Source of the DNA: an uncultured Oscillospiraceae bacterium
GTDB lineage: Bacteria; Bacillota; Clostridia; Oscillospirales; Oscillospiraceae
NCBI GenBank assembly: GCA_944385545.1
Contig: CALWXQ010000004.1
Span: forward strand, 1 to 56,367
DNA length: 56,367 bases
Reading direction: 5' to 3'
Both the position numbers and the translations under genes were made by a program. Below, piece by piece: positions 1 through 56,367 of the stretch. The stretch's first letter is position 1; every line of letters begins with the position of its first letter. Below the pieces are notes generated by a model. It worked only from the letters and a program-made list of their open reading frames with translations. It made no database searches and was not told where the DNA came from.

Positions 1-891
1 GTAGTAGGGCGCCCAGTTGATCCGGGAGGAGACGATGAAGGTGTTGGGGCAGGCGGAGATGGTGGAGCCGTTGTAGGAGACGTTGGGCACGCCGGCGGTT
101 TCGCAGGCGGTGGGAGCGCCCATGGAGTCGGCGTGCTGGCTGATGAGCTTGCAGCCGTTGGAAATCAGCTTGTTGGCGGCTTCCTTCTCGGCGGTCTCGT
201 CATACCAGGAGCCGGTGAAGGTCACTTCCATGGTCACGCTGGGGCAGACGCTCTTGGCGCCCAGGTAGAAGGCGGTGTAGCCGGAGATCACTTCCGCGTA
301 GGTGAACGCGCCTACATAGCCCATCTTGGCCTCCTCGGCGGTGAACTGACCGGCCTCGATCATCTCGTTGAGCTTCATACCGGCGGCCACACCGGCCAGG
401 TAGCGGCCCTCATAGATGGAGGCGAAGGCGTTGTGGTAGTTGCTCAGGCCCTCGGTGTGGGCCTTGGTGCCGGTGGCGTGGCAGAACTGAACCTCGGGGA
501 ACTCCTTGGCGGCCTGGATCATGTAGTCCTCGTGGCCGAAGCTGTCGGCGAAGATCACGGTGCAGCCGTCGTCTACCAGCTCGCAGGCGGCGTCATAGCA
601 CTCCTGGCCCTCGGGGATGTTGGTGCGGAACACGTACTGCTCCTGGGTCAGGCCCAGGGCGGCGCAGGCCTCCTCGGCGGCGTTCATGAAGTTCAGGTCG
701 TAGGTGGAGTTCTCGTCATGCAGGAAGATGAACCCAACCTTGATGTCGGCAGCGGCAGCGCCGTCCGTCTGGACAGGGGTGGTCTCGCCCTCTCCCTGGG
801 TAGCGGCGGGGGCGTCGGAACCGGCGCCGCAGGCGGCGAACAGGCTCAGGCACAGCGCCAGGGTCAGAACAATGGCAGTGAGCTTTTTCAT
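1..891 (-). CDS. BMP/PnrA-family substrate-binding lipoprotein (3' end outside window)
   Basis: Substrate-binding lipoprotein of the basic membrane protein (BMP/PnrA) family, which in characterised members binds purine nucleosides for an ABC importer. The start codon at 891 follows an AAGGAG site. The protein opens with a lipoprotein signal peptide (MKKLTAIVLTLALCLSLFAAC, lipidated Cys21 in the box LFAAC), then a low-complexity Ala/Thr/Glu linker, then the BMP fold with the phrases KVGFIF near residue 50 and FADSFGHEDY near 110. About 297 residues are visible; the family is usually 340-380 long, so the C-terminus lies beyond position 1. It starts 44 bp after xpt on the same strand, so the purine salvage gene, the binding protein and the upstream guanine riboswitch probably form one transcription unit. 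A purine nucleoside ligand is inferred from this context. Confidence 0.88.
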   Translation of the reverse strand, partial: MKKLTAIVLTLALCLSLFAACGAGSDAPAATQGEGETTPVQTDGAAAADIKVGFIFLHDENSTYDLNFMNAAEEACAALGLTQEQYVFRTNIPEGQECYDAACELVDDGCTVIFADSFGHEDYMIQAAKEFPEVQFCHATGTKAHTEGLSNYHNAFASIYEGRYLAGVAAGMKLNEMIEAGQFTAEEAKMGYVGAFTYAEVISGYTAFYLGAKSVCPSVTMEVTFTGSWYDETAEKEAANKLISNGCKLISQHADSMGAPTACETAGVPNVSYNGSTISACPNTFIVSSRINWAPYY

Positions 892-935
892 TTTCTTTTT
901 CTCCTTTTTGTATGTAAATTTTAAGGATACACAAT

Positions 936-1511
936 TCATTGGCGGCGGAACAGGATCCCGTTATCGTCCATCCGGTCGATGATGGCCAGGGACTCCACCC
1001 GGACGCCCTGGGTCCGCAGACCGTCGCCGCCGCCCTGGAAGCCCTTCTCTATGGCGGCGGCCACGCCCACCAGTTCCGCGCCGGCCTGGCGGATCAGCTC
1101 CATCAGACCCCGCAGGGCATGTCCGTTGGCAAGGAAATCGTCCACCAGCAGGATCCGGTCACCGGGGCGCAGATAGTTCCGGCTGACCACAATGTGGTAG
1201 TCCGTATTGTGGGTGAAGGAATGAACGGTGGAGGAATAGACCGCCCCGTCAACATTGCTGGTCTTGTGCTTTTTGGCGAAGACCATAGGCACCTGCATGG
1301 CCATCCCCGCGGCGGCGGCAATGGCGATGCCGGAGGCCTCGATGGTCATGATCTTGCTCACCCCTTCGCCGGCGTAGAGCCGGGCGATCTCCCGACCCAT
1401 CTGGGCCAGGAACCGGGTGTCGATCTGCTGATTCAGGAAGCTGCCCACCTTCAGAATCCCGCCGGGGAGCACCTGCCCCTCCTGCAGGATCTTTTCTTCC
1501 ATGAGCCTCAT
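936..1511 (-). CDS. xpt: xanthine phosphoribosyltransferase
   Basis: Converts xanthine and PRPP to XMP in purine salvage; cytoplasmic. The 191-residue product has the usual Xpt length and carries the PRPP-binding loop ILLVDDFLANGHA near residue 125, plus the family N-terminus MRLMEEKI. The start at 1511 is chosen because an AAAGGAGA site sits 7 nt upstream; an ATG 24 nt earlier lies ahead of that site. The gene is preceded by a guanine-type riboswitch and an intrinsic terminator, the standard arrangement for xpt in Firmicutes, and is followed by a BMP lipoprotein gene. Confidence 0.96.
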   Translation of the reverse strand: MRLMEEKILQEGQVLPGGILKVGSFLNQQIDTRFLAQMGREIARLYAGEGVSKIMTIEASGIAIAAAAGMAMQVPMVFAKKHKTSNVDGAVYSSTVHSFTHNTDYHIVVSRNYLRPGDRILLVDDFLANGHALRGLMELIRQAGAELVGVAAAIEKGFQGGGDGLRTQGVRVESLAIIDRMDDNGILFRRQ

Positions 1512-1533
1512 GTAAACGTCTCCTTTCGGTGGC

Positions 1534-1561
1534 AAAAAGGGCAGACTGTTTCCAGCCTGCC
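1534..1561 (-). terminator. riboswitch-controlled terminator upstream of xpt
   Basis: Read on the minus strand, a 9-bp stem (GGCAGGCTG pairing with CAGTCTGCC, one G-U pair) closes a GAAA loop and is followed by five U residues, about 20 nt before the xpt start. It is the expected OFF-state expression platform of the guanine riboswitch. The intervening 65 nt could hold the antiterminator strand, but I could not fold it. Confidence 0.85.
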
Positions 1562-1626
1562 TACCGCATATAACGCCGCGTCAAAACAAAACAATGCACA
1601 CAGGCCATGTGCGCATTTTCGTTTTT

Positions 1627-1697
1627 CACCAATAGTCGTGACTGATCGGCGTCACGGTAGAAACTTTCGGGCCATCCTTCCGAAATTATATCGGCTA
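1627..1697 (-). promoter_or_regulatory. guanine-type purine riboswitch aptamer
   Basis: The minus strand carries the purine aptamer core: TATAAT junction J1/2, a P2 helix (TTTCGG at 1680-1685 pairing with CCGAAA at 1665-1670), the conserved AGTTTCTACC, a P3 helix (GTGAC at 1651-1655 with GTCAC at 1638-1642), then GACTA closing P1. The specificity base (position 74 in the B. subtilis xpt aptamer) is C at 1635, which marks guanine/hypoxanthine rather than adenine recognition. P1 is about 6 bp with G-U pairs. Purines should favour the terminator at 1534-1561. Confidence 0.93.
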
Positions 1698-1718
1698 GTA
1701 TCCTATTTTTATGGGTTC

Positions 1719-1747
1719 ATGGTATACAAAAAATTCACATTTGTCAA
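1719..1747 (-). promoter_or_regulatory. promoter of the riboswitch-xpt unit
   Basis: Minus strand TTGACA (1742-1747), 17-bp spacer, TACCAT (1719-1724), placed about 20 bp upstream of the riboswitch P1 helix. Confidence 0.6.
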
Positions 1748-1834
1748 CAATGTTCCCGAAAATGCGGCAGAATTTTCAATTCTGCCCAAAAAAGACGGTA
1801 TATTTCCGCTGCTTTCCGGCATTTTTCTATCAAT

Positions 1835-1860
1835 AAAAAACCTCCGCCGTTTTCCGGCGG
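1835..1860 (-). terminator. terminator downstream of lysC
   Basis: On the minus strand a CCGCCG/CGGCGG-type stem with an AAAA-rich loop is followed by AGG and six U residues. It lies about 80 bp beyond the aspartokinase stop codon. Confidence 0.8.
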
Positions 1861-1864
1861 CCCT

Positions 1865-1900
1865 CCCCGGGCGCCATCCGGCCCGGGGATCCTTTTTTTT
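1865..1900 (+). terminator. GC-rich hairpin with plus-strand U tract
   Basis: A CCCCGGGC...GCCCGGGG stem followed on the plus strand by eight T residues (1893-1900). No plus-strand gene precedes it, so it may stop antisense transcription before it enters lysC, or act on the minus strand as part of a double hairpin. Confidence 0.6.
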
Positions 1901-1936
1901 CCTGGCGGGAATATCCTTTGGCGGATTTGGGTAGGA

Positions 1937-2668
1937 TTATTCCAAATCCTCCAGGATGGTTCCCGGCTCGCCGGTAAAGGCAGACAGGACTTCCACCTGG
2001 ATGCCGTGATCCCTGGCCAGGATCACGCTGCGGTCGTGGAGCACCTGGGCGCCCTGCTCCACCAGGGTCAGCATTTTCCCGTACCCGATCCGGCCGAATC
2101 GGGTGGCGTCGGGATAAAGCCTGGGATCCCGGTCATACACCCCGTCTACATCGGTAAAGATCTGGCACCGATCCGCCTTCAGCCAGGCGGCCAGGGCCAC
2201 TGCCGTGGTATCCGAGCCGCCCCGGCCCAGGGTAGTGACGTCCCCCTCCGGGTCGACGCCCTGAAAGCCCGCCACCACCACCACTTTCCCGGCGTCCAGC
2301 TCCCGGCGGATTCGGGCGGTATCCACCTCCAGGATCCGGGCGTTGCCGTGGACGCCGTCGGTATGGATCCCCGCCTGCCAGCCGCTTAAGCTCACCGCCG
2401 GATAGCCCATAGCCCCCAGGGCCATGGCCATAAGTCCGGCGGACATCTGCTCACCGGCGGCAAGGTACGCGTCCATTTCCCGGGCGGAGCCTCGGCGGTT
2501 GACTTTGGACGCCTGGGCGATCAGCTCGTCGGTGGTGTCCGCCTGGGCGGAGACCACCAGCACCACCTGGTTTCCCTGCCGAACCAGTCCCGCCGTCCGC
2601 CGGGCGGCGGCGCGGATGCGTTCCAGATCCCCAAGGGAGGTTCCTCCGTATTTTTGCACCATCAGCAT
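1937..2668 (-). CDS. lysC: aspartokinase, catalytic domain only
   Basis: Aspartate kinase phosphorylates L-aspartate, the first step toward lysine/DAP, threonine and methionine. Seen: the N-terminal KYGGTS motif, VVSAQADTTDELI near residue 40, GRGGSDTTAVALA near 150 and FTDVDGVYDRDPR near 170, covering the whole amino-acid kinase fold. The protein stops at 243 residues, where ordinary aspartokinases (about 400 residues) continue into two ACT domains that sense lysine or threonine. The stop is followed directly by terminators, so no hidden ACT coding sequence lies downstream. The start at 2668 has GGAGG 8 nt upstream. The neighbouring minus-strand gene encodes a stand-alone ACT protein, separated by a terminator. 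Confidence 0.92.
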   Translation of the reverse strand: MLMVQKYGGTSLGDLERIRAAARRTAGLVRQGNQVVLVVSAQADTTDELIAQASKVNRRGSAREMDAYLAAGEQMSAGLMAMALGAMGYPAVSLSGWQAGIHTDGVHGNARILEVDTARIRRELDAGKVVVVAGFQGVDPEGDVTTLGRGGSDTTAVALAAWLKADRCQIFTDVDGVYDRDPRLYPDATRFGRIGYGKMLTLVEQGAQVLHDRSVILARDHGIQVEVLSAFTGEPGTILEDLE

Positions 2669-2725
2669 TTCGCATCCCTCCGGGCCTATCCTATGTCACC
2701 ACCGGCCGAATGGTGCCGAAGACGT

Positions 2726-2755
2726 GAAAACGAGCCGCCCGAAGGGGGCGGCTCG
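2726..2755 (-). terminator. terminator between the ACT-protein gene and lysC
   Basis: Minus strand stem CGAGCC(G)CCC/GGGCGGCTCG with a CTTC loop, followed by GTTTT. It separates the upstream ACT regulator gene from lysC, either as a terminator or as a partial attenuator. Confidence 0.75.
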
Positions 2756-2774
2756 CAGATGGAGCGGAATTGAC

Positions 2775-3215
2775 TCAGCCGGCAAGAACCTCGGCCTTGA
2801 CCACCCCCGGGGTGGTGGTCAGACGGCTCAGCAGTTCCTCCAGGGTTACGGTCAGATCGATGGTTTCGGCGGAGATGGTCACCACCGCGGTGCCGTTGGT
2901 GGGCACAATGGAGTTGATGGTGATGATGTTGGCATGGGTCTGGGCAAAGACCTTCAGGATCTCCGACAGCAGCCCCGGCTCGTCGTGGAGCAGCAGCTGG
3001 AAGGTGACGATCCGGCCGGTCATCATGTTCTGAAAAGGCAATACCGCGTCCCGGTATTTATAAAAGGCGCTGCGGCTGATTTCGGTCATCCGTGTGGCTT
3101 CGTTCACCGTGGCAGCCTCTCCGGTGGACAGCAGCCGCTTGGCCTCCGCCACCTTCAGGAACACCTCCGGCAGGGCGGACGCCTCCACGATATAATACTT
3201 CGGTTTTGTTGACAT
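2775..3215 (-). CDS. pheB: PheB-type ACT domain protein (UPF0735)
   Basis: Small cytoplasmic regulator: an N-terminal helix-turn-helix-like segment (NEATRMTEISRSAFYKYRD, about residues 40-58) followed by a C-terminal ACT domain (FQLLLHDEPGLLSEILKVFA, about 72-91, then NIITINSIVP). Length (146 residues) and order match the UPF0735/PheB family found beside homoserine and aspartate-family genes in Firmicutes. The exact ligand is not established. The start at 3215 has GGAGG 7 nt upstream; an ATG 15 nt earlier has no site of its own. The 190-nt leader contains one copy of the window's palindromic repeat. Confidence 0.88.
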   Translation of the reverse strand: MSTKPKYYIVEASALPEVFLKVAEAKRLLSTGEAATVNEATRMTEISRSAFYKYRDAVLPFQNMMTGRIVTFQLLLHDEPGLLSEILKVFAQTHANIITINSIVPTNGTAVVTISAETIDLTVTLEELLSRLTTTPGVVKAEVLAG

Positions 3216-3233
3216 GACTTGCCTCCTCATGTT

Positions 3234-3354
3234 TAACGAACCGCCGAATCCATCGGCCGCGGCTTATGCCGAAACGGCTTGCGCCACTCCGGCGGCTGCA
3301 AAAAGCGGGAAATCCATACAGGATGCCTCTGCCGGTTTTATCAGTGGTTCTTCA
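3234..3354. repeat. palindromic repeat, copy E (121 bp, in pheB leader)
   Basis: Degenerate member of the family also found at 25875, 33138, 33481 and 46657. The left terminal repeat (3234-3255, ending GAATCCATCG) matches the family length of 22 bp and starts with TA; the right end is the inverse of AAGAACCACTGATAAAACCG. The central hairpin GGAAATCC-ATACA-GGATGCC replaces ATAC/GTAT of copy A by ATCC/GGAT, a compensatory change. It lies between the pheB promoter and its ribosome binding site. Confidence 0.75.
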
Positions 3355-3405
3355 AAAAAAGACGAAAACGTTCCCGCCTGAATAACATTTGTCTACACAT
3401 TATGC

Positions 3406-3433
3406 ATTGTACCACATTTTTCGAAAATTGCAA
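3406..3433 (-). promoter_or_regulatory. putative pheB promoter
   Basis: Minus strand TTGCAA (3428-3433), 16-bp spacer, TACAAT (3406-3411), about 190 bp upstream of the pheB start. The same segment is the upstream region of the plus-strand permease gene at 3465. Confidence 0.55.
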
Positions 3434-3464
3434 CCCCTATCCTGTAATCGAACGGAGGTTTTCT

Positions 3465-4517
3465 ATGCAGACCGGCCCCAAGCGCGTCCTTTCGTACCTG
3501 GCCCTGTTTTTGGGGGTGTGGCTGGGACTGCGGTATGTTCTGCCGCTGTTTTCCCCCTTCCTGCTGGGGCTGGGACTGGCCCTGGCGGCGGAGCCTATGG
3601 TTTCGTTCCTGAATCGCCGGGCCCGGGTGCCCCGTGGGGTCAGCGCGGGCATCGGGGTGAGTATGGCCTTCTGCTTCCTGGCCATGGTGCTGCTGCTGAT
3701 CTGCGCCTTCTTGGTGCGGCAGCTGCGGATGCTGGCGGGGATCCTGCCGGATCTGGAGGGGGCTGCGGCCTCCGGAACCCGGCTGCTCCACAGCTGGCTG
3801 CTGGAGTTGGCGGGCCGCATGCCCCAGAGCGTTCAGCCGGTGCTGCGGGAGAATCTGTCCGCCCTGTTCTCCGACGGAGCGGCCCTGGTGGATGGGCTGC
3901 TGAGCTGGCTGGTGAGCCTGGCGGGGAATCTGCTCAGCCACATCCCGGACAGCGCCCTGGGCCTGGGCACCGCGGTGGTCTCCGGCTTCATGATCTCGGT
4001 GAAGCTGCCTCTGATCCGGCAATGGCTCCGGCGGCGGCTGTCCGGCCAGCGGCTTAAAACCCTGCTGGCCGCGGGGAAACGGATGCGCCGGGCGGTCATC
4101 GGATGGCTGATGGCCCAGTGCAAGCTCATGGGGGTGACCTTCGCCATTTTGCTAGGAGGGCTTTGGCTGCTGAAGATCCCCTATGCCCCGGCCTGGGCGG
4201 CGGGGATCAGCCTGGTGGATGTGCTGCCGGTGCTGGGGACGGGGACGGTGCTGCTGCCCTGGTCGCTCATCTGCCTGCTCCAAGGGGAGGGGGTAAAGGC
4301 CCTGGGCCTGGCCGGGGTCTATGTGATCATCACCCTGACCCGGTCGATGCTGGAGCCCAGGCTTCTGGGGCGGCATCTGGGCCTGGATCCCCTGGTGACG
4401 CTGATGGCCATGTACCTGGGCTATCAGCTCTGGGGGGTAGGGGGGATGCTCCTGGCTCCGGTGCTGGCGGTGGCGGCGGCGCAGCTGGCGCCGGAGGCCG
4501 GCAGGGAGGCCTCTTGA
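3465..4517 (+). CDS. AI-2E/YtvI-family membrane protein
   Basis: Polytopic membrane protein of the AI-2E transporter family (PF01594). In spore formers the YtvI branch is a sporulation integral membrane protein. The 350-residue product has two N-terminal membrane segments (about residues 8-40), a third near 62-82, a soluble central part, then the family's C-terminal block (ILLGGLWLLKIPYAPAWAAG, LVDVLPVLGTG, and LEPRLLGRHLGLDPL) with four or five further segments. The start at 3465 follows CGGAGG by 7 nt; upstream in-frame ATGs (from 3279) have no such site and run through the repeat. It stands alone. Substrate unknown; a sporulation role is inferred from family and from sigK and SpoVB-like genes in this window. 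Confidence 0.85.
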   Translation: MQTGPKRVLSYLALFLGVWLGLRYVLPLFSPFLLGLGLALAAEPMVSFLNRRARVPRGVSAGIGVSMAFCFLAMVLLLICAFLVRQLRMLAGILPDLEGAAASGTRLLHSWLLELAGRMPQSVQPVLRENLSALFSDGAALVDGLLSWLVSLAGNLLSHIPDSALGLGTAVVSGFMISVKLPLIRQWLRRRLSGQRLKTLLAAGKRMRRAVIGWLMAQCKLMGVTFAILLGGLWLLKIPYAPAWAAGISLVDVLPVLGTGTVLLPWSLICLLQGEGVKALGLAGVYVIITLTRSMLEPRLLGRHLGLDPLVTLMAMYLGYQLWGVGGMLLAPVLAVAAAQLAPEAGREAS

Positions 4518-4622
4518 AGGCCGCTCTGTCCCCGATTCGGCAAACAGCGTCTGTTTTCACAGAAAAAGGCCGGAATACACCGGAACCGGCCTCGCATTTC
4601 CTACAAAAATCCATACCGCCTA

Positions 4623-4652
4623 TTGTACATTCCGTTCCCTTTATGCTATAAT
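4623..4652 (+). promoter_or_regulatory. promoter of the recJ operon
   Basis: TTGTAC (4623-4628), 18-bp spacer, TATAAT (4647-4652), 35 bp upstream of the recJ start. A weak GGCCGG/CCGGCC hairpin at 4566-4592 precedes it and may end the ytvI-like transcript. Confidence 0.75.
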
Positions 4653-4686
4653 AAAAAGAAAATGTAATTGCTGGGTGAGTGTAAAG

Positions 4687-6741
4687 GTGAAATACGGTAT
4701 ATGGAATGTGCGCCGTCCGGAGCCGGGGGCCGTCAATGCCCTGGCCGTAGACGGCTATTCCCCGCTGACGGCAATGGTGCTGGCAGCCCGGGGAATCCGG
4801 GACAGTGGGCAGGCCCACAAATACTTAGACTGCGGCGCGCCCCTGGCCGAGCCGCTGTTGATGACGGATATGGACAAGGCGGTTCGGCGGATAAGGCTGG
4901 CCCTGGAGCGGGGGGAGCGGATCGCGGTTTACGGCGATTATGACGTCGATGGCATCACCGCCACCTGTCTGCTGACGGACTTTCTGCGCCGCCGGGGCGG
5001 GGACTGCGTCTGCTACATCCCCGGCCGGCTGGAGGAGGGCTACGGCCTGAACCCCATGGCCCTGGGCCATCTCCATGACCAGGGCGTGAATCTCATCGTC
5101 ACCGTGGACTGCGGCATCACCGCCATTGCCGAGGCGAGGCTGTGCCGGGAGCTGGGAATGGAGCTGGTGGTCACCGACCACCATGAGTGCAAGGAACGCC
5201 TGCCTGAGGCGGTGGCGGTGGTGGATCCTCACCGGCCTGACGGGGGATATCCCCATAAGAATCTGTCCGGCGTGGGGGTGGCCTTTAAGCTGGCCGCCGC
5301 CCTTTGCGGCGATCAGCAGACGGTGCTGGAGAGCTATGCCGATCTGGTCTGCCTGGGCACCGTCGCCGACGTCATGCCCCTGCTGGGGGAGAACCGCACC
5401 TTTGTGGCCAAGGGCCTTGCCGCCCTGTCCCATACCCGCCGCCCCGGACTGGCGGCGCTGATGGCGGAAAGCGGCTGCGATATCGCCGGTCTGAGCGTCG
5501 GCACCATTGGCTATACGCTGGCCCCCCGGATCAACGCCGCCGGGCGCATGGGCCAGATCGATCTGGCTGTGGAGCTGTTCCTTACCGAGGATCCCCGGCG
5601 GGCGGCGGAGGTGGCCCGGCAGCTGTGCGAGTTGAACCGGCTGCGCCAAAGCGTGGAGTCGGAGATCTACCAGCAGGCGGTGGACATGCTCCCCCATGGC
5701 CAGCCTCCGGAGGCCATCGTCCTGGCCGGGGAGACCTGGCATCAGGGCGTGGTTGGCATCGTCGCCAGCCGCATCGCTGAGGAATACGCCTGCCCCACCT
5801 TCCTGATCTGCCTGGACGGCGCCCACGGCAAGGCCAGCTCCCGCAGCTACGGAGGCTTTAACCTGTTTTCTTCCCTGACCGCTCTGTCGCCGCTGCTGGA
5901 AAGCTACGGCGGCCACGAGCTGGCGGCGGGGTTTACCATTACCCGGGCCAACATCCCGGAATTCCGCCGCCGGGTCTGCGCTCTGGCCGCGGACTACTAC
6001 GAGGACGGCGCTCCCCGCACCGCTTTGGACGTGGACTGCGCCGTCCAGCCGGAGCTGCTGACCATTCCCAATATCGACGCGCTGTCGGCCCTGGAGCCTT
6101 GCGGCAACGGCTGCCCCAAGCCGTTGCTGATGCTGAAGGATCTGACCATTGAGCGCATTACCATGGTAGGGGGCGGACGGCATATGCGCCTGCGGCTGCG
6201 GAGCGGACGGCATACCCTGGGAGCCATCTGCTTCTGCGCCACGGCGGAGTCCTTCTTCATTCGTCAGGGGGATCAGGTGGACGTGGCCTTTACCCCCCAG
6301 GTCAACGAGTTCCGGGGAGAACGCAGCGTCCAGCTGAACATTGTGGACATCCGGCCCAGCTGCCACGCTGCGTGCTCGCCGGGAATCTCCGACTACCGGG
6401 CGCTGAAGGAAGACCGGCTCACCCCCGCCGACGCGGCCCGGCTGCTGCCGGACAGGCAGACCCTGGCGCTGGTGTGGCGGTATCTGGCCTCGGAGACCGC
6501 GCCGACGGCGCCGGAATCCCCTCTGTGTCTGTGCCGCAAGATCGTGCGCCGGACAGAAAAGCCCCTGAGCCTGGGCCAGCTGCTGGCCTGCCTGGATATT
6601 TTTCAGGATGTGGGCCTGGTTCAGATCCAGCGGCAGCATAAATGCATCCGAATCTGCCTGTCCCCCGGAGAGGGGAAGGCGGATCTGAACCGGAGCCGTA
6701 CCATGCAGCGGCTGCTGCATGGACTGGAAGGCTCCCGGTGA
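4687..6741 (+). CDS. recJ: single-stranded-DNA-specific exonuclease RecJ
   Basis: 5'-3' exonuclease acting on single-stranded DNA in recombination and repair. DHH-family motifs are visible: DYDVDGITATCLL near residue 90 and VTDHHE near 165, the metal-binding DHH, followed by a DHHA1 domain with GRMGQIDLAVELF and the glycine-rich SYGGHELAAGF near 410, then an OB-fold C-terminal part. The 684-residue length exceeds the bacterial core (about 570) as in other Clostridia. I prefer the GTG at 4687 because translation then begins with MKYGIWN, like other RecJ N-termini; GTG at 4675 would add four residues. It leads a plus-strand group with relA, dtd, an MBL hydrolase and hemZ. Confidence 0.93.
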   Translation: MKYGIWNVRRPEPGAVNALAVDGYSPLTAMVLAARGIRDSGQAHKYLDCGAPLAEPLLMTDMDKAVRRIRLALERGERIAVYGDYDVDGITATCLLTDFLRRRGGDCVCYIPGRLEEGYGLNPMALGHLHDQGVNLIVTVDCGITAIAEARLCRELGMELVVTDHHECKERLPEAVAVVDPHRPDGGYPHKNLSGVGVAFKLAAALCGDQQTVLESYADLVCLGTVADVMPLLGENRTFVAKGLAALSHTRRPGLAALMAESGCDIAGLSVGTIGYTLAPRINAAGRMGQIDLAVELFLTEDPRRAAEVARQLCELNRLRQSVESEIYQQAVDMLPHGQPPEAIVLAGETWHQGVVGIVASRIAEEYACPTFLICLDGAHGKASSRSYGGFNLFSSLTALSPLLESYGGHELAAGFTITRANIPEFRRRVCALAADYYEDGAPRTALDVDCAVQPELLTIPNIDALSALEPCGNGCPKPLLMLKDLTIERITMVGGGRHMRLRLRSGRHTLGAICFCATAESFFIRQGDQVDVAFTPQVNEFRGERSVQLNIVDIRPSCHAACSPGISDYRALKEDRLTPADAARLLPDRQTLALVWRYLASETAPTAPESPLCLCRKIVRRTEKPLSLGQLLACLDIFQDVGLVQIQRQHKCIRICLSPGEGKADLNRSRTMQRLLHGLEGSR

Positions 6742-6790
6742 CGTTTTTCAATGCCACGATATGCCCCTCCAGGAAAGAGAGCTGAATCAC

Positions 6791-8986
6791 ATGGAAACTT
6801 TTGAAGAACACTACGCATCCATGCGGCAGACCATCCAAAAGCATATGCCCAACGCCGACATGGCTCTGATCGACCGGGCGGTGGAGTATGCCAATGTCAA
6901 GCATGAATTCCAGAAGCGCAAGGACGGCTCCCCCTATATCATCCACCCTCTGGCGGTGGCGGAGGTTGTGGCGGAGATGGGCCTGGATCAGGACGCCATT
7001 CTGGGCGCTCTGCTCCACGACTGCATCGAAGATACCGACGCCTCCCACGAGGAAATCGAGAAGCTGTTCGGCGGCACGGTGGCGCAGCTGGTGGAAGGGG
7101 TCACCAAGCTGACCCGGGCCAACTTCTCCACCTCCGAGCAGGCCCAGATGGAGAACCTGCGGAAAATGTTCATGGCCATGTCCAAGGACATCCGGGTGGT
7201 GCTGATCAAGATCGCCGACCGGCTGCATAACATGCGCACCATGCAGTACCAGACGCCCGCCAAGCAGATCAGCAAATGCCAGGAGACCATGGACATCTAC
7301 GCCCCCCTGGCCCACCGCCTGGGTATGCAGAAAATCAAATGGGAGCTGGAAGACCTGTCCATGCAGTACCTGGCCCCGGGTGAGTACGATGAGATCATGA
7401 CCTACCTGCGGGCCCATAAGGAGCAGGACGAGACCTTCATGCGCACCATCCAGGGCAAGATCACCCAGCGGCTGACCAATATGGGCATCCGCAACAATAC
7501 CTACGGGCGGATCAAGCATGTCTATTCCATTTACCGCAAGATGCAGGCCCAGGGCAAGACCATTGACGAGCTGTATGACATCTACGCCTTCCGGGTGATC
7601 GTGGACTCCATTCCCGACTGCTACAACGTTCTGGGCCATGTCCACGACCTGTTCAACCTGGTGCCGGGCCGGTTCAAGGACTATATCTCCACCCCCAAGC
7701 CCAACATGTACCAGTCTCTGCACACCACCGTCATCGGCTCCCAGGGCATCCCCTTCGAGGTGCAGATCCGAACCTGGGAAATGCACGAGACGGCGGAATA
7801 CGGCATCGCCGCCCACTGGAAGTATAAGCAAGGCTCCGGCGGCGGCAGCGAGAAGGACTTCGAGTGGGTGCGGCGGCTGCTGGAGACGCAGCAGGATTCC
7901 GATACGGAAGAATTCGTCCAGTCCATGAAGATCGATATGTTCGACGACGAGGTGTTCGTCTACACACCCAAGGGTCGGATCGTCTCCCTGCCGGCGGACT
8001 CCACCCCCATCGATTTCGCCTATGCCATCCACTCCGGGGTGGGCAACGCCATGATCGGCGCCAAGATCAACAACCGCATCGCCAACATCGACGCCCAGCT
8101 GCACAACGGCGATATCGTGGAAATCCTCACCTCCAAGTCCGCCAAAGGCCCCAGCCGGGACTGGCTGAGCATCTGCAAGTCCAACCAGGCCCGGACAAAG
8201 ATCAAGCAGTGGTTCAAGAAGGAGAAGCGGGAGGAGAACATCATCCACGGCAAGGCCGCCTTCGAAGCGGAGATGAAGCGGGTGGGCCTGCCCATGTCCG
8301 CCCTTTCCGATCCGGAGCTGGAAGCCCAGGTGTTGAAGAAGCTGTCCTCCTTCGATACCTGGGACGATATGTACGCCGCCATCGGCTACGGCGGACTCAC
8401 CGCCTCCAAGGCGGTGGGCCGGGTTCGGGACGACATCGCCCGGGCGGTGAAGGCCCAGGCTACGGACAAGCTCAACCAGAACCCCCTGCGAATGAAGCCG
8501 GACAGCGAAGCGGTTATACGCAACCGCCACGCCGTCAACGGCGTCATTGTAGAGGACATTGATTCGTGCATGATCAAGTTTGCCAAATGCTGCACTCCGG
8601 TGCCCGGGGACGCCATTGTGGGCTTCATCACCAAGGGCTTCGGCGTCAGCGTCCATCGGGCGGACTGCCCCAACGCCCAGAGCCGGAACGATCCCCGGCA
8701 AGCCGCCCGGTGGGTACGGGTGCGCTGGGCTGCCCAGGATGAGCAGCCCTTCGATACCACCCTGGAGCTGGACTGCATCACCAGAGACGGTCTGCTGCTG
8801 GATGTGGCTACGGTGATGACCACCGCCCGGGTTCGGGTGAAGGAGCTGTACGGCAAGGATCTGCCCGGCGGGCGGAGTACCTTCACCGTCCGCTTCCAGG
8901 TTCGGGACGTGGCGGAGCTGGAATCCATCCGGAAAAAGCTGCTGAATGTCCGGGATGTGGTCGGCTCCCGGCGGGGCCAGAATTGA
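6791..8986 (+). CDS. relA: bifunctional (p)ppGpp synthetase/hydrolase
   Basis: RelA/SpoT homologue (Rel) that makes and degrades (p)ppGpp in the stringent response. Domain order over 731 residues: HD hydrolase domain with LLHDCIEDT near 75 and RLHNMRTMQYQ near 145; synthetase domain with YGRIKHVYSIYRKM near 240 and RFKDYISTPKPNMYQSLHTT near 300; TGS domain with VFVYTPKGRIVSLP near 388; zinc-finger-like KCCTPVPGD near 600; C-terminal ACT domain. Because the HD motif is intact, hydrolysis should be possible. The ATG at 6791 gives the normal N-terminus; its ribosome site (AGGAAAGAGAG) is weak and distant. The gene starts 49 bp after recJ. Confidence 0.97.
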   Translation: METFEEHYASMRQTIQKHMPNADMALIDRAVEYANVKHEFQKRKDGSPYIIHPLAVAEVVAEMGLDQDAILGALLHDCIEDTDASHEEIEKLFGGTVAQLVEGVTKLTRANFSTSEQAQMENLRKMFMAMSKDIRVVLIKIADRLHNMRTMQYQTPAKQISKCQETMDIYAPLAHRLGMQKIKWELEDLSMQYLAPGEYDEIMTYLRAHKEQDETFMRTIQGKITQRLTNMGIRNNTYGRIKHVYSIYRKMQAQGKTIDELYDIYAFRVIVDSIPDCYNVLGHVHDLFNLVPGRFKDYISTPKPNMYQSLHTTVIGSQGIPFEVQIRTWEMHETAEYGIAAHWKYKQGSGGGSEKDFEWVRRLLETQQDSDTEEFVQSMKIDMFDDEVFVYTPKGRIVSLPADSTPIDFAYAIHSGVGNAMIGAKINNRIANIDAQLHNGDIVEILTSKSAKGPSRDWLSICKSNQARTKIKQWFKKEKREENIIHGKAAFEAEMKRVGLPMSALSDPELEAQVLKKLSSFDTWDDMYAAIGYGGLTASKAVGRVRDDIARAVKAQATDKLNQNPLRMKPDSEAVIRNRHAVNGVIVEDIDSCMIKFAKCCTPVPGDAIVGFITKGFGVSVHRADCPNAQSRNDPRQAARWVRVRWAAQDEQPFDTTLELDCITRDGLLLDVATVMTTARVRVKELYGKDLPGGRSTFTVRFQVRDVAELESIRKKLLNVRDVVGSRRGQN

Positions 8987-8996
8987 GAGGGTTTGC

Positions 8997-9464
8997 ATGC
9001 GAGCTGTATTGACAAGAGTTTCCCGCGCTTCTGTGACCATCGACGGGGAAGTGGTGGGCAAGATCGGCAGGGGCTTTCTCATTCTTTTGGGGGTTGGCCC
9101 CCGGGACACCTCCCGGGAGTGCCAATATCTGGCGGAGAAAGCCCTTGGCCTTCGGATCTTCACCGATGAAAACGACAAAATGAACCTGGGGCTGGAGGCG
9201 GTGCAGGGGGAAGTGCTGGTGGTCAGCCAGTTCACCCTTTACGGCAACTGCCGCAAGGGCCGCCGTCCCAGCTTCACCGATGCCGCCCCGCCGGAGCTGG
9301 GGGAGCGGCTGTATGAAGAATTTCTGGAGCACTGCGCCCGGCTGGGATATCCGCCGCAGCACGGCCGGTTCGGCGCCTCCATGGAGGTTGCCTCGGTGAA
9401 CGACGGGCCGGTGACGCTGCTGCTGGACACCGACCAGCTCATGGACGCCCCCCGGCGGGGCTGA
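8997..9464 (+). CDS. dtd: D-aminoacyl-tRNA deacylase
   Basis: Hydrolyses D-amino acids from mischarged tRNA. The 155-residue length is typical, with MRAVLTRVSRASVTIDGE at the start, the catalytic SQFTLYG motif near residue 79 and the Gly-cisPro motif NDGPVTLLLD near 137. The start at 8997 follows GAGAGGG; it begins 10 bp after the relA stop, consistent with an operon. Confidence 0.97.
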   Translation: MRAVLTRVSRASVTIDGEVVGKIGRGFLILLGVGPRDTSRECQYLAEKALGLRIFTDENDKMNLGLEAVQGEVLVVSQFTLYGNCRKGRRPSFTDAAPPELGERLYEEFLEHCARLGYPPQHGRFGASMEVASVNDGPVTLLLDTDQLMDAPRRG

Positions 9465-9476
9465 GGAGGAAGAATT

Positions 9477-10067
9477 ATGCCGAACATCCATACCCTGTCT
9501 CTGGGAGCATACCAGACCAATTGCTACATCTTCCATGGGGAAGGGAGTAAAACCTGCTGTCTGGTGGATCCGGGCTATGAGCCGGAGACTGTGCTGGCAG
9601 AGCTGGCCCGGCTGGGCCTGACCCCGGAGGCCATCCTGCTCACCCACGGCCATTTTGACCATGTGGGCGCCGTCCGGGCCATTGCCGGGCAGACCGGCTG
9701 CCCGGTCTACCTCTGTCCGGAGGAGCTGTCCATGCCTCCTATGATGACCGCAGGGCCGCTGTACTACACCCATACCTACACGGAAGGGGACTGCCTGACC
9801 CTGGCAGGGACGCACATCGCCGTGCTCCACACCCCGGGCCATACCCCCGGCTCGGTGTGCCTGAAGGTGGAGAACGCCTTGTTCAGCGGAGATACCCTGT
9901 TCGCCGGGAGCTGCGGCCGTACCGACCTGCCCGGTGGGGATTGGGACACCATCCGCGGATCCCTGGCCCGGCTGGCAGCCATAGAGGAAGACCTGGCTGT
10001 CTTCCCCGGCCATGGAGAGGCCACCACCCTGGCTGTGGAAAAACGATATAACCCGTACATGAGATAA
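9477..10067 (+). CDS. metallo-beta-lactamase-fold hydrolase (glyoxalase II-like)
   Basis: Cytoplasmic zinc hydrolase of the YqgX/glyoxalase II-like type. HTHGHFDHVGA near residue 54 is the HxHxDH metal motif, HTPGHTPGS near 122 supplies a further histidine, FSGDTLFAGSCGR near 140 the bridging aspartate, and FPGHGEATT near 182 the last histidine. At 196 residues it lacks the C-terminal domain of true glyoxalase II. The start at 9477 follows GAGGAGG; it sits 12 bp after dtd. The physiological thioester or other substrate is unknown. Confidence 0.9.
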   Translation: MPNIHTLSLGAYQTNCYIFHGEGSKTCCLVDPGYEPETVLAELARLGLTPEAILLTHGHFDHVGAVRAIAGQTGCPVYLCPEELSMPPMMTAGPLYYTHTYTEGDCLTLAGTHIAVLHTPGHTPGSVCLKVENALFSGDTLFAGSCGRTDLPGGDWDTIRGSLARLAAIEEDLAVFPGHGEATTLAVEKRYNPYMR

Positions 10068-10072
10068 CGACT

Positions 10073-11500
10073 ATGGATTTGAAATTGATCGGTCACGACG
10101 ACCGTTATGCCGTGGAGCAGCTGCAAATGTCCCTGTTCCCCGGGGATTCGCCCGGGGAGGCGGTAAGCGCCCTGCACCGGGGCAAGACCTGGCTCACCGC
10201 GGTGACCAGGATCACCCTGGACGGCAGGACTGTCACCCGCCGGCGGCGGGTAAGGGCCGGGGAGGAAACCGTGCGCCTGCGGCGGCGGGCCTTGCAGCAG
10301 AGCTATTATCTGGCGGCCCGGGAATTTCTCCCCGGGCCGCCTCCCTGGGGGGCCTTGGCCGGGGTTCGGCCCACCAAGCTCACCACCCGGCATATGCTGG
10401 AGGGGGGCACCCCCGCTTCCGCGGAGAAGCTTTTGAAGGATGTGTACTATGTCACCCCCAGCCGGCGGAAGCTGGCGGTGGACTGCTCCGCCGCCACCGT
10501 CCGGGCGGCGGGACTGTTGGAGCCTGGGGACGTGTCGGTGTATGTGGGCATCCCATTCTGCCCCACCCGCTGCGCCTATTGCAGCTTCGTCAGCCGCACC
10601 ATCGGCAAGCAGACACAGCTGCTGGAGCCTTACCTGGAGGCCCTGATCCGGGAGCTGACCCTTACCGGAGAGCTGCTGAAGGATTCCGGACGCCGGGCGC
10701 GCACGGTGTACATCGGCGGCGGGACTCCCACCACCCTGTCCACGGCCCAGATGATCCGGCTGCTGGAGGCCGTGGGCCGGACGCTGGATCTTTCCCGGTG
10801 CCTGGAATTTACCGTGGAGGGCGGCCGCCCGGACACCCTGGACTTAGAAAAGCTCCGGGCCATCCGGGATCACGGCGCCGACCGCATGAGTATCAACCCC
10901 CAGACCATGGAGGACGGGGTGCTCCGGGCCTGCGGCCGTCACCACACCGCCGACGATGTGCTCCGGGCCTACAGCCAGGCCCGGGAGGCGGGCTTTGCCG
11001 CCATCAATATGGATCTTATCGCGGGTCTGCCCGGGGACAGCCCCCAGGGCTTCCGCCGCTCCCTGGACACGGTGGCGGCGCTGAACCCCGACAACATCAC
11101 CGTCCACACCCTGGCGCTGAAGAAGGGGGCTGACCTGTTTCAGAGCCGGGAGGGCCTGGCTTCCGCCGGGGATGTGGCTGACATGGTGGACTATGCCGGC
11201 CGGACGCTGCGTGCCCTTGACTACAAGCCCTACTACCTCTACCGCCAGAAGTACATGTCCGGCAGCTTTGAAAACGTAGGCTGGAGCCGGGAGGGAACGG
11301 ACTGCCTGTATAACATCTACATGATGGAGGAGGTTCATACCATCCTGTCTATCGGCGGCGGGGGGATGAACAAGGTGAATTTCCCTGATGGCAGCCTTCG
11401 CCGGTTCCACAACCCCAAATTTCCGGAGCAGTATATGCAGATGCTCGACACCGTTTTACAGCAGAAGCGGGAATTGTTTGCCCTGATGGACAGCATGTGA
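10073..11500 (+). CDS. hemZ: HemZ-like radical SAM coproporphyrinogen III oxidase
   Basis: Radical SAM protein of the HemN superfamily, HemZ branch. The cluster motif CPTRCAYC places Cys163, Cys167 and Cys170 at the 4Fe-4S site, following YVGIPF; IGGGTPTTLS near residue 224 and GLPGD near 325 are typical of the superfamily. HemZ proteins carry a roughly 150-residue N-terminal extension, as seen here (475 residues in total). The gene begins 5 bp after the upstream hydrolase with a poor ribosome site, suggesting translational coupling. Oxygen-independent porphyrin oxidation is assigned to the family, but the activity of many HemZ copies in organisms without full heme synthesis is uncertain. Confidence 0.9.
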   Translation: MDLKLIGHDDRYAVEQLQMSLFPGDSPGEAVSALHRGKTWLTAVTRITLDGRTVTRRRRVRAGEETVRLRRRALQQSYYLAAREFLPGPPPWGALAGVRPTKLTTRHMLEGGTPASAEKLLKDVYYVTPSRRKLAVDCSAATVRAAGLLEPGDVSVYVGIPFCPTRCAYCSFVSRTIGKQTQLLEPYLEALIRELTLTGELLKDSGRRARTVYIGGGTPTTLSTAQMIRLLEAVGRTLDLSRCLEFTVEGGRPDTLDLEKLRAIRDHGADRMSINPQTMEDGVLRACGRHHTADDVLRAYSQAREAGFAAINMDLIAGLPGDSPQGFRRSLDTVAALNPDNITVHTLALKKGADLFQSREGLASAGDVADMVDYAGRTLRALDYKPYYLYRQKYMSGSFENVGWSREGTDCLYNIYMMEEVHTILSIGGGGMNKVNFPDGSLRRFHNPKFPEQYMQMLDTVLQQKRELFALMDSM

Positions 11501-11522
11501 CCCCTTTTGCCCCAGGAAAGGA

Positions 11523-12866
11523 ATGACCCGCTTGGATGCTTTGATCTCCAACGTCACCGCGGTGACCATGAATCCCCAGATGGATGTGATCTTCGGCGCC
11601 TATATCGCCATTGATAAGGGCAAGATCCTCTCCATTACCAAAAATCCCCCTGCCCAGCCCCCCAAGACCATCATCGACGGCACCGGCATGGTGGCTATCC
11701 CCGGTCTGATCAACTGCCATACCCACCTGGCGACCGCTGTGCTGCGCAGCCTGCTGGACGATCTGGGCAATACCCAGGCCCTCCAGGCCCTGCTGCAAAA
11801 GGAGGCGGCCATGGATTCCCGGATGGCCAAGGCCGCGGCCCTGCTGGCCGTTGCCGAGTGCCTGCGCTTCGGTGTGACCTCGGTGTCGGATCTGTACTAC
11901 TACCCCGACGCCACGGCCCAGGCGGTGGCCCAGTCCGGGATCAAGGCCAATCTGGCCATGTCCAGCTACCGCTTCATCGACCAGAACGAGGACTTTGACT
12001 TTGAAACCGACGAGCAGTGCCGGGAGCTGGTGAAGGTCACGGAGAAATGGCACGGTTACGACGGCGGCCGGATCCGCATAGACGCCGGGATCTACGCCGA
12101 ATACACCAGCAACTATAAGCTCTGGGAGGGCCTGGTGGGCTACGCCTGGGAGAAGGGCCTGGGGATGCAGCTGCATCTGGCCCAGACCCAGGGGGAAGTT
12201 GACTCCTGCCTGGATCGCACCGGTATGGGCCCCGGGGAACTGCTCAGCTGCCACGGGATGTTCACTGTCCCCACCACCGCCGCGGGCTGTACATATCTTT
12301 CCCCTGAGGAGCGTAAACTACTGGGGAAGAAGAAGGTCACCGCCGTGGCTACCCCCCTGGCCGCCAGCAAAAGCGGACTGGCGGCAACCCCCATGGCGGA
12401 CTGCCTGAAGGCGGGGATGAACGTGGCCCTGGGTACCGGCGGCGCGGTGGAGTGCGGCAATCTGGACATGTTCGAAACCATGCGCTATGCCGCCATGAAC
12501 GCCCGTCAGGCGGGGGAGGATCCCTCCGCCCTGCCCGCCCAGGCGGCCCTGCTTATGGCCACCGTCACCGGCGCCCAGGCTCAGGGCCGGGCCAAGGAGT
12601 GCGGCATGCTGGCCCCGGGAATGGACGCGGACGTGGTGCTGGTGGACTTCTCCGCTCCCCACCTGATGCCCTGCCACAATGTGCTCAACGCCCTGGTCTG
12701 GTCTGCCAAGGGCGGAGACGTGGCCATGACCATGGTTCGGGGCAGGATCCTCTACCAAAACGGCGCCTTCCCCACCATCGACCTGAAGGAAGTGGTGACG
12801 GAGCTGACGGAGTACGCCATCCCCCATCTGTTTGCCCAGACCCAGCAAGGAGGCAGCCATGTCTGA
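11523..12866 (+). CDS. MtaD/SahD-like amidohydrolase with altered metal site
   Basis: Cytoplasmic amidohydrolase-fold protein closest in layout to 5'-methylthioadenosine/S-adenosylhomocysteine deaminases (TIGR/COG0402 type, 447 residues). The first metal motif NCHTHL (His66, His68) and a later LHLAQTQGEV (His218) are present. The segment that normally reads VAHCPxSN near residue 275 is instead VTAVATPLAASKSG, without the histidine, and the normally essential GTDG appears as GTGG (Gly306). Substrate and even activity are therefore doubtful. An AGGAAAGG site precedes the ATG at 11523. The last 8 bp overlap the following flippase gene. Confidence 0.82.
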   Translation: MTRLDALISNVTAVTMNPQMDVIFGAYIAIDKGKILSITKNPPAQPPKTIIDGTGMVAIPGLINCHTHLATAVLRSLLDDLGNTQALQALLQKEAAMDSRMAKAAALLAVAECLRFGVTSVSDLYYYPDATAQAVAQSGIKANLAMSSYRFIDQNEDFDFETDEQCRELVKVTEKWHGYDGGRIRIDAGIYAEYTSNYKLWEGLVGYAWEKGLGMQLHLAQTQGEVDSCLDRTGMGPGELLSCHGMFTVPTTAAGCTYLSPEERKLLGKKKVTAVATPLAASKSGLAATPMADCLKAGMNVALGTGGAVECGNLDMFETMRYAAMNARQAGEDPSALPAQAALLMATVTGAQAQGRAKECGMLAPGMDADVVLVDFSAPHLMPCHNVLNALVWSAKGGDVAMTMVRGRILYQNGAFPTIDLKEVVTELTEYAIPHLFAQTQQGGSHV

Positions 12867-14454
12867 TACCAAGAACCAGCAGAATTTCCTCCAGGGTACC
12901 GCGCTGCTGGCCGTAGCCACGGCCATTGTCAAGATCATCGGCGCCCTGTACAAAATTCCCCTCAACGCCATCATCGGCGAGCGGGGGTTCGGCTATTTCA
13001 ATACCGCCTACGAGATCTACAATGTGCTTCTGATGATCTCCACCGCCGGACTGCCGGTGGCCATGAGCCGGATGATCTCCCAGGCCAATTCCCTGGGTCA
13101 TTATAACCAGGTGCGCCGGACCTACCGAACCTGCCGGGGGATCTTCCTGGGGCTGGGCATCAGCGGCGGCTTGCTGATGACGGTGTTCTGCCGGGAGCTG
13201 GCCGCCTTCCAGAACCAGCCTGACGCCTGGGCGGCCATCGGCTGCCTCGGCCCCTGCGCCCTGCTGATCTGCGTTATGAGCACCTACCGGGGCTTCTTCC
13301 AGGGCCAGGGCAATATGCTGCCGACCTCCGTCTCCCAGGTGCTGGAGGCGGTGGTGAAGCTCATCGTGGGCATCGCCGCGGCCCTTGCGTTCCTGAAGGT
13401 TACAGGCAGCATCCCCCTGGCCGCCGGCGGCGCCATTCTGGGGGTTACTGCCAGCTGCCTGGTGTCGTCGGTCTACCTGTTCAGCCGGTTCCACAGAAGC
13501 TTTGCCCTGCTCCCCCTGTCCGGAGAGGATCCCCGTTCCTACGGGGAGACCGCCAAGGGTCTGCTGCTCATCGCCGTGCCTATCACCGTCGGCTCCGCGG
13601 GCTTGCAGATATTGACCATGCTGGAAACCAAGATCTATATGGGCCAGCTGCTCTCCCTGGGCTACAGTCAAAGCGCCGCGGATGTCATGCGGGGCATTTA
13701 CGGCATGACCCAGACCATTTTTAACATGCCCTGCGCCTTCATCACCCCCATTACCATCAGCATCATCCCCGCCATTACCGCCCAGCTGACCCTGTGCAAC
13801 GACCAGGGGGCCAAGGCCACCGAGGAATCCGCCGTCCGGGTCACCGGTCTGGTATCCATGCCCTGCGCCCTGGGACTGGCGCTGATGGCCGAGCCGGTGA
13901 CCGCTCTGCTGGGAGGCTACAGCGGCGAGAATCTGGTTCTTGCTACCAAGCTGATGACCATTCTGGGGATCAGCATCGCCTTCAACGCGGTGGTGCTGGT
14001 GACCACCGCCATTATGCAGGCCCACGGCCGGGCGGTTCGTCCGGTAATCAATATGCTGATCGGCGGCGTGCTGAAGCTGGCGGCGGTGTATATCCTCACC
14101 GGCAATCCCAACATCGGTATCGTGGGCACCCCCATCGGCACCCTGCTGTGCTATGCCGCCATCTCGGTGCTGAACCTGTTCTCCATGAAGACCCTGCTCA
14201 AGAACCCTCCGGCGGTGCTTCGGAACCTGGCCCGCTCCTTCCTGTCCGCCGCTGTGATGGGGCTATTCGTCTGGGGCGCCCTGGAGGGGCTGAAGGCCCT
14301 GGGCATCACCAGCTATCTGATCCTGTGCCCGCTGCCCATCGCCCTGGGCATGGCGGTATACCTGGCGGCGGCTTTGAAGTTCAAGGCCATCACCCGGGAA
14401 GACTGCCTGCTGCTTCCCAAAGGCGAGAAGGTGGTAAAACTCCTGAAATTATAA
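12859..14454 (+). CDS. SpoVB-like polysaccharide/lipid flippase (MOP superfamily)
   Basis: Multi-drug/oligosaccharidyl-lipid/polysaccharide exporter-fold protein with about 14 membrane segments over 531 residues. The N-terminus GTALLAVATAIVKIIGALYK followed by PLNAIIGERGFGYFNTAYEIYN is characteristic of the stage V sporulation protein B group and related Firmicute flippases. The start at 12859 is supported by AAGGAGG 7 nt upstream and overlaps the amidohydrolase stop, so the two are co-translated. Family members are thought to move lipid-linked envelope precursors; whether this copy serves spore cortex or vegetative wall cannot be told. Confidence 0.87.
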   Translation: MSDTKNQQNFLQGTALLAVATAIVKIIGALYKIPLNAIIGERGFGYFNTAYEIYNVLLMISTAGLPVAMSRMISQANSLGHYNQVRRTYRTCRGIFLGLGISGGLLMTVFCRELAAFQNQPDAWAAIGCLGPCALLICVMSTYRGFFQGQGNMLPTSVSQVLEAVVKLIVGIAAALAFLKVTGSIPLAAGGAILGVTASCLVSSVYLFSRFHRSFALLPLSGEDPRSYGETAKGLLLIAVPITVGSAGLQILTMLETKIYMGQLLSLGYSQSAADVMRGIYGMTQTIFNMPCAFITPITISIIPAITAQLTLCNDQGAKATEESAVRVTGLVSMPCALGLALMAEPVTALLGGYSGENLVLATKLMTILGISIAFNAVVLVTTAIMQAHGRAVRPVINMLIGGVLKLAAVYILTGNPNIGIVGTPIGTLLCYAAISVLNLFSMKTLLKNPPAVLRNLARSFLSAAVMGLFVWGALEGLKALGITSYLILCPLPIALGMAVYLAAALKFKAITREDCLLLPKGEKVVKLLKL

Positions 14455-14471
14455 AAATCCGAAAAAATAGC

Positions 14472-14500
14472 TTGCATTTTTCCGGTAGTTATGTTAATCT
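14472..14500 (+). promoter_or_regulatory. putative hup-rqcP promoter
   Basis: TTGCAT (14472-14477), 17-bp spacer, TAATCT (14495-14500), 87 bp upstream of the hup start, in an AT-rich gap after the flippase gene. Confidence 0.45.
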
Positions 14501-14586
14501 AGATTCGATTTTTCGCAATAAGCCCAACTGCGGGTAGCCGCAGCGTCCGGGCGCTGCTACTATAGGAGAGGAGAAAAACAATACCT

Positions 14587-14862
14587 ATGAATAAGACGGA
14601 ACTCATTACCGCCGCCGCCGAAAGCGCCGGCCTGACCAAGAAGGATACTGAGCGGGTGCTTTCCGCTGCTTTTGACGCCATTACCGCCGCCCTGGTCAAG
14701 GGGGAGAAGGTTCAGCTGTCCGGCTTCGGCACCTTTGAGACCAAGCACAGAGACGCCCGCACCGGCCGCAACCCCCACACCCGGGAGACCATTGAGATCC
14801 CTGCCACCCGCGTGCCGGTGTTCAAGCCCAGCAAGGCTCTGAAGGACAACGTGGCCAAGTAA
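14587..14862 (+). CDS. hup: HU-family DNA-binding protein
   Basis: Histone-like nucleoid protein that bends DNA as a dimer. The 91-residue sequence starts MNKTELI, has the core GEKVQLSGFGTFE near residue 38 and the DNA-binding arm ARTGRNPHTRETIEIPA with the intercalating proline region near 60-70, ending in PVFKPSKALKD. An AGGAGAGGAG site lies about 13 nt upstream of the ATG. rqcP follows after 3 bp, a linkage common in Firmicutes. Confidence 0.96.
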   Translation: MNKTELITAAAESAGLTKKDTERVLSAAFDAITAALVKGEKVQLSGFGTFETKHRDARTGRNPHTRETIEIPATRVPVFKPSKALKDNVAK

Positions 14863-14865
14863 GCT

Positions 14866-15105
14866 ATGCGTCTGGATAAGTTTCTCAAGGTATCCCGGCT
14901 GATTAAGCGCCGCAGCGTAGCCAACGAAGCCTGTGACAACGGCCGCATCAGCGTGAACGGTCGGGTGGTGAAGGCCAGCTACGATGTGAAGGTAGGGGAT
15001 CGGATCGAGATTGCCATGGGCACCAGAACGGTGGCCGTGGAGGTTTTGCAGGTGGCGGAGGCCGTCCGCAAGGACGACGCCTCGGCCATGTACAAGGAAT
15101 TATAA
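14866..15105 (+). CDS. rqcP: S4-domain ribosome quality control protein RqcP
   Basis: Small S4 RNA-binding protein (79 residues) related to B. subtilis YabO/RqcP, which acts with RqcH in adding alanine tails to stalled nascent chains on the 50S subunit. Seen: MRLDKFLKVSRLIKRRSVA, the S4 hairpin GRISVNGRVVKAS and VGDRIEI. It begins 3 bp after hup without a strong ribosome site of its own, so coupling to hup translation is likely, and ends just before a strong terminator. Confidence 0.94.
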   Translation: MRLDKFLKVSRLIKRRSVANEACDNGRISVNGRVVKASYDVKVGDRIEIAMGTRTVAVEVLQVAEAVRKDDASAMYKEL

Positions 15106-15108
15106 AAA

Positions 15109-15150
15109 ATGGGTTGTCTCGAAACGTTTGTTTTGAGACAACCCATTTTT
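15109..15150. terminator. bidirectional terminator between rqcP and bioY
   Basis: A 13-bp stem, AATGGGTTGTCTC with GAGACAACCCATT, has U-rich tails in both directions and can end both the plus-strand hup-rqcP and the minus-strand bioY transcripts. Its sequence closely resembles the hairpins at 25019 and 52238. Confidence 0.92.
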
Positions 15151-15170
15151 ATGCGCGGAGGGCCGCGTCC

Positions 15171-15695
15171 TCAGGCAAAGCGGCGCAGCCGCCGGGAGAT
15201 GGCGTAGGCCAGGGCGATCTTCACCCCGTCAGGCAGTAGGTAGGGGAGCACACACTTAACCACCACCGCGACCAGGCCGATCCCGCCGCCGGCGTAGACC
15301 TGGAACCACAGACTGCCGCACAGGTAGCACACAGCCATCCCCAGGGCCATGGACACAGGCACGGCTGCCTTGCCCAGGGACTTGGCAGGCTTCTCCAAGG
15401 CCCAGTAGACCAGGCCGGACAGGAGGAAGCCCCAGATGTAGCCTCCGGTGATCCCCACCAGGGAGCCGATGCCCCCTTTGAAGCCGGAGAATACCGGCAG
15501 GCCCACCGCTCCCAGCAGCAGGTAGATCAGGATGCTCAGGCTGCCCCATTTGCCGCCCAAAACGCCCAGGGTCAGGAACACGGCAAAGGTCTGCATGGTA
15601 AAGGCGATGTCCAGCACCGGGACGCTGATCCAGGCGCAGATGGCGGTCAGGGCGGCAAACAGGCTGCACAGCAGCATTTTTCGCAGGTTCTTCAT
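15171..15695 (-). CDS. bioY: biotin transporter BioY
   Basis: Substrate-binding membrane subunit (S component) of an ECF-type or stand-alone biotin importer. The 174-residue protein has six predicted membrane segments and the BioY signatures PVLDIAFTMQTFAVFL near residue 26, GLPVFSGFKGGIGSL near 65 and TGGYIWGF near 84. The start at 15695 follows GAGAGGAA. No BirA operator (TTGTTAACC-like palindrome) is visible upstream. It lies 134 bp downstream of the ADP-ribosylglycohydrolase-like gene and could be read through from it. Confidence 0.93.
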   Translation of the reverse strand: MKNLRKMLLCSLFAALTAICAWISVPVLDIAFTMQTFAVFLTLGVLGGKWGSLSILIYLLLGAVGLPVFSGFKGGIGSLVGITGGYIWGFLLSGLVYWALEKPAKSLGKAAVPVSMALGMAVCYLCGSLWFQVYAGGGIGLVAVVVKCVLPYLLPDGVKIALAYAISRRLRRFA

Positions 15696-15829
15696 AGCAA
15701 TTCCTCTCTTTTCTTTCTTTTAAAGAAACGCTTGCCCAGTGAATCAAAGCTTCATTGGTTTCCCGGTGTGGGGCAAACGCAGTCGCTGCCCGCGGCGGCG
15801 GGCAGCGGCGCGGGAGGCACGGCATTGGG

Positions 15830-16930
15830 TCATTGGCCTCCGTGAAGATATTTGTAGTCCCAGTCCAGATCGAACAGCTTGTTCCCCATTTCCATGGGAC
15901 AGCCGGTGGTCAGATCGTCCGCCAGCTCCTGAAGGGTCTGGGCCGGTTCCAGGCACTCGATGTAAAAATCCGGCAGGGCTTCCTCCCCCAGCCGCAGGCC
16001 CAGAATGGCTCCGGTGATGGCGCCTACAGCGGCGCTGCGTCCGGAGTGGTTCACCGCGGCGATCATGGCGCTGTCAAAATCTCCCCGGCTGACCAGGCAG
16101 GCGTAGATGGCTCCGGCCAGCACCCGGGCGGCGTCGTCACAGTCCAGGCGCTCCATGACCTCCACCTGATTCAGCCCCGGGGATTCGGCATAGGTGATGG
16201 CGTGGCGGACGGCGGTGGCGATGTCGTAGGCCTGGCTGTACTGATGGCCGAACTGCTCCTTCATCACCTCCACCGTCTGAAGCACCAGAGGCTTCAGCGG
16301 GACGGTGGGATGCTCCACCAGGCCGCTGATGATGCAGGCCAGCGCCGCTCCGGAGAGGAAGGCCGTGGGGCTCCCGTGGGTCAGGGCCACCGCCTCCGCT
16401 CCCAGGCGCAGGATCTCTCCCCGGCTGATCCGATCCTTGTCATAAAACAGCCCCACGCCGATGGCGGAGGTAAGGGCGCTGGGACTGCTGAAGTTGTTCA
16501 CCGGCGCTTCCGGCGAGCCCAGCACCTGGCGGCTCAGGGTGTCCAGCATCCGGGTGTCCATGCAGTGGCGGCGGCACAGGTCGCTTCTGCGCAGCAGCCA
16601 GCAGTAGCTCCGGCTGGGACGGCCCCAGGGACGCTGGGAGGCGGCCCATTCCCGGCTGCTCAGCTCAATATACTTGATGAAGGGGGCCATTTTTCCCAAC
16701 ATCTGCCCCCGGGTCAGACCGAACAGCAGGCCGTTGCAGGTAAAGGCGGCCAGCTGGGTGTAGGAGGTGACGTCGGCATAGCCGTTGACCAGGTCATAGC
16801 CCAGCAAGCCGTTGGGGCCGTAGTCCTCCCGGATCTCCTGCCAGCTGCGGCTGTCCACTGTATAACCCATAGCGTCCCCTACAGCCAGGCCCAGAAGGCA
16901 CCCGCGATAGGATGACTGCGACAGCGCCAT
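15830..16930 (-). CDS. ADP-ribosylglycohydrolase homologue lacking metal-binding aspartates
   Basis: All-helical protein of the ADP-ribosylglycohydrolase/DraG family (366 residues). The fold signatures GCLLGLAVGDAMGY (about residues 10-23) and GAITGAILG (about 303-311) are clear. The family's two di-metal motifs are changed: the usual (S/T)DDTQM is here TSYTQL (Ser56, Tyr57), and the usual NHSGDSDxTGA is NHSGRSAAVGA (Arg298, Ala300). Loss of both aspartate pairs makes hydrolysis of ADP-ribose bonds unlikely, so this may be a binding or regulatory pseudoenzyme. The reading frame is otherwise intact. The start at 16930 follows AAGGAGG; an ATG 33 nt earlier lacks a site. A strong promoter precedes it. 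Confidence 0.87.
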   Translation of the reverse strand: MALSQSSYRGCLLGLAVGDAMGYTVDSRSWQEIREDYGPNGLLGYDLVNGYADVTSYTQLAAFTCNGLLFGLTRGQMLGKMAPFIKYIELSSREWAASQRPWGRPSRSYCWLLRRSDLCRRHCMDTRMLDTLSRQVLGSPEAPVNNFSSPSALTSAIGVGLFYDKDRISRGEILRLGAEAVALTHGSPTAFLSGAALACIISGLVEHPTVPLKPLVLQTVEVMKEQFGHQYSQAYDIATAVRHAITYAESPGLNQVEVMERLDCDDAARVLAGAIYACLVSRGDFDSAMIAAVNHSGRSAAVGAITGAILGLRLGEEALPDFYIECLEPAQTLQELADDLTTGCPMEMGNKLFDLDWDYKYLHGGQ

Positions 16931-16966
16931 ATCCGTCCCCTCCTTCCGGTGATGTTTCTCCATTTT

Positions 16967-16995
16967 ATTATAGCCCCGCCATGGGAAAAAGGCAA
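16967..16995 (-). promoter_or_regulatory. promoter of the ADP-ribosylglycohydrolase-like gene
   Basis: Minus strand TTGCCT (16990-16995), 17-bp spacer, TATAAT (16967-16972), 36 bp upstream of the start codon. Confidence 0.75.
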
Positions 16996-17032
16996 GTAAA
17001 ATATCCCTTTCGGAGGCGTGGAGTTTACATAA

Positions 17033-18400
17033 TTAACCAAGCGCCTCCCACAGCAGGGTCAGGGCCTGCTCCAGCTGGGATTCCTGGACACCGGAGTAGT
17101 TCACCACCAGGCAGTGCCGGTCGGCGGAGCTGTCGTGGTAGTATTCGCTCAGGGCCTTCACCCGGACGCCCAGGTCTGCCAGGCGCCCCGTCAGTTCCTG
17201 GTCGGACAGCCGGGTCTGTACCCGCACCAGGAAGTGCAGCCCCGCGTCCTGCTCCAGGATCTCCAATCTGGGGGCCAGGGGCGAAGCTTCCAGCATGGCG
17301 ATGACGGTGTTGCGGCGGTTTTTGTAAAAGCGGCGCATGCGGTTGATGTGCTTTTCGAAGCAGCCCTCCCGCAGGAATCGGGCGAGGGTGTACTGCTCGA
17401 AGCTGGCCACGGTGCAGCTGTAGAATCCCAGATCCCGCTGGAACCGGGCCATAAGCTCCGGGGGCAGCACCATATAGCTGATTCGGATGGAAGGGGCCAG
17501 ACTTTTGGAAAAGGTGTTCATATAGATCACCCGCCCCCGGCTGTCCAGGGAGGCCATGGCGGGCATGGGGCGGGCATGGAAGCGGAACTCGCTGTCGTAA
17601 TCGTCTTCAATGATCCACTTGTCCGTACCGGCCCAGGCCAGCAGCTCCCGGCGGCGATCCAGAGGGGTGACCAGGCCTGTGGGGAAGTGGTGGCTGGGGG
17701 ATATGTGGAGCACCTGGGCCTTCCCCAGGGCGGAGGGGATCACCCCCCGGCTGTCCATGGGGGCGCTGACGCAGCTGACGCCGCCGGCAGCGTAGATCTT
17801 GCGGATCTTGTCATAGCCCGGCTCCTCCACGGCGTAGACCAGATCCCGGCCCAACAGCTGTAGCAGCAGATTATACAGAAAATCCGTGCCCGCGCCGACC
17901 AAAATGTTCTGCGGATCCACCCGCAGGCCCCGGAAGGCCAGCAGGTGCTCTCCGATGGCCTGACGCAGCTCCGGGATGCCCCGGTTGGGCAGGGGCTGCA
18001 GCAGCGTCCGGCCGTAATCCAGCATCACGCCCCGCTGGAGGCGGCTCCATACGGAGAAGGGGAATTGTCCCGTGCCGTTGGCGGTCAGATCCAGCAGCGG
18101 TTCCGGGATGGCTCGGGCCGGGGCGCGGGGCTGGGGAAGCTGGATCCGGGGGCGGCGCTCCACCGCCTCCACAAAGTAGCCCACCTTTTCCCGGGAGCGG
18201 ATGTAGCCCTCCGCCAGAAGCTGGTCATAGGCGGCCTCCACGGTGATCTTGCTTACCTCCAGATTCTGGGCCAAGGCCCGCTTGGAAGGCAGCTTCTCCC
18301 CGGGAGCCAGGGCGCCGCTGAGGATGTCCTCCCGGATGCAGCGGTATAGGGCCTCGTACAGCGGGATCCCCGGCGCCTTTTTCAGATCGTAGGTCAGCAT
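17033..18400 (-). CDS. MocR-type regulator (GntR HTH fused to aminotransferase fold)
   Basis: Transcription factor with an N-terminal GntR winged helix (IPLYEALYRCIREDI, then LPSKRALAQNLEVSKITVEA, about residues 12-60) and a class-I aminotransferase-like effector domain. The PLP lysine is probably in YMNTFSKSLAPSIR near residue 295, and EDDYDSEFR near 270 is typical. Length 455 matches MocR/PdxR proteins, which usually sense PLP, GABA or an amino compound. The start at 18400 follows GGGAGGAAACGCC and overlaps the stop of the thiamine pyrophosphokinase gene by 7 bp, so the two are co-expressed. Its target genes are not evident. Confidence 0.92.
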   Translation of the reverse strand: MLTYDLKKAPGIPLYEALYRCIREDILSGALAPGEKLPSKRALAQNLEVSKITVEAAYDQLLAEGYIRSREKVGYFVEAVERRPRIQLPQPRAPARAIPEPLLDLTANGTGQFPFSVWSRLQRGVMLDYGRTLLQPLPNRGIPELRQAIGEHLLAFRGLRVDPQNILVGAGTDFLYNLLLQLLGRDLVYAVEEPGYDKIRKIYAAGGVSCVSAPMDSRGVIPSALGKAQVLHISPSHHFPTGLVTPLDRRRELLAWAGTDKWIIEDDYDSEFRFHARPMPAMASLDSRGRVIYMNTFSKSLAPSIRISYMVLPPELMARFQRDLGFYSCTVASFEQYTLARFLREGCFEKHINRMRRFYKNRRNTVIAMLEASPLAPRLEILEQDAGLHFLVRVQTRLSDQELTGRLADLGVRVKALSEYYHDSSADRHCLVVNYSGVQESQLEQALTLLWEALG

Positions 18401-19062
18401 GGCGTTTCCTCCCGCCGGGGAAAGCCCGCCTGCCTGTCCCAGATCACCAGCAGGCTGCCCCGGGCCACCCGAATTACCGCTTCCTGCCCGGTGAAGTGGT
18501 TGCTGACCCCCAGGGGGAAGTCGCTGGTCAGCACCCCGTCCTCCAGGGAGTAGCCCAGGCCCCGGATATGGACGCCCCGGGCGTCAGGCCCGATGCAGAA
18601 CAGGGAGATCCCGCCCCGGCAGCCGGAGGGAAAAGTAATGGCGCCGTCCCTGACCACGGTGACCAGGGTATCCCTGCCCACCAGGTAGCCCCAGGCGCCC
18701 CGGGCGCATAGGAACGCCAGGGTCTGGAAATTGGCCACGGTATGATCCAGCCGGGGGCCGTCCAGACTGCCGTAGAGGAGGAACTCCCGATATCCCAGAG
18801 CCAGACCCCGGCGCACCGCCAGCAGGGCGTCGGTATCGTCCTTTTCCACGGGATAAACCAGGGCGCTGTCCGGGGTGTAGCCCAGGGAGTCAAAGTCCCC
18901 CAGGATCTCCCGGGGGACGATCCCCAAGGCCTGGGTATGCCGCAGCCCTCCGTCGGCGGCGATCACATAGTCCCCCGCCTCCAAAGGACGCGCCGGAGCG
19001 TCAAATTCCCCGGCGCAGAAGATTACACACCGATCCAAAGCCCCACCTGCTTTCTTCGTCAT
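18394..19062 (-). CDS. thiN: thiamine pyrophosphokinase
   Basis: Transfers pyrophosphate from ATP to thiamine, giving the cofactor TPP. Seen in 222 residues: CVIFCAGEFD at the start, AADGGLRH near residue 34, ILGDFDSLG near 53, EKDDTDALLAV near 72 and YGSLDGPRLDHTVANF near 97, all family motifs for the active site, plus a C-terminal beta domain ending VSNHFTGQEAVIRV. The ATG at 19062 lies only 10 nt after a TATAAT box, so the message would be nearly leaderless; a TTG at 19038 is an alternative start. The gene overlaps the downstream MocR regulator, unlike the usual rsgA-rpe-thiN order. Confidence 0.92.
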   Translation of the reverse strand: MTKKAGGALDRCVIFCAGEFDAPARPLEAGDYVIAADGGLRHTQALGIVPREILGDFDSLGYTPDSALVYPVEKDDTDALLAVRRGLALGYREFLLYGSLDGPRLDHTVANFQTLAFLCARGAWGYLVGRDTLVTVVRDGAITFPSGCRGGISLFCIGPDARGVHIRGLGYSLEDGVLTSDFPLGVSNHFTGQEAVIRVARGSLLVIWDRQAGFPRREETPC

Positions 19063-19072
19063 TTCTCAGACC

Positions 19073-19078
19073 ATTATA
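19073..19078 (-). promoter_or_regulatory. -10 element of the thiN-mocR operon
   Basis: Minus strand TATAAT 10 nt upstream of the thiN ATG. No good -35 is visible at 16-18 bp (TTTCTC at 17 bp). The predicted transcript would begin within about 4 nt of the start codon. Confidence 0.5.
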
Positions 19079-19114
19079 CCACAGCCCGGGGAAAAGAGAA
19101 AGGCAAAATTAAAC

Positions 19115-19143
19115 CGCGCGCTTCCCAAACCGGGAAGCGCGCG
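19115..19143 (-). terminator. terminator of the ara operon
   Basis: Perfect 12-bp stem CGCGCGCTTCCC/GGGAAGCGCGCG, 8 bp beyond the araD stop codon, followed on the minus strand by GTTTAATTTT. Confidence 0.85.
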
Positions 19144-19150
19144 ATCCGCG

Positions 19151-19846
19151 TTATTTTTGCCCGTAATAGGCGTTGGGGCCGTGCTTGCGCAGAAAGTGCT
19201 TATCCTGGATCCACTGGGGAGCCGGCCCGGCGCTGGGGTTCAGCAGCTCGGTGAAGAAGGCCATTTTGGCCACTTCCTCCAGCACCACGGCGTGATACAC
19301 CGCCTGGGCGGCGTCTTTTCCCCAGGTGAAGGGGCCGTGGTTCCGGCAGACCACCGCCGGAACGAATTTGGGGCGGATGTTCCGGCTGTGGAAGGTTTCC
19401 ACAATGACCTTGCCGGTGTTGGTTTCGTAGTCTTCTTCAATTTCTTCCGGCGTCAGGCTCCGGGCGCAGGGAATGTCCCCGTAGAAATAGTCGGCGTGGG
19501 TGGTGCCGTAGGCGGGGATGTCCCGGCCCGCCTGGGCCCAGGCCACCGCCATGGGGGAATGGGTATGGACAATGCCTCCCATCTCCGGGAAGGCCTTGTA
19601 CAGTTCCAGGTGGGTCTTGGTGTCGGAGGAGGGGTTCAGCTTTCCTTCCACTTTGTTTCCGGCTAAATCCATGACCACCAGATCTTCCGGGCGCAGTTCA
19701 TCGTACTCCACCCCGCTGGGCTTGATGACGAACAGTCCCTTCTCCCGGTCAATGCCGGAGACGTTGCCCCAGGTATAGGTTACCAGACCCCGCCGGGGCA
19801 GCTCCATATTGGCCTGATAAACCGCTTGCTTCAATTCTTCCAGCAT
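19151..19846 (-). CDS. araD: L-ribulose-5-phosphate 4-epimerase
   Basis: Class II aldolase-fold zinc enzyme converting L-ribulose 5-phosphate to D-xylulose 5-phosphate in arabinose catabolism. The 231-residue length is typical; [14 protein letters not shown] near residue 20, [10 protein letters not shown] near 42, [15 protein letters not shown] near 74 and the metal ligands in [12 protein letters not shown] near 95 and [10 protein letters not shown] near 170 are present. AAGGAG precedes the start at 19846 and lies only a few bases past the stop of the araA remnant, so the operon order araB-araA-araD is preserved although araA is broken. Confidence 0.96.
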
Positions 19847-19856
19847 AACTTTCTCC

Positions 19857-20143
19857 TTATATGCCCTTCAGCTTCCATGCCAGGTCGTTGATCCACATTT
19901 GCTGGGGCGAAGGTATGGCACCAGGTAACGACACCGGCGCAGGTTTCATCGTAGTTGGCCTGCCGAACCACCTGGGTAATCTCGGCGCTGGTCTTGGCGG
20001 TGAGCTTGTATACCAGGGGATAGGGCAGCGCCGGGGCTGAGCTTCTTTGCCATTTCCGCCGCCCGGACGGCCACGGTGTCCAGCACCTTGGGGCCGTACA
20101 GAAACTGAGAGCCGACTACAAACCAGAATTCATATTTGCGCAT
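19857..20143 (-). pseudogene. araA: araA (L-arabinose isomerase) remnant, deleted and frameshifted
   Basis: The first about 100 codons of L-arabinose isomerase can be followed, but not in one frame. From the ATG at 20143 it reads MRKYEFWFVVGSQFLYGPKV and onward through AEMAKKLS. A shift of frame near 20030 continues as LPYPLVYKLTAKTSAEITQV, QANYDETCAGVVTWCHTFAPA; another shift near 19895 leads to [13 protein letters not shown] and a stop at 19857. An intact AraA has about 490 residues, so roughly 390 codons are gone. The final NDLAWKLKG looks more like an AraA C-terminus than the region that should follow HTFAPA, suggesting an internal deletion. The araD ribosome site is intact just after it. 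Confidence 0.88.
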
Positions 20144-20162
20144 TGTTGGTTGCTTGCATCGT

Positions 20163-21710
20163 TCAGATAACTTCCACGGCCTTGCGCTCCACTTCCAGCA
20201 GCTGCCGATAGCTGCGGATATAGGCGTTGAAGCCATCCACATCGACTGGGTCGGGAGGCACGGTGGTTCCCCGGGCATCCCGGAAAACCTTGCCGCTGAG
20301 GAACTGCTCCAGAGATTCCCCGGCTTCGCCGGTGAGCATGTAGGCCGCCAGCAGAGCCATGCCGTAGGGGCCGCCTTCACCGGCGGTCTGCATGCAGGTG
20401 ACAGGGGCGTTGCAGGCGGCGGCCATGTACTTCTGCCCCACCAACGGGGTCTTGAACAGCCCCCCGTGACCGGTGAGGGAGTCGATGGCCACCTGCTCCC
20501 GGGCCAGAATGTCCATGCCGATTTTCAGGGTGGACATGGTGGAGTAGAGCTGGGCGCGGAAGAAGTTCGCCAGGGTGAATTTCGCTTCCGGGGTGCGCAG
20601 CACCACAGGACGGCCCGCGTCCATGTGGGTAACCCCTTCGCCGGCCAGGTAATTGCACACCAGTATGCCGCCGCAGTCGGGATCCCCTTCCAGGGACGTT
20701 TGGTACAGCCGGGTATACAGATCTCCGGTGGTCGGCTCGGCACCGAAAAGCCGGGCCGCCTCCCCCAAAACGCCTACCCAGGCGTTGGTGTCATTGGTGC
20801 AGTTGTTGCAGTGAACCATGGCCACGTCCTTGCCGGTGGGCGTGGTGACCACGTCGATCTCCTCGTGGACAGCCTTCAAAGGACGCTCCAAAACCACCAT
20901 GGAGAAGATGGAGGTGCCCGCGGAGACGTTGCCCGTCCGGGGAGCCACGGCGTTGGTGGCGGTCATGCCGGTGCCTGCGTCGCCTTCCGCCGGAGCGAAG
21001 GGAACGCCGGGAACCAGCAGACCGTCCAGCAGAGCCGCGCCGGCTTCGGTAAGGGCGCCCGCCTGGTCGCCGGCCACCAAAACCTGGGGAAGGATCTCCT
21101 CCAAGGCCCAGGGCAGGCCCCGGGGAGCGATCAGCGCGTTAAATTTCTCCAGCATCCGCTGGTCATAGCACAGGCGTTCCGAGTCAATGGGAAACATGCC
21201 GGAAGCCTCGCCGATGCCCACGGCGTTCACCCCGGTGAGCATGTAATGGACGTAGCCTGCCAGGGTGGTGATGTGGGCGATGTGAGGAACGTGGGCCTCG
21301 CCGTTCAGCACCGCCTGGTACAGGTGGGAAATGCTCCAGCGCTGGGGGATGTTGAAGCCGAACAATTCCGTCAGCTCCGCCGCCGCGGGAGCGGTGATGG
21401 TATTCTGCCAGGTGCGGAAGGGAACTAACAGGTTCCAGTCCTTGTCAAAGGCCAGATAGCCGTGCATCATGGCGGAGACGCCCATGGCGGCGATGGCCTC
21501 CCGGTGCTCCACCGCGGACAGGGCGGCCTTCAGTCCCTTCCAGACCTGGGCCAGATCATACGTCCAGATGCCGTTTTCAAAGCTGCTTTTCCAGGTGTAG
21601 TCCCCGGAAGACACCGGCTGAAAGGCACTGTCAATGGCCACCGCCTTGATCCGGGTAGAGCCAAGCTCAATGCCCAGGACGGTTGCCGGGTTTATCAGGG
21701 TATCCATCAT
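20163..21710 (-). CDS. araB: ribulokinase / FGGY-family carbohydrate kinase
   Basis: FGGY-family sugar kinase of 515 residues, taken as L-ribulokinase from its place between araR and araA-araD. Motifs: TVLGIELGSTRIKAVAID at the N-terminus (phosphate 1 loop), MHGYLAFD near residue 83, TGNVSAGTSIFSM near 258 (ATP-binding), LTGHGGLFKTP near 415 and EGGPYGMALLAAYM near 445. AAAGGAGG lies 8 nt before the ATGATG at 21710. Sequence alone does not separate ribulokinase from xylulokinase. It is intact although the isomerase that would supply its substrate is not. Confidence 0.88.
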   Translation of the reverse strand: MMDTLINPATVLGIELGSTRIKAVAIDSAFQPVSSGDYTWKSSFENGIWTYDLAQVWKGLKAALSAVEHREAIAAMGVSAMMHGYLAFDKDWNLLVPFRTWQNTITAPAAAELTELFGFNIPQRWSISHLYQAVLNGEAHVPHIAHITTLAGYVHYMLTGVNAVGIGEASGMFPIDSERLCYDQRMLEKFNALIAPRGLPWALEEILPQVLVAGDQAGALTEAGAALLDGLLVPGVPFAPAEGDAGTGMTATNAVAPRTGNVSAGTSIFSMVVLERPLKAVHEEIDVVTTPTGKDVAMVHCNNCTNDTNAWVGVLGEAARLFGAEPTTGDLYTRLYQTSLEGDPDCGGILVCNYLAGEGVTHMDAGRPVVLRTPEAKFTLANFFRAQLYSTMSTLKIGMDILAREQVAIDSLTGHGGLFKTPLVGQKYMAAACNAPVTCMQTAGEGGPYGMALLAAYMLTGEAGESLEQFLSGKVFRDARGTTVPPDPVDVDGFNAYIRSYRQLLEVERKAVEVI

Positions 21711-21744
21711 TGGATTGCCTCCTTTGCCTGAAATGGGAAGGTGT

Positions 21745-21831
21745 TCAGCGCTTGGCCTTGTTCTTTCGCGGCAGCACCAGGCTCTGGATCACCAGGAACA
21801 GGCAGCTCATGGCGGCTACGGTGGTGTTGGG
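21745..21831 (-). pseudogene. C-terminal remnant of a membrane transporter gene
   Basis: A 28-codon open tail, PNTTVAAMSCLFLVIQSLVL followed by PRKNKAKR and a stop, reads like the last membrane helix and basic tail of a sugar permease. Directly upstream lies AAAGGAGG, a ribosome site with no plausible start and N-terminus behind it. The simplest reading is an internal deletion that removed the body of a transporter gene at the head of the ara operon. The source gene family cannot be identified from so short a piece. Confidence 0.5.
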
Positions 21832-21910
21832 CCGCCAAGCCTCCTTTGATAACGTTTTTTTCGTGTTTGCGGGGCGGCTTATTGGAACGGCTCCCGCTGC
21901 TTACCAGTAA

Positions 21911-21939
21911 AGTATAACCCTTTTGACCACTGCTGTCAA
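21911..21939 (-). promoter_or_regulatory. promoter of the ara operon
   Basis: Minus strand TTGACA (21934-21939), exactly 17 bp, TATACT (21911-21916). It drives the transporter remnant, araB, the araA remnant and araD. Confidence 0.85.
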
Positions 21940-21981
21940 TAATATGTGCGGAACGATTGCGGATTTCGTGGAAGAACAACA

Positions 21982-22101
21982 ATACAAATTTAAAAAATGA
22001 AAAAGTGAAAACGGGAATTAGGAAATAAACTTAGTTAAAAAATTCATGAAAACCAAAATAATTAACAATGAAAAGAAATTTGCGAAGAATAAAATTTGTA
22101 T
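21982..22101. promoter_or_regulatory. two AraR-like half-sites and AT-rich spacer upstream of the ara operon
   Basis: ATACAAAT (21982-21989) and ATTTGTAT (22094-22101) match the arms of the B. subtilis AraR operator (ATTTGTACGTACAAAT) except for one base. They flank an AT-rich stretch (about 21960-22160) that holds no gene. Together with the sites at 22292 and 22328 they could allow repression by looping. Confidence 0.5.
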
Positions 22102-22291
22102 TTAAAGTAGGGAAGGAGGGGGGTTATTTCTTGCTATTTTATACAAAATTCAGTATGGAACCGGGGAACGGCGGGTATATTTGCTGAAATGACTGTTAAA
22201 AATCGGGAAAGGCCCTGGCTGGCACCAGATTCCTCCCGGGGCGGAAAGGGGAATCCCGCCGGGGAGATTCCTGCGGGGATATGAGAAAAAC

Positions 22292-22335
22292 GTACAAATT
22301 GAAAATAGTACTTGCTTACATGGGGAAATTTGTAC
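22292..22335. promoter_or_regulatory. AraR operators at the araR promoter
   Basis: GTACAAAT (22292-22299) and ATTTGTAC (22328-22335) are exact AraR half-sites in inverse orientation, 36 bp apart. The second fills the end of the spacer and touches the -10 box of the araR promoter, so AraR should repress its own gene. Confidence 0.75.
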
Positions 22336-22341
22336 TATAAT
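22312..22341 (+). promoter_or_regulatory. araR promoter
   Basis: TTGCTT (22312-22317), 18-bp spacer, TATAAT (22336-22341), with an AraR half-site immediately before the -10 box. Confidence 0.8.
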
Positions 22342-22401
22342 AATAGACAGAAAATTGGAGCCTGCCCGGGCCGATTCGCCCGGGGGAATAGGAGAGACGC
22401 C

Positions 22402-23469
22402 ATGATTCCAAAATATCAGGTCATTGCCGACGAGCTGCGGCTGCACATCCACACCGGAAAATATGCCGACGCCCAGATGCTGCCCACGGAATTTGCCATT
22501 GCCCAGGAATACGGGGTCAGCCGCCAGACGGTGCGTCAGGCCCTTTCCCTGCTGGCCCGGGAGGGGATCATTGAAAAGCGCCAGGGCAGCGGCTCTCACA
22601 TCCTGCGCCAGGAACCTGCCGGGGCGGCGCACCGGTCTGTGGCCATCGTCACCACCTATATCAGCGACTATATTTTCCCGGGGATCCTGCGCCATATTGA
22701 GACGGTGTTCTCCCAGCACAACATTGCCCCTCTGCTTTTCGCCACCCAGAATCTGGTGTCCAATGAGCGTAAGGTGCTCAATACGCTGCTGAATATGACC
22801 TCCCTGGACGGCGTCCTGGTGGAAGGCACCAAGACCGCCATGCCCAATCCCAACCTGGATCTGTATCGCAAGCTTATGGACAAGGGGATCCCCCTGGTAT
22901 TCGTTCACGGCAATTACGCGCAGCTCCACGGAGCGCTGTCCGTGCTGGACGACAACGCCGCCGGGGGGCGGATGCTGGTGGAATACCTCCACGGCCGGGG
23001 ACACCGGAAGATCGCCGGGATCTTCAAAAACGACGATATTCAGGGCCACCAGCGCTATGCCGGGTATGCCCAGGCTTTGGGGGATTTGCAGCTTCCCATG
23101 GAGGATCACTACGTCTGCTGGTACAGCACCGGGGAGAAGGATACCCTGTTTGCCCAGGGGCCCGCTCTGGAGCAACTGCGGCGGGCATTGGAGGACTGCA
23201 CCGCGGCGGTGTGCTATAACGATGAGATCGCCAGCCGGTTGGTGACGTATCTGAACAAGCAGGGCATCGCCATTCCTGAGCAGATGGCGGTGGTGAGCTT
23301 TGACAACAGCACCTACAGCGAGCTGTCCGTGCCCCGCATCACCTCCTTGTCCCATGAGCCTTACAACGCCGGACAAGTGGCGGCGGAACTGCTCATGCGG
23401 CTGCTCCAGGGTCAGTCCTGCCAATCCGTCCAGGTGCCCTGGACGCTGATCCAGAAGGAAAGCAGTTGA
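22402..23469 (+). CDS. araR: arabinose operon repressor AraR
   Basis: GntR-family DNA-binding domain (PKYQVIADELRLHIHTGKY, then LPTEFAIAQEYGVSRQTVRQ and GSGSHIL, about residues 3-75) joined to a LacI/periplasmic-binding-type sugar-sensing domain (VAIVTTYISDYIFPGILR near 82; AVVSFDNSTYSELSVPRITS near 297). This architecture and the 355-residue length are those of AraR. The start at 22402 follows AGGAGAG by 5 nt; an upstream in-frame ATG falls inside the promoter. It is divergent from the ara operon, with matching operators on both sides. Confidence 0.93.
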   Translation: MIPKYQVIADELRLHIHTGKYADAQMLPTEFAIAQEYGVSRQTVRQALSLLAREGIIEKRQGSGSHILRQEPAGAAHRSVAIVTTYISDYIFPGILRHIETVFSQHNIAPLLFATQNLVSNERKVLNTLLNMTSLDGVLVEGTKTAMPNPNLDLYRKLMDKGIPLVFVHGNYAQLHGALSVLDDNAAGGRMLVEYLHGRGHRKIAGIFKNDDIQGHQRYAGYAQALGDLQLPMEDHYVCWYSTGEKDTLFAQGPALEQLRRALEDCTAAVCYNDEIASRLVTYLNKQGIAIPEQMAVVSFDNSTYSELSVPRITSLSHEPYNAGQVAAELLMRLLQGQSCQSVQVPWTLIQKESS

Positions 23470-23569
23470 AGCGATGCGGTAGGAATTCTGCGAAGGATCC
23501 GCGGGTCAGCCAGCGGCCGGCGGATACCCCTCAGGGCCTTCCCGGCTAATACCAAAAAGGACAAGACGA

Positions 23570-23598
23570 TTGCCTTTTTTGGGAAAATGTGATATGGT
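23570..23598 (+). promoter_or_regulatory. putative promoter for the membrane protein-MBL pair
   Basis: TTGCCT (23570-23575), 17-bp spacer, TATGGT (23593-23598). A TATAAT at 23603 is also present but badly spaced from this -35. Confidence 0.5.
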
Positions 23599-23643
23599 AG
23601 ATTATAATCCCCACAGGGACGGAAAAAGGAGGAACATGGCGTT

Positions 23644-24147
23644 ATGAAAAATCAGCAAAAGCCTACCCCGCCGGCAAAGGGAAGTCCGGAATATCAAAAG
23701 AATCGGGTGCGGTCTGCCCGGGGCAGTCTGATCACCGCCTTGGCGCTCACCGCGGTGAACTGTCTGCTGCTGCTCGCCTTGGGAGCGGAGGATACCAGGT
23801 ATTTCCTGTTTTCAATCTGGTTTCCCTATACCAAGGTTCTGGAGGCCATGCTCCTGGGGGCCTACCTGCGGTTGGTATCCGCGGGGATCATGACGGGCGT
23901 ATTCATTGTGTGCGCCGTTTTTTGGAATAAGAGCAAGGCTTTCCCGGTGACGGCGCTGGTGATATTTGTCCTGGACTGCCTGTATATGGTCTGGTGGGTG
24001 GTAAACTATCAGGCCGCCGCTTCCATGATCGTGGACATCCTGTTTCACATCTGGGCGTTGGTTTCTTTGATCCAGGGATGCCTGGGCGCCTTCGCGCTGG
24101 ATAAGCAGCAAGCCTCTGCGCAGGTCTTCAGAGGCCCGGAGCTGTAA
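23644..24147 (+). CDS. uncharacterised four-helix membrane protein
   Basis: I do not recognise this 167-residue protein. A charged, proline-containing N-terminus of about 28 residues (KPTPPAKGSPEYQKNRVRSA) is followed by four hydrophobic segments at roughly 29-47, 68-92, 98-117 and 123-148, and a short polar tail. The start at 23644 lies 11 nt after AGGAGG. The stop codon directly abuts the ATG of the next gene, an MBL-fold protein, so both are probably co-translated. No functional motif is visible. Confidence 0.72.
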   Translation: MKNQQKPTPPAKGSPEYQKNRVRSARGSLITALALTAVNCLLLLALGAEDTRYFLFSIWFPYTKVLEAMLLGAYLRLVSAGIMTGVFIVCAVFWNKSKAFPVTALVIFVLDCLYMVWWVVNYQAAASMIVDILFHIWALVSLIQGCLGAFALDKQQASAQVFRGPEL

Positions 24148-24921
24148 ATGAAGCTCTGGATCCTGGCGGAGAATACCGCCTGCGCCGAAGGGATGCTGCC
24201 GGAGCATGGTCTGAGCTTGTATATGGAAACCGGCAGCCGCCGGATCCTGTTCGACATGGGCCAGACCGATGCCTTTGCCCGGAACGCCGCCCGTATGGGG
24301 GTGAATCTGGAGAAGGTGGATACGGCGGTGCTGTCCCACGGCCATTATGACCACGGCGGGGGCATGGCCGCCTTTCTGGAAATCAACACCCAGGCGCCGG
24401 TGTATGTCAGCGCCTACGCCTTCTGTCACTGCCGCAATAGCCGTGGCAAGTACATCGGTCTGGATAAGACTCTGGAGGGCCATCCCCGGCTGATGCCGGT
24501 GAAAGGGGAGCGCAGTCTGGGGCCAGGGCTGACGCTGTACGCTGCCGGCGGCCCTCTGGAGCCGGTGGCCGGCTCCGGCATGACGGTGCTGGAACCGGAG
24601 GGGCCACGGCCGGAGGATTTCCGCCATGAGCAGTATCTGCTGATCCGGGAAGGACGGAAGCGGATTTTGTTCAGCGGGTGCTCCCACCGGGGAATCCGGG
24701 AGATCGCCGCCCGGTTCCGGCCGGATGTGCTGGTAGGGGGCTTTCACCTGATGGGCTGGGAGGAGGAACAGGAACTGGCTGACCTGGCACAAGGGCTGCT
24801 GGCTCTGCCCACCCGTTACTATACCGGCCACTGCACCGGGGAACGGCAGTTCGCCTTCCTGAAAACCAGGATGGGACAGCGGCTGGAAGCCATTTCCACC
24901 GGTCTGTGCCTGGAGCTGTGA
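24148..24921 (+). CDS. MBL-fold metallohydrolase, RFA-P-synthase-like
   Basis: Metallo-beta-lactamase-fold protein of 257 residues in the group annotated as 7,8-dihydropterin-6-methyl-4-(ribofuranosyl)aminobenzene phosphate synthase-like. Seen: GLSLYMETGSRRILFDMGQT near residue 22, the metal motif LSHGHYDHGGG near 62, FSGCSHRGI near 175 and GGFHLMG near 197, with a final GHCTG near 227. Its ATG is immediately next to the upstream stop. The methanopterin-type reaction named for the family is not expected in a Firmicute, so the substrate is open. Confidence 0.85.
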   Translation: MKLWILAENTACAEGMLPEHGLSLYMETGSRRILFDMGQTDAFARNAARMGVNLEKVDTAVLSHGHYDHGGGMAAFLEINTQAPVYVSAYAFCHCRNSRGKYIGLDKTLEGHPRLMPVKGERSLGPGLTLYAAGGPLEPVAGSGMTVLEPEGPRPEDFRHEQYLLIREGRKRILFSGCSHRGIREIAARFRPDVLVGGFHLMGWEEEQELADLAQGLLALPTRYYTGHCTGERQFAFLKTRMGQRLEAISTGLCLEL

Positions 24922-25018
24922 GCAGGGGAAAAGCGGAAAGCCGGGTGAAAACCGCTGCCGAGCCGCCGGCTCTGCCCCAGGCAAACAAATTACCCAACTT
25001 GGCATGCCAATTGCGAAA

Positions 25019-25064
25019 GGGGTTGTCTCGAACCGTTTGTTTTGAGACAACCCCAATGTTTTTT
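25019..25064 (+). terminator. terminator after the MBL gene
   Basis: 11-bp stem GGGGTTGTCTC/GAGACAACCCC followed by AATG and six T residues. Stem and loop are almost the same as those of the terminator at 15109. Confidence 0.9.
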
Positions 25065-25144
25065 GGGAATTATGGCCCCGGGACAAGGTTTTTTCGGAAA
25101 ATGGACGGGCAATGGGGAATACAGTAACGGCAGGGGGGATGCAT

Positions 25145-25825
25145 ATGCTCACTGCCGTATGGCTGATTCTGAGTACGCTGCTGTATTCGCTGCAGCTGAA
25201 CACCGGAAGCTTTCCCAAGCCGCTTACCGAGGAGGAGGAACGGCACTACCTGACCCTAGCCAAGCAAGGAAACCTGGATGCCCGGAACATCCTCATTGAA
25301 CGCAATCTGCGCCTGGTGGCCCATATCATGAAAAAATACTACGCCCAGACCGCCGACCAGGAAGATCTGATCTCCATCGGCACCATCGGCCTGATCAAGG
25401 GCATCGAAACCTTCGACCCGGACAAAGGGGCGCGGCTGGCCACCTACGCCGCCCGATGCGTGGAAAATGAGATCCTGATGTATTTTCGGGCGCAGCGGAA
25501 GAATGCCCAGGACGTTTCCCTATTTGATACCATTGAGACCGGCACCGACGGGGCGCCGCTGGAGCTAATGGACGTGGTCAGCGAGGACGGCGATCTGCTG
25601 GAGCAGGTGGAGGCGCGGGAGATGACCCAGCGGCTCCGCCAGGCCATCGACGATTGCCTGACGGAGCAGGAGCGGCAGGTGATTCTCCTGCGCTACGGTC
25701 TGGAGGGTCAGTCCCCGAAGCGCCAGCGGGAGGTGGCCCAAATCACCGGCATCAGCCGCAGCTATGTGTCCCGGATCGAGAAGCGGGCGTTGATCAAGTT
25801 GCGGGGGGCGTTGGGGGAGCCTTGA
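25145..25825 (+). CDS. sigK: RNA polymerase sporulation sigma factor SigK
   Basis: Late mother-cell sigma factor of sporulation. After a hydrophobic pro-sequence (MLTAVWLILSTLLYSLQL, about residues 1-18) that in B. subtilis is removed by SpoIVFB, region 2 appears as NILIERNLRLVAHIMKKYY and EDLISIGTIGLIKGIETF, and region 4 ends in REVAQITGISRSYVSRIEKR. Length 226 compares with 241 in B. subtilis. The ATG at 25145 is chosen because the GGGGGG site is 6 nt away; ATG 25139 would leave no spacing and ATG 25112 has no site. There is no skin-type insertion. Confidence 0.95.
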   Translation: MLTAVWLILSTLLYSLQLNTGSFPKPLTEEEERHYLTLAKQGNLDARNILIERNLRLVAHIMKKYYAQTADQEDLISIGTIGLIKGIETFDPDKGARLATYAARCVENEILMYFRAQRKNAQDVSLFDTIETGTDGAPLELMDVVSEDGDLLEQVEAREMTQRLRQAIDDCLTEQERQVILLRYGLEGQSPKRQREVAQITGISRSYVSRIEKRALIKLRGALGEP

Positions 25826-25846
25826 AATTGTTGACAGAAAGCGCCC

Positions 25847-25875
25847 TTGCATACCAGGGGGAAATATGTTAAACT
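25847..25875 (+). promoter_or_regulatory. putative promoter of the glutamate-synthase-like gene
   Basis: TTGCAT (25847-25852), 17-bp spacer, TAAACT (25870-25875). The predicted start point falls inside the left end of palindromic repeat copy A, so the message would begin with the repeat. Confidence 0.6.
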
Positions 25876-26041
25876 AAGGAAGCTCTGAATAAATCGTCTT
25901 CGGCTGAATGCCGGATCTTTTGCCCCATCCGTGCAGTTTAAAAAGTGGGAAATACATACAGTATTCCTCCACTTTTTAAACTTTCGGCTGAGTCAAAATC
26001 TCTCGGCATCAGCTCTTGCCGATTTAATCAGAGCTTCCCTA
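25875..26041. repeat. palindromic repeat, copy A (167 bp)
   Basis: 22-bp terminal inverted repeats (25875-25896 and 26020-26041), both starting at TA, differ at two positions. The centre is a 14-bp perfect hairpin arm (AGTTTAAAAAGTGG at 25935, inverse at 25969-25982) topped by GGAAATAC-ATACA-GTATTCC. An intermediate helix pairs GCTGAATGCCG with CGGCATCAGC. The whole unit can fold into one long hairpin. It has the same length as copy B and is nearly identical to it. No open reading frame of note inside. Confidence 0.92.
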
Positions 26042-26099
26042 AACAAAACCGCATCTATAACCTGTAGAAACTGGTAAAAAAACACAAGGAGGAAATGCA

Positions 26100-27335
26100 A
26101 TGGCGCTTCACGTTATGGACGAGGCCAACCGCTGCCTGGGCTGTAAGGTTCCCCAGTGCCAGAAGGGCTGCCCCATCAATACCCCCATCCCTGAGGTGAT
26201 CCGGCTGCTGAAGGACAATCAGCTGGACAAAGCCGGATGGCTTTTGTTTGAGAACAATCCTCTGACCACGGTTTGCAGCCTGATCTGCAACCATGAAAAG
26301 CAGTGTGAAGGCCATTGCGTCCTGGGCAGGAAGGGGGCGCCGGTGCATTTTTCCACCATTGAGCACTACATTTCCAGCGCCTACGCGCCTAAAATGGTGA
26401 AAGGCCCGCACCCCTCCAACGGCATCAAGGCCGCCATTATCGGCTCCGGCCCCGCGGGCATCACCATTGCCATTTTGCTGGCCCGGTACGGCTACCAGGT
26501 GACTATTTTCGAAAGCAACGATCAGATCGGCGGCGTGCTGCGCTACGGCATTCCGGACTTCCGCCTGCCCAAGTCCGTGCTGGACGATATCCAGTACCGG
26601 CATCTGGAACTGAAGGGCATCAAGATCCGGCCCAATACCCGTATCGGCGGGGCCATCGGCATTGACGACCTGTTCCGGGACGGATACAAGGCCATTTTCA
26701 TCGGCACCGGAGTATGGAAGCCCAACGCCCTGCACATCAAAGGGGAAACCTTCGGCAACGTGCACTTCGCCATCAACTATCTGCATAACCCGGACGTATA
26801 CCGCCTGGGCAAACGGGTAATCGTCATCGGCGCGGGGAACGCTGCCATGGATGTGGCCCGCACCGCCCTGCGCAAAGGCACAGAAGAACTGACCTGTGTG
26901 TCCCTGTCAAAGAAGGTGGCCGCCAGCCAGTATGAGTTCAGCTATGCCCAGCTGGAAGGAGTGGAGTTCCTGTACAATAAAAAACCGGTGGAAATCGTGG
27001 ATGCCGGTATCATCCTGCGGGATGTGGAGGAGGCGGAAGACGGTACCCTGACGGAGCTGCCGGGGACGGACCGGCTCTATCCGGCGGACAGCATCCTGAT
27101 CTCCATCAGCCAAGGCCCTCAGAATACCATCGTCAATACCACCACCGGACTGACCGCCAATGACCGGGGGCTGCTGGTGGCGGACGAACGGGGCAGAACC
27201 AGTCGCCCGGGGATCTTCGCCTCCGGGGATGTGGTCAACGGCGCCCGAACGGTGGTGGAGGCTGTGGCCCACAGCAAGGTGGTGGCGGAGGCCATGCACG
27301 AATACATCCAAAGCCTTCCAAAGGACGGCAGATAA
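26100..27335 (+). CDS. NADPH-dependent glutamate-synthase-small-subunit-like oxidoreductase
   Basis: Flavin and iron-sulfur oxidoreductase of the GltD family (411 residues). N-terminal cysteines in RCLGCKVPQCQKGCP (Cys12, 15, 20, 24) fit a 4Fe-4S cluster; IIGSGPAGITIAILLARYG near residue 112 is the FAD loop and VIVIGAGNAAMDVARTA near 241 the NADPH loop; GIFASGDVVNGARTVVEAV near 373 is the second flavin motif. No large glutamate synthase subunit is adjacent, so it may work alone as a sulfide- or NfnB-like electron carrier rather than in glutamate synthesis. CAAGGAGG lies 7 nt before the ATG. Its 5' leader contains palindromic repeat A. Confidence 0.9.
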   Translation: MALHVMDEANRCLGCKVPQCQKGCPINTPIPEVIRLLKDNQLDKAGWLLFENNPLTTVCSLICNHEKQCEGHCVLGRKGAPVHFSTIEHYISSAYAPKMVKGPHPSNGIKAAIIGSGPAGITIAILLARYGYQVTIFESNDQIGGVLRYGIPDFRLPKSVLDDIQYRHLELKGIKIRPNTRIGGAIGIDDLFRDGYKAIFIGTGVWKPNALHIKGETFGNVHFAINYLHNPDVYRLGKRVIVIGAGNAAMDVARTALRKGTEELTCVSLSKKVAASQYEFSYAQLEGVEFLYNKKPVEIVDAGIILRDVEEAEDGTLTELPGTDRLYPADSILISISQGPQNTIVNTTTGLTANDRGLLVADERGRTSRPGIFASGDVVNGARTVVEAVAHSKVVAEAMHEYIQSLPKDGR

Positions 27336-27341
27336 TACAAT

Positions 27342-27375
27342 CATGGGGCTGTTTCGGGACAGCCCCATGATTTTT
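27342..27375 (+). terminator. terminator after the oxidoreductase gene
   Basis: 11-bp stem CATGGGGCTGT/ACAGCCCCATG with a TTCGGG loop, then ATTTTT. Confidence 0.92.
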
Positions 27376-27405
27376 CAGGAAGCGCTGATTCGAAGGTTCC
27401 TTCAG

Positions 27406-28740
27406 TCAGCGGGGAAGGGAGCGCCTTCGGCAGGTGATGAAATACCAGGGAACCTCGAACAGCAGCATCAGGCTCCAGCCTATGGCACAGGAGAAGGCGA
27501 TGCCGGTGATCCCCATTTTGGGAGCCAGCAGGCAGGTGCATACCGTCCGGGTGGAGGCTTGCAGAAAGGTGGCCGCCATGGTGGTCTTCATCTTTCCCAT
27601 TCCCCGGAAGAAGCCCTGCATCCCGTTGGTCAGGGCGGGTAAAATGTAAAAGCCCGCCATCCAGAAAAGGTATTCGCTGCCCAGGGCCACCACGGTCCGC
27701 GTCCCCTCGCCGGTGACGAACAGGCTGACCATGGGCTTTCGCAGCAGGGCCGTCAGGCTGCCGATGAGCAGCCAGTAGCACAGCTCCAGCCGGATCCCCA
27801 CCCGAAAGCCGGGGCGGATGGCCTGAGTGCGCTTTGCGCCCCGGTTCTGGGCGATGTAGGTGGAAATGGCGGAGGAAATACTCTGGCAGGGGATGCAGGC
27901 AAAATCATCCACCCGGGTTACGGCGTTGAAGGCGGCAATGGCGCTGACTCCCAGGGCGTTGACCTGTCCCTGAATGAGCACCTTGCACACCGGCTGAATG
28001 GCCTGCTGCAAGGCGGTGGGGCCGCCGTAGCGGAAGATCTGCTTCAGCAGCCTGGGATCCGGCCTCCACTGGCTGCCTCTAGGGAACAGTCGGCCCTGGC
28101 GGCGCAGCATATGGCGCAGGGCCAGTCCCGCGCACAGGGCTTCGGCAAACACCGTGGTGACGGCGCTGCACAGGATGCCGAACCCCAGAAAACCCAGGAA
28201 GATCACGTCCAATATGCCGTTGAGCAGGGAGGAGAAGGTCAGAAAGCCCAGAGGCGTATCCGCGTCGCCTACGCTTTTCAGCCCCGCCGCTAGAGCGTTG
28301 TAGCAAAAGGTGAAGGGGGCGCCCAGGAAGGTGATCCGCAGATATGTCCCGGTGATGGCATAGATGGTCTGCGGTACCTCCAGAAAGGTCAGGATCCGCC
28401 GGGTCAGCAGGATCCCCGCCAGGGACAGCGCGCAGCAGATGGTCAGCCCGGCCAGAAGGGTGTTGGCTAAGGCCCGCTTCAGCGTGTCATAGTCCTTGCC
28501 GCCGAAGGCCTCGCTCATCAGCACCCCCGCGCCGATGCACAGGCCGGAGATGGCCAGGATCACCAGATTCATCACCGGCCCGGCGATGCCCTCCGCCGCC
28601 AGGGCGTTCTGGCCCAGGAAGCGTCCGGCGATGATGGTGTCCACGGCGTTGTAGCTTAGCTGCATCCAGTTGCCCAGCAGCAGCGGCAGGGCGTGGCGAA
28701 CCAGATGCCGCCGGGGAGGGCCTGCGGTCATGTCCGTCAT
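27406..28740 (-). CDS. MATE-family efflux transporter
   Basis: Multidrug and toxin extrusion family membrane antiporter with about 12 membrane segments in two pseudo-symmetric halves over 444 residues. Characteristic segments: PLLLGNWMQLSYNAVDTIIA near residue 18, then GRFLGQNALAAEG, and in the second half QAIQPVCKVLIQGQVNALG near 240. The start at 28740 follows GAGGAGG. It lies 13 bp after a DUF1893 gene on the same strand and shares its promoter. The exported substrate is unknown. Confidence 0.93.
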   Translation of the reverse strand: MTDMTAGPPRRHLVRHALPLLLGNWMQLSYNAVDTIIAGRFLGQNALAAEGIAGPVMNLVILAISGLCIGAGVLMSEAFGGKDYDTLKRALANTLLAGLTICCALSLAGILLTRRILTFLEVPQTIYAITGTYLRITFLGAPFTFCYNALAAGLKSVGDADTPLGFLTFSSLLNGILDVIFLGFLGFGILCSAVTTVFAEALCAGLALRHMLRRQGRLFPRGSQWRPDPRLLKQIFRYGGPTALQQAIQPVCKVLIQGQVNALGVSAIAAFNAVTRVDDFACIPCQSISSAISTYIAQNRGAKRTQAIRPGFRVGIRLELCYWLLIGSLTALLRKPMVSLFVTGEGTRTVVALGSEYLFWMAGFYILPALTNGMQGFFRGMGKMKTTMAATFLQASTRTVCTCLLAPKMGITGIAFSCAIGWSLMLLFEVPWYFITCRRRSLPR

Positions 28741-28753
28741 AGGGGTATCCTCC

Positions 28754-29185
28754 TCAGATTCCGGCCTTTGTCATGGCCCGCAGCTTCTGCACAATGGCCT
28801 CCTGAGCTTGTCGGGGATCGTCGATGGCCATCACCGCCGCCTCAAAGGGGCAGGGGCCGGTACCCTGGCGGTTGATGATGCCGTCGGTGAAAACGTCGGC
28901 GTCAAAGGCAATGTCCGCGGCCTGAAGCACCTGGGCAGCCGGACGGCTCATCACCCGGGCGTAGACCTGGGACACTCCCAGCAGACAGTACAAAAACGCC
29001 GTGGCCCGGCCCACCACCCGATCGGCGGCGCAGAAGCCCTCCAGGTTCAGACCCTGCTCTAGCCAGGTCACCAGGGGGCGTACGCCTCGCTCCGTAGCGG
29101 TATAGGCCCGCGCCCCCCGGCAGACGGCGCAGGTATAGTTGCCGGTGTCCAGAAGGGCCCGGGCGGCAGTCATATCCTTGGTCAT
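28754..29185 (-). CDS. DUF1893-domain protein
   Basis: 143-residue cytoplasmic protein of the DUF1893 family, distantly related in fold to the cytidine deaminases. The central DRVVGRATAFLYCLLGVSQV with the conserved acidic and lysine/arginine pattern, followed by YARVMSRPAAQVLQ, is the family core; a CAVCRG segment lies near residue 19. GGAGG lies 6 nt before the ATG at 29185. It heads a two-gene unit with the MATE pump. Function of the family is not established. Confidence 0.82.
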   Translation of the reverse strand: MTKDMTAARALLDTGNYTCAVCRGARAYTATERGVRPLVTWLEQGLNLEGFCAADRVVGRATAFLYCLLGVSQVYARVMSRPAAQVLQAADIAFDADVFTDGIINRQGTGPCPFEAAVMAIDDPRQAQEAIVQKLRAMTKAGI

Positions 29186-29235
29186 TTGGTTCCTCCAAAC
29201 CGTCCGGCCCCGGCCGGACTGTGTAAGCTGCGTCC

Positions 29236-29264
29236 ATTATATCTCCCGAGAAAGACCCTGTCAA
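29236..29264 (-). promoter_or_regulatory. promoter of the DUF1893-MATE unit
   Basis: Minus strand TTGACA (29259-29264), 17-bp spacer, TATAAT (29236-29241): both hexamers match the consensus exactly. Confidence 0.9.
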
Positions 29265-29290
29265 TCCGGGAGGAAATCGCGGGTTTTAGG

Positions 29291-29319
29291 TTGACAGCCG
29301 GGGATTTTGCCCGTATGAT
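29291..29319 (+). promoter_or_regulatory. promoter of the PatB-type aminotransferase gene
   Basis: TTGACA (29291-29296), 17-bp spacer, TATGAT (29314-29319). It is back to back with the minus-strand promoter at 29236-29264, with 26 bp between the -35 boxes. Confidence 0.85.
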
Positions 29320-29365
29320 GTTCCTGGCGGGGAAACTCCCTCAGAAACAGAAAGGATACAGCCTT

Positions 29366-30574
29366 ATGAAATACGATTTTACCAGCATTCTGGACCGGCG
29401 GGGCATGGACGCCATCGCGGTGGACGGCCTGGGCCGGGAGATGGCTCCGGGAGCGCCGAAGCCGGGATTTGACCCCATCCCCATGTGGGTGGCGGATATG
29501 AATTTTCCCACGGTGCCTACGGTGCCCCAGGCTCTGGTGGCCCGGGCCGCGCACCCGGCCTACGGATATTTCGCGCCGCCGGAGGCCTACTGGGATTCCA
29601 TTATCCGCTGGCACGAGACCCGCAACGGGGTCACCGGCCTGACGGCCCAGTGCATCGGCTACCAAAACAGCGTTCTCGGCGGCGTGGTCAGCGCGCTGAA
29701 CGTGCTGTGCTCCAAGGGCGACAGCATTCTGATCCATTCGCCTACCTATGTGGGCTTTACCAGCGCGTTGAACAACAACGGCTACAACGCCGTGCACAGC
29801 GAACTGATCCGGGATGAAAACGGAATCTGGCGGATGGACTATGAGGATATGGAGGAGAAGCTGGCCCGGCATCGGATTCATACCCTGCTGTTTTGCTCGC
29901 CCCATAACCCCTGCGGCCGGGTCTGGGAGCGCTGGGAGCTGGAGAAAATGATGGCTATATGCGAACAGTATGACGTCTACGTGGTTTCCGACGAGATTTG
30001 GTCGGATCTGATTCTCCCGGGCTTCCGGCATATTCCCACGCAAATGGTGTCCCGGGACGCCAGGAACCGAACCATTGCCATGTACGCCCCCAGCAAGACC
30101 TTCAACTTAGCGGGCTTGGTGGGCAGCTATCACATCATCTATAACCAGCGGCTCCGGGATCGGGTGGAGAAGGAAGGCTCCCTGTCCCACTATAATGAAA
30201 GGAACCTGCTGTCCATGCACGCCCTGATGGCGGCCTACCGCCACGAGGGCCAGGAATGGGTGGACGAGCTGATGACGGTGATCGCCGGGAACATCGACTT
30301 CGCCTGCGGCCATATCGAAAAGCATTATCCCGGGGTGAAGGTTTCCCGGCCCCAGGGAACCTATATGCTGTTCCTGGACTGCACCGATTGGTGCGCCGCC
30401 CGGGGATGGAGCATTGACCGGCTGCTCCGGGCAGGCTGGGACGTGGGCGTGGCCTGGCAATCCGGCGCCATGTTCCGCGGCCCCTGCCACATCCGCATGA
30501 ATCTGGCCCTGCCCCTGTCCCGGGTTCAGGAGGCCTTCCGCCGCCTGGACGAATACGTCTTCCGCATTGCCTGA
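29366..30574 (+). CDS. PatB/MalY-family PLP aminotransferase (cystathionine beta-lyase-like)
   Basis: PLP enzyme of fold type I, PatB/MalY group, whose characterised members cleave cystathionine or cysteine-like C-S bonds. In 402 residues: IPMWVADMNFPTVPTV near residue 38, PAYGYFAPPEAYWDSI near 64, CSPHNPCGRVW near 174, VVSDEIWSDLILPG near 206 and the PLP lysine in APSKTFNLAGLVGSY near 238. Start 29366 follows AAGGA at 9 nt. Reaction specificity cannot be fixed by sequence alone. A strong terminator follows. Confidence 0.92.
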   Translation: MKYDFTSILDRRGMDAIAVDGLGREMAPGAPKPGFDPIPMWVADMNFPTVPTVPQALVARAAHPAYGYFAPPEAYWDSIIRWHETRNGVTGLTAQCIGYQNSVLGGVVSALNVLCSKGDSILIHSPTYVGFTSALNNNGYNAVHSELIRDENGIWRMDYEDMEEKLARHRIHTLLFCSPHNPCGRVWERWELEKMMAICEQYDVYVVSDEIWSDLILPGFRHIPTQMVSRDARNRTIAMYAPSKTFNLAGLVGSYHIIYNQRLRDRVEKEGSLSHYNERNLLSMHALMAAYRHEGQEWVDELMTVIAGNIDFACGHIEKHYPGVKVSRPQGTYMLFLDCTDWCAARGWSIDRLLRAGWDVGVAWQSGAMFRGPCHIRMNLALPLSRVQEAFRRLDEYVFRIA

Positions 30575-30645
30575 GGCTCATGGAGCGCCGCCGCAACCGG
30601 CGGAAAAACGGCAGACCCCTTCCCACTTCAATTTCCCCAATTGCA

Positions 30646-30685
30646 AAGAGGCTTGTCCCGCGGGTTCGGGACAAGCCTCTTTTTC
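30646..30685. terminator. terminator between convergent patB-like and phoR genes
   Basis: Perfect 15-bp stem (AAGAGGCTTGTCCCG and its inverse) with a 6-nt loop and TTTTTCT on the plus strand. The minus-strand tail (CTCTTTGC) is weaker but may also end the phoPR transcript. Confidence 0.92.
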
Positions 30686-30713
30686 TGCCTTTGTTGCCGG
30701 CGGGAAGGCCGGA

Positions 30714-32390
30714 TTACTGCGTCTGTGTCTGCTCCTTAGGGAAGCGGACTTCTACGGTGGTGCCTTTGCCTGGGGCGCTGGTCAGGCGCAGCTGACCGCC
30801 CAGGATCATCACCCCGTGCTTGACGATGCTCAGCCCCAGGCCGGTGCCGCCGATCTCCCGGGAGTGGCTCTTGTCCACCCGATAAAACCGCTCAAAGACC
30901 CGCTCCTGGTGCTCCTTGGGGATGCCGATGCCGGTGTCGCTGACCATCAGCAGGGCCTGACTTCCCAAATCCTTGACACGGATGGTGACGCTGCCGCCGG
31001 GCTTATTATACTTAACGGCATTGTCCGTCAGGTTGAACAGCACCGCGGACACCAGCTGCGGGATGGCGCTGACCACCGCCCGATCGCCCTCCAGATGCAG
31101 CCGCACCCGGTTCAGCTCTGCCGAGGAGGCCACGGAGGCCATGGCGCTTTGGGCCGCCTCATACAGATCTACCGCCGTCCACTGCATATCCGCCGCGCCT
31201 TCGTCCAGCCGGGACAGCCGCAAAATATCCTCCACCAGCCGGATCAGCTGCTGGGCCTGGTTGTAGATCTTATCGGAAAACACCGCCATGTCCTGCTGGG
31301 GAACCATGCCGGATTTCATCAGCTCGGCGTAGCCGGAGATCACATGCAGGGGGGTTTTCAGCTCGTGGGAGACATTGGCGGTGAACTCCCGGCGCAGCTG
31401 CTCCGCCTGACGCTTCTGGGTCACGTCGAACAGCAACAGCACCACCCCGGATACCGCTCCCTGGCTTTTCACCGGGCTGGCGGCGGCCAGATAGGCCCCG
31501 TCCTCCAGGATCACGGTGGCTTCCGCTTTCGTCCCCGTCAATGCCTGCTCCACCAGGGTGGCCACGTCCGGATTCTGATTGGCCACGGAAAAATCCGCCC
31601 CGAGACAGTTGGGGGTGACGGACAGCAGCCGGGCGGCGGCGGGGTTGATGCTCAGAATGGTGCCGGTGCTGCCCAGAAGAACCAGCCCCTCGCTTAAGGC
31701 CCGGGTCACCGCCTCAAACTCCCGGCGCTTCTGACCCAGCTCCATATCCTGGATCCGCAGCCGGTTCTGCTGGGCATCCAGCCGCCGCAGCAAGGGCTGG
31801 ATCTCCTCGTAGTCCCGGTTGGACAGGGGATCGTCTAGGTTCAGCTCGTTGATGGGCTTGACGATGGCCCGGGACAGATGGTTGGCCAGGAACATGGACA
31901 GCACAATGGCCAGAGCCAGCACCACGCAGATGAACCGGGAGATCCCCAGCATCAGATTCAGCACCGAGCTTTGGGCGCTGGACAGACGGAGCACCGTACC
32001 GTCCGGCAGCCGCTGAGCCACATAGAGATAGCGCTCCAGCAGAGTGTCGGAATACCGGGCGCTTTCTCCGTAGCCGGTTTGCAGGGCCTGGATTACCTCC
32101 TCCCGGCTTAGATGGTTCTCCATGGCAGCGTTGTCGGACAGACTGTCATAGAGCACAGAACCGTCCGACGCGATCCAGGTGACGCGGCAGGTGGTGGACG
32201 GCGGGGAATTTTGGAAATAGTCCGACCCTTCCCGGGTCAGGTTCTGGGCGATGAGAGCCGTTTCCTCCTGGAGCCGGTGGAATTGGATGGTATTGAAATA
32301 GCTGTACAGCGCCCCGGCAATGAGCACCAGGGAAGCCAGCAGCACCACCAGCGCCACGGCAATGATGGTGCGGAAGATCCGCTTGGTCAT
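30714..32390 (-). CDS. phoR: PhoR-like sensor histidine kinase
   Basis: Membrane sensor kinase, 558 residues. Membrane segments at about 7-31 and 148-170 enclose an extracytoplasmic sensor loop; a PAS domain lies near 222-325, then the HisKA box FTANVSHELKTPLHVISGY with phospho-acceptor His342, and the ATPase domain with NLTDNAVKYNKPGG, VSDTGIGIPKEHQERVFERF and GGTGLGLSIVKH. This matches PhoR of Firmicutes. It overlaps the response regulator gene by 4 bp. Assignment to phosphate sensing rests on the PhoP box upstream of the operon and at the Na/Pi transporter gene at 39607. Confidence 0.9.
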   Translation of the reverse strand: MTKRIFRTIIAVALVVLLASLVLIAGALYSYFNTIQFHRLQEETALIAQNLTREGSDYFQNSPPSTTCRVTWIASDGSVLYDSLSDNAAMENHLSREEVIQALQTGYGESARYSDTLLERYLYVAQRLPDGTVLRLSSAQSSVLNLMLGISRFICVVLALAIVLSMFLANHLSRAIVKPINELNLDDPLSNRDYEEIQPLLRRLDAQQNRLRIQDMELGQKRREFEAVTRALSEGLVLLGSTGTILSINPAAARLLSVTPNCLGADFSVANQNPDVATLVEQALTGTKAEATVILEDGAYLAAASPVKSQGAVSGVVLLLFDVTQKRQAEQLRREFTANVSHELKTPLHVISGYAELMKSGMVPQQDMAVFSDKIYNQAQQLIRLVEDILRLSRLDEGAADMQWTAVDLYEAAQSAMASVASSAELNRVRLHLEGDRAVVSAIPQLVSAVLFNLTDNAVKYNKPGGSVTIRVKDLGSQALLMVSDTGIGIPKEHQERVFERFYRVDKSHSREIGGTGLGLSIVKHGVMILGGQLRLTSAPGKGTTVEVRFPKEQTQTQ

Positions 32391-33061
32391 GGCTGCTCCT
32401 CCAGCCGGTAGCCCACTCCCCGGACGGTGCGGATCAGCTCACCGCAGCTTCCCAGCTTGGTGCGCAGGGTGCCGATGTGCACGTCAACGGTTCTGGTTTC
32501 CCCCAGATAGTCTGCGCTCCAGATCCGCTCCAGCAGCTGATCCCGGGTGAAGACCCGGCGGGGATTCTCCATGAACAGCCGCAGCAACTCAAATTCCTTC
32601 AATGTCAGCTCCACCCGTTTGCCCTGGGCGTAAACGGTATGGGCCTGGACGTCCATTTGCAGCTGCCCCATGCGCAGCACGCCTACCTGGGACTGGGGCG
32701 CGCAGCGGCGCAGCACCGCCCGGATCCGGGACACCATCTCCGTCATGCCGAAGGGCTTGGCCAGATAGTCGTCCGCACCCAGATCCAGACCCACCACCTT
32801 ATCATATTCCGTACCTTTGGCTGAGGCGATGATCACAGGAACCCGCACCGTGGCGGAGTTGGCGCGAAGCTTCTTCAATATCTCAATGCCGTCCATGCCC
32901 GGAAGCATGATGTCCAGCATAATCAGCTGGGGCAGGGTATGGTTCAGGGCAAGAAACAGGCTGTCCCCGTCGCTGAATCCCTCCGCCTCGAACCCGGAGG
33001 CCCGCAGAGCGTAGAGCATCAGCTCCCGGATGCTGGTATCGTCTTCCACGCAGTAGATCAT
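32387..33061 (-). CDS. phoP: PhoP-like response regulator (OmpR/PhoB family)
   Basis: 224-residue DNA-binding response regulator. Receiver domain: acidic pair EDD at 6-8, phospho-acceptor Asp50 in LIMLDIMLPGMDG, conserved lysine in ASAKGTEYDK near 99. C-terminal winged helix: VELTLKEFELLRLFMENPRR near 148, then VFTRDQLLERIW, TVDVHIGTLRTKLG, and VRGVGYRLE. AAGGAGA precedes the start at 33061. First gene of the phoPR operon; a PhoP box and the palindromic repeat B lie upstream. Confidence 0.93.
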   Translation of the reverse strand: MIYCVEDDTSIRELMLYALRASGFEAEGFSDGDSLFLALNHTLPQLIMLDIMLPGMDGIEILKKLRANSATVRVPVIIASAKGTEYDKVVGLDLGADDYLAKPFGMTEMVSRIRAVLRRCAPQSQVGVLRMGQLQMDVQAHTVYAQGKRVELTLKEFELLRLFMENPRRVFTRDQLLERIWSADYLGETRTVDVHIGTLRTKLGSCGELIRTVRGVGYRLEEQP

Positions 33062-33137
33062 AAAGCGTTCTCCTTGGGTAACGTATTTCGGGGCTGCCGT
33101 CCGCCTGCTCAGAAGGGCCGGACGCTCAGAAGCTCCC

Positions 33138-33304
33138 TAGGGAATCTCTGAATAAATCGTCTTTGGCTGAATGCCGGATCTTTTGCCCCATCCGTGCAGT
33201 TCAAAAAGCAGGAAATACATACAGTATTCCTCCACTTTTTGAACTTTCGGCTGTGCCAAAATCTCTCGGCATCAGCTCTTGCCGATTTAATCAGAGCTTC
33301 CCTA
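33138..33304. repeat. palindromic repeat, copy B (167 bp, in phoP leader)
   Basis: Same length as copy A. TIRs at 33138-33159 and 33283-33304 start with TA on both ends. Central hairpin arms AGTTCAAAAAG (33198-33208) and CTTTTTGAACT (33235-33245) differ from copy A by a T-A to C-G exchange on both strands, so pairing is kept. It begins 5 nt after the phoP -10 box (minus strand). Confidence 0.92.
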
Positions 33305-33309
33305 GCTTG

Positions 33310-33338
33310 ATACTACGGCAAAAACATCATATTTGCAA
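33310..33338 (-). promoter_or_regulatory. phoPR promoter
   Basis: Minus strand TTGCAA (33333-33338), 17-bp spacer, TAGTAT (33310-33315). The predicted start point is at the edge of repeat B. A PhoP box lies just upstream at 33348-33364. Confidence 0.65.
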
Positions 33339-33347
33339 CCCCGTTTT

Positions 33348-33364
33348 TGTAAAATCTATGTAAA
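33348..33364 (-). promoter_or_regulatory. PhoP box upstream of phoPR
   Basis: On the minus strand TTTACA-TAGAT-TTTACA: two hexamers at an 11-bp period, matching the Bacillus Pho box (TT(A/T/C)ACA repeats with about 5-bp spacers). It ends 32 bp before the -10 box, the same distance as at 39503-39519. Confidence 0.75.
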
Positions 33365-33446
33365 TCGCCCCGCGCCTCCGGCTCCCGCCGCCCAATGGAA
33401 CATCGGGAGAAGCCCCCGGTTTTTGAGTGAAAATTTATATGAATGT

Positions 33447-33475
33447 ATGGATTTTTCGATCTCGTATGGTATACT
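33447..33475 (+). promoter_or_regulatory. putative extended -10 promoter of the kinase/NTase fusion gene
   Basis: TATACT (33470-33475) with a TG extended -10 (TGGTATACT) and a poor -35 (ATGGAT at 33447-33452). Repeat copy C starts 5 nt downstream. The stretch 33365-33446 contains nothing else recognisable. Confidence 0.45.
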
Positions 33476-33480
33476 GGATC

Positions 33481-33620
33481 TAAGAAACCGCTGAATCAAT
33501 CGTCTTCCGCTAAATGCTGGAGCGGTTGCCCCATCTGCGCAGGATTTCTCCGCTTTTTTCTGTTCATTTGGGGCAAAACCTCTCGGCACCGGCTCTTGCC
33601 CATAGTATCAGAGGTTCTCA
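33481..33620. repeat. palindromic repeat, copy C (140 bp, diverged)
   Basis: Left TIR at 33481-33502 (TAAGAAACCGCTGAATCAAT...), right end TATCAGAGGTTCTCA at 33606-33620. It shares TTGCCCCATC-GCGCAGG with copies A and B, but the central hairpin is eroded. Lies between a putative promoter and the GHMP/nucleotidyltransferase gene. Confidence 0.75.
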
Positions 33621-33741
33621 AAGACAGAAGGACGGAGATAGGCGCGAAAAAGCGGCGGCTTTCCCCGGATCCCGGCGGGACAGACTTCCCCAACGCTTCC
33701 CCCGCCCGGCCGGTTTCTCCGTCCGAAAGGAGCATGCGCTT

Positions 33742-35658
33742 ATGAATATTTTCGTCCCCGGCAGGCTGTGCCTCTTTGGAGAGCACAGCGACTGGGCTGG
33801 CTTGTACAACCGTACTAATTCCGCCATTGAGCCGGGTCTTGCCATCGTCACCGGCATTGAGCAAGGCATTTACGGCTATGTGACCCGGTCGGACAAGTTC
33901 CGCTTCCGGGCTTTGAAGTCCGACGGCACCCACGACGAATGGGTCGAGTGGCCCCTGTCCGTCAAGCAGCTGAAGGCCACGGCTGAGGAAGGCGGCTACT
34001 ACTCCTACGTGGCGGGGGTGGCGGCCTTTATGCTGGAATATTACGACGTGGGCGGTCTGTCGGTGGACATCACCAAGGTAACCCTGCCCATTAAGAAGGG
34101 GCTTTCCAGCAGCGCCGCCATCTGCGTGCTGGTGGCCCGGGCCTTCAACCTGGTGTACGATCTTCAGATCTCCGTCCGGGGTGAAATGGAGGCCGCCTAT
34201 CGGGGGGAGATTATGACGCCTTCCCGGTGTGGGCGGCTGGATCAGGCCTGCGCCTACGGCACCAAGCCGGTGCTCATGCGCTTTGCCAGCGAGAATATTG
34301 AAGTGGATCGTCTGGCCGTGGGCAAGGAGCTGCACTGGGTTTTCGCCGATCTCAACGGCGAAAAGGATACCCTGAAGATTCTTTCCTCTCTGAACGCCTG
34401 TTACCCCTACGCCCAGAATCCCATTGCCCTGGGGGTGCAGAAGGCCCTTGGCCCGGAGAACCGGCGGATCGTGGAGCAGGTGATCCAGGCTATGGCCCAC
34501 GGGGACGCGGTGCAGATCGGCCGGCTGATGAACGAATCCCAGGAGATATTCGACCGTTTGGTGGCTCCCGCCTGTCCGGCGGAGCTGGTCTCGCCGCTGC
34601 TGCACCGGGTTATGGAGGATCCCCAGGTTCGGGCCTTGGCCCTGGGCGTCAAGGGCGTCGGCTCTCACGGCGACGGCACGGTGCAGATGATCTGCAAGGA
34701 CGCGGCGGATCAGGAGGCCCTGCGGGACTATCTGCACAGCCAGAGCATGGAGGCCCACTGCTTCACAATCCCCGCCCAGCGCAGTGTGCGCAAGGCGATC
34801 ATCCCCGTGGCCGGCTACGGTACCCGGATGTTCCCCGCCACCAAGGTGGTGAAGAAGGAGCTGTTCCCGGTGGTGGATCGGGACGGGATTGCCAAGCCCG
34901 CCCTGCTGATCCTGCTCCAGGAGCTGGAAAAAGCGGGCATCGAGCAGATCGGTCTGATTATCAGCCCTGAGGACAAGCCGGATTTTGACCGGCTGTTCAA
35001 GCGGGATCTTGCCATCGACCATTACCGGAAGCTGTCCCGGCCCCTGCGGGATCTGAATGTGGCCATCCAGCAGCTGGGGCAGAAGATTACCTACATCTAT
35101 CAGCAGGAGCAGCTGGGCTTTGGCCACGCGGTGTACCAGGCCCGGGACTTCGCCGGACAGGATCCGGTGCTCATGCTCCTGGGGGACCATATCTATTCCT
35201 CCGCCGGGAAGACCTGCGCCGAGCAGATCCTGGAGGCCTTCGAACGCAGCGGCCAGCTGACGGTGGCCCTGGACGAGATTCCGGTGGAGCGAACCATGTA
35301 CTACGGCACCCTCACCGGCCAGTTCCTGGATGCCGAGTGCCGCCATATGCAGGTATCAAATATGGTGGAGAAGCCCACCGCCGAATACGCCCGGGGTTAC
35401 TTAGGAGTGCGGGACAAAAAGGGAGAAGTCCGGTACTACTGCGTATTCGGTCAATATGTGCTTACCCCCAAGGTCTTCGAGCTGCTGGAGCGGAACATCC
35501 GGGAGGGCCGGAAAAACGGCAGTGAATACGAGCTGACCGGCGTGCTCCAGGAGATCTGCCAGACCGACGGCATGATGGGCTACCGGGTGGACGGCAAGCG
35601 CTACGACATTGGCATTCCCCAGGCCTACCGGGAGACTGTAAGCACCTTCGGCGGCTGA
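33742..35658 (+). CDS. GHMP sugar kinase fused to UDP-sugar pyrophosphorylase-like domain
   Basis: Cytoplasmic two-domain enzyme of 638 residues. Residues 1 to about 345 form a GHMP kinase related to galactokinase: VPGRLCLFGEHSDWAG at the N-terminus, ATP loop LPIKKGLSSSAAICVLVARA near 115-134 and GVKGVGSHGDGTVQ near 306. Residues about 352-638 form a GalU-like nucleotidyltransferase: AIIPVAGYGTRMFPATKVVK, then KELFPVVD and GFGHAVYQARDF, LLGDHIY. Together they could turn a free sugar into a sugar 1-phosphate and then an NDP-sugar in one polypeptide. The sugar is not known. Start 33742 follows AAGGAG at 9 nt. The PLD/NTPase gene follows after 53 bp and a GH2 glycosidase after that. Confidence 0.87.
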   Translation: MNIFVPGRLCLFGEHSDWAGLYNRTNSAIEPGLAIVTGIEQGIYGYVTRSDKFRFRALKSDGTHDEWVEWPLSVKQLKATAEEGGYYSYVAGVAAFMLEYYDVGGLSVDITKVTLPIKKGLSSSAAICVLVARAFNLVYDLQISVRGEMEAAYRGEIMTPSRCGRLDQACAYGTKPVLMRFASENIEVDRLAVGKELHWVFADLNGEKDTLKILSSLNACYPYAQNPIALGVQKALGPENRRIVEQVIQAMAHGDAVQIGRLMNESQEIFDRLVAPACPAELVSPLLHRVMEDPQVRALALGVKGVGSHGDGTVQMICKDAADQEALRDYLHSQSMEAHCFTIPAQRSVRKAIIPVAGYGTRMFPATKVVKKELFPVVDRDGIAKPALLILLQELEKAGIEQIGLIISPEDKPDFDRLFKRDLAIDHYRKLSRPLRDLNVAIQQLGQKITYIYQQEQLGFGHAVYQARDFAGQDPVLMLLGDHIYSSAGKTCAEQILEAFERSGQLTVALDEIPVERTMYYGTLTGQFLDAECRHMQVSNMVEKPTAEYARGYLGVRDKKGEVRYYCVFGQYVLTPKVFELLERNIREGRKNGSEYELTGVLQEICQTDGMMGYRVDGKRYDIGIPQAYRETVSTFGG

Positions 35659-35711
35659 GCCGCTGAGAAGAACACACATCCGGAAACCGCCGTATTGCCA
35701 GGAGGTACACG

Positions 35712-37709
35712 ATGGAAATGTATGACCTGTTTTCTATGGAAGAAGCTGACCGGGGACAGCTGTCCCTGGAGGACAGCGGCAGGCTGGACGTGGCGGAAAT
35801 GCGCTTTTCCGGTGTTCGGACGCTGACCTGGCAGGAGCTGTTCTCTGGCTTCGATACCCTCCACGCCATCACCTATTCCTCGGGACTGGGCTTTGTATGC
35901 CGCCTGCTGGAGCTGTTCTCCCAGGCGGAGATTCTGTTCGGCTGTGAGGATGTGATGACCTACTCCTTGCAGGAGGTGATGGCCTATCAGTGCAAGCTGG
36001 TGGAGCGGATCCGCCAAACCGCTGGGAAGCTGCAGCTGGATCTGATCTCCCGAATCGACGGCGGCACCCTGGGGCTGTTCGCTGCCCGGGGAGTGCTGTC
36101 CCACGAAAAGCTCTACCTGCTTTCCGCCCAGGACGGACGCAGGCGGGTGATCCTGGGATCGGCCAACCTGTCCCAAGCCGCCTTCACCGGCAGCCAGCGG
36201 GAGAATATCTGCTATCTGGACGGGGAGGAGGCCTACAGCTGGTACTGGGACTGCTACTGCCGCCTGCGGGAGGACTGCACCGACCGGATTGACAAGGATA
36301 CTCTGCTCCTGGCCGACGAGGGAGAGCATCTGGAGGAGCTGCCCATTGCCAAAACCATCCGGGCGCGGAAGGCCCTGGTGCTCAACGCTGTGGAGGAAAA
36401 CAAGGAGGAGGTGCGCTTTGCCCTGGACGTCAAGCATCTGGCGGGAAAGCTGGCCCCCTCGGTACCCAAGCCGGACAAAAAAGGTAAGCTCCTGCTCTCC
36501 CCGGAGCGGATGAAGATGGTTCGCCGCCAGGTGACGGACACCCTGGTCAAGGAGCGGGAGCTGCGAAGCCAGTATCCCCAGCTGGAGGTGTTCCCCGAGG
36601 AAGCCATGGCTCGGCTCAACGACAAGGATCTGGATCTGCACCCAAGCCGGGAGGATGTTGCCGCCGACGCCGAACTGTTCTTGAAATACATGGCCGGATA
36701 TGAGAAATTCCACGGCGACGTGGCCGGCCTTCAGCAGCGCTACTATGAATTTGCCAACTGGTTCTTCTGTTCTCCCTTCATGGCGTGCATGCGGGACATG
36801 GCGGTGCGCTATAATCAGAATCTGCTGCCCTACCCGGTGTTCGGCCTGGTTTACGGACAGAGCAAGGCGGGGAAAACCAGCTTCCTGGAGACCTTGCTGA
36901 AAATGATGATCGGCCAGAAAACCAAGCTCTCCGCCCCGGACTTTACCCGCTCCGGCATCGAAGGGCTGAAGCGCACGGTCAAAGGCGCTCCCATCATCGT
37001 AGACGACCTGACCAACGCCCGGTTCAGCCAGCACGCCATCGAGACCATTAAAAATGATGATTTCGGCGTGGCGGAGGGAATGCGCCACTATTCGGCGGTG
37101 GTGATCAGCGCCAACGAGGACGTGAAGGCCGTGGCCCCGGAGGTGATCCGCCGGACGGTGATCTGCCGGGTGCAGGCGGGGCTTACCAATACGGAGGTCA
37201 TGCGCAGCAGCGTGGTGCGGGCCGTCCAGCGGCAGATGGGCACCGCCTTCTACCGGGCGTATCTGTGCCGGATGCTGCAAATTGTGGCTCAGCAGCTGGA
37301 GGAGCTGAAAAGCGACGCCTCCGAAAGCGCCCCGGACATTCTGGCCGCCTCCTCCCGGGTGCTGCTGGAGATGTTCCGGGAGTACCTTCCCGGGCCTCTG
37401 CCGGGGTATATCCGGGAGCTGACCCTGGAGGACTACTTCAGCGAGCGGGTCACCGGAAGCTACGCCATCAAGACCATCCGCAACGCCTGGAATACCAGCC
37501 GCGCCTCCTTTGACGTCTCCCCCAAGACCAACCAGCTGCGCTACAACGCCGGCGCCACCTGGGAGGCGGATCGGATCCTGAAGGAGCTTCCGGAGACGCT
37601 GGAGGCCCACAAGTCCCGGGACTGGGTGGTAATGGATCTGGAGGAGGCCAGGGCCTTCTTCGGCATTCCCTTCCAAAAATCCTGGCGGGATCGCTTCCTT
37701 CGGAGCTGA
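35712..37709 (+). CDS. PLD-like nuclease domain fused to P-loop NTPase
   Basis: 665-residue protein I cannot name. The N-terminal part (about 45-190) resembles phospholipase-D-superfamily nucleases: HEKLYLL (His131, Lys133) followed by RRRVILGSANLSQAAFTG (143-160). A charged linker (about 195-330) leads to a P-loop NTPase: Walker A GQSKAGKTS (382-390), Walker B APIIVDD (426-432), a sensor-like VVISANED (463-470) and RRT near 480, similar in order to AAA+ or superfamily-3 ATPases. No signal peptide or membrane segment. Only one HxK motif is visible, so a nuclease would need to dimerise. AGGAGG precedes the start. Such nuclease-ATPase fusions often act in defence, but the neighbours here are sugar genes. 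Confidence 0.75.
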   Translation: MEMYDLFSMEEADRGQLSLEDSGRLDVAEMRFSGVRTLTWQELFSGFDTLHAITYSSGLGFVCRLLELFSQAEILFGCEDVMTYSLQEVMAYQCKLVERIRQTAGKLQLDLISRIDGGTLGLFAARGVLSHEKLYLLSAQDGRRRVILGSANLSQAAFTGSQRENICYLDGEEAYSWYWDCYCRLREDCTDRIDKDTLLLADEGEHLEELPIAKTIRARKALVLNAVEENKEEVRFALDVKHLAGKLAPSVPKPDKKGKLLLSPERMKMVRRQVTDTLVKERELRSQYPQLEVFPEEAMARLNDKDLDLHPSREDVAADAELFLKYMAGYEKFHGDVAGLQQRYYEFANWFFCSPFMACMRDMAVRYNQNLLPYPVFGLVYGQSKAGKTSFLETLLKMMIGQKTKLSAPDFTRSGIEGLKRTVKGAPIIVDDLTNARFSQHAIETIKNDDFGVAEGMRHYSAVVISANEDVKAVAPEVIRRTVICRVQAGLTNTEVMRSSVVRAVQRQMGTAFYRAYLCRMLQIVAQQLEELKSDASESAPDILAASSRVLLEMFREYLPGPLPGYIRELTLEDYFSERVTGSYAIKTIRNAWNTSRASFDVSPKTNQLRYNAGATWEADRILKELPETLEAHKSRDWVVMDLEEARAFFGIPFQKSWRDRFLRS

Positions 37710-37797
37710 CCCCTTGGGAAGCGGCAGGGATCCTTTGAAAAAAACCGATCCCCGGCTGTGAAGCCGGGGATATCCATGATCGAGGGAGGTCATTGCC

Positions 37798-39492
37798 ATG
37801 AACGATGGTTCCGCAGTCAATCTGCAAACCCCGTGGATGGAGCAGCCGCCGGTCCCCTGGCAGGAATATCCCCGGCCCCAGCTGCGCCGGGACAGCTTCC
37901 TGTGCCTCAACGGCTGGTGGCAGCTGCGCTTCGGCGGCGATCCCTGGGAGCGGATCCTGGTGCCCTATCCGCCGGAGTCCCAGCTCTCCGGGGTGGGACG
38001 GGGGCCGCAACCGGGGCAGACTCTGACCTACCGGCGGGATTTTTCCCTGCCGAAGGGCTTCCTGCGGGATCGGGTGCTGCTGCACTTCGGCGCCGTGGAT
38101 CAGATCTGCCGGGTGTGGGTGAACGGCGCGGCGGTGGGCAGCCACCAAGGCGGATATCTGCCGTTCCACTTTGACATCACACACCTGCTCCGGCCGGTGA
38201 ACACCCTGGTGGTGGAGGTGGAGGATCCCATGGATCCGGATCTGCCCTACGGCAAGCAGCGCCCCAAGCGGGGCGGCATGTGGTACACTGGCGTCAGCGG
38301 CATCTGGCAGACGGTGTGGCTGGAGTCGGTGCCGGAGAATTACATAAAACGTCTGACCATCACGCCCACCCAGGAGACGGTGACCATTACCGTCACCGGC
38401 GGCGGGGCGGATATGTATCTGCTGTGCCAGGGCAAGCGCTATCCCGTGACCGGCGGATCCGTCACCCTGCGGCCGGAGGCGCCCCGGCTGTGGAGCCCGG
38501 AGACGCCAAATCTGTACGACTTCACCCTGGTGGCCGGGGAGGATCGGGTGGACAGCTACTTCGCTCTGCGCTGGGTGGAAATCCGCAGGGTGGGGCGGTA
38601 TCCCCGGATCTTTCTCAACGGCGCGCCTTACTATTTCCACGGTCTGCTGGATCAGGGGTATTACGCCGACGGCATCTACCTGCCCGGCAGTCCCCGGGGC
38701 TATACCTGGGACATCGAAACCATGAAGGGCCTGGGCTTCAACACCCTGCGCAAGCACATCAAGATAGAGCCGGAGCGGTTCTACTACGACTGCGACCGGC
38801 TGGGGATGCTGGTATTCCAGGATCTGGTAAACTGCGGGCCATACAACTACCTGCTGGACACTGTGCTGCCCACCCTGGGCCAGCGGCGCTTTCCCATCCA
38901 TCCCAAGCCCTCCCCCCGGGCCAGAGCCTTTTTCAAGGCCCACGCCAAGCAGACTATTGACCATCTGCACAATCATCCCTGCCTGGTTTTGTACACCCTG
39001 TTCAACGAAGGCTGGGGCCAGCACGATACCCAGGCGCTGTATCAGCAGATGAAAGCCTGGGCGCCGGATCGAATCTGGAACGCCGCATCCGGCTGGTTCC
39101 GGGACTCCCAATCCGACGTGCAAAGCGAGCATATCTACTTCGGCAAGCCGGACATGACCGCCCGGGGAGACCGCCCCCTGCTTCTGTCGGAGTTCGGCGG
39201 CTACAGCTGGCCGGTAGAGGGCCACCGGTTCAACCTCCGCCAGGAGTACGGCTACCGAAAGTTCTCCAGCCCCCAGGCTCTGGGCGACGCTCTGACCCGG
39301 CTGTACCGCGAACATATCATCCCTCAGGTATCCACAGGTTTGTGCGGCAGCATCCTGACCCAGGTTTCCGACGTGGAGGACGAGACCAACGGGCTTGTAA
39401 CCTACGACCGCCAGGTGGTGAAGGTGGAGGAAGATCAAATGCGGGCCATTGCCCGGGAGCTGACCCAGGCCCTTTACCAAACCTGCCCATAG
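37798..39492 (+). CDS. glycoside hydrolase family 2 protein
   Basis: Retaining beta-glycosidase of family GH2 (beta-galactosidase, glucuronidase or mannosidase type), 564 residues. Domains in order: jelly-roll sugar-binding domain (about 25-180, FLCLNGWWQLRFG, then GYLPFHFDIT), immunoglobulin-like domain (about 185-265), TIM barrel from about 270. Catalytic acid/base Glu404 in LFNEGWGQ and nucleophile Glu465 in LLLSEFGGYSW are both present. No signal peptide, so it acts inside the cell on an imported oligosaccharide. It is shorter than LacZ. GGGAGG precedes the start. Specificity cannot be read from the motifs. Upstream, 37750-37772 forms a GATCCCCGGC hairpin without a U tract. Confidence 0.92.
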   Translation: MNDGSAVNLQTPWMEQPPVPWQEYPRPQLRRDSFLCLNGWWQLRFGGDPWERILVPYPPESQLSGVGRGPQPGQTLTYRRDFSLPKGFLRDRVLLHFGAVDQICRVWVNGAAVGSHQGGYLPFHFDITHLLRPVNTLVVEVEDPMDPDLPYGKQRPKRGGMWYTGVSGIWQTVWLESVPENYIKRLTITPTQETVTITVTGGGADMYLLCQGKRYPVTGGSVTLRPEAPRLWSPETPNLYDFTLVAGEDRVDSYFALRWVEIRRVGRYPRIFLNGAPYYFHGLLDQGYYADGIYLPGSPRGYTWDIETMKGLGFNTLRKHIKIEPERFYYDCDRLGMLVFQDLVNCGPYNYLLDTVLPTLGQRRFPIHPKPSPRARAFFKAHAKQTIDHLHNHPCLVLYTLFNEGWGQHDTQALYQQMKAWAPDRIWNAASGWFRDSQSDVQSEHIYFGKPDMTARGDRPLLLSEFGGYSWPVEGHRFNLRQEYGYRKFSSPQALGDALTRLYREHIIPQVSTGLCGSILTQVSDVEDETNGLVTYDRQVVKVEEDQMRAIARELTQALYQTCP

Positions 39493-39502
39493 GTTCGGGG
39501 TG

Positions 39503-39557
39503 TTTACATGGATTTTACATTCTGCCGATAATGGATTTGATGTTTTCTTGATAAAAT
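39503..39557 (+). promoter_or_regulatory. PhoP box and -10 of the Na/Pi transporter gene
   Basis: TTTACA-TGGAT-TTTACA (39503-39519) is a two-repeat PhoP box at 11-bp period. The -10 candidate TAAAAT (39552-39557) starts 32 bp later, with no good -35, as expected for an activated promoter. A second pair of direct repeats with the same period, TTGATG-N5-TTGATA, occupies 39537-39553. Confidence 0.7.
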
Positions 39558-39606
39558 ATCCTTGTGAAAAAGGCTGTGACAGCCATTGACAGAAAGGTAG
39601 AACCAC

Positions 39607-41352
39607 ATGGATATTTTTGATTTGCTGACAATGATCGGCGGATTGTGCCTGTTCCTGTTCGGTATGAATCTGATGGGCGAGGCTCTGGAACGCCGGGCGG
39701 GGAACAGCCTGCGGGCCTTGCTGGGCAAGCTCACCGGCAACCGGATGCTGGGCTTCCTGACGGGCCTGGCGGTGACCGCGGTGATTCAGTCCTCCTCCGC
39801 TACCACGGTGATGGTGGTAGGCTTCGTCAACTCCGGCCTTCTGACCCTGGGTCAGGCCATCAACGTGATTATGGGCGCCAACGTAGGCACCACCGTCACT
39901 GCCTGGATTCTGTCCCTGGGGGGCATTGACGGAGACAGCCTGTTCCTCCAGCTCCTGAAACCCACCTCCTTTACCCCTATCCTGGCTCTGATCGGCATTG
40001 TGGACTACATGTTCCTGAAGGACAGCAAGAAGAAGGACACCGGCCTGATTCTGCTGGGCTTTGCTACCTTGATGTTCGGCATGGACACCATGTCCGGCGC
40101 GGTGAAGGGCCTGAAGGACGTGCCCCAGTTCCAGCAGATGTTCCTGCTGTTTACCAACCCGGTGCTGGGCGTGCTGGCAGGCGCGGTGCTGACCGCCATC
40201 ATCCAGTCCTCCTCCGCCTCGGTGGGCATTTTGCAGGCTCTGTCCGTTACCGGTCAGGTCACCTACGCCGCCGCCATTCCCATCATCATGGGCCAGAACA
40301 TCGGTACCTGCGTCACCGCTATGCTGGCCTCCGTGGGCACCACCAAGAACGCCAAGCGCGCCGCTGTGGTGCATCTGATGTTCAACATCCTGGGCACCCT
40401 GATCTGTCTGCCTCTGTTCATGCTGGGGCGGTGGATCTTTGACCCGGCGATCCTCTACGAAAGCGCCAACTATGTGGGCATCTCCATCTGCCACACCGCC
40501 TTCAACTGCTTCTGCACCGCCCTGCTGCTGCCTTCCGGCAGTCTGCTGGAAAAGCTGGTGTGCAAGCTGGTTCCCGACGCCAAGGAGCCGGAGACTGTGG
40601 CGGAGCTGGATCAGCGCCTGCTGGGCACCCCATCCCTGGCGCTGGAGCGCTGCCGCAGCGTCACCTGGGAAATGGCGGAGGCTGCCGCCGAGGCCTTCCG
40701 GGGCGGGGCGGAGTCGGTGCTGAGCTACAGCCCTGAGCTGGTGGCCCGGGTGCGGGAATGCGAGAACAAGACCGACCACTACGAGGATATCCTGGGTACT
40801 TATTTGGTCAAGCTCAGCGCCTTGCAGATCAGCGAGTCGGACAGCGCCGAGGCGGCGATGATCCTGAAGGCCCTGAACGATTTCGAGCGGGTGGCCGACC
40901 ACGCCCTGAACCTGGTGGAGGCCGGGGAGGAGCTGCATGACAAGCACCTGACCCTTTCCGACGCGGCCTGCCACGAGCTGGCGGTGCTGAACCGGGCGGT
41001 CAATGACATTGTGACCTTGTCCTTCCAGGCCTTCCGGGACAAGGATCTGGAGAAGGCGTATCAGGTGGAGCCTCTGGAGCAGGTCATTGACGATCTGAAG
41101 GAGAAGCTCCGGGTGCACCACATCCTGCGGCTGCAGCAGGGCAGCTGCAGCATCGAGAGCGGCTTTGTCTGGTCGGATCTGCTCACCGCCCTGGAGCGGG
41201 TGGGGGATCACTGCTCCAACATCGCCGGCTGTGTGGTGGATATGGCCCACCATGATATGAACACCCACGAGGCCCTCCGCTCCGCCCGGGTGGAAAACGA
41301 GAACTTCGGCGAGCAGTACAAGCAATTCGCCAGGAAATACAGCCTGAAGTAA
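39607..41352 (+). CDS. Na+/phosphate cotransporter with C-terminal PhoU-like domain
   Basis: NptA/PNaS-family phosphate transporter, 581 residues. Two inverted repeats carry the family QSS motifs: TAVIQSSSATTVMVVGFVNS near residue 58 and TAIIQSSSASVGILQALS near 197, within about eight membrane segments. After about residue 330 a soluble helical PhoU-like domain follows (RVRECENKTDHYEDILGTYL near 381, NDFERVADHALNLVEAG near 422, ALERVGDHCSNIAGCVVDMA near 525). AAGGTAG precedes the start. The upstream PhoP box indicates induction under phosphate limitation through the PhoP/PhoR pair at 30.7-33.1 kb. Confidence 0.93.
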   Translation: MDIFDLLTMIGGLCLFLFGMNLMGEALERRAGNSLRALLGKLTGNRMLGFLTGLAVTAVIQSSSATTVMVVGFVNSGLLTLGQAINVIMGANVGTTVTAWILSLGGIDGDSLFLQLLKPTSFTPILALIGIVDYMFLKDSKKKDTGLILLGFATLMFGMDTMSGAVKGLKDVPQFQQMFLLFTNPVLGVLAGAVLTAIIQSSSASVGILQALSVTGQVTYAAAIPIIMGQNIGTCVTAMLASVGTTKNAKRAAVVHLMFNILGTLICLPLFMLGRWIFDPAILYESANYVGISICHTAFNCFCTALLLPSGSLLEKLVCKLVPDAKEPETVAELDQRLLGTPSLALERCRSVTWEMAEAAAEAFRGGAESVLSYSPELVARVRECENKTDHYEDILGTYLVKLSALQISESDSAEAAMILKALNDFERVADHALNLVEAGEELHDKHLTLSDAACHELAVLNRAVNDIVTLSFQAFRDKDLEKAYQVEPLEQVIDDLKEKLRVHHILRLQQGSCSIESGFVWSDLLTALERVGDHCSNIAGCVVDMAHHDMNTHEALRSARVENENFGEQYKQFARKYSLK

Positions 41353-41358
41353 AACGAT

Positions 41359-41387
41359 CCGCGCCGCGGCGAAAAGCCGCGGCGCGG
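41359..41387. terminator. GC-rich hairpin between convergent nptA-like and dapH genes
   Basis: Perfect 12-bp stem CCGCGCCGCGGC and its inverse with a GAAAA loop; only a short U stretch on the minus strand (ATCGTTTT). Probably a shared weak terminator. Confidence 0.6.
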
Positions 41388-41397
41388 AAATGCGTTG

Positions 41398-42090
41398 TTA
41401 CAGGGTTCGCAAAGCGTCTACCAGGGCGGTCTTGCCTGCGGTTTTCGCGTCCTTTTCCTTAATCACCCGGGCAGGGCAGCCGGCTACCACGGTGTTGGGG
41501 GCCACGTCGCTCACCACCACGGCGCCCGCCGCCACCACGGCGCCCCGGCCGACCCGGCAGCCCTCGATGACCACGGCGTTGGCGCCGATGAGCACATCGT
41601 CCTCCACCACCACAGGCAGGGCGGAGGCGGGTTCCACCACACCGGCCAGCACCGCCCCGGCGCCTACGTGGCAGTTGTTGCCTACGGTGGCCCGTCCGCC
41701 CAGCACGGCTCCCATGTCGATCATGGTGCCGTCGCCTACCACCGCGCCGATGTTCAAAATGGCGCCCATCATGATTACCGCGTTTTTGCCGATGCGCACC
41801 TGCTCCCGGATTACGGCGCCGGGCTCGATCCGGGCTGGGATGTCCTTCAGATCCAGAAGGGGGATGGCGGAGTTGCGGCAATTGTTTTCGATCTCCAGGT
41901 GTGCGAAGGTGTTGCTCTGCAGCACCGGGGCTACGTCCTTCCAGTCGCCGAAGACGATTTTGCAGCCCTGGCCGCAGGGGAATTCCCGGCAATTGGGGAA
42001 GGATACCGGGGTCTGCTCCCAGACGTAGACCTTTACTGGGGTTTTCTTTTCTGAGGTGCGGATATATTCAATGATCTGCTGGGCATCCAT
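41398..42090 (-). CDS. dapH: tetrahydrodipicolinate N-acetyltransferase
   Basis: Acetylates tetrahydrodipicolinate in the acetylase branch of DAP/lysine synthesis. The 230-residue protein has the DapH N-terminal domain ([20 protein letters not shown]) followed by a left-handed beta helix of hexapeptide repeats ([54 protein letters not shown]). GGGAGGAG precedes the start. It is divergent from an M20 deacetylase gene that would supply the next-but-one step of the same branch. Confidence 0.94.
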
Positions 42091-42122
42091 ATGGGGTTCT
42101 CCTCCCTGTCTTATGATGGACT

Positions 42123-42151
42123 ATCGTACCATTTTTCCCCCGGAAATACAA
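42123..42151 (-). promoter_or_regulatory. dapH promoter
   Basis: Minus strand TTGTAT (42146-42151), 17-bp spacer, TACGAT (42123-42128). Its -35 box is 8 bp from that of the divergent promoter. No lysine riboswitch fits in the 33-nt leader. Confidence 0.7.
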
Positions 42152-42159
42152 GGGCGAAA

Positions 42160-42188
42160 TTGACAGGCCGGGGGCTTTCGGATATAAT
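42160..42188 (+). promoter_or_regulatory. promoter of the M20 deacetylase gene
   Basis: TTGACA (42160-42165), 17-bp spacer, TATAAT (42183-42188): full consensus. Confidence 0.9.
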
Positions 42189-42221
42189 TGCACCATCCTA
42201 TCCCTACAGGAGGAGAACGCT

Positions 42222-43304
42222 ATGCAGATCCTGGAAGACCGCCGCCGCCTGCACCGAATCCCGGAGCTGGATCGTGCCCTGCCCAAAACCATGGCCTATC
42301 TGGAAACGGCCTTGGAGGGGCTGGGGTGTCAGGTGTTTTCACCGATGCCGGGCGCGCTGTGCGCCTGGTTTGACTTCGGCCGGGAGAGGGCCTTGGCCTT
42401 CCGGGCAGACGCCGACGCCCTGCCCATCACCGAGAACACCGGCGCCGCCTATGCCTCCACCCACCCCGGGCGGATGCACGCCTGCGGCCATGACGGCCAC
42501 ATGGCGATCCTGCTGGAGCTGGCCCGGCGGCTGAGCCGGGGGCAGCGCCCGGGATACAATGTGCTGCTGGTGTTCCAGCCGGCGGAGGAGACCACCGGCG
42601 GGGCCAGGGATCTGTGCGCCGGGGGGATCCTCCGGGAGAAGGGGGTGGAGGCCATCTTCGGCCTGCACCTGTGGCCGGGGCTTCCTGCCGGGGAGATTTT
42701 CAGCCGTCCCGGAGCCATGATGGCCCGCTCCGGAGAGGTCACTGTGGATATTTTCGGCCGCTCCGCGCACATCGCCAAGGCGGAGCAGGGGCTGGACGCT
42801 CTGGCCGCCGGGGTGGAGATGTACCGGCTGACGGCCCAATTGGAGCAAAGCGTTTCCGGTTCCCGGCTGCTGAAATTTGGCCTGCTGCAAAGCGGCAGCG
42901 TCCGCAACGCCGTCGCCGCCCGCGCCCATCTGGAAGGCTCCCTGCGGGCCTATGACGATGCCGTCTTTCACCGGCTGCGCCGGGGGCTGGAGGACATCGG
43001 TCGCCGGGTGGAAGCCAGCACCGGCTGCGCCGTGAAAATAACGGTCAGCGAAGGATATCCCCCGGTGTGCAACCCGGGAGATTTGCTGGAGCGGGCGGCG
43101 GCTGTCGCCCGGATCCGGCATTTGCCCACGCCCTCCATGACCACGGAGGATTTTTCCTGGTATCAGCGGCAGATCCCGGGGCTGTTCTGCTTCCTGGGCC
43201 TTGGGGATGTTCCGGCCCTTCATGCCGATACCTTTGACTTTGACGACCGGCTCCTGGAAAAGGGCGCTGACTTTTTTGAGGCCCTGGCCCGTGGCCTTCC
43301 CTAA
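42222..43304 (+). CDS. M20-family amidohydrolase, probable N-acetyl-diaminopimelate deacetylase
   Basis: Zinc-dependent M20D peptidase-family hydrolase, 360 residues. Metal motifs: FRADADALPI near residue 66, MHACGHDGHMA near 86 and QPAEETTGGARDLC near 125; dimerisation domain with SAHIAKAEQGLDAL near 185. Such enzymes remove acetyl groups from N-acetyl-DAP or split IAA- and hippurate-type amides. Divergent linkage with dapH makes N-acetyl-L,L-diaminopimelate the likely substrate. AGGAGGAG lies 6 nt before the ATG. Confidence 0.86.
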   Translation: MQILEDRRRLHRIPELDRALPKTMAYLETALEGLGCQVFSPMPGALCAWFDFGRERALAFRADADALPITENTGAAYASTHPGRMHACGHDGHMAILLELARRLSRGQRPGYNVLLVFQPAEETTGGARDLCAGGILREKGVEAIFGLHLWPGLPAGEIFSRPGAMMARSGEVTVDIFGRSAHIAKAEQGLDALAAGVEMYRLTAQLEQSVSGSRLLKFGLLQSGSVRNAVAARAHLEGSLRAYDDAVFHRLRRGLEDIGRRVEASTGCAVKITVSEGYPPVCNPGDLLERAAAVARIRHLPTPSMTTEDFSWYQRQIPGLFCFLGLGDVPALHADTFDFDDRLLEKGADFFEALARGLP

Positions 43305-43313
43305 GCGCCGGGC

Positions 43314-44915
43314 TTACCGCCGGTAGAGACAGACCCCTTCTTTATAGGTTGCCAGCACCGGAATGTCCTTGACGGTCTTGGGATCCGCCGCCAGGGGATC
43401 CTTCTCCAGCACCACCAGATCCGCCAGCTTTCCCGGGGCCAGAACGCCTTTCCGGTCTTCCTCTCCATAGGCGAAGGCGGCATTGCCGGTGACGGCTTGC
43501 AGAGCCTGGTAAACCCCCACCCGCTCCTCCGGGGCGAGGATATCGCCGCCCCGGGTGCGCCGGTTCACCGCGCACCAGACGCTGTGGAGCATGTCTGGCC
43601 TGGTCACCGGGGTGTCCTGGTGGAGGGTGCAGCACAGCCCCCGGCAAAGGGCGCTACCCACCGGGGAGATCCGGCTGCCCCGCTCCCGGCCCAGGTTTTT
43701 CCGGTGTACGTCCCCCCAGTACCAAATGTGGCCCACAAAGAAGCTGGGGATCATGGCAAGCTCCGCCATCTGATCCAGCTGCTCCCGGCGCAGGATCTGA
43801 CAGTGGATCATCACCGGCCGGAGCAAGGGCCGATCCCGGCTCTCCAGCCAGGCGCGGCGGTACTGGGTCAGGAATTGATCCGCGGCGGCGTCGCCGTTGC
43901 AGTGGGCCAGCAGCTGCCGACGGTGGGCCAGGGCCTGGGCGCAGACGGCGTACACCCTTTCGTCGCTGAGGCTGGCCGCGCCCCGGGAGTCGCTGCCCTG
44001 GTAAGGCCGGCTGAGCCATGCGGTACGGCCCTGGGGAGATCCGTCCAGAATCAGCTTATAGCCCCCCAGGCGGAAGCGGTGCCGGTAAGGCCCGGCGTAA
44101 GGCGCCAGTTTTTGAAACCAGTCCTCCGCCTGTCCCTCCGCCGCTGCCAGATAAGACACCAGATCCAGCTTCAGACCGCCGCCCTGGGCATACCGTGCCA
44201 GCAGGGCGGCGGTTTGCAAATTCGTGGCCCCATCCTGGGCGGTGGTGATGCCATAGCTGAGGTAGTCCTGCTGGGCGTCGGCCAGCTGCCGCTCCATATC
44301 GGTGGGCAGACGGCGGAACACCTCCGTCAGCGCCGGGACACAGGCCCCCGGCTCTTCCAGATAGCCGCTGAGGGAGCCGTCCTCCCGGCGGCCCAGACGG
44401 CCTCCGGCGGGATCCGGGGTATTGGCGTCCCAGCCCAGCAGCTCCAGCAGCGCCGTATTGGCTACCCCCATGTGGGAGGAGGCGTGGAGCAGGAGCATGG
44501 GAATGCGGCGGCTGACGCCGTCCAGCAGCTCCCGATTCGGGTGGGTCTGTTGGGGAAGAAAGTTGTGGTCATAATTGACCCCCAGCACCGCCCCCTCCGG
44601 CCCGGGGGGCGCGGCGTTGAGGTGGCGGCGCAGAGCGCCGGCAATCTGGGTGAAGTCGGTACACTCCGACAGATCCACTGCCGAACGGTACTGGGCGGCC
44701 ATGGACAGATGGCTGTGGGCGTCCAGAAAGGCGGGCAGCAGGGCATGACCTTTCAGATCCACCCGCCGGGGCGACGGCCCCGCCAGGGCTTCCGCCTGGG
44801 CAAGATCGCCGGCATAGACGATCCGGCCGTCCTGCTCCACCAGGGCCTGAACCCGATGGCCGGGGGCGGTCATGGGGATGATGGGGCCGCCGGAAAAAAT
44901 GGTGATCCGGGACAT
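43314..44915 (-). CDS. YtcJ-like amidohydrolase
   Basis: Amidohydrolase-superfamily protein of 533 residues, YtcJ (amidohydrolase 3) group. Seen: FSGGPIIPMTAPG at the start, metal motif LLPAFLDAHSHLSMAA near residue 60, GGYKLILDGSPQGRTAWLSR near 283, LLAHCNGDAAADQFL near 340, and the C-terminal aspartate motif LHQDTPVTRPDML near 435, so the active-site residues look complete. AAAGGAGG precedes the start at 44915. It converges on the deacetylase gene with 9 bp between them. Substrate not known. Confidence 0.88.
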   Translation of the reverse strand: MSRITIFSGGPIIPMTAPGHRVQALVEQDGRIVYAGDLAQAEALAGPSPRRVDLKGHALLPAFLDAHSHLSMAAQYRSAVDLSECTDFTQIAGALRRHLNAAPPGPEGAVLGVNYDHNFLPQQTHPNRELLDGVSRRIPMLLLHASSHMGVANTALLELLGWDANTPDPAGGRLGRREDGSLSGYLEEPGACVPALTEVFRRLPTDMERQLADAQQDYLSYGITTAQDGATNLQTAALLARYAQGGGLKLDLVSYLAAAEGQAEDWFQKLAPYAGPYRHRFRLGGYKLILDGSPQGRTAWLSRPYQGSDSRGAASLSDERVYAVCAQALAHRRQLLAHCNGDAAADQFLTQYRRAWLESRDRPLLRPVMIHCQILRREQLDQMAELAMIPSFFVGHIWYWGDVHRKNLGRERGSRISPVGSALCRGLCCTLHQDTPVTRPDMLHSVWCAVNRRTRGGDILAPEERVGVYQALQAVTGNAAFAYGEEDRKGVLAPGKLADLVVLEKDPLAADPKTVKDIPVLATYKEGVCLYRR

Positions 44916-45014
44916 GGAAGATCCTCCTTTTGCGCAAAACCGGGCCGCTTGACCCGTTGTCTTAGGGATTAGTATGCCCGGATCCGTCGCCGGGAACCCG
45001 GCAAAATGCCGCCC

Positions 45015-45043
45015 TTGACATTGCCGGAAGGAAGAAGTATCAT
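45015..45043 (+). promoter_or_regulatory. promoter of the serine hydrolase gene
   Basis: TTGACA (45015-45020), 17-bp spacer, TATCAT (45038-45043), giving a leader of about 170 nt before the start codon at 45220. Confidence 0.8.
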
Positions 45044-45049
45044 TTTTCT

Positions 45050-45219
45050 ATATGCGGATGGACGCGGCAGGAATACAGCTGCCAGGCTGCAATCGGCTTA
45101 CCCCCTCTGCCGCGCCTCGTGACATTCCCCGAGGGGCGCGCCAGAGTCCGGTTTCCGCGAGGCGGCGCGGGGCGTTCATAGGCATGAGAAATCCGGACAG
45201 ACATCAGGAGGAGATCGGC
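45050..45219 (+). promoter_or_regulatory. long structured 5' leader of unknown function
   Basis: Three helices are evident: GCGGCAG (45064) with CTGCCGC (45107-45113); CGCGCC...CTCG with CGAG...GGCGCG (about 45111-45142); and GTCCGG (45146) with CCGGAC (45193-45198), the last ending about 8 nt before the ribosome site. The first two overlap by 3 nt and may exclude each other. It matches no riboswitch class I recognise. Confidence 0.4.
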
Positions 45220-46641
45220 ATGGATCAGAATCGTTTGGACAAATATTTGCAGGAACAGTTTGACAAGCGGGGGCTTCCCGGCATGGCGGTGTGCATTCGG
45301 GGGCCGGAGGGCGTGGTATATGAGGGAAGCTTTGGCTGCCGCAGCGTTCAGCCCCGGCTTCCGGTAACGGGAGATACCATTTTCGGCATCGCATCCATGA
45401 GCAAGTCCATCACCGCCCTGGCTTGCTGCATTCTGGAGGCGGAGGGGAAGATGTCTCTGGAAGATCCGGTGGCGACCTATTTCCCGGAGCTGCACATCCC
45501 CGGCACCCCGGATCAGTGGCTCACGGTGGAGACGCTGGCCACCCATCGTTCCGGGATCCCTCCCATGGAACCGCTGGAATGGTCCATCGCCATGAACAGC
45601 GCCCAGCGGGACAGCGACTGGTATCGCCAAATGCGGCGTACCGCCCCCAACAAAATGGATCAAATCCAGCAGATCGTGGACTATATCTCCGCCGGGGACT
45701 ATACGCCTCTGGGCGCTCCTGGGGAGATGATGAGCTACAGCAACGAGGGCTACGCCCTGCTGTCCTACATTGTGGATCAGGCTGCCGGGATCTGTTTGGA
45801 GCGGTTCCTGCAGGAGCGGATCTTTGCCCCTTTGGGCATGGATCGCACGGTGCTGGATGTGGACGCGAGCCAGGCCCGGGCCATTTCCGGCGGGGACATC
45901 ACCAGCCTGTTTGAGCGCGACCAGGCGGGGCAGCTGGTGTGGGACGACGACTGGTCTATTCTGCCGCCCTTCCGGGGCTGCGGCTGCGTCAAGTCCACTG
46001 CCCGGGACATTACCAAGTATTACCAGATGCTGGCCCAGGGAGGCGTCTGGGAGGGCAAGCAGGTGATTCCCGCGCAGGCGGTGGAGCGGCTGGCGGGTCG
46101 GGGCTTCCCGGTGCGTGTCAAGCCGGTGTACTGCCTGGGTCTGGAGAAGCGGCTGCTGGCGGGGAAGGTGCTGTGCCAGCATTCCGGCGGCCTTCACGGG
46201 GTGTCCACCATCGGCGGTTTCCTGGAGGGAGGCTTCGCCGTGGCGGCGCTGTGCAACGAAGGGGACGTGGATATGACGGACTTTTTGTGGATCTGTCTGA
46301 ACCACATTCTGGGCCTGCCTCTGGATACCCGGCATCCCTGGGCCGTGCCCAACGGCCGGCGCTTTGACTGCCCTGAGATCCTTTGCGGCCACTACCTGTG
46401 CCGGGAGGGGGTGCCTGCCCACTGTGTGGTCTACCAGGAGGATGGCTGCCTGAAGGCGGACTATCAGGGCAGGAAGACCCTGCTGCAATGGTGCGGCAAA
46501 AACGTCTTTGCCGCTATGGCGGAAAACGATCCCCGGGAACGGGTGAGTACCCTGCAATTCTATGCCCGGGAGGGCAGGCCCTGGTGCGTCCGGTGCGGCA
46601 GCCGGGTCTACCAGATGATCCGGGAGCAGGCTCCGGAATAA
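45220..46641 (+). CDS. serine hydrolase of the class C beta-lactamase/esterase family
   Basis: 473-residue protein with the penicillin-binding-protein-like fold of class C beta-lactamases and related esterases/D-aminopeptidases. Catalytic Ser59-Met-Ser-Lys62 lies in FGIASMSKSIT, the tyrosine motif is YSNEGY near residue 169, and the third motif is HSGGLHG near 325. A C-terminal extra domain of about 110 residues (from RHPWAVPNGR) may hold a beta-barrel. No signal peptide is present at the chosen start (45220, AGGAGG 6 nt upstream), so it is likely cytoplasmic and not a secreted resistance enzyme. Substrate unknown. Confidence 0.9.
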   Translation: MDQNRLDKYLQEQFDKRGLPGMAVCIRGPEGVVYEGSFGCRSVQPRLPVTGDTIFGIASMSKSITALACCILEAEGKMSLEDPVATYFPELHIPGTPDQWLTVETLATHRSGIPPMEPLEWSIAMNSAQRDSDWYRQMRRTAPNKMDQIQQIVDYISAGDYTPLGAPGEMMSYSNEGYALLSYIVDQAAGICLERFLQERIFAPLGMDRTVLDVDASQARAISGGDITSLFERDQAGQLVWDDDWSILPPFRGCGCVKSTARDITKYYQMLAQGGVWEGKQVIPAQAVERLAGRGFPVRVKPVYCLGLEKRLLAGKVLCQHSGGLHGVSTIGGFLEGGFAVAALCNEGDVDMTDFLWICLNHILGLPLDTRHPWAVPNGRRFDCPEILCGHYLCREGVPAHCVVYQEDGCLKADYQGRKTLLQWCGKNVFAAMAENDPRERVSTLQFYAREGRPWCVRCGSRVYQMIREQAPE

Positions 46642-46647
46642 CGAAAA

Positions 46648-46736
46648 CCGGAAAACCAGGGAACCTCTGATGAAATCGTCCGAAGCGGAGCTCCGGAACG
46701 TTTGCCGATTTCATCAGAGGTTCCCTGGTTTTCCGG
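46648..46736. repeat. palindromic repeat, copy D, inside a long perfect hairpin
   Basis: Two perfectly complementary 31-bp arms (46648-46678 and 46706-46736) enclose a 27-nt loop. Positions 46657-46678 and 46706-46727 are the 22-bp TIRs of the repeat family (GAACCTCTGATGAAATCG); the interior found in A and B is gone. The outer 9 bp (CCGGAAAAC) extend the arms. Six T residues follow on the plus strand, so it also acts as terminator of the serine hydrolase gene. Confidence 0.88.
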
Positions 46737-46774
46737 CTTTTTTGACCAATTTAAACCGGGCCGGAGAAAGGGAA

Positions 46775-46800
46775 GATCCCCGACCGGTTGGTCGGGGATC
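46775..46800 (-). terminator. terminator after the lipoprotein gene
   Basis: 11-bp stem GATCCCCGACC/GGTCGGGGATC, 7 bp beyond the stop codon, followed on the minus strand by TTCCCTTTCT. Confidence 0.7.
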
Positions 46801-46807
46801 GGGGGGA

Positions 46808-47599
46808 TTACTCAGCCACGGAGATGGCGGTGATGTGGGGGTTGGGGCCTTCGTACCAGTACAGGAAGCCTTCCACGTTCACCACGTCGCCTACCTCCAG
46901 CTCGCCAACCGTGGTGTAAACCTCGGAGTCGGTGCCGGTGAGGTAGACCTCCACGCAGAATTCATAGCTGTTGCCGTCCAGGCCCAGGGTCAGGTAGATG
47001 TCGTCGCCGGGCTCGTCATTCTTGTAGGAGATGCTCTCCACGGTCAGACCGGAGAAGGAGACCTTCTCGTTCTGGTGGTCGATCAGCTCGTCGGTGCCCA
47101 GCAGAGCGGTGGCGTCCAGGGCCTCGGCAATGTAGGTATCGCCGCCTTCAACGAAGGTAAAGGTGCCGTCCAGAACCTCGATCTCGCCGGACCATTCGCC
47201 CTTGTAGCCGTTGACCAGGATCTTGGTGCCGGGAACCAGCTTGGCGGCGTCCTCCTCGGAGCAGGCCAGCTCATACAGGAAGTAAGCGCCGTCGGGGCTC
47301 TGGCAGTAGACGGTGATCTTGTCCTCCCACCAGGACTGGTGAGCCTGGACATATGTCTCAATGCAGACGGGAGCGTCCATCTCGGCGGCCATGTACTCCT
47401 CGTGGGTCATCACGGCCACTTCCTCCACGGCCTCGGTGGCCTCGGTAGTGGCGGGAGCCTCGGTGGTGGCGGGAGCCTCGGTGGTGGCAGGAGCCTCGGT
47501 GGTGGGGGTTTCGGTGGTGGCGGGCGTGTCGGTATTGGCGCAGCCGGCGAAGGCCAGGATCATGGAAACCGCCAGCAGCATAGCGATCAGCTTTTTCAT
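46808..47599 (-). CDS. lipoprotein with Thr/Ala/Pro repeat linker, unknown function
   Basis: 263-residue surface lipoprotein. Signal peptide MKKLIAMLLAVSMILAFAGC with lipobox AFAGC, then a linker of APATTE units encoded by 18-bp tandem repeats (about residues 24-60), then a beta-rich acidic domain of about 200 residues: MTHEEYMAAEMDAPVCIETY, and KILVNGYKGEWSGEIEVLDG, which suggests an OB-fold-like barrel. Two paired cysteines could form a disulfide. AAGGAG precedes the start. I do not recognise the domain and propose no ligand. Confidence 0.82.
   Translation of the reverse strand: MKKLIAMLLAVSMILAFAGCANTDTPATTETPTTEAPATTEAPATTEAPATTEATEAVEEVAVMTHEEYMAAEMDAPVCIETYVQAHQSWWEDKITVYCQSPDGAYFLYELACSEEDAAKLVPGTKILVNGYKGEWSGEIEVLDGTFTFVEGGDTYIAEALDATALLGTDELIDHQNEKVSFSGLTVESISYKNDEPGDDIYLTLGLDGNSYEFCVEVYLTGTDSEVYTTVGELEVGDVVNVEGFLYWYEGPNPHITAISVAE
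47451..47504. repeat. 18-bp tandem repeat, three copies
   Basis: Unit GCGGGAGCCTCGGTGGTG, three consecutive copies (one base change in the third), encoding APATTE on the minus strand. Partial units flank it on both sides. Copy number could vary between strains. Confidence 0.88.
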
Positions 47600-47689
47600 A
47601 TGGGTAACTCCTTTTCTTGTTTTTGTGCCATATGCACAAGGGGATTATACAACGGGATGTTTTGAAAATCAATCCAGTTTTGCGAAAAT

Positions 47690-49270
47690 TTAACGTTTTT
47701 TCATTTTAAGTTTACCGATTAGAAACGTTATCCCCATAACGCTCCAGCAAATCGCCAGACCGGCCAGCAGCGCCTTGGCGCCGGTGGGCAGGGGGCCAAG
47801 GTTGACCTTGCCTGAGGAGGCGCTGATCTGATCCAGGCGGTACAGAGCGCTGACCTCCTGGAACAGGTCGTCCAAATTGTCCTCGGTGACGGGATTTCCC
47901 CGGCGGATGGACTTGTTGACGTTTTCAATGAGCTGCCCCGCGGCGTTGCGCAAGGAGGCGGAGCCGTTGAATACCGGGGTGACGAAGGTGTTGTGGATGT
48001 TCTGCTGAAGAAGCTGGGCGGCGTCGAGCTTCACGGAGTAGTACAGGTCGCTGTCCTCTCCCCGGCGGGACAGGTAGTCCCGGTATTCGGCGCTTTCCTG
48101 GGCCTTGGTGGTCACAGGCAGATACCCCTCCGTCTGGGAGTAGGCGATCTGCACCTCGTTGGTCAGCAGGTACTGGGCGAACAGCCAGGAGGCCACCACC
48201 TCCTGAGGATCGGCTTTGTTAAACACGCACAGGGAAGGCCCCTGGGAGATCATGGAGGGGTTCGCCGGGTCAAACTGGGGGATGGCCATGACCACGGTCT
48301 CAAAGGATACCAGCTTGTCCTCGGGAATGTCGATCAGAGGCGCGTCGGAGCCCATCCAGGTGGCGCCGGCGGTGGAGTCGATGGCGAAAACGCACTGTCC
48401 GGCGTTGAGGAAGTTGGCCGGATATCCCGCCAGCTTGAAGGTGTTGAAGGTTCGCTTCTCCACCTGATCGGCGATGGTCAGCAGCAGCTCCCGGGTGGTG
48501 TCGTTGAACAGCAAGATCTGGCCCCGGTTGGTGGAATACCCCGCTCCCTTCTGGTGGAGCATCTGGATCATCATATTGTCCGTGGACTTGTAGAGGAAGG
48601 GGATCAGCACCTTTTGTCCGTTGAGGAGGAAATTGCCCTGGTCGTCCTGGGCCATGGCGGCTTGGGACACTTCCCAGATAAAGTCCCAGGTCAGCTGCTC
48701 CGGCAAGCGATAGCCCAGCTTCTCCACATAGGTCTTGTTTACATAACAAGCCTCCGTGGATCGCATGAAGGGGACGGCGTAATGCTGGCCGCTGATGCGG
48801 CATTCCTCCAGAAATTTCGAAACCATCTGGGACTGCTCCGGCCCGTCGTAGCGCAGCTGACTGCCTCCCAGACCGTAGCCGGGGTGGGTGAACAGCTCGT
48901 CCAGGGGCACCACCGTGTCGGCGCCCGTGAGGTAGGTGGCGATGTGATCGGGATAGGTGATGCAGACGTTGGGAGTGGTGCCGGTGGAGATGTTGGTGAT
49001 TACGTCGTTGTAGATCTTGCCGTAGTCGGTGTACAGCCGCAGCTCCACGGTGATATTGGGGTAGAGGGACTGGAAATCCGCAATGGCCTGCTTGTAGATG
49101 TTCACCTGGGTCAGGTTGGTATCGTTCTTGGCCCAGAAGGTGATGCTGTAGTCGCGGCTGTCGTCGAAGGTCTCCGGCGGGGTGAAGGCCTTCTGCTCCC
49201 GGGAGCCGTGGCAGCCCGCCAGGCTCAGCACCAGACACACAAGGACGGTGAGGGAAAAAAGCTTTTTCAT
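47690..49270 (-). CDS. sugar ABC transporter substrate-binding lipoprotein with C-terminal membrane anchor
   Basis: Extracellular solute-binding protein family 1, 526 residues, longer than the usual 400-450. N-terminal signal with lipobox SLAGC (Cys20); DYSITFWAKNDTNLTQVNIY and YPNITVELRLYTDYGKIYND are typical of the family. Unusually, the C-terminus has a membrane helix (KALLAGLAICWSVMGITFLI) followed by the basic tail GKLKMKKR, so the protein is probably held at both ends. Its ATG overlaps the stop of the upstream permease gene by 4 bp. Last gene of the ATPase-permease-permease-SBP operon. The sugar is not known. Confidence 0.9.
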   Translation of the reverse strand: MKKLFSLTVLVCLVLSLAGCHGSREQKAFTPPETFDDSRDYSITFWAKNDTNLTQVNIYKQAIADFQSLYPNITVELRLYTDYGKIYNDVITNISTGTTPNVCITYPDHIATYLTGADTVVPLDELFTHPGYGLGGSQLRYDGPEQSQMVSKFLEECRISGQHYAVPFMRSTEACYVNKTYVEKLGYRLPEQLTWDFIWEVSQAAMAQDDQGNFLLNGQKVLIPFLYKSTDNMMIQMLHQKGAGYSTNRGQILLFNDTTRELLLTIADQVEKRTFNTFKLAGYPANFLNAGQCVFAIDSTAGATWMGSDAPLIDIPEDKLVSFETVVMAIPQFDPANPSMISQGPSLCVFNKADPQEVVASWLFAQYLLTNEVQIAYSQTEGYLPVTTKAQESAEYRDYLSRRGEDSDLYYSVKLDAAQLLQQNIHNTFVTPVFNGSASLRNAAGQLIENVNKSIRRGNPVTEDNLDDLFQEVSALYRLDQISASSGKVNLGPLPTGAKALLAGLAICWSVMGITFLIGKLKMKKR

Positions 49271-50130
49271 CCCTTCATCCCTCCTTTTGCCACCCCTGCC
49301 ATGATCCTGCGGCGGAAGATCAGGAACAGCACGATCAGCGGCGCGGAAATCACCACCACAGCCGCCATCATCGCCGGGATGTTCTCCCGGCCGAAGCCGG
49401 TTTCCCGGAGCTGCTGAATGCCGTTGGACACCAGGTAGTAGCTGGGATCATCGGTGATCAGCCGGGGCCAGACGTAGGAATTCCAGCACTCAATGACCTT
49501 CAAAATGGTGATGGTGACCACAGTGGGCTTGCAGATGGGGATCATCACCTTCCACAGGTACTTCAGATCCGAGGTGCCGTCCACCTTGGCGGCGTAGTAC
49601 AACTCGTCGGGGATCTGGGAGAAGTGCTCCTTCAGCAGGTAGATGTAGAACACCGATGTGACGCTGGGCAGGATCAGGCCGGTGAAGGTATTGCGCAGAT
49701 CCAGCTCGGTGATGGTGACAAAGTTGGTGATCACCACTAACTCGCTGGGGATCATCATAAAGGACAGAAACAAGGTAAACACCAGCTCCTTGCCGGGGAA
49801 GCGCAGCCGGGAGAAGGCGAAGGCCGCCAGCACCGTCACCAGGAGCATCAGGGCGGTGGTAGCCAGGGCGAAGATCACGGTGTTGAGGAAATACCCGGCC
49901 AGAGGCACCTCGGTAAAGGCCTGGACGTAATTGTCCAGGGTAGGATCCAGGGTATACAGCTGGGGGGTCCACTCGGCGTTGTAAGCGCCGTAGCGTTTCA
50001 CCGAGGTAAGCACCATCCAGTAGAAGGGGAACAGTACGGCTCCGGCCCAGCAGGTGAGCAGGGTATAGGTCAGCGCCTTCCCCACCCGGCGGCGGGTCAG
50101 GGCGGCTTTTTCCAGTTTGGCATAGTCCAT
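49267..50130 (-). CDS. carbohydrate ABC transporter permease (MalG/UgpE type)
   Basis: Membrane permease subunit of 287 residues with six segments. The binding-protein-dependent transport motif EAA...G appears as YAAKVDGTSDLKYLWKVMIP near residue 181, and the N-terminal segment TYTLLTCWAGAVLFPFYWMV is typical of the MalG group. Overlaps the binding protein gene and lies 12 bp after the MalF-like permease gene. The start at 50130 follows AAGGAGG. Confidence 0.94.
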   Translation of the reverse strand: MDYAKLEKAALTRRRVGKALTYTLLTCWAGAVLFPFYWMVLTSVKRYGAYNAEWTPQLYTLDPTLDNYVQAFTEVPLAGYFLNTVIFALATTALMLLVTVLAAFAFSRLRFPGKELVFTLFLSFMMIPSELVVITNFVTITELDLRNTFTGLILPSVTSVFYIYLLKEHFSQIPDELYYAAKVDGTSDLKYLWKVMIPICKPTVVTITILKVIECWNSYVWPRLITDDPSYYLVSNGIQQLRETGFGRENIPAMMAAVVVISAPLIVLFLIFRRRIMAGVAKGGMKG

Positions 50131-50142
50131 AGTACCGCCTCC

Positions 50143-51033
50143 TTAATAGTGGACGTGCTTCCTGCTCACCGACAGATTGATGCAGGTGATGGTCAGTACG
50201 ATGACGAACAGGATAATGGCGGCGGCAGAGGCGTAGGAGGGGTAGCCGCCGGCATCGCCGTAGAGCATGTCGTAGATATAGCCCACGATGGTGTTCATTC
50301 CCGCGGCGTTGAGATCCACGCCGAACAGGGCCACCGCGTCGGAGTAGGCCTTAAAGGCTCCGATGAAGCCGGTGATCACCAGATAGAACACAGTGGGAGA
50401 GATCATGGGCAGGGTGATCCGGGTGAAGATCCGCAGCTTGGAGGTGCCGTCTATCCGGGCGGCGTTGTAGTAGGTCGGATCCACCGAGGCCAGCGCGCTG
50501 GTGAGGATCAGAATCTTAAACGGCATAACGATCCAAACGGTGTACAGGCATAGCACCAGCATTTTGGCCCAGTAAGGCCCGTCGATAAAGTCGATGGGAG
50601 CGACGCCGAACCAGCTGAGCACTAGATTGGCCAGACCGTCGGTGTAGGGGGTGCGCTTGAATAGGATCATAAACACCAGGCCCACCGCCAGGGTATTGGT
50701 GACGTAGGGCAGGAAGTAAATGGTCTGGTACAGCTCCCGGAGCCTGCGGACGGAGCTTAAGGCCAGGGAGATCAGCAGGGACAGTCCGGTGGACACCGGC
50801 ACGGTGATGATCACCAGCAGGAAGGTGTTCTTCACCGCCTGGAGGAAGTAGGGATCCCGCAGCACGTAGGAATAGTTATACAGGCCCACGCCCCAGTAGG
50901 TCTGGGAGGCAAAGTTATACCCTTCTTCCAGGGAGTAGACGCACACGTCAACCAGGGGATACACCAGGAAGGCCCCCAGGAAGGCCATGGCGGGCAGAAG
51001 ATACAGCCAGCCCTTGGGTTGGTTCTTTTCCAT
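50143..51033 (-). CDS. carbohydrate ABC transporter permease (MalF/UgpA type)
   Basis: Membrane permease subunit, 296 residues, six segments. WLYLLPAMAFLGAFLVYPLV near residue 9 and the EAA-like loop YNAARIDGTSKLRIFTRITLP near 192 are family hallmarks. The start at 51033 follows GAGGAGG by 6 nt; an ATG 15 nt upstream precedes that site. Pairs with the MalG-like permease to form the membrane channel. Confidence 0.94.
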   Translation of the reverse strand: MEKNQPKGWLYLLPAMAFLGAFLVYPLVDVCVYSLEEGYNFASQTYWGVGLYNYSYVLRDPYFLQAVKNTFLLVIITVPVSTGLSLLISLALSSVRRLRELYQTIYFLPYVTNTLAVGLVFMILFKRTPYTDGLANLVLSWFGVAPIDFIDGPYWAKMLVLCLYTVWIVMPFKILILTSALASVDPTYYNAARIDGTSKLRIFTRITLPMISPTVFYLVITGFIGAFKAYSDAVALFGVDLNAAGMNTIVGYIYDMLYGDAGGYPSYASAAAIILFVIVLTITCINLSVSRKHVHY

Positions 51034-51044
51034 AGGGAGCCTCC

Positions 51045-52139
51045 TCAAAAGCGGATCCGTTCCCCGGTATCCCGATGGAACAGGAAGACCTTGTCCGGCT
51101 TCAGGGCAAAGCGGACGTTGTCCCCGGCAGGCGCCGCGGCCTCCCGGGCGCTGACGATGGCCCGGATTACCGGGGCATGATGATCCGGGTGGGCGGACAA
51201 TATGGTTACATCCCGGCCCATGACCTCCACGCCCCGGAACGCGCAGCGCAGGGGGCCGTCTGCCTGGGGCAGGAAGCCCTCGGGGCGGACGGCGGCGGTG
51301 ACCGGCTGATCCGGCAGTCCGGGGGTCTGGAGCACCGCTTCGCCGCCCAGGTACAGCTGACCGCCGCGGATGTCGCCGGCAAAGGCATTGATGGGAGGAT
51401 TGCCCAGGAACCGGGCAACGAACAGATTGGCCGGGTCGTCGTACACCGCCTGAGGGGCGCCGGTTTGCTGGATCACGCCGTCCTTCATCACCACGATCAG
51501 GTCGGAGATGGACATGGCCTCCTCCTGATCGTGGGTGACGAAGACCGTGGTGATTCCTGTGGAGCGCTGGATCCGGCGGATCTCCTCCCGGGTTTGGAGC
51601 CGCAGCCGGGCGTCCAGGTTGGACAGCGGCTCGTCCAGCAGCAGGATCCGGGGCATCTTCACCAGGGCCCGGGCAATGGCTACCCGCTGCTGCTGACCGC
51701 CGGAAAGCTCTCCGGGCCTGCGGTCCATCAGCTCCTGGATCTGTACCAGCTTGGCGGCCTCCAGGGCCATTTGGGCCATTTGGGCCTTGGTGAGCTTCTC
51801 CTTGCCCTTCCGGTTCTCCAGGGGGAAGGTGATGTTCTGCTTCACCGTCAGATGGGGGTACAGGGCGTAATTCTGAAACACCAAGCCCACCCCCCGGTGC
51901 TCCGGGGGCAGATCGGTGACGTCGTCTTCTCCGAAGAAGATTCGTCCGGAGGTGGGCTTTTGCAGCCCGGACAGCAGGTTCAGCGTGGTGGACTTGCCAC
52001 AGCCCGAGGGGCCGAGGAGGCCCACCAGCTTCCCGTGGGGGATGCGGAAGGTGAAGTCTTTCACCGCCACCACCGGCTGGGGCTGTTTCTTTCCACGGCC
52101 GGGGAATTCCTTCGTCAGATTCTGCAAGGTGACATTCAT
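51045..52139 (-). CDS. ABC transporter ATP-binding protein (UgpC/MsmK type)
   Basis: ATPase of a carbohydrate importer, 364 residues. Walker A GPSGCGKSTT near residue 42, Q-loop FQNYALYPH near 86, signature LSGGQQQRVAIARAL near 141, Walker B ILLLDEPLSNLDA near 163, switch VTHDQEEAM near 198, then TOBE/OB domains (about 240-364) that in relatives bind regulatory proteins. The start at 52139 gives MNVTLQNLTKEF; the site AGGAAAGG is rather distant. First gene of the operon. ATPases of this type are often shared between several sugar importers. Confidence 0.94.
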   Translation of the reverse strand: MNVTLQNLTKEFPGRGKKQPQPVVAVKDFTFRIPHGKLVGLLGPSGCGKSTTLNLLSGLQKPTSGRIFFGEDDVTDLPPEHRGVGLVFQNYALYPHLTVKQNITFPLENRKGKEKLTKAQMAQMALEAAKLVQIQELMDRRPGELSGGQQQRVAIARALVKMPRILLLDEPLSNLDARLRLQTREEIRRIQRSTGITTVFVTHDQEEAMSISDLIVVMKDGVIQQTGAPQAVYDDPANLFVARFLGNPPINAFAGDIRGGQLYLGGEAVLQTPGLPDQPVTAAVRPEGFLPQADGPLRCAFRGVEVMGRDVTILSAHPDHHAPVIRAIVSAREAAAPAGDNVRFALKPDKVFLFHRDTGERIRF

Positions 52140-52201
52140 GGAATCACATGCCTTTCCTGTTACACAGTGGCGCTGCCGCCATACCGGCAACGATATCTAT
52201 T

Positions 52202-52230
52202 ATTATAGGCCATGGGTTACGGTTTTGCAA
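52202..52230 (-). promoter_or_regulatory. promoter of the sugar ABC operon
   Basis: Minus strand TTGCAA (52225-52230), 17-bp spacer, TATAAT (52202-52207), 62 bp upstream of the first gene. Confidence 0.8.
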
Positions 52231-52237
52231 GAAGGAA

Positions 52238-52273
52238 TGGGCTTGTCTCAAAACCATGTTCGAGACAAGCCCA
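52238..52273. terminator. terminator after the TRAP permease gene
   Basis: 12-bp stem TGGGCTTGTCTC/GAGACAAGCCCA with a 12-nt loop. Read on the minus strand the loop begins GAAC and ends GTTTT, as in the hairpins at 15109 and 25019. The U tract is weak (ATTCCTTCTT). It ends only 8 bp before the -35 of the next operon. Confidence 0.7.
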
Positions 52274-52301
52274 TGTGGGTTTCTGGCCGATTTGACTTGG
52301 G

Positions 52302-54257
52302 TTATACGGTGGCCGGGGTTTTCCTTTTGCTGGCGTACTGAATCAGGGCCACCACGCCTACCAGGACAATGCCAATCAGATCCGTAATGGGATCCGGATC
52401 GATGAGCAGCAGACCGCCCAAGGCGATGACGATCCGCTGATAGGCGGGCATGTGGTGCAGCAGGTAGCCTTCCAAGGACGCGGCGACGGAGAAGATGCCC
52501 ACGAAGGAGGTGATGCAGATGGTGATGACCTCCCAGACCGTGGTATCGATGAACAAAATGGCGGGGTTCAGGGCGAAGATGTAAGGCACGATGAAGGCGG
52601 CGATGGCCAGCTTGGTGGAGGTCAGGGCGGTCTTCATGGGGTTCGCCTGGGCGATAGCGGCGCCGGCGTAGGCGGCCAGGGCCACCGGAGGCGTCAGATC
52701 CGCCACGATGCCGAAGTAGAACACGAAGAAGTGGGCCGCGATGGCAGGAACGCCCATACGAATGAGAATGGGGGCGCAGGTGGAGGCCATGATGCAGTAG
52801 TTGGCGGTGGTAGGCACGCCCATACCCAGGACGATGCAGCAGACCATGGTCAGGAACAGGGCGATGATCACGTGCTCCCCGGCCAGGGTGACGATGCCGT
52901 TAATCAGGGTGTTGGCCAGGCCGGTCATGGTAATGGTGCCGGCGATGATCCCCGCCACGCCGCAGGCGGCGGCTACGGTGATGGTGCCCTGTCCGCCGGC
53001 GGCCAAAGCCTCCAGGATCCGCTTGGGGGTGATGCGGTTGCCTTTATTGAACAGGGAGACGAAGATGGCGGCCAGGATGGCGATGGCGGCGGCATACTGG
53101 ATGCTGCGCTGGCTGGTACCCACCAGGTAGATCAGCAGGGCCAGGGGCAGCAGCAGATACGTCTGCTTCAGCAGGGGCTTGAGCTTGGGCAGCTCCTCCT
53201 TGGGCAGGCCCTTCAGGCCCAGCTTCTTGGCCTCCAGGTGGACGGCCACAAAAACGCCGATGAAATACAGAACCGCGGGCAAAATGGCCTTCACGGCGAT
53301 GGTGCTGTAGGGCACCTGGACGTAGTCGGCCATTAAGAAGGCGGCGGCGCCCATAATGGGGGGCATGATCTGCCCGCCGGTGGAGGCGGCGGCTTCCGCG
53401 GCTCCGGCGAACTCGGGCTTATAGCCGGTCTTCTTCATCAGGGGGATGGTGACGGAGCCGCTGCCCACGGTATTGGCGACGGAGGAGCCGGAAACCATGC
53501 CCTCCATGGCGCTGGCTACCACGGCCACCTTGGCCGGGCCGCCGGAGAAGCCGCCTACAAAGGCGTTGGCGATGTTGATGAAGAAGTCGGCGATGCCGGT
53601 ACGCTCCAAGAAGGCACCGAAGATGATGAACACCACGATGAACTTAGAGCACACATTCACCGGGGTAGAGAAGATGCCTTCCTTGCTGTAGAACAGGTAG
53701 CGCACGGCATAGTTGAGCCTGCCCCACAGGGAGGGGTTCGCCAGGCCCCAGATCAGGGCGTAGACGATGAAGAACGCCGCTACGCACAAAATGGGGATGC
53801 CCACGCTCCGGCGGCAGACCTCTGCCAGGGACACGATGCCCACGATGCCGATGAGGATCTGATACCATTGAAAGAAGCTGCCCTGCTGGATGATGGTCAT
53901 GGCGTTGAAGGTGAAATACAGGAACGCCGCCGTACCGGCGATCATCATCACCACGTCATACCAGGGGATGTGATTGACTTTCTGCTGGCCCTTCCGGGCG
54001 GGGAAGACCAGGAAGCCCAAAAATACGATAAAGGCCACGAAGGAGGTCAAACGGATCTCCTCCAGCCAGCTGGCGAACAGGGTTACGTACAGGCAGAACA
54101 GGGAGAAGGCGGCCAGAACGCAGGTCACAGCGATTTTGGGCGCGCCTTCCCAGATTCGGACGTTGGACTCCCGGTCGTACTTTTTCATCACGGATTCCAG
54201 ATCCATAGGCTGCTCTGCCTGGGGAGCTGCTTGGTTTTTTTTCTTGAACAAAGCCAT
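52302..54257 (-). CDS. TRAP transporter fused permease (DctQM type, TAXI system)
   Basis: Membrane component of a TRAP-TAXI secondary importer, 651 residues with about 16-18 hydrophobic segments. The N-terminal about 180 residues correspond to the small DctQ subunit, the rest to DctM; GMVSGSSVANTVGSGSVTIP near 258 and GGQIMPPIMGAAAFLMADYV near 300 are the DctM substrate-path motifs. AGGAGG precedes the start at 54257. The binding protein gene lies just upstream in the same direction. Substrates of this class are carboxylates or related small acids driven by an ion gradient; the actual one is unknown. Confidence 0.95.
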   Translation of the reverse strand: MALFKKKNQAAPQAEQPMDLESVMKKYDRESNVRIWEGAPKIAVTCVLAAFSLFCLYVTLFASWLEEIRLTSFVAFIVFLGFLVFPARKGQQKVNHIPWYDVVMMIAGTAAFLYFTFNAMTIIQQGSFFQWYQILIGIVGIVSLAEVCRRSVGIPILCVAAFFIVYALIWGLANPSLWGRLNYAVRYLFYSKEGIFSTPVNVCSKFIVVFIIFGAFLERTGIADFFINIANAFVGGFSGGPAKVAVVASAMEGMVSGSSVANTVGSGSVTIPLMKKTGYKPEFAGAAEAAASTGGQIMPPIMGAAAFLMADYVQVPYSTIAVKAILPAVLYFIGVFVAVHLEAKKLGLKGLPKEELPKLKPLLKQTYLLLPLALLIYLVGTSQRSIQYAAAIAILAAIFVSLFNKGNRITPKRILEALAAGGQGTITVAAACGVAGIIAGTITMTGLANTLINGIVTLAGEHVIIALFLTMVCCIVLGMGVPTTANYCIMASTCAPILIRMGVPAIAAHFFVFYFGIVADLTPPVALAAYAGAAIAQANPMKTALTSTKLAIAAFIVPYIFALNPAILFIDTTVWEVITICITSFVGIFSVAASLEGYLLHHMPAYQRIVIALGGLLLIDPDPITDLIGIVLVGVVALIQYASKRKTPATV

Positions 54258-54282
54258 GGGATACCTCCTGAGATATGGTAAG

Positions 54283-54315
54283 AACCAGCCGCGGCTGTTA
54301 CCGCCGCGGCTGGTT
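54283..54315 (-). terminator. intercistronic hairpin between TAXI and permease genes
   Basis: 12-bp stem AACCAGCCGCGG/CCGCGGCTGGTT with a 9-nt loop and a poor U tract (GGTTCTTACC). Such hairpins commonly reduce readthrough or stabilise the upstream message so that the binding protein is made in excess. Confidence 0.65.
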
Positions 54316-54332
54316 GGTATGGGCCGGGGACG

Positions 54333-55298
54333 TTATTCGGTGGGAACGGTGACGCCCTGCTCGGCGAAGTACTTGGCCGCGCCGGAATGGAAGGGGACGG
54401 TCATGCCGGAGGTGGCGTTCTCCACGGACAGCTCAGCACCCTTGCCGTTTTCCACGGTGATGGCGTCGACGTTGTCGAAGATGGCCTTGGTCAGGTTGTA
54501 AACGGCTTCCTCGTCGGCAGAGGCGGAGACGATGAGGGTGGCTTTGACGGTGACGGTGGTCACGTCAGCGTCCTGGCCGGGATAGGTGCCGGCGGGAACG
54601 GTGTAGGCGGTGTAGAAGGGGCAGTCGGCCATGACCTTATCGCCGATGGCGCCGTCGATGGGCACCAGGTAAGCGCTGTTGGTGGTGCACAGCTCGGTGA
54701 TGGCGGCGGTGGGGGCGCCGGCGACGATGAAGGCGGCGTCGATCTTGCCGTCCTTCATGGCCTCGGTGCTGTCAGCGAAGCTCAGGTACTGGGCCTGGAC
54801 GTCCTCCTCGGTCAGACCGGCGGCGTTGAGCACGTCCATGGCGTTGAAGTAGGTGCCGGAGCCGGGGGCGCCGATGGAGACGCTCTTACCCGCCAGGTCA
54901 GCCACAGACGTGATCTCGGGATCCATGGTGATCAGCTGGACAGCCTCGGCGTACAGACCGGCGACAACCCGGAAGGAGTCCACCTTACCGTTGGTTTCAA
55001 AGGAGCGGATGCCGTCCCAAGCGTAGGCCATAACGTCAGACTGGACGGCGCCCAGCTGGTAGTCACCGGCGGCGATGCCTTCGATATTGGCCTTGGAGCC
55101 GTCGGTGGAGACCACGGTGACGGCGATGCCGGCGTGATTCCTGATGTACTGGCCCAGCACGCCGCCGAAGGCGTAGTAGGTGCCGGAGGTGCTGCCGGTG
55201 CCCATGGTCATCTCGCCGGAGGTGGAACCGCCGCAGGCAGCCAGGGTGAGGATCAAAGCCATAGCCAATACAATGGAAAGAAGCTTCTTCGTTTTCAT
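54333..55298 (-). CDS. TAXI-family TRAP substrate-binding lipoprotein
   Basis: Periplasmic-type binding protein anchored as a lipoprotein, 321 residues. Signal MKTKKLLSIVLAMALILTLA with lipobox TLAAC, then TMGTGSTSGTYYAFGGVLG near residue 32, VVSTDGSKANIEGIAAGDYQ near 62 and VSIGAPGSGTYFNAMDVLNA near 140, which are TAXI signatures. I choose ATG 55298 since GGAGG lies 8 nt upstream; ATG 55304 is only 2 nt from it. It works with the fused permease downstream. Confidence 0.94.
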   Translation of the reverse strand: MKTKKLLSIVLAMALILTLAACGGSTSGEMTMGTGSTSGTYYAFGGVLGQYIRNHAGIAVTVVSTDGSKANIEGIAAGDYQLGAVQSDVMAYAWDGIRSFETNGKVDSFRVVAGLYAEAVQLITMDPEITSVADLAGKSVSIGAPGSGTYFNAMDVLNAAGLTEEDVQAQYLSFADSTEAMKDGKIDAAFIVAGAPTAAITELCTTNSAYLVPIDGAIGDKVMADCPFYTAYTVPAGTYPGQDADVTTVTVKATLIVSASADEEAVYNLTKAIFDNVDAITVENGKGAELSVENATSGMTVPFHSGAAKYFAEQGVTVPTE

Positions 55299-55348
55299 TT
55301 TCATTTCCTCCTTCTGGGATACGGGTGTTTTCAAAGGGTTATGGAAAA

Positions 55349-55377
55349 ATTATACAACCGTTCTTGCATTTTTGCAA
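55349..55377 (-). promoter_or_regulatory. promoter of the TAXI-TRAP operon
   Basis: Minus strand TTGCAA (55372-55377), 17-bp spacer, TATAAT (55349-55354), 51 bp upstream of the start codon. The spacer and -35 contain the inverted pair TTGCAAAAATGCAA, a possible operator. Confidence 0.8.
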
Positions 55378-55599
55378 GGACAAAAAATAGGATTTGTCAG
55401 GGAAAAGATTCCCAAGTTTTATTAACTGAGAACTTTTTCACAAAAAAAGCATGGAAAATGCGCAAAAAATCACCGGTTTTCAAACCACGCCGTCTATGCG
55501 GGTTTCATGGGATTGTGCAAGATGAACAATAATTCTAAAAAAACCATCGGAAATTTCTTCTATCTGCCGAATTCTCCTTGTGTCGAAGAAAAACGTATT

Positions 55600-55889
55600 T
55601 TGTATATGGACAAAAACGGTATTTCATCCGCCGCTGTCGGGAACATTCGTGGCGAACAGTGAAACCCGATGTCCCGCGGCTTGCAAAACGGCGCGTAAGG
55701 ACGACCGCCATCGGCGGCGCGGAGAGCGGCCCGCCAGCCGCTTACGCTGTCATTCATCACCGCGACTGCGGGATCTTCTCCCAGGGACGGAGCAAGGCGG
55801 GTTTACAGCGGGAACAAACATTAGCATGAAGACGGCCTTGGGCCTCAGCCGACGTCCCAGTTGGGATGTGGGCTTAGGCTTTCTTTTTG
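55600..55889 (+). ncRNA. candidate structured non-coding RNA
   Basis: Gene-free stretch of about 750 bp between the TRAP operon and the last gene. Within it several helices follow each other: GCCGC(55630)/GCGGC(55676) stacked on TCGGG(55637)/CCCGA(55665); GCGTAAG(55693)/CTTACGC(55741) enclosing CCGCC-ATC-GGCGG(55705-55717); then an intrinsic terminator at 55842-55889. The open frames across this stretch show no recognisable protein. A clear promoter was not found (TTGTGT near 55578 with TATATG is poor), so the 5' end is a guess. It matches no RNA family I know. 55890-56040 shows nothing convincing. Confidence 0.35.
55842..55889 (+). terminator. plus-strand intrinsic terminator
   Basis: Long stem: GCCT/AGGC, AGCC/GGCT, ACGTCCC/GGGATGT with single mismatches between blocks and an AGTT loop, followed by TTTCTTTTT. 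No plus-strand protein gene precedes it. Confidence 0.75.
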
Positions 55890-56040
55890 CGCTAAAGTCG
55901 TTCTTTGGAACAAGTTTCCGCTCTTTTTATTGCCATCGACGAATTTTATGGGACGGTGTTTGCTCATGCGCCGGACAACCGCTTGGCGGCGGTTATGGCG
56001 TATTCGCCTATCCGTTCAAAGTCCGCTTCCGGGTCAAGGC

Positions 56041-56082
56041 AAAAAAAAGAGCAGCCGTTTTCTTCGCTGAAAACAGCTGCCC
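56041..56082 (-). terminator. terminator of the last minus-strand gene
   Basis: On the minus strand GGCAGCTGTTTTC pairs with GAAAACGGCTGC(T) around an AGCGAA loop, followed by eight U residues, about 50 bp beyond the stop codon at 56129. Confidence 0.85.
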
Positions 56083-56128
56083 TGTGGGTTTCTATTCAAT
56101 TGTGAGGTGGGGAATATATGGGAAATTG

Positions 56129-56367
56129 TCAGTTTCCCAATTGCGTCATTTCCGCAATCTCTCTTAATTGCGTTATCAGCACGTCCTCCTTACCGATATA
56201 ACGATCATCTTCAAAAACCAATGTGTTCCACAAATTATGCAGTTGCTCTGATAAATCAGGCTTGTCACAAAATTCGTATGCCGCGTAAACATTGCTGATT
56301 AGTGCTTCCATTACATCTTGGTCTGAAATATCCTGGTTTTCGACTTTGTCTATGGCAAACGTAATGA
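56129..56367 (-). CDS. unidentified protein, C-terminal 78 residues (5' end outside window)
   Basis: Open frame running in from the right edge and ending in TGA at 56129. The visible part, from ITFAIDKVENQDISDQDVME to IAEMTQLGN, is acidic, helical in character, without membrane segments or known motif. An ATG at 56311 is only an internal codon, since the frame stays open to the window end. Base composition is clearly AT-richer than the neighbouring genes, which suggests a horizontally acquired or fast-evolving gene. I do not recognise the family. Confidence 0.6.
   Translation of the reverse strand, partial: ITFAIDKVENQDISDQDVMEALISNVYAAYEFCDKPDLSEQLHNLWNTLVFEDDRYIGKEDVLITQLREIAEMTQLGN

Follow-up and report, generated by a model that had tools for sequence, protein, structure and literature searches.

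A palindromic repeat in a Clostridia genome, very probably an IS5-type MITE with a covarying internal hairpin

Copies of the element in the window

The window, that is, the whole stretch of DNA analyzed, comprises 56,367 nt of a contig from an uncultured Oscillospiraceae bacterium. Five copies of a palindromic repeat had been claimed there by the original prediction, and all five are present in the sequence. The copies and their associated features are as follows.

3238-3354, + strand: element E, a degraded relic whose best match is the left two thirds of the element
25874-25877, no strand: left target duplication of element A, CTAA, a perfect 4-bp direct repeat
25878-26038, + strand: element A, a full-length MITE of 161 bp lying upstream of the gene at 26100
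25935-25982, no strand: perfect internal hairpin of element A, AGTTTAAAAAGTGG/CCACTTTTTAAACT, which covaries family-wide
26039-26042, no strand: right target duplication of element A, CTAA, a perfect 4-bp direct repeat
33137-33140, no strand: left target duplication of element B, CTAG, a perfect 4-bp direct repeat
33141-33301, + strand: element B, a full-length MITE, 95% identical to A
33302-33305, no strand: right target duplication of element B, CTAG, a perfect 4-bp direct repeat
33483-33620, + strand: element C, a diverged whole-element relic with internal deletions
46659-46725, + strand: element D, a 67-bp short form embedded in a longer palindrome (46644-46740) with a T run at its end

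Upon alignment to element A, copies B, C, E and D scored 290, 115, 75 and 44, respectively, and the corresponding maxima from 300 dinucleotide shuffles per copy were 52, 47, 41 and 33, with none of the 300 as high. The description of A and B as near-identical stood, with a length of 161 bp (GGAA...TTCC) in place of the 167 bp first given. C and E are diverged, as predicted, and no recognizable target duplication was found at either. Element D, said to have only terminal inverted repeats (TIRs), carries the two TIRs plus a small loop. Its flanks form inverted rather than direct repeats, with arms of 35 nt that are 97% complementary and a run of six Ts at the end; on the strength of these arms and the T run, D appears to lie in the terminator hairpin of the gene whose end is at 46641. 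A terminator scan with a loop limit of 8 did not call D, whose hairpin loop is 27. For element A, the search for a terminator role gave one weak site, with no excess over shuffles, and no Rfam matches were found at the elements.

Ends of the element and target duplication

The element is short (161 bp), bears TIRs and occurs in many copies, as MITEs in general do, and its length is too small to hold a transposase gene. Its TIR reads GGAA[G/C]CTCTGAATAAATCG. The TA at the outer edges of A and B, previously taken as the border, proved to be the center of a 4-bp target duplication, YTAR (CTAA/CTAA at A and CTAG/CTAG at B). The 22-bp TIR as first drawn consequently includes one base of this duplication; the A or G at its position 1 covaries with the right flank, which indicates that the base belongs to the duplication.

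Among 155 distinct copies of 154-170 bp, perfect 4-bp direct repeats flanked 105 and were absent from 50. A wider set, comprising any TIR pair up to 3.5 kb apart, contained 127 perfect duplications, including 67 CTAA/TTAG, 15 CAAG/CTTG, 13 TTAA and 12 CTAG. The consensus is YTAR, as in IS5-type elements, and some duplications have no central TA (CAAG, CTTA and CTCA), so that TA is not obligatory.

Copy number, spread and empty sites

In the 2.03-Mb draft genome to which the window belongs, we found near-full-length copies at 42 or more places; the figure is a minimum, since 40 regions were scored out of 118 candidates. TIR matches with at most one mismatch numbered 92, and a control with the reversed pattern gave 0. 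Copies are thus numerous genome-wide, as anticipated, but these counts do not establish the "hundreds" extrapolated from the density in the window. The element was matched in 15 of 24 other genomes searched from the genus, probably Candidatus Faecousia, and in none of 15 outside it. Among named genomes, the isolate Pseudoflavonifractor sp. MSJ-30 carries the element. The DNA of the MITE gave no blastn match to plasmids and phages, and viral contigs contained no match to one exact pattern of 23 bases from its right end. No earlier report of this element was found in the literature searched. Across species, the subfamilies of the MITE have diverged in sequence and kept their pairing via dozens of double changes.

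To compare occupied with empty sites, 38 loci were examined, and 11 of 32 joined-flank sites had a match spanning the junction in a relative. Nine of the 11 were ungapped near the junction, and in four of those nine the single 4-bp target was identical; the single target was altered or gapped at seven of the 11. Copy A is missing upstream of the same gene in two relatives (G007 and G015), and empty counterparts were also seen for an IS1182 transposase fragment and for a coding frame split by the MITE. Empty sites with a single TA had been expected; the empty sites were found, and their single target is YTAR rather than TA. Mobility of a non-autonomous MITE is well supported by the many copies, the target duplications, the empty sites and a likely parent insertion sequence (IS).

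A likely parent insertion sequence

A search for PF05598 in 136 genomes of the genus, in which 30 of 44 match places were read as loci, brought up an IS5-family element of 1.2 kb, whose TIRs are nearly those of the MITE, in a relative of another species (G120, positions 730-1961 of locus L298). It encodes an intact 327-aa transposase with PF01609 and PF05598 domains, which scored 314.6 bits against NF033581 (cut-off 140) and was 49.5% identical, over 96% of the query, to an E. coli protein annotated as IS5. The transposase sequence matched no solved structures. Its TIR differs from that of the MITE in its ending, ...AATAAATAG. The left end in L298 agrees with the degenerate TIR in 18 of 19 positions, the TIR at the right end contains an 11-bp tandem repeat, and the flanks, TTAG/CTAG, form an imperfect repeat.

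Beyond the TIR, the left part of the MITE resembles, in diverged form, some 120 bp at the end of the IS that lies downstream of the transposase gene, and for three of seven MITEs tested the score was reached by 0 of 200 mononucleotide shuffles. At the 5' end of the IS, similarity beyond the TIR was no better than in shuffles for most of the seven, and a simple internal deletion of the IS therefore fails to explain the right half of the MITE. We consider the G120 IS the likely parent. It was the only intact one found, with relics in other species. A full-length element with the same TIRs had been sought in the genome of the window as well as in relatives: it is present in a relative, with nearly identical TIRs, and the window's own assembly had no matches to its transposase gene. 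One contig of that assembly (G000) ends 75 bp inside the IS.

The transposase families searched cover part of all transposase types. Loci with PF01609 (31 genomes), PF05598 (31), PF13751 (31) and PF13586 (17) were also considered as parents and gave no long element ending in the MITE TIR; several were clipped by contig ends, with their own ends out of sight. One PF13751 locus (L089) contains the MITE because the latter inserted into an IS1182-type transposase fragment.

Class of the element and comparison with known systems

We conclude with high confidence that the element is an IS5-type MITE, a palindromic non-coding derivative of an IS5-family IS, presumably mobilized in trans by the parent transposase. 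The observations behind this assignment are the ends, duplications, empty sites, copy number, spread in the genus, the IS whose TIRs nearly match those of the MITE, and the similarity beyond the TIR. The parent transposase would act in trans on the MITE, cutting the GGAA.../...TTCC ends, and the cut ends would be joined to a staggered break at YTAR, giving the 4-bp direct repeat. We infer mobilization in trans by a G120-type transposase, current activity and the order of the events that made the MITE.

The TA at the edges of A and B had suggested an IS630/Tc1-mariner MITE with a 2-bp TA duplication; with a 4-bp repeat at 105 of 155 copies, some duplications lacking a TA center and an IS5-family transposase in the IS with nearly the same TIRs, this class is extremely improbable. 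Equally remote is a REPIN/REP-type element, which would depend for movement on a RAYT (Y1 transposase) gene in the genome: the present element is likewise short, palindromic, mostly intergenic and genus-restricted among the genomes searched, but its TIRs with direct duplications and empty sites point to a product of a DDE transposase, and REPIN/RAYT elements are not known to produce a target duplication.

The element belongs to a known kind, of which it is a new example, and the closest published case is MITEPsy1/ISPsy2. MITEPsy1 of Pseudomonas syringae is 100 nt long with six copies in strain 1448A, its proposed parent is ISPsy2 (1194 nt), its 4-nt duplication is CTAG or YTAA, and its transposition has been trapped experimentally (PMC3189936). 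Both systems pair a short MITE with an IS5-family IS and a 4-nt duplication, and the MITEPsy1 TIR given there, GGAAGGTCTGAAAAAGCC, resembles GGAAGCTCTGAATAAATC of the present element (PMC3189936). Unlike MITEPsy1, the present element, characterized here from its sequence, is 161 bp long, occupies 42 or more places in a single genome from a Clostridia genus and contains a covarying hairpin.

IS5 of Escherichia coli has the TIR GGAAGGTGCGAACAAG/GGAAGGTGCGAATAAG, with CTAG adjoining its left end and the other side cut at the end of the record. The TIR of the MITE starts with GGAAG and agrees with the right IS5 end in locus L379 at 12 of 16 positions, which makes it IS5-like. Known IS5 targets are CTAG, CTAA, TTAG, CAAG, CTTA and CTTT (PMC5493358). 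The present system is similar to E. coli IS5 in TIR, target set and, through the G120 protein, transposase. In contrast to the MITE, E. coli IS5 is autonomous, has another TIR interior and resides in another host phylum, and its commonest recorded target is CTAG, versus CTAA/TTAG here. The Porphyromonas gingivalis MITEs and Neisseria ATR are also non-autonomous, with TIRs matching IS5-family ISs; their TIRs, unlike those of the present element, start with GAGAC or ACGT, and the duplications reported for ISPg elements measure 2-9 bp (PMC4596501).

Conservation of the internal hairpin

The folded shape of the element is unusually well conserved. Paired cells amounted to 94.6%, compared with 84.9% in shuffles, the covariation score was 0.331 versus 0.145, and reconstruction recovered 59 double compensations across 21 pairs (slid controls gave 0-3), together with 71 single changes that break a pair.

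A good possibility, if not quite a probable one, is that this covariation reflects DNA-level template-switch correction between the palindrome arms, operating without selection. Such correction of quasi-palindromes is an established process, and the identity of the element to its own reverse complement is 70-76%. The 37 pairs shared by the two strands contain 29 G-U and 34 A-C mismatches; with the two types so close in number, neither RNA strand is preferred there. The consensus keeps some unpaired stretches that correction would be expected to close; this is not decisive, as a shift of register allows individual sequences to pair there.

Alternatively, the hairpin as well as the ends may be under selection, which we regard as a tentative proposal. 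The fold might be needed for transposition, as a cruciform or a lagging-strand single-stranded hairpin, or might be active in transcripts, with survivors gathering at stop codons, where the YTAR duplication would restore TAA or TAG. Stop codons are enriched among the sites (9 of 28 non-coding sites versus 10% in controls).

It is rather unlikely that the element was co-opted as a structured RNA or DNA (a leader, 3' hairpin or protein site) and persists through selection on the fold. The pairing, covariation and double compensations given above speak for this, as does the finding that 46 of 67 co-directional contexts have the sense orientation. However, that bias was found post hoc and lacks significance when only the other genomes are counted (28 of 45, p 0.14), the two mismatch types are nearly equal even though the fold of the minus strand is the more stable one in 37 of 39, the pair-breaking single changes are many, and the insertion sites are numerous and unrelated.

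Implications

A mobile repeat of a mostly uncultured gut genus has been identified here and its class corrected. Since the MITE is linked to a concrete IS5-family element, its activity is testable. The MITE explains a split coding frame and may also explain some of the contig breaks in the drafts. Its covarying hairpin provides natural data on the question of whether MITE palindromes persist through selection or through correction between their arms at the DNA level.

Copies of the element in the window and related genomes

Direct reading of the window, together with shuffle tests of elements B-E against element A, bore out the original prediction of five copies; with element A as the reference, B, C, D and E each scored above all 300 dinucleotide shuffles.

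3238-3354, element E, a relic more degraded than C
25878-26038, element A, CTAA at both flanks
33141-33301, element B, CTAG at both flanks
33483-33620, element C, a relic with internal deletions
46659-46725, element D, a 67-bp short form within a palindrome of 35-nt arms ending in a T run

A long hairpin (46644-46740; 35-nt arms, 97% complementary, T run at the end) surrounds element D and is situated 3' of a gene ending at 46641; element D seems to be a MITE remnant forming part of a terminator. The window also contains a purine riboswitch on the minus strand (1613-1713; Rfam RF00167).

Contig C4 of the draft genome (G000) carries the window; the draft comprises 2,028,983 bases in 106 contigs with a completeness of 85%. 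A BLAST search of G000 with element A returned 69 rows, of which 26 were on the reverse strand because the element is palindromic, and revealed at least 42 near-full-length places at 83-100% identity, plus one 47-bp piece; 42 is a lower bound because scoring covered 40 of the 118 candidate regions. The TIR pattern, allowing one mismatch, gave 92 matches in G000 and none with the reversed control. Of the 40 genomes searched, 16 had MITE matches, namely G000 and 15 of the 24 further genomes from the same genus (four with just one or two weak matches); none of the 15 genomes that belong to the order but to other genera matched. Scanning named genomes with a pattern revealed 95 stretches, and the titles include Candidatus Faecousia species, Clostridia MAGs and Pseudoflavonifractor sp. 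MSJ-30, an isolate. Plasmids and phages searched with the MITE DNA gave no match, nor did viral contigs searched with one exact 23-base pattern from the right end of the MITE.

Target duplication and element class

Alignment of the G000 copies with their flanks revealed that the base preceding the terminal GGAA co-varied with the right flank; the duplication is therefore 4 bp. Across 225 loci, we found 116 distinct TIR pairs of exactly 161 bp, and 83 of these showed a perfect 4-bp repeat. TIR pairs of up to 3.5 kb totaled 562, many of which join ends of different copies, and 127 had a perfect repeat (CTAA/TTAG 67, CAAG/CTTG 15, TTAA 13, CTAG 12, CTTA/TAAG 5, ATAG 5, ATAA 4 and others 6). Two repeat-bearing pairs exceeded 200 bp, in loci L010 and L209, and the L010 pair consisted of two adjoining MITEs. 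In the length range of 154-170 bp, 105 of 155 distinct copies bore a perfect repeat. In PMC5493358, the IS5 targets on record are CTAG (15), CTAA (3), TTAG (3), CAAG (1), CTTA (1) and CTTT (1), and PMC10359306 gives the IS5 target motif as YTAR. The element is thus a MITE of IS5 type; its proposed mobility stands, but the IS630/mariner-type family suggested originally does not. The nearest known system is MITEPsy1/ISPsy2 (PMC3189936). In locus L014 (123-451), two MITEs lie head to tail with a single CTAG between them, as if one had inserted at the other's edge.

Probable parent insertion sequence

Searches via DDE_Tnp_1, DUF772, DDE_Tnp_1_6 and DDE_Tnp_1_2 in 17-31 genomes, in which several loci were cut by contig ends, revealed no IS with the MITE ends. 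The DUF772 search of 136 genomes of the genus matched 44 places in 31 genomes, and 30 of these places were read as loci. The MITE ends were borne by locus L298 of a relative (G120).

L298 730-1961, probable parent IS, left TIR GGAACCTCTGAATAAATAG, right TIR GGAACCTCTGATTAA, flanks TTAG and CTAG
L298 880-1863, minus strand, transposase of 327 aa

The right TIR contains an 11-bp tandem repeat. The transposase matched NF033581 (IS5 family) at 314.6 bits (cut-off 140) as well as PF01609 and PF05598, and was 49.5% identical to an E. coli protein annotated 'IS5-like element IS5 family transposase', whose IS begins GGAAGGTGCGAACAAG, adjoining CTAG. A full-length transposase gene, which the original prediction had proposed to look for, was present with nearly the same TIRs in G120, but a protein search (E <=0.001) gave no match to it in G000; matches occurred in 25 of the 136 genomes, many of them distant. 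Pieces of the IS adjoining this TIR were found in five genomes (G122, G002, G001, G125 and G041). In G001, two distant IS parts were adjacent to each other, so that this piece is a derivative with an internal deletion.

A Subdoligranulum variabile plasmid record of 386 kb holds another copy (L378 1417-2488); its protein is 85.6% identical across 89% of the query, its repeat is a perfect ATAA, and ~145 bp are missing internally. The IS therefore occurs in more than one genus. Contig C13 of G000 (36,561 bp) ends 75 bp into the IS, with 86.7% identity to its 5' end and CTAA preceding, so the IS is present in G000 at least in part. It may be complete there, or multi-copy and hence the cause of the assembly break. 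Contig C49 of G000 (L076 1-80) starts with a GACA tandem repeat near an IS1182-type transposase fragment.

Build of the MITE

With the TIR removed, the left part of the MITE aligned with that end of the IS which lies 3' of the transposase gene. The score was reached by 0 of 200 mononucleotide shuffles for A, L002 and L003, by 1 of 200 for L007 and L008 and by 5 of 200 for L005; L006 (18 of 200) was not convincing. No clear signal came from the opposite IS end, where L007 did best (4 of 200 shuffles). As the MITE is 70-76% identical to its own reverse complement, both arms may have come from one IS end in inverted order, which would not be a simple internal deletion. Another small repeat, whose ends resemble GGAATGCGGAGCTTTCATAGTAAA, was observed in L041 (~84-125 and 5265-5440), in L025 (~4315) and in the right flank of L034; in places it apparently recombined with the MITE or inserted beside it.

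Empty sites

We joined 32 G000 sites at a single 4-bp target; 28 were searched in the relatives G007, G013 and G015, and the full set of 32 was compared with 38 loci. Empty sites with a single TA had been suggested originally; 11 of the 32 sites had a match that spans the junction, but the target is 4 bp and was identical in four of them. Nine of the 11 junctions were ungapped nearby, and L012 and L026 were gapped there; the other 21 sites had no junction-spanning match among the 38 loci. The single target was identical at L018, L019, L027 and L035, differed by one base at L009, L013, L023 (at 133) and L034, and was not conserved at L023 (at 8219).

Three empty sites were the clearest. One is in the IS1182-type transposase fragment with which contig C51 ends, and which G013 has uninterrupted (96.7% across 150 bp). 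Another is a repeat whose junction was spanned by 13 matches of up to 96.7%, and the third is a coding site that runs on without a break in G015 (87%). In G000, the MITE at this third site divides an open frame, leaving frames of 346 and 423 aa; the G015 frame has 702 aa and contains RVWGYSARFVD close to its end, which we take to be glycyl-radical-enzyme-like. Matches within repeats are paralogous empty sites. Copy A was absent in G007 and G015, although both retain the gene that follows it, which encodes an oxidoreductase (Fer4_20 and Pyr_redox_2 domains), and a comparable promoter-like stretch; the single target there was CTAT or ATAG, not CTAA. The corresponding upstream regions of G013 and G008 aligned poorly. 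At L018 (~3879) and L027 (~11685), the MITE in G000 is inserted into two other hairpin-bearing multi-copy repeats, both present in G007 and G013 and the former also in G015.

Fold and covariation

From 155 copies, three of low similarity to A were removed, and the remaining 152 formed 43 clusters at 90% identity; excluding the four lowest-scoring representatives left an alignment of 39. RNAalifold predicted 42 pairs, 24 with both sides changed. Paired cells amounted to 94.6% (84.9% in shuffles), and the covariation score was 0.331, compared with 0.145 in shuffles and <=0.078 in slid controls. A FastTree tree with parsimony gave 59 pair-keeping double changes (branch events) over 21 pairs and 71 pair-breaking single changes, compared with 0-3 and 140-174 in slid controls, over which the structure has an advantage because it was taken from the alignment itself.

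The minus strand folded more stably (mean -81.1 vs -67.2 kcal/mol; 37 of 39), in part because one position is a plus-strand A-C in 34 of 39. Where the consensus structures of the two strands share a pair (37 pairs), G-U (29) and A-C (34) mismatches were nearly equal, and counting every pair of either consensus gave 86 and 111; the pairing signal is therefore not clearly tied to one RNA strand. The covariation could come from selection on the fold or from arm correction at the DNA level.

Orientation and stop codons of surviving copies

The context counts used rough gene calls made for this analysis, and the tests were post hoc. In co-directional contexts, 46 of 67 copies were in sense orientation (p 0.003, post hoc), comprising 18 of 22 from G000 (17 of 22 with the first gene calls) and 28 of 45 others; this count excludes 88 of 155 copies lying between opposed genes, within genes or without called neighbors. 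Only 2 of the 30 G000 copies with a perfect CTAA, TTAG, TTAA or CTAG repeat were in coding sequence; for 500 unoccupied sites within those loci, the figure was 47%. A stop codon lay inside the flanking 4 bp in 10 of 49 G000 copies, and at the site in 9 of the 28 non-coding perfect-repeat copies, compared with 10.2% of 264 controls (p 0.0014, post hoc). As the duplication includes TAA or TAG, insertions at stops therefore preserve the stop of the gene.
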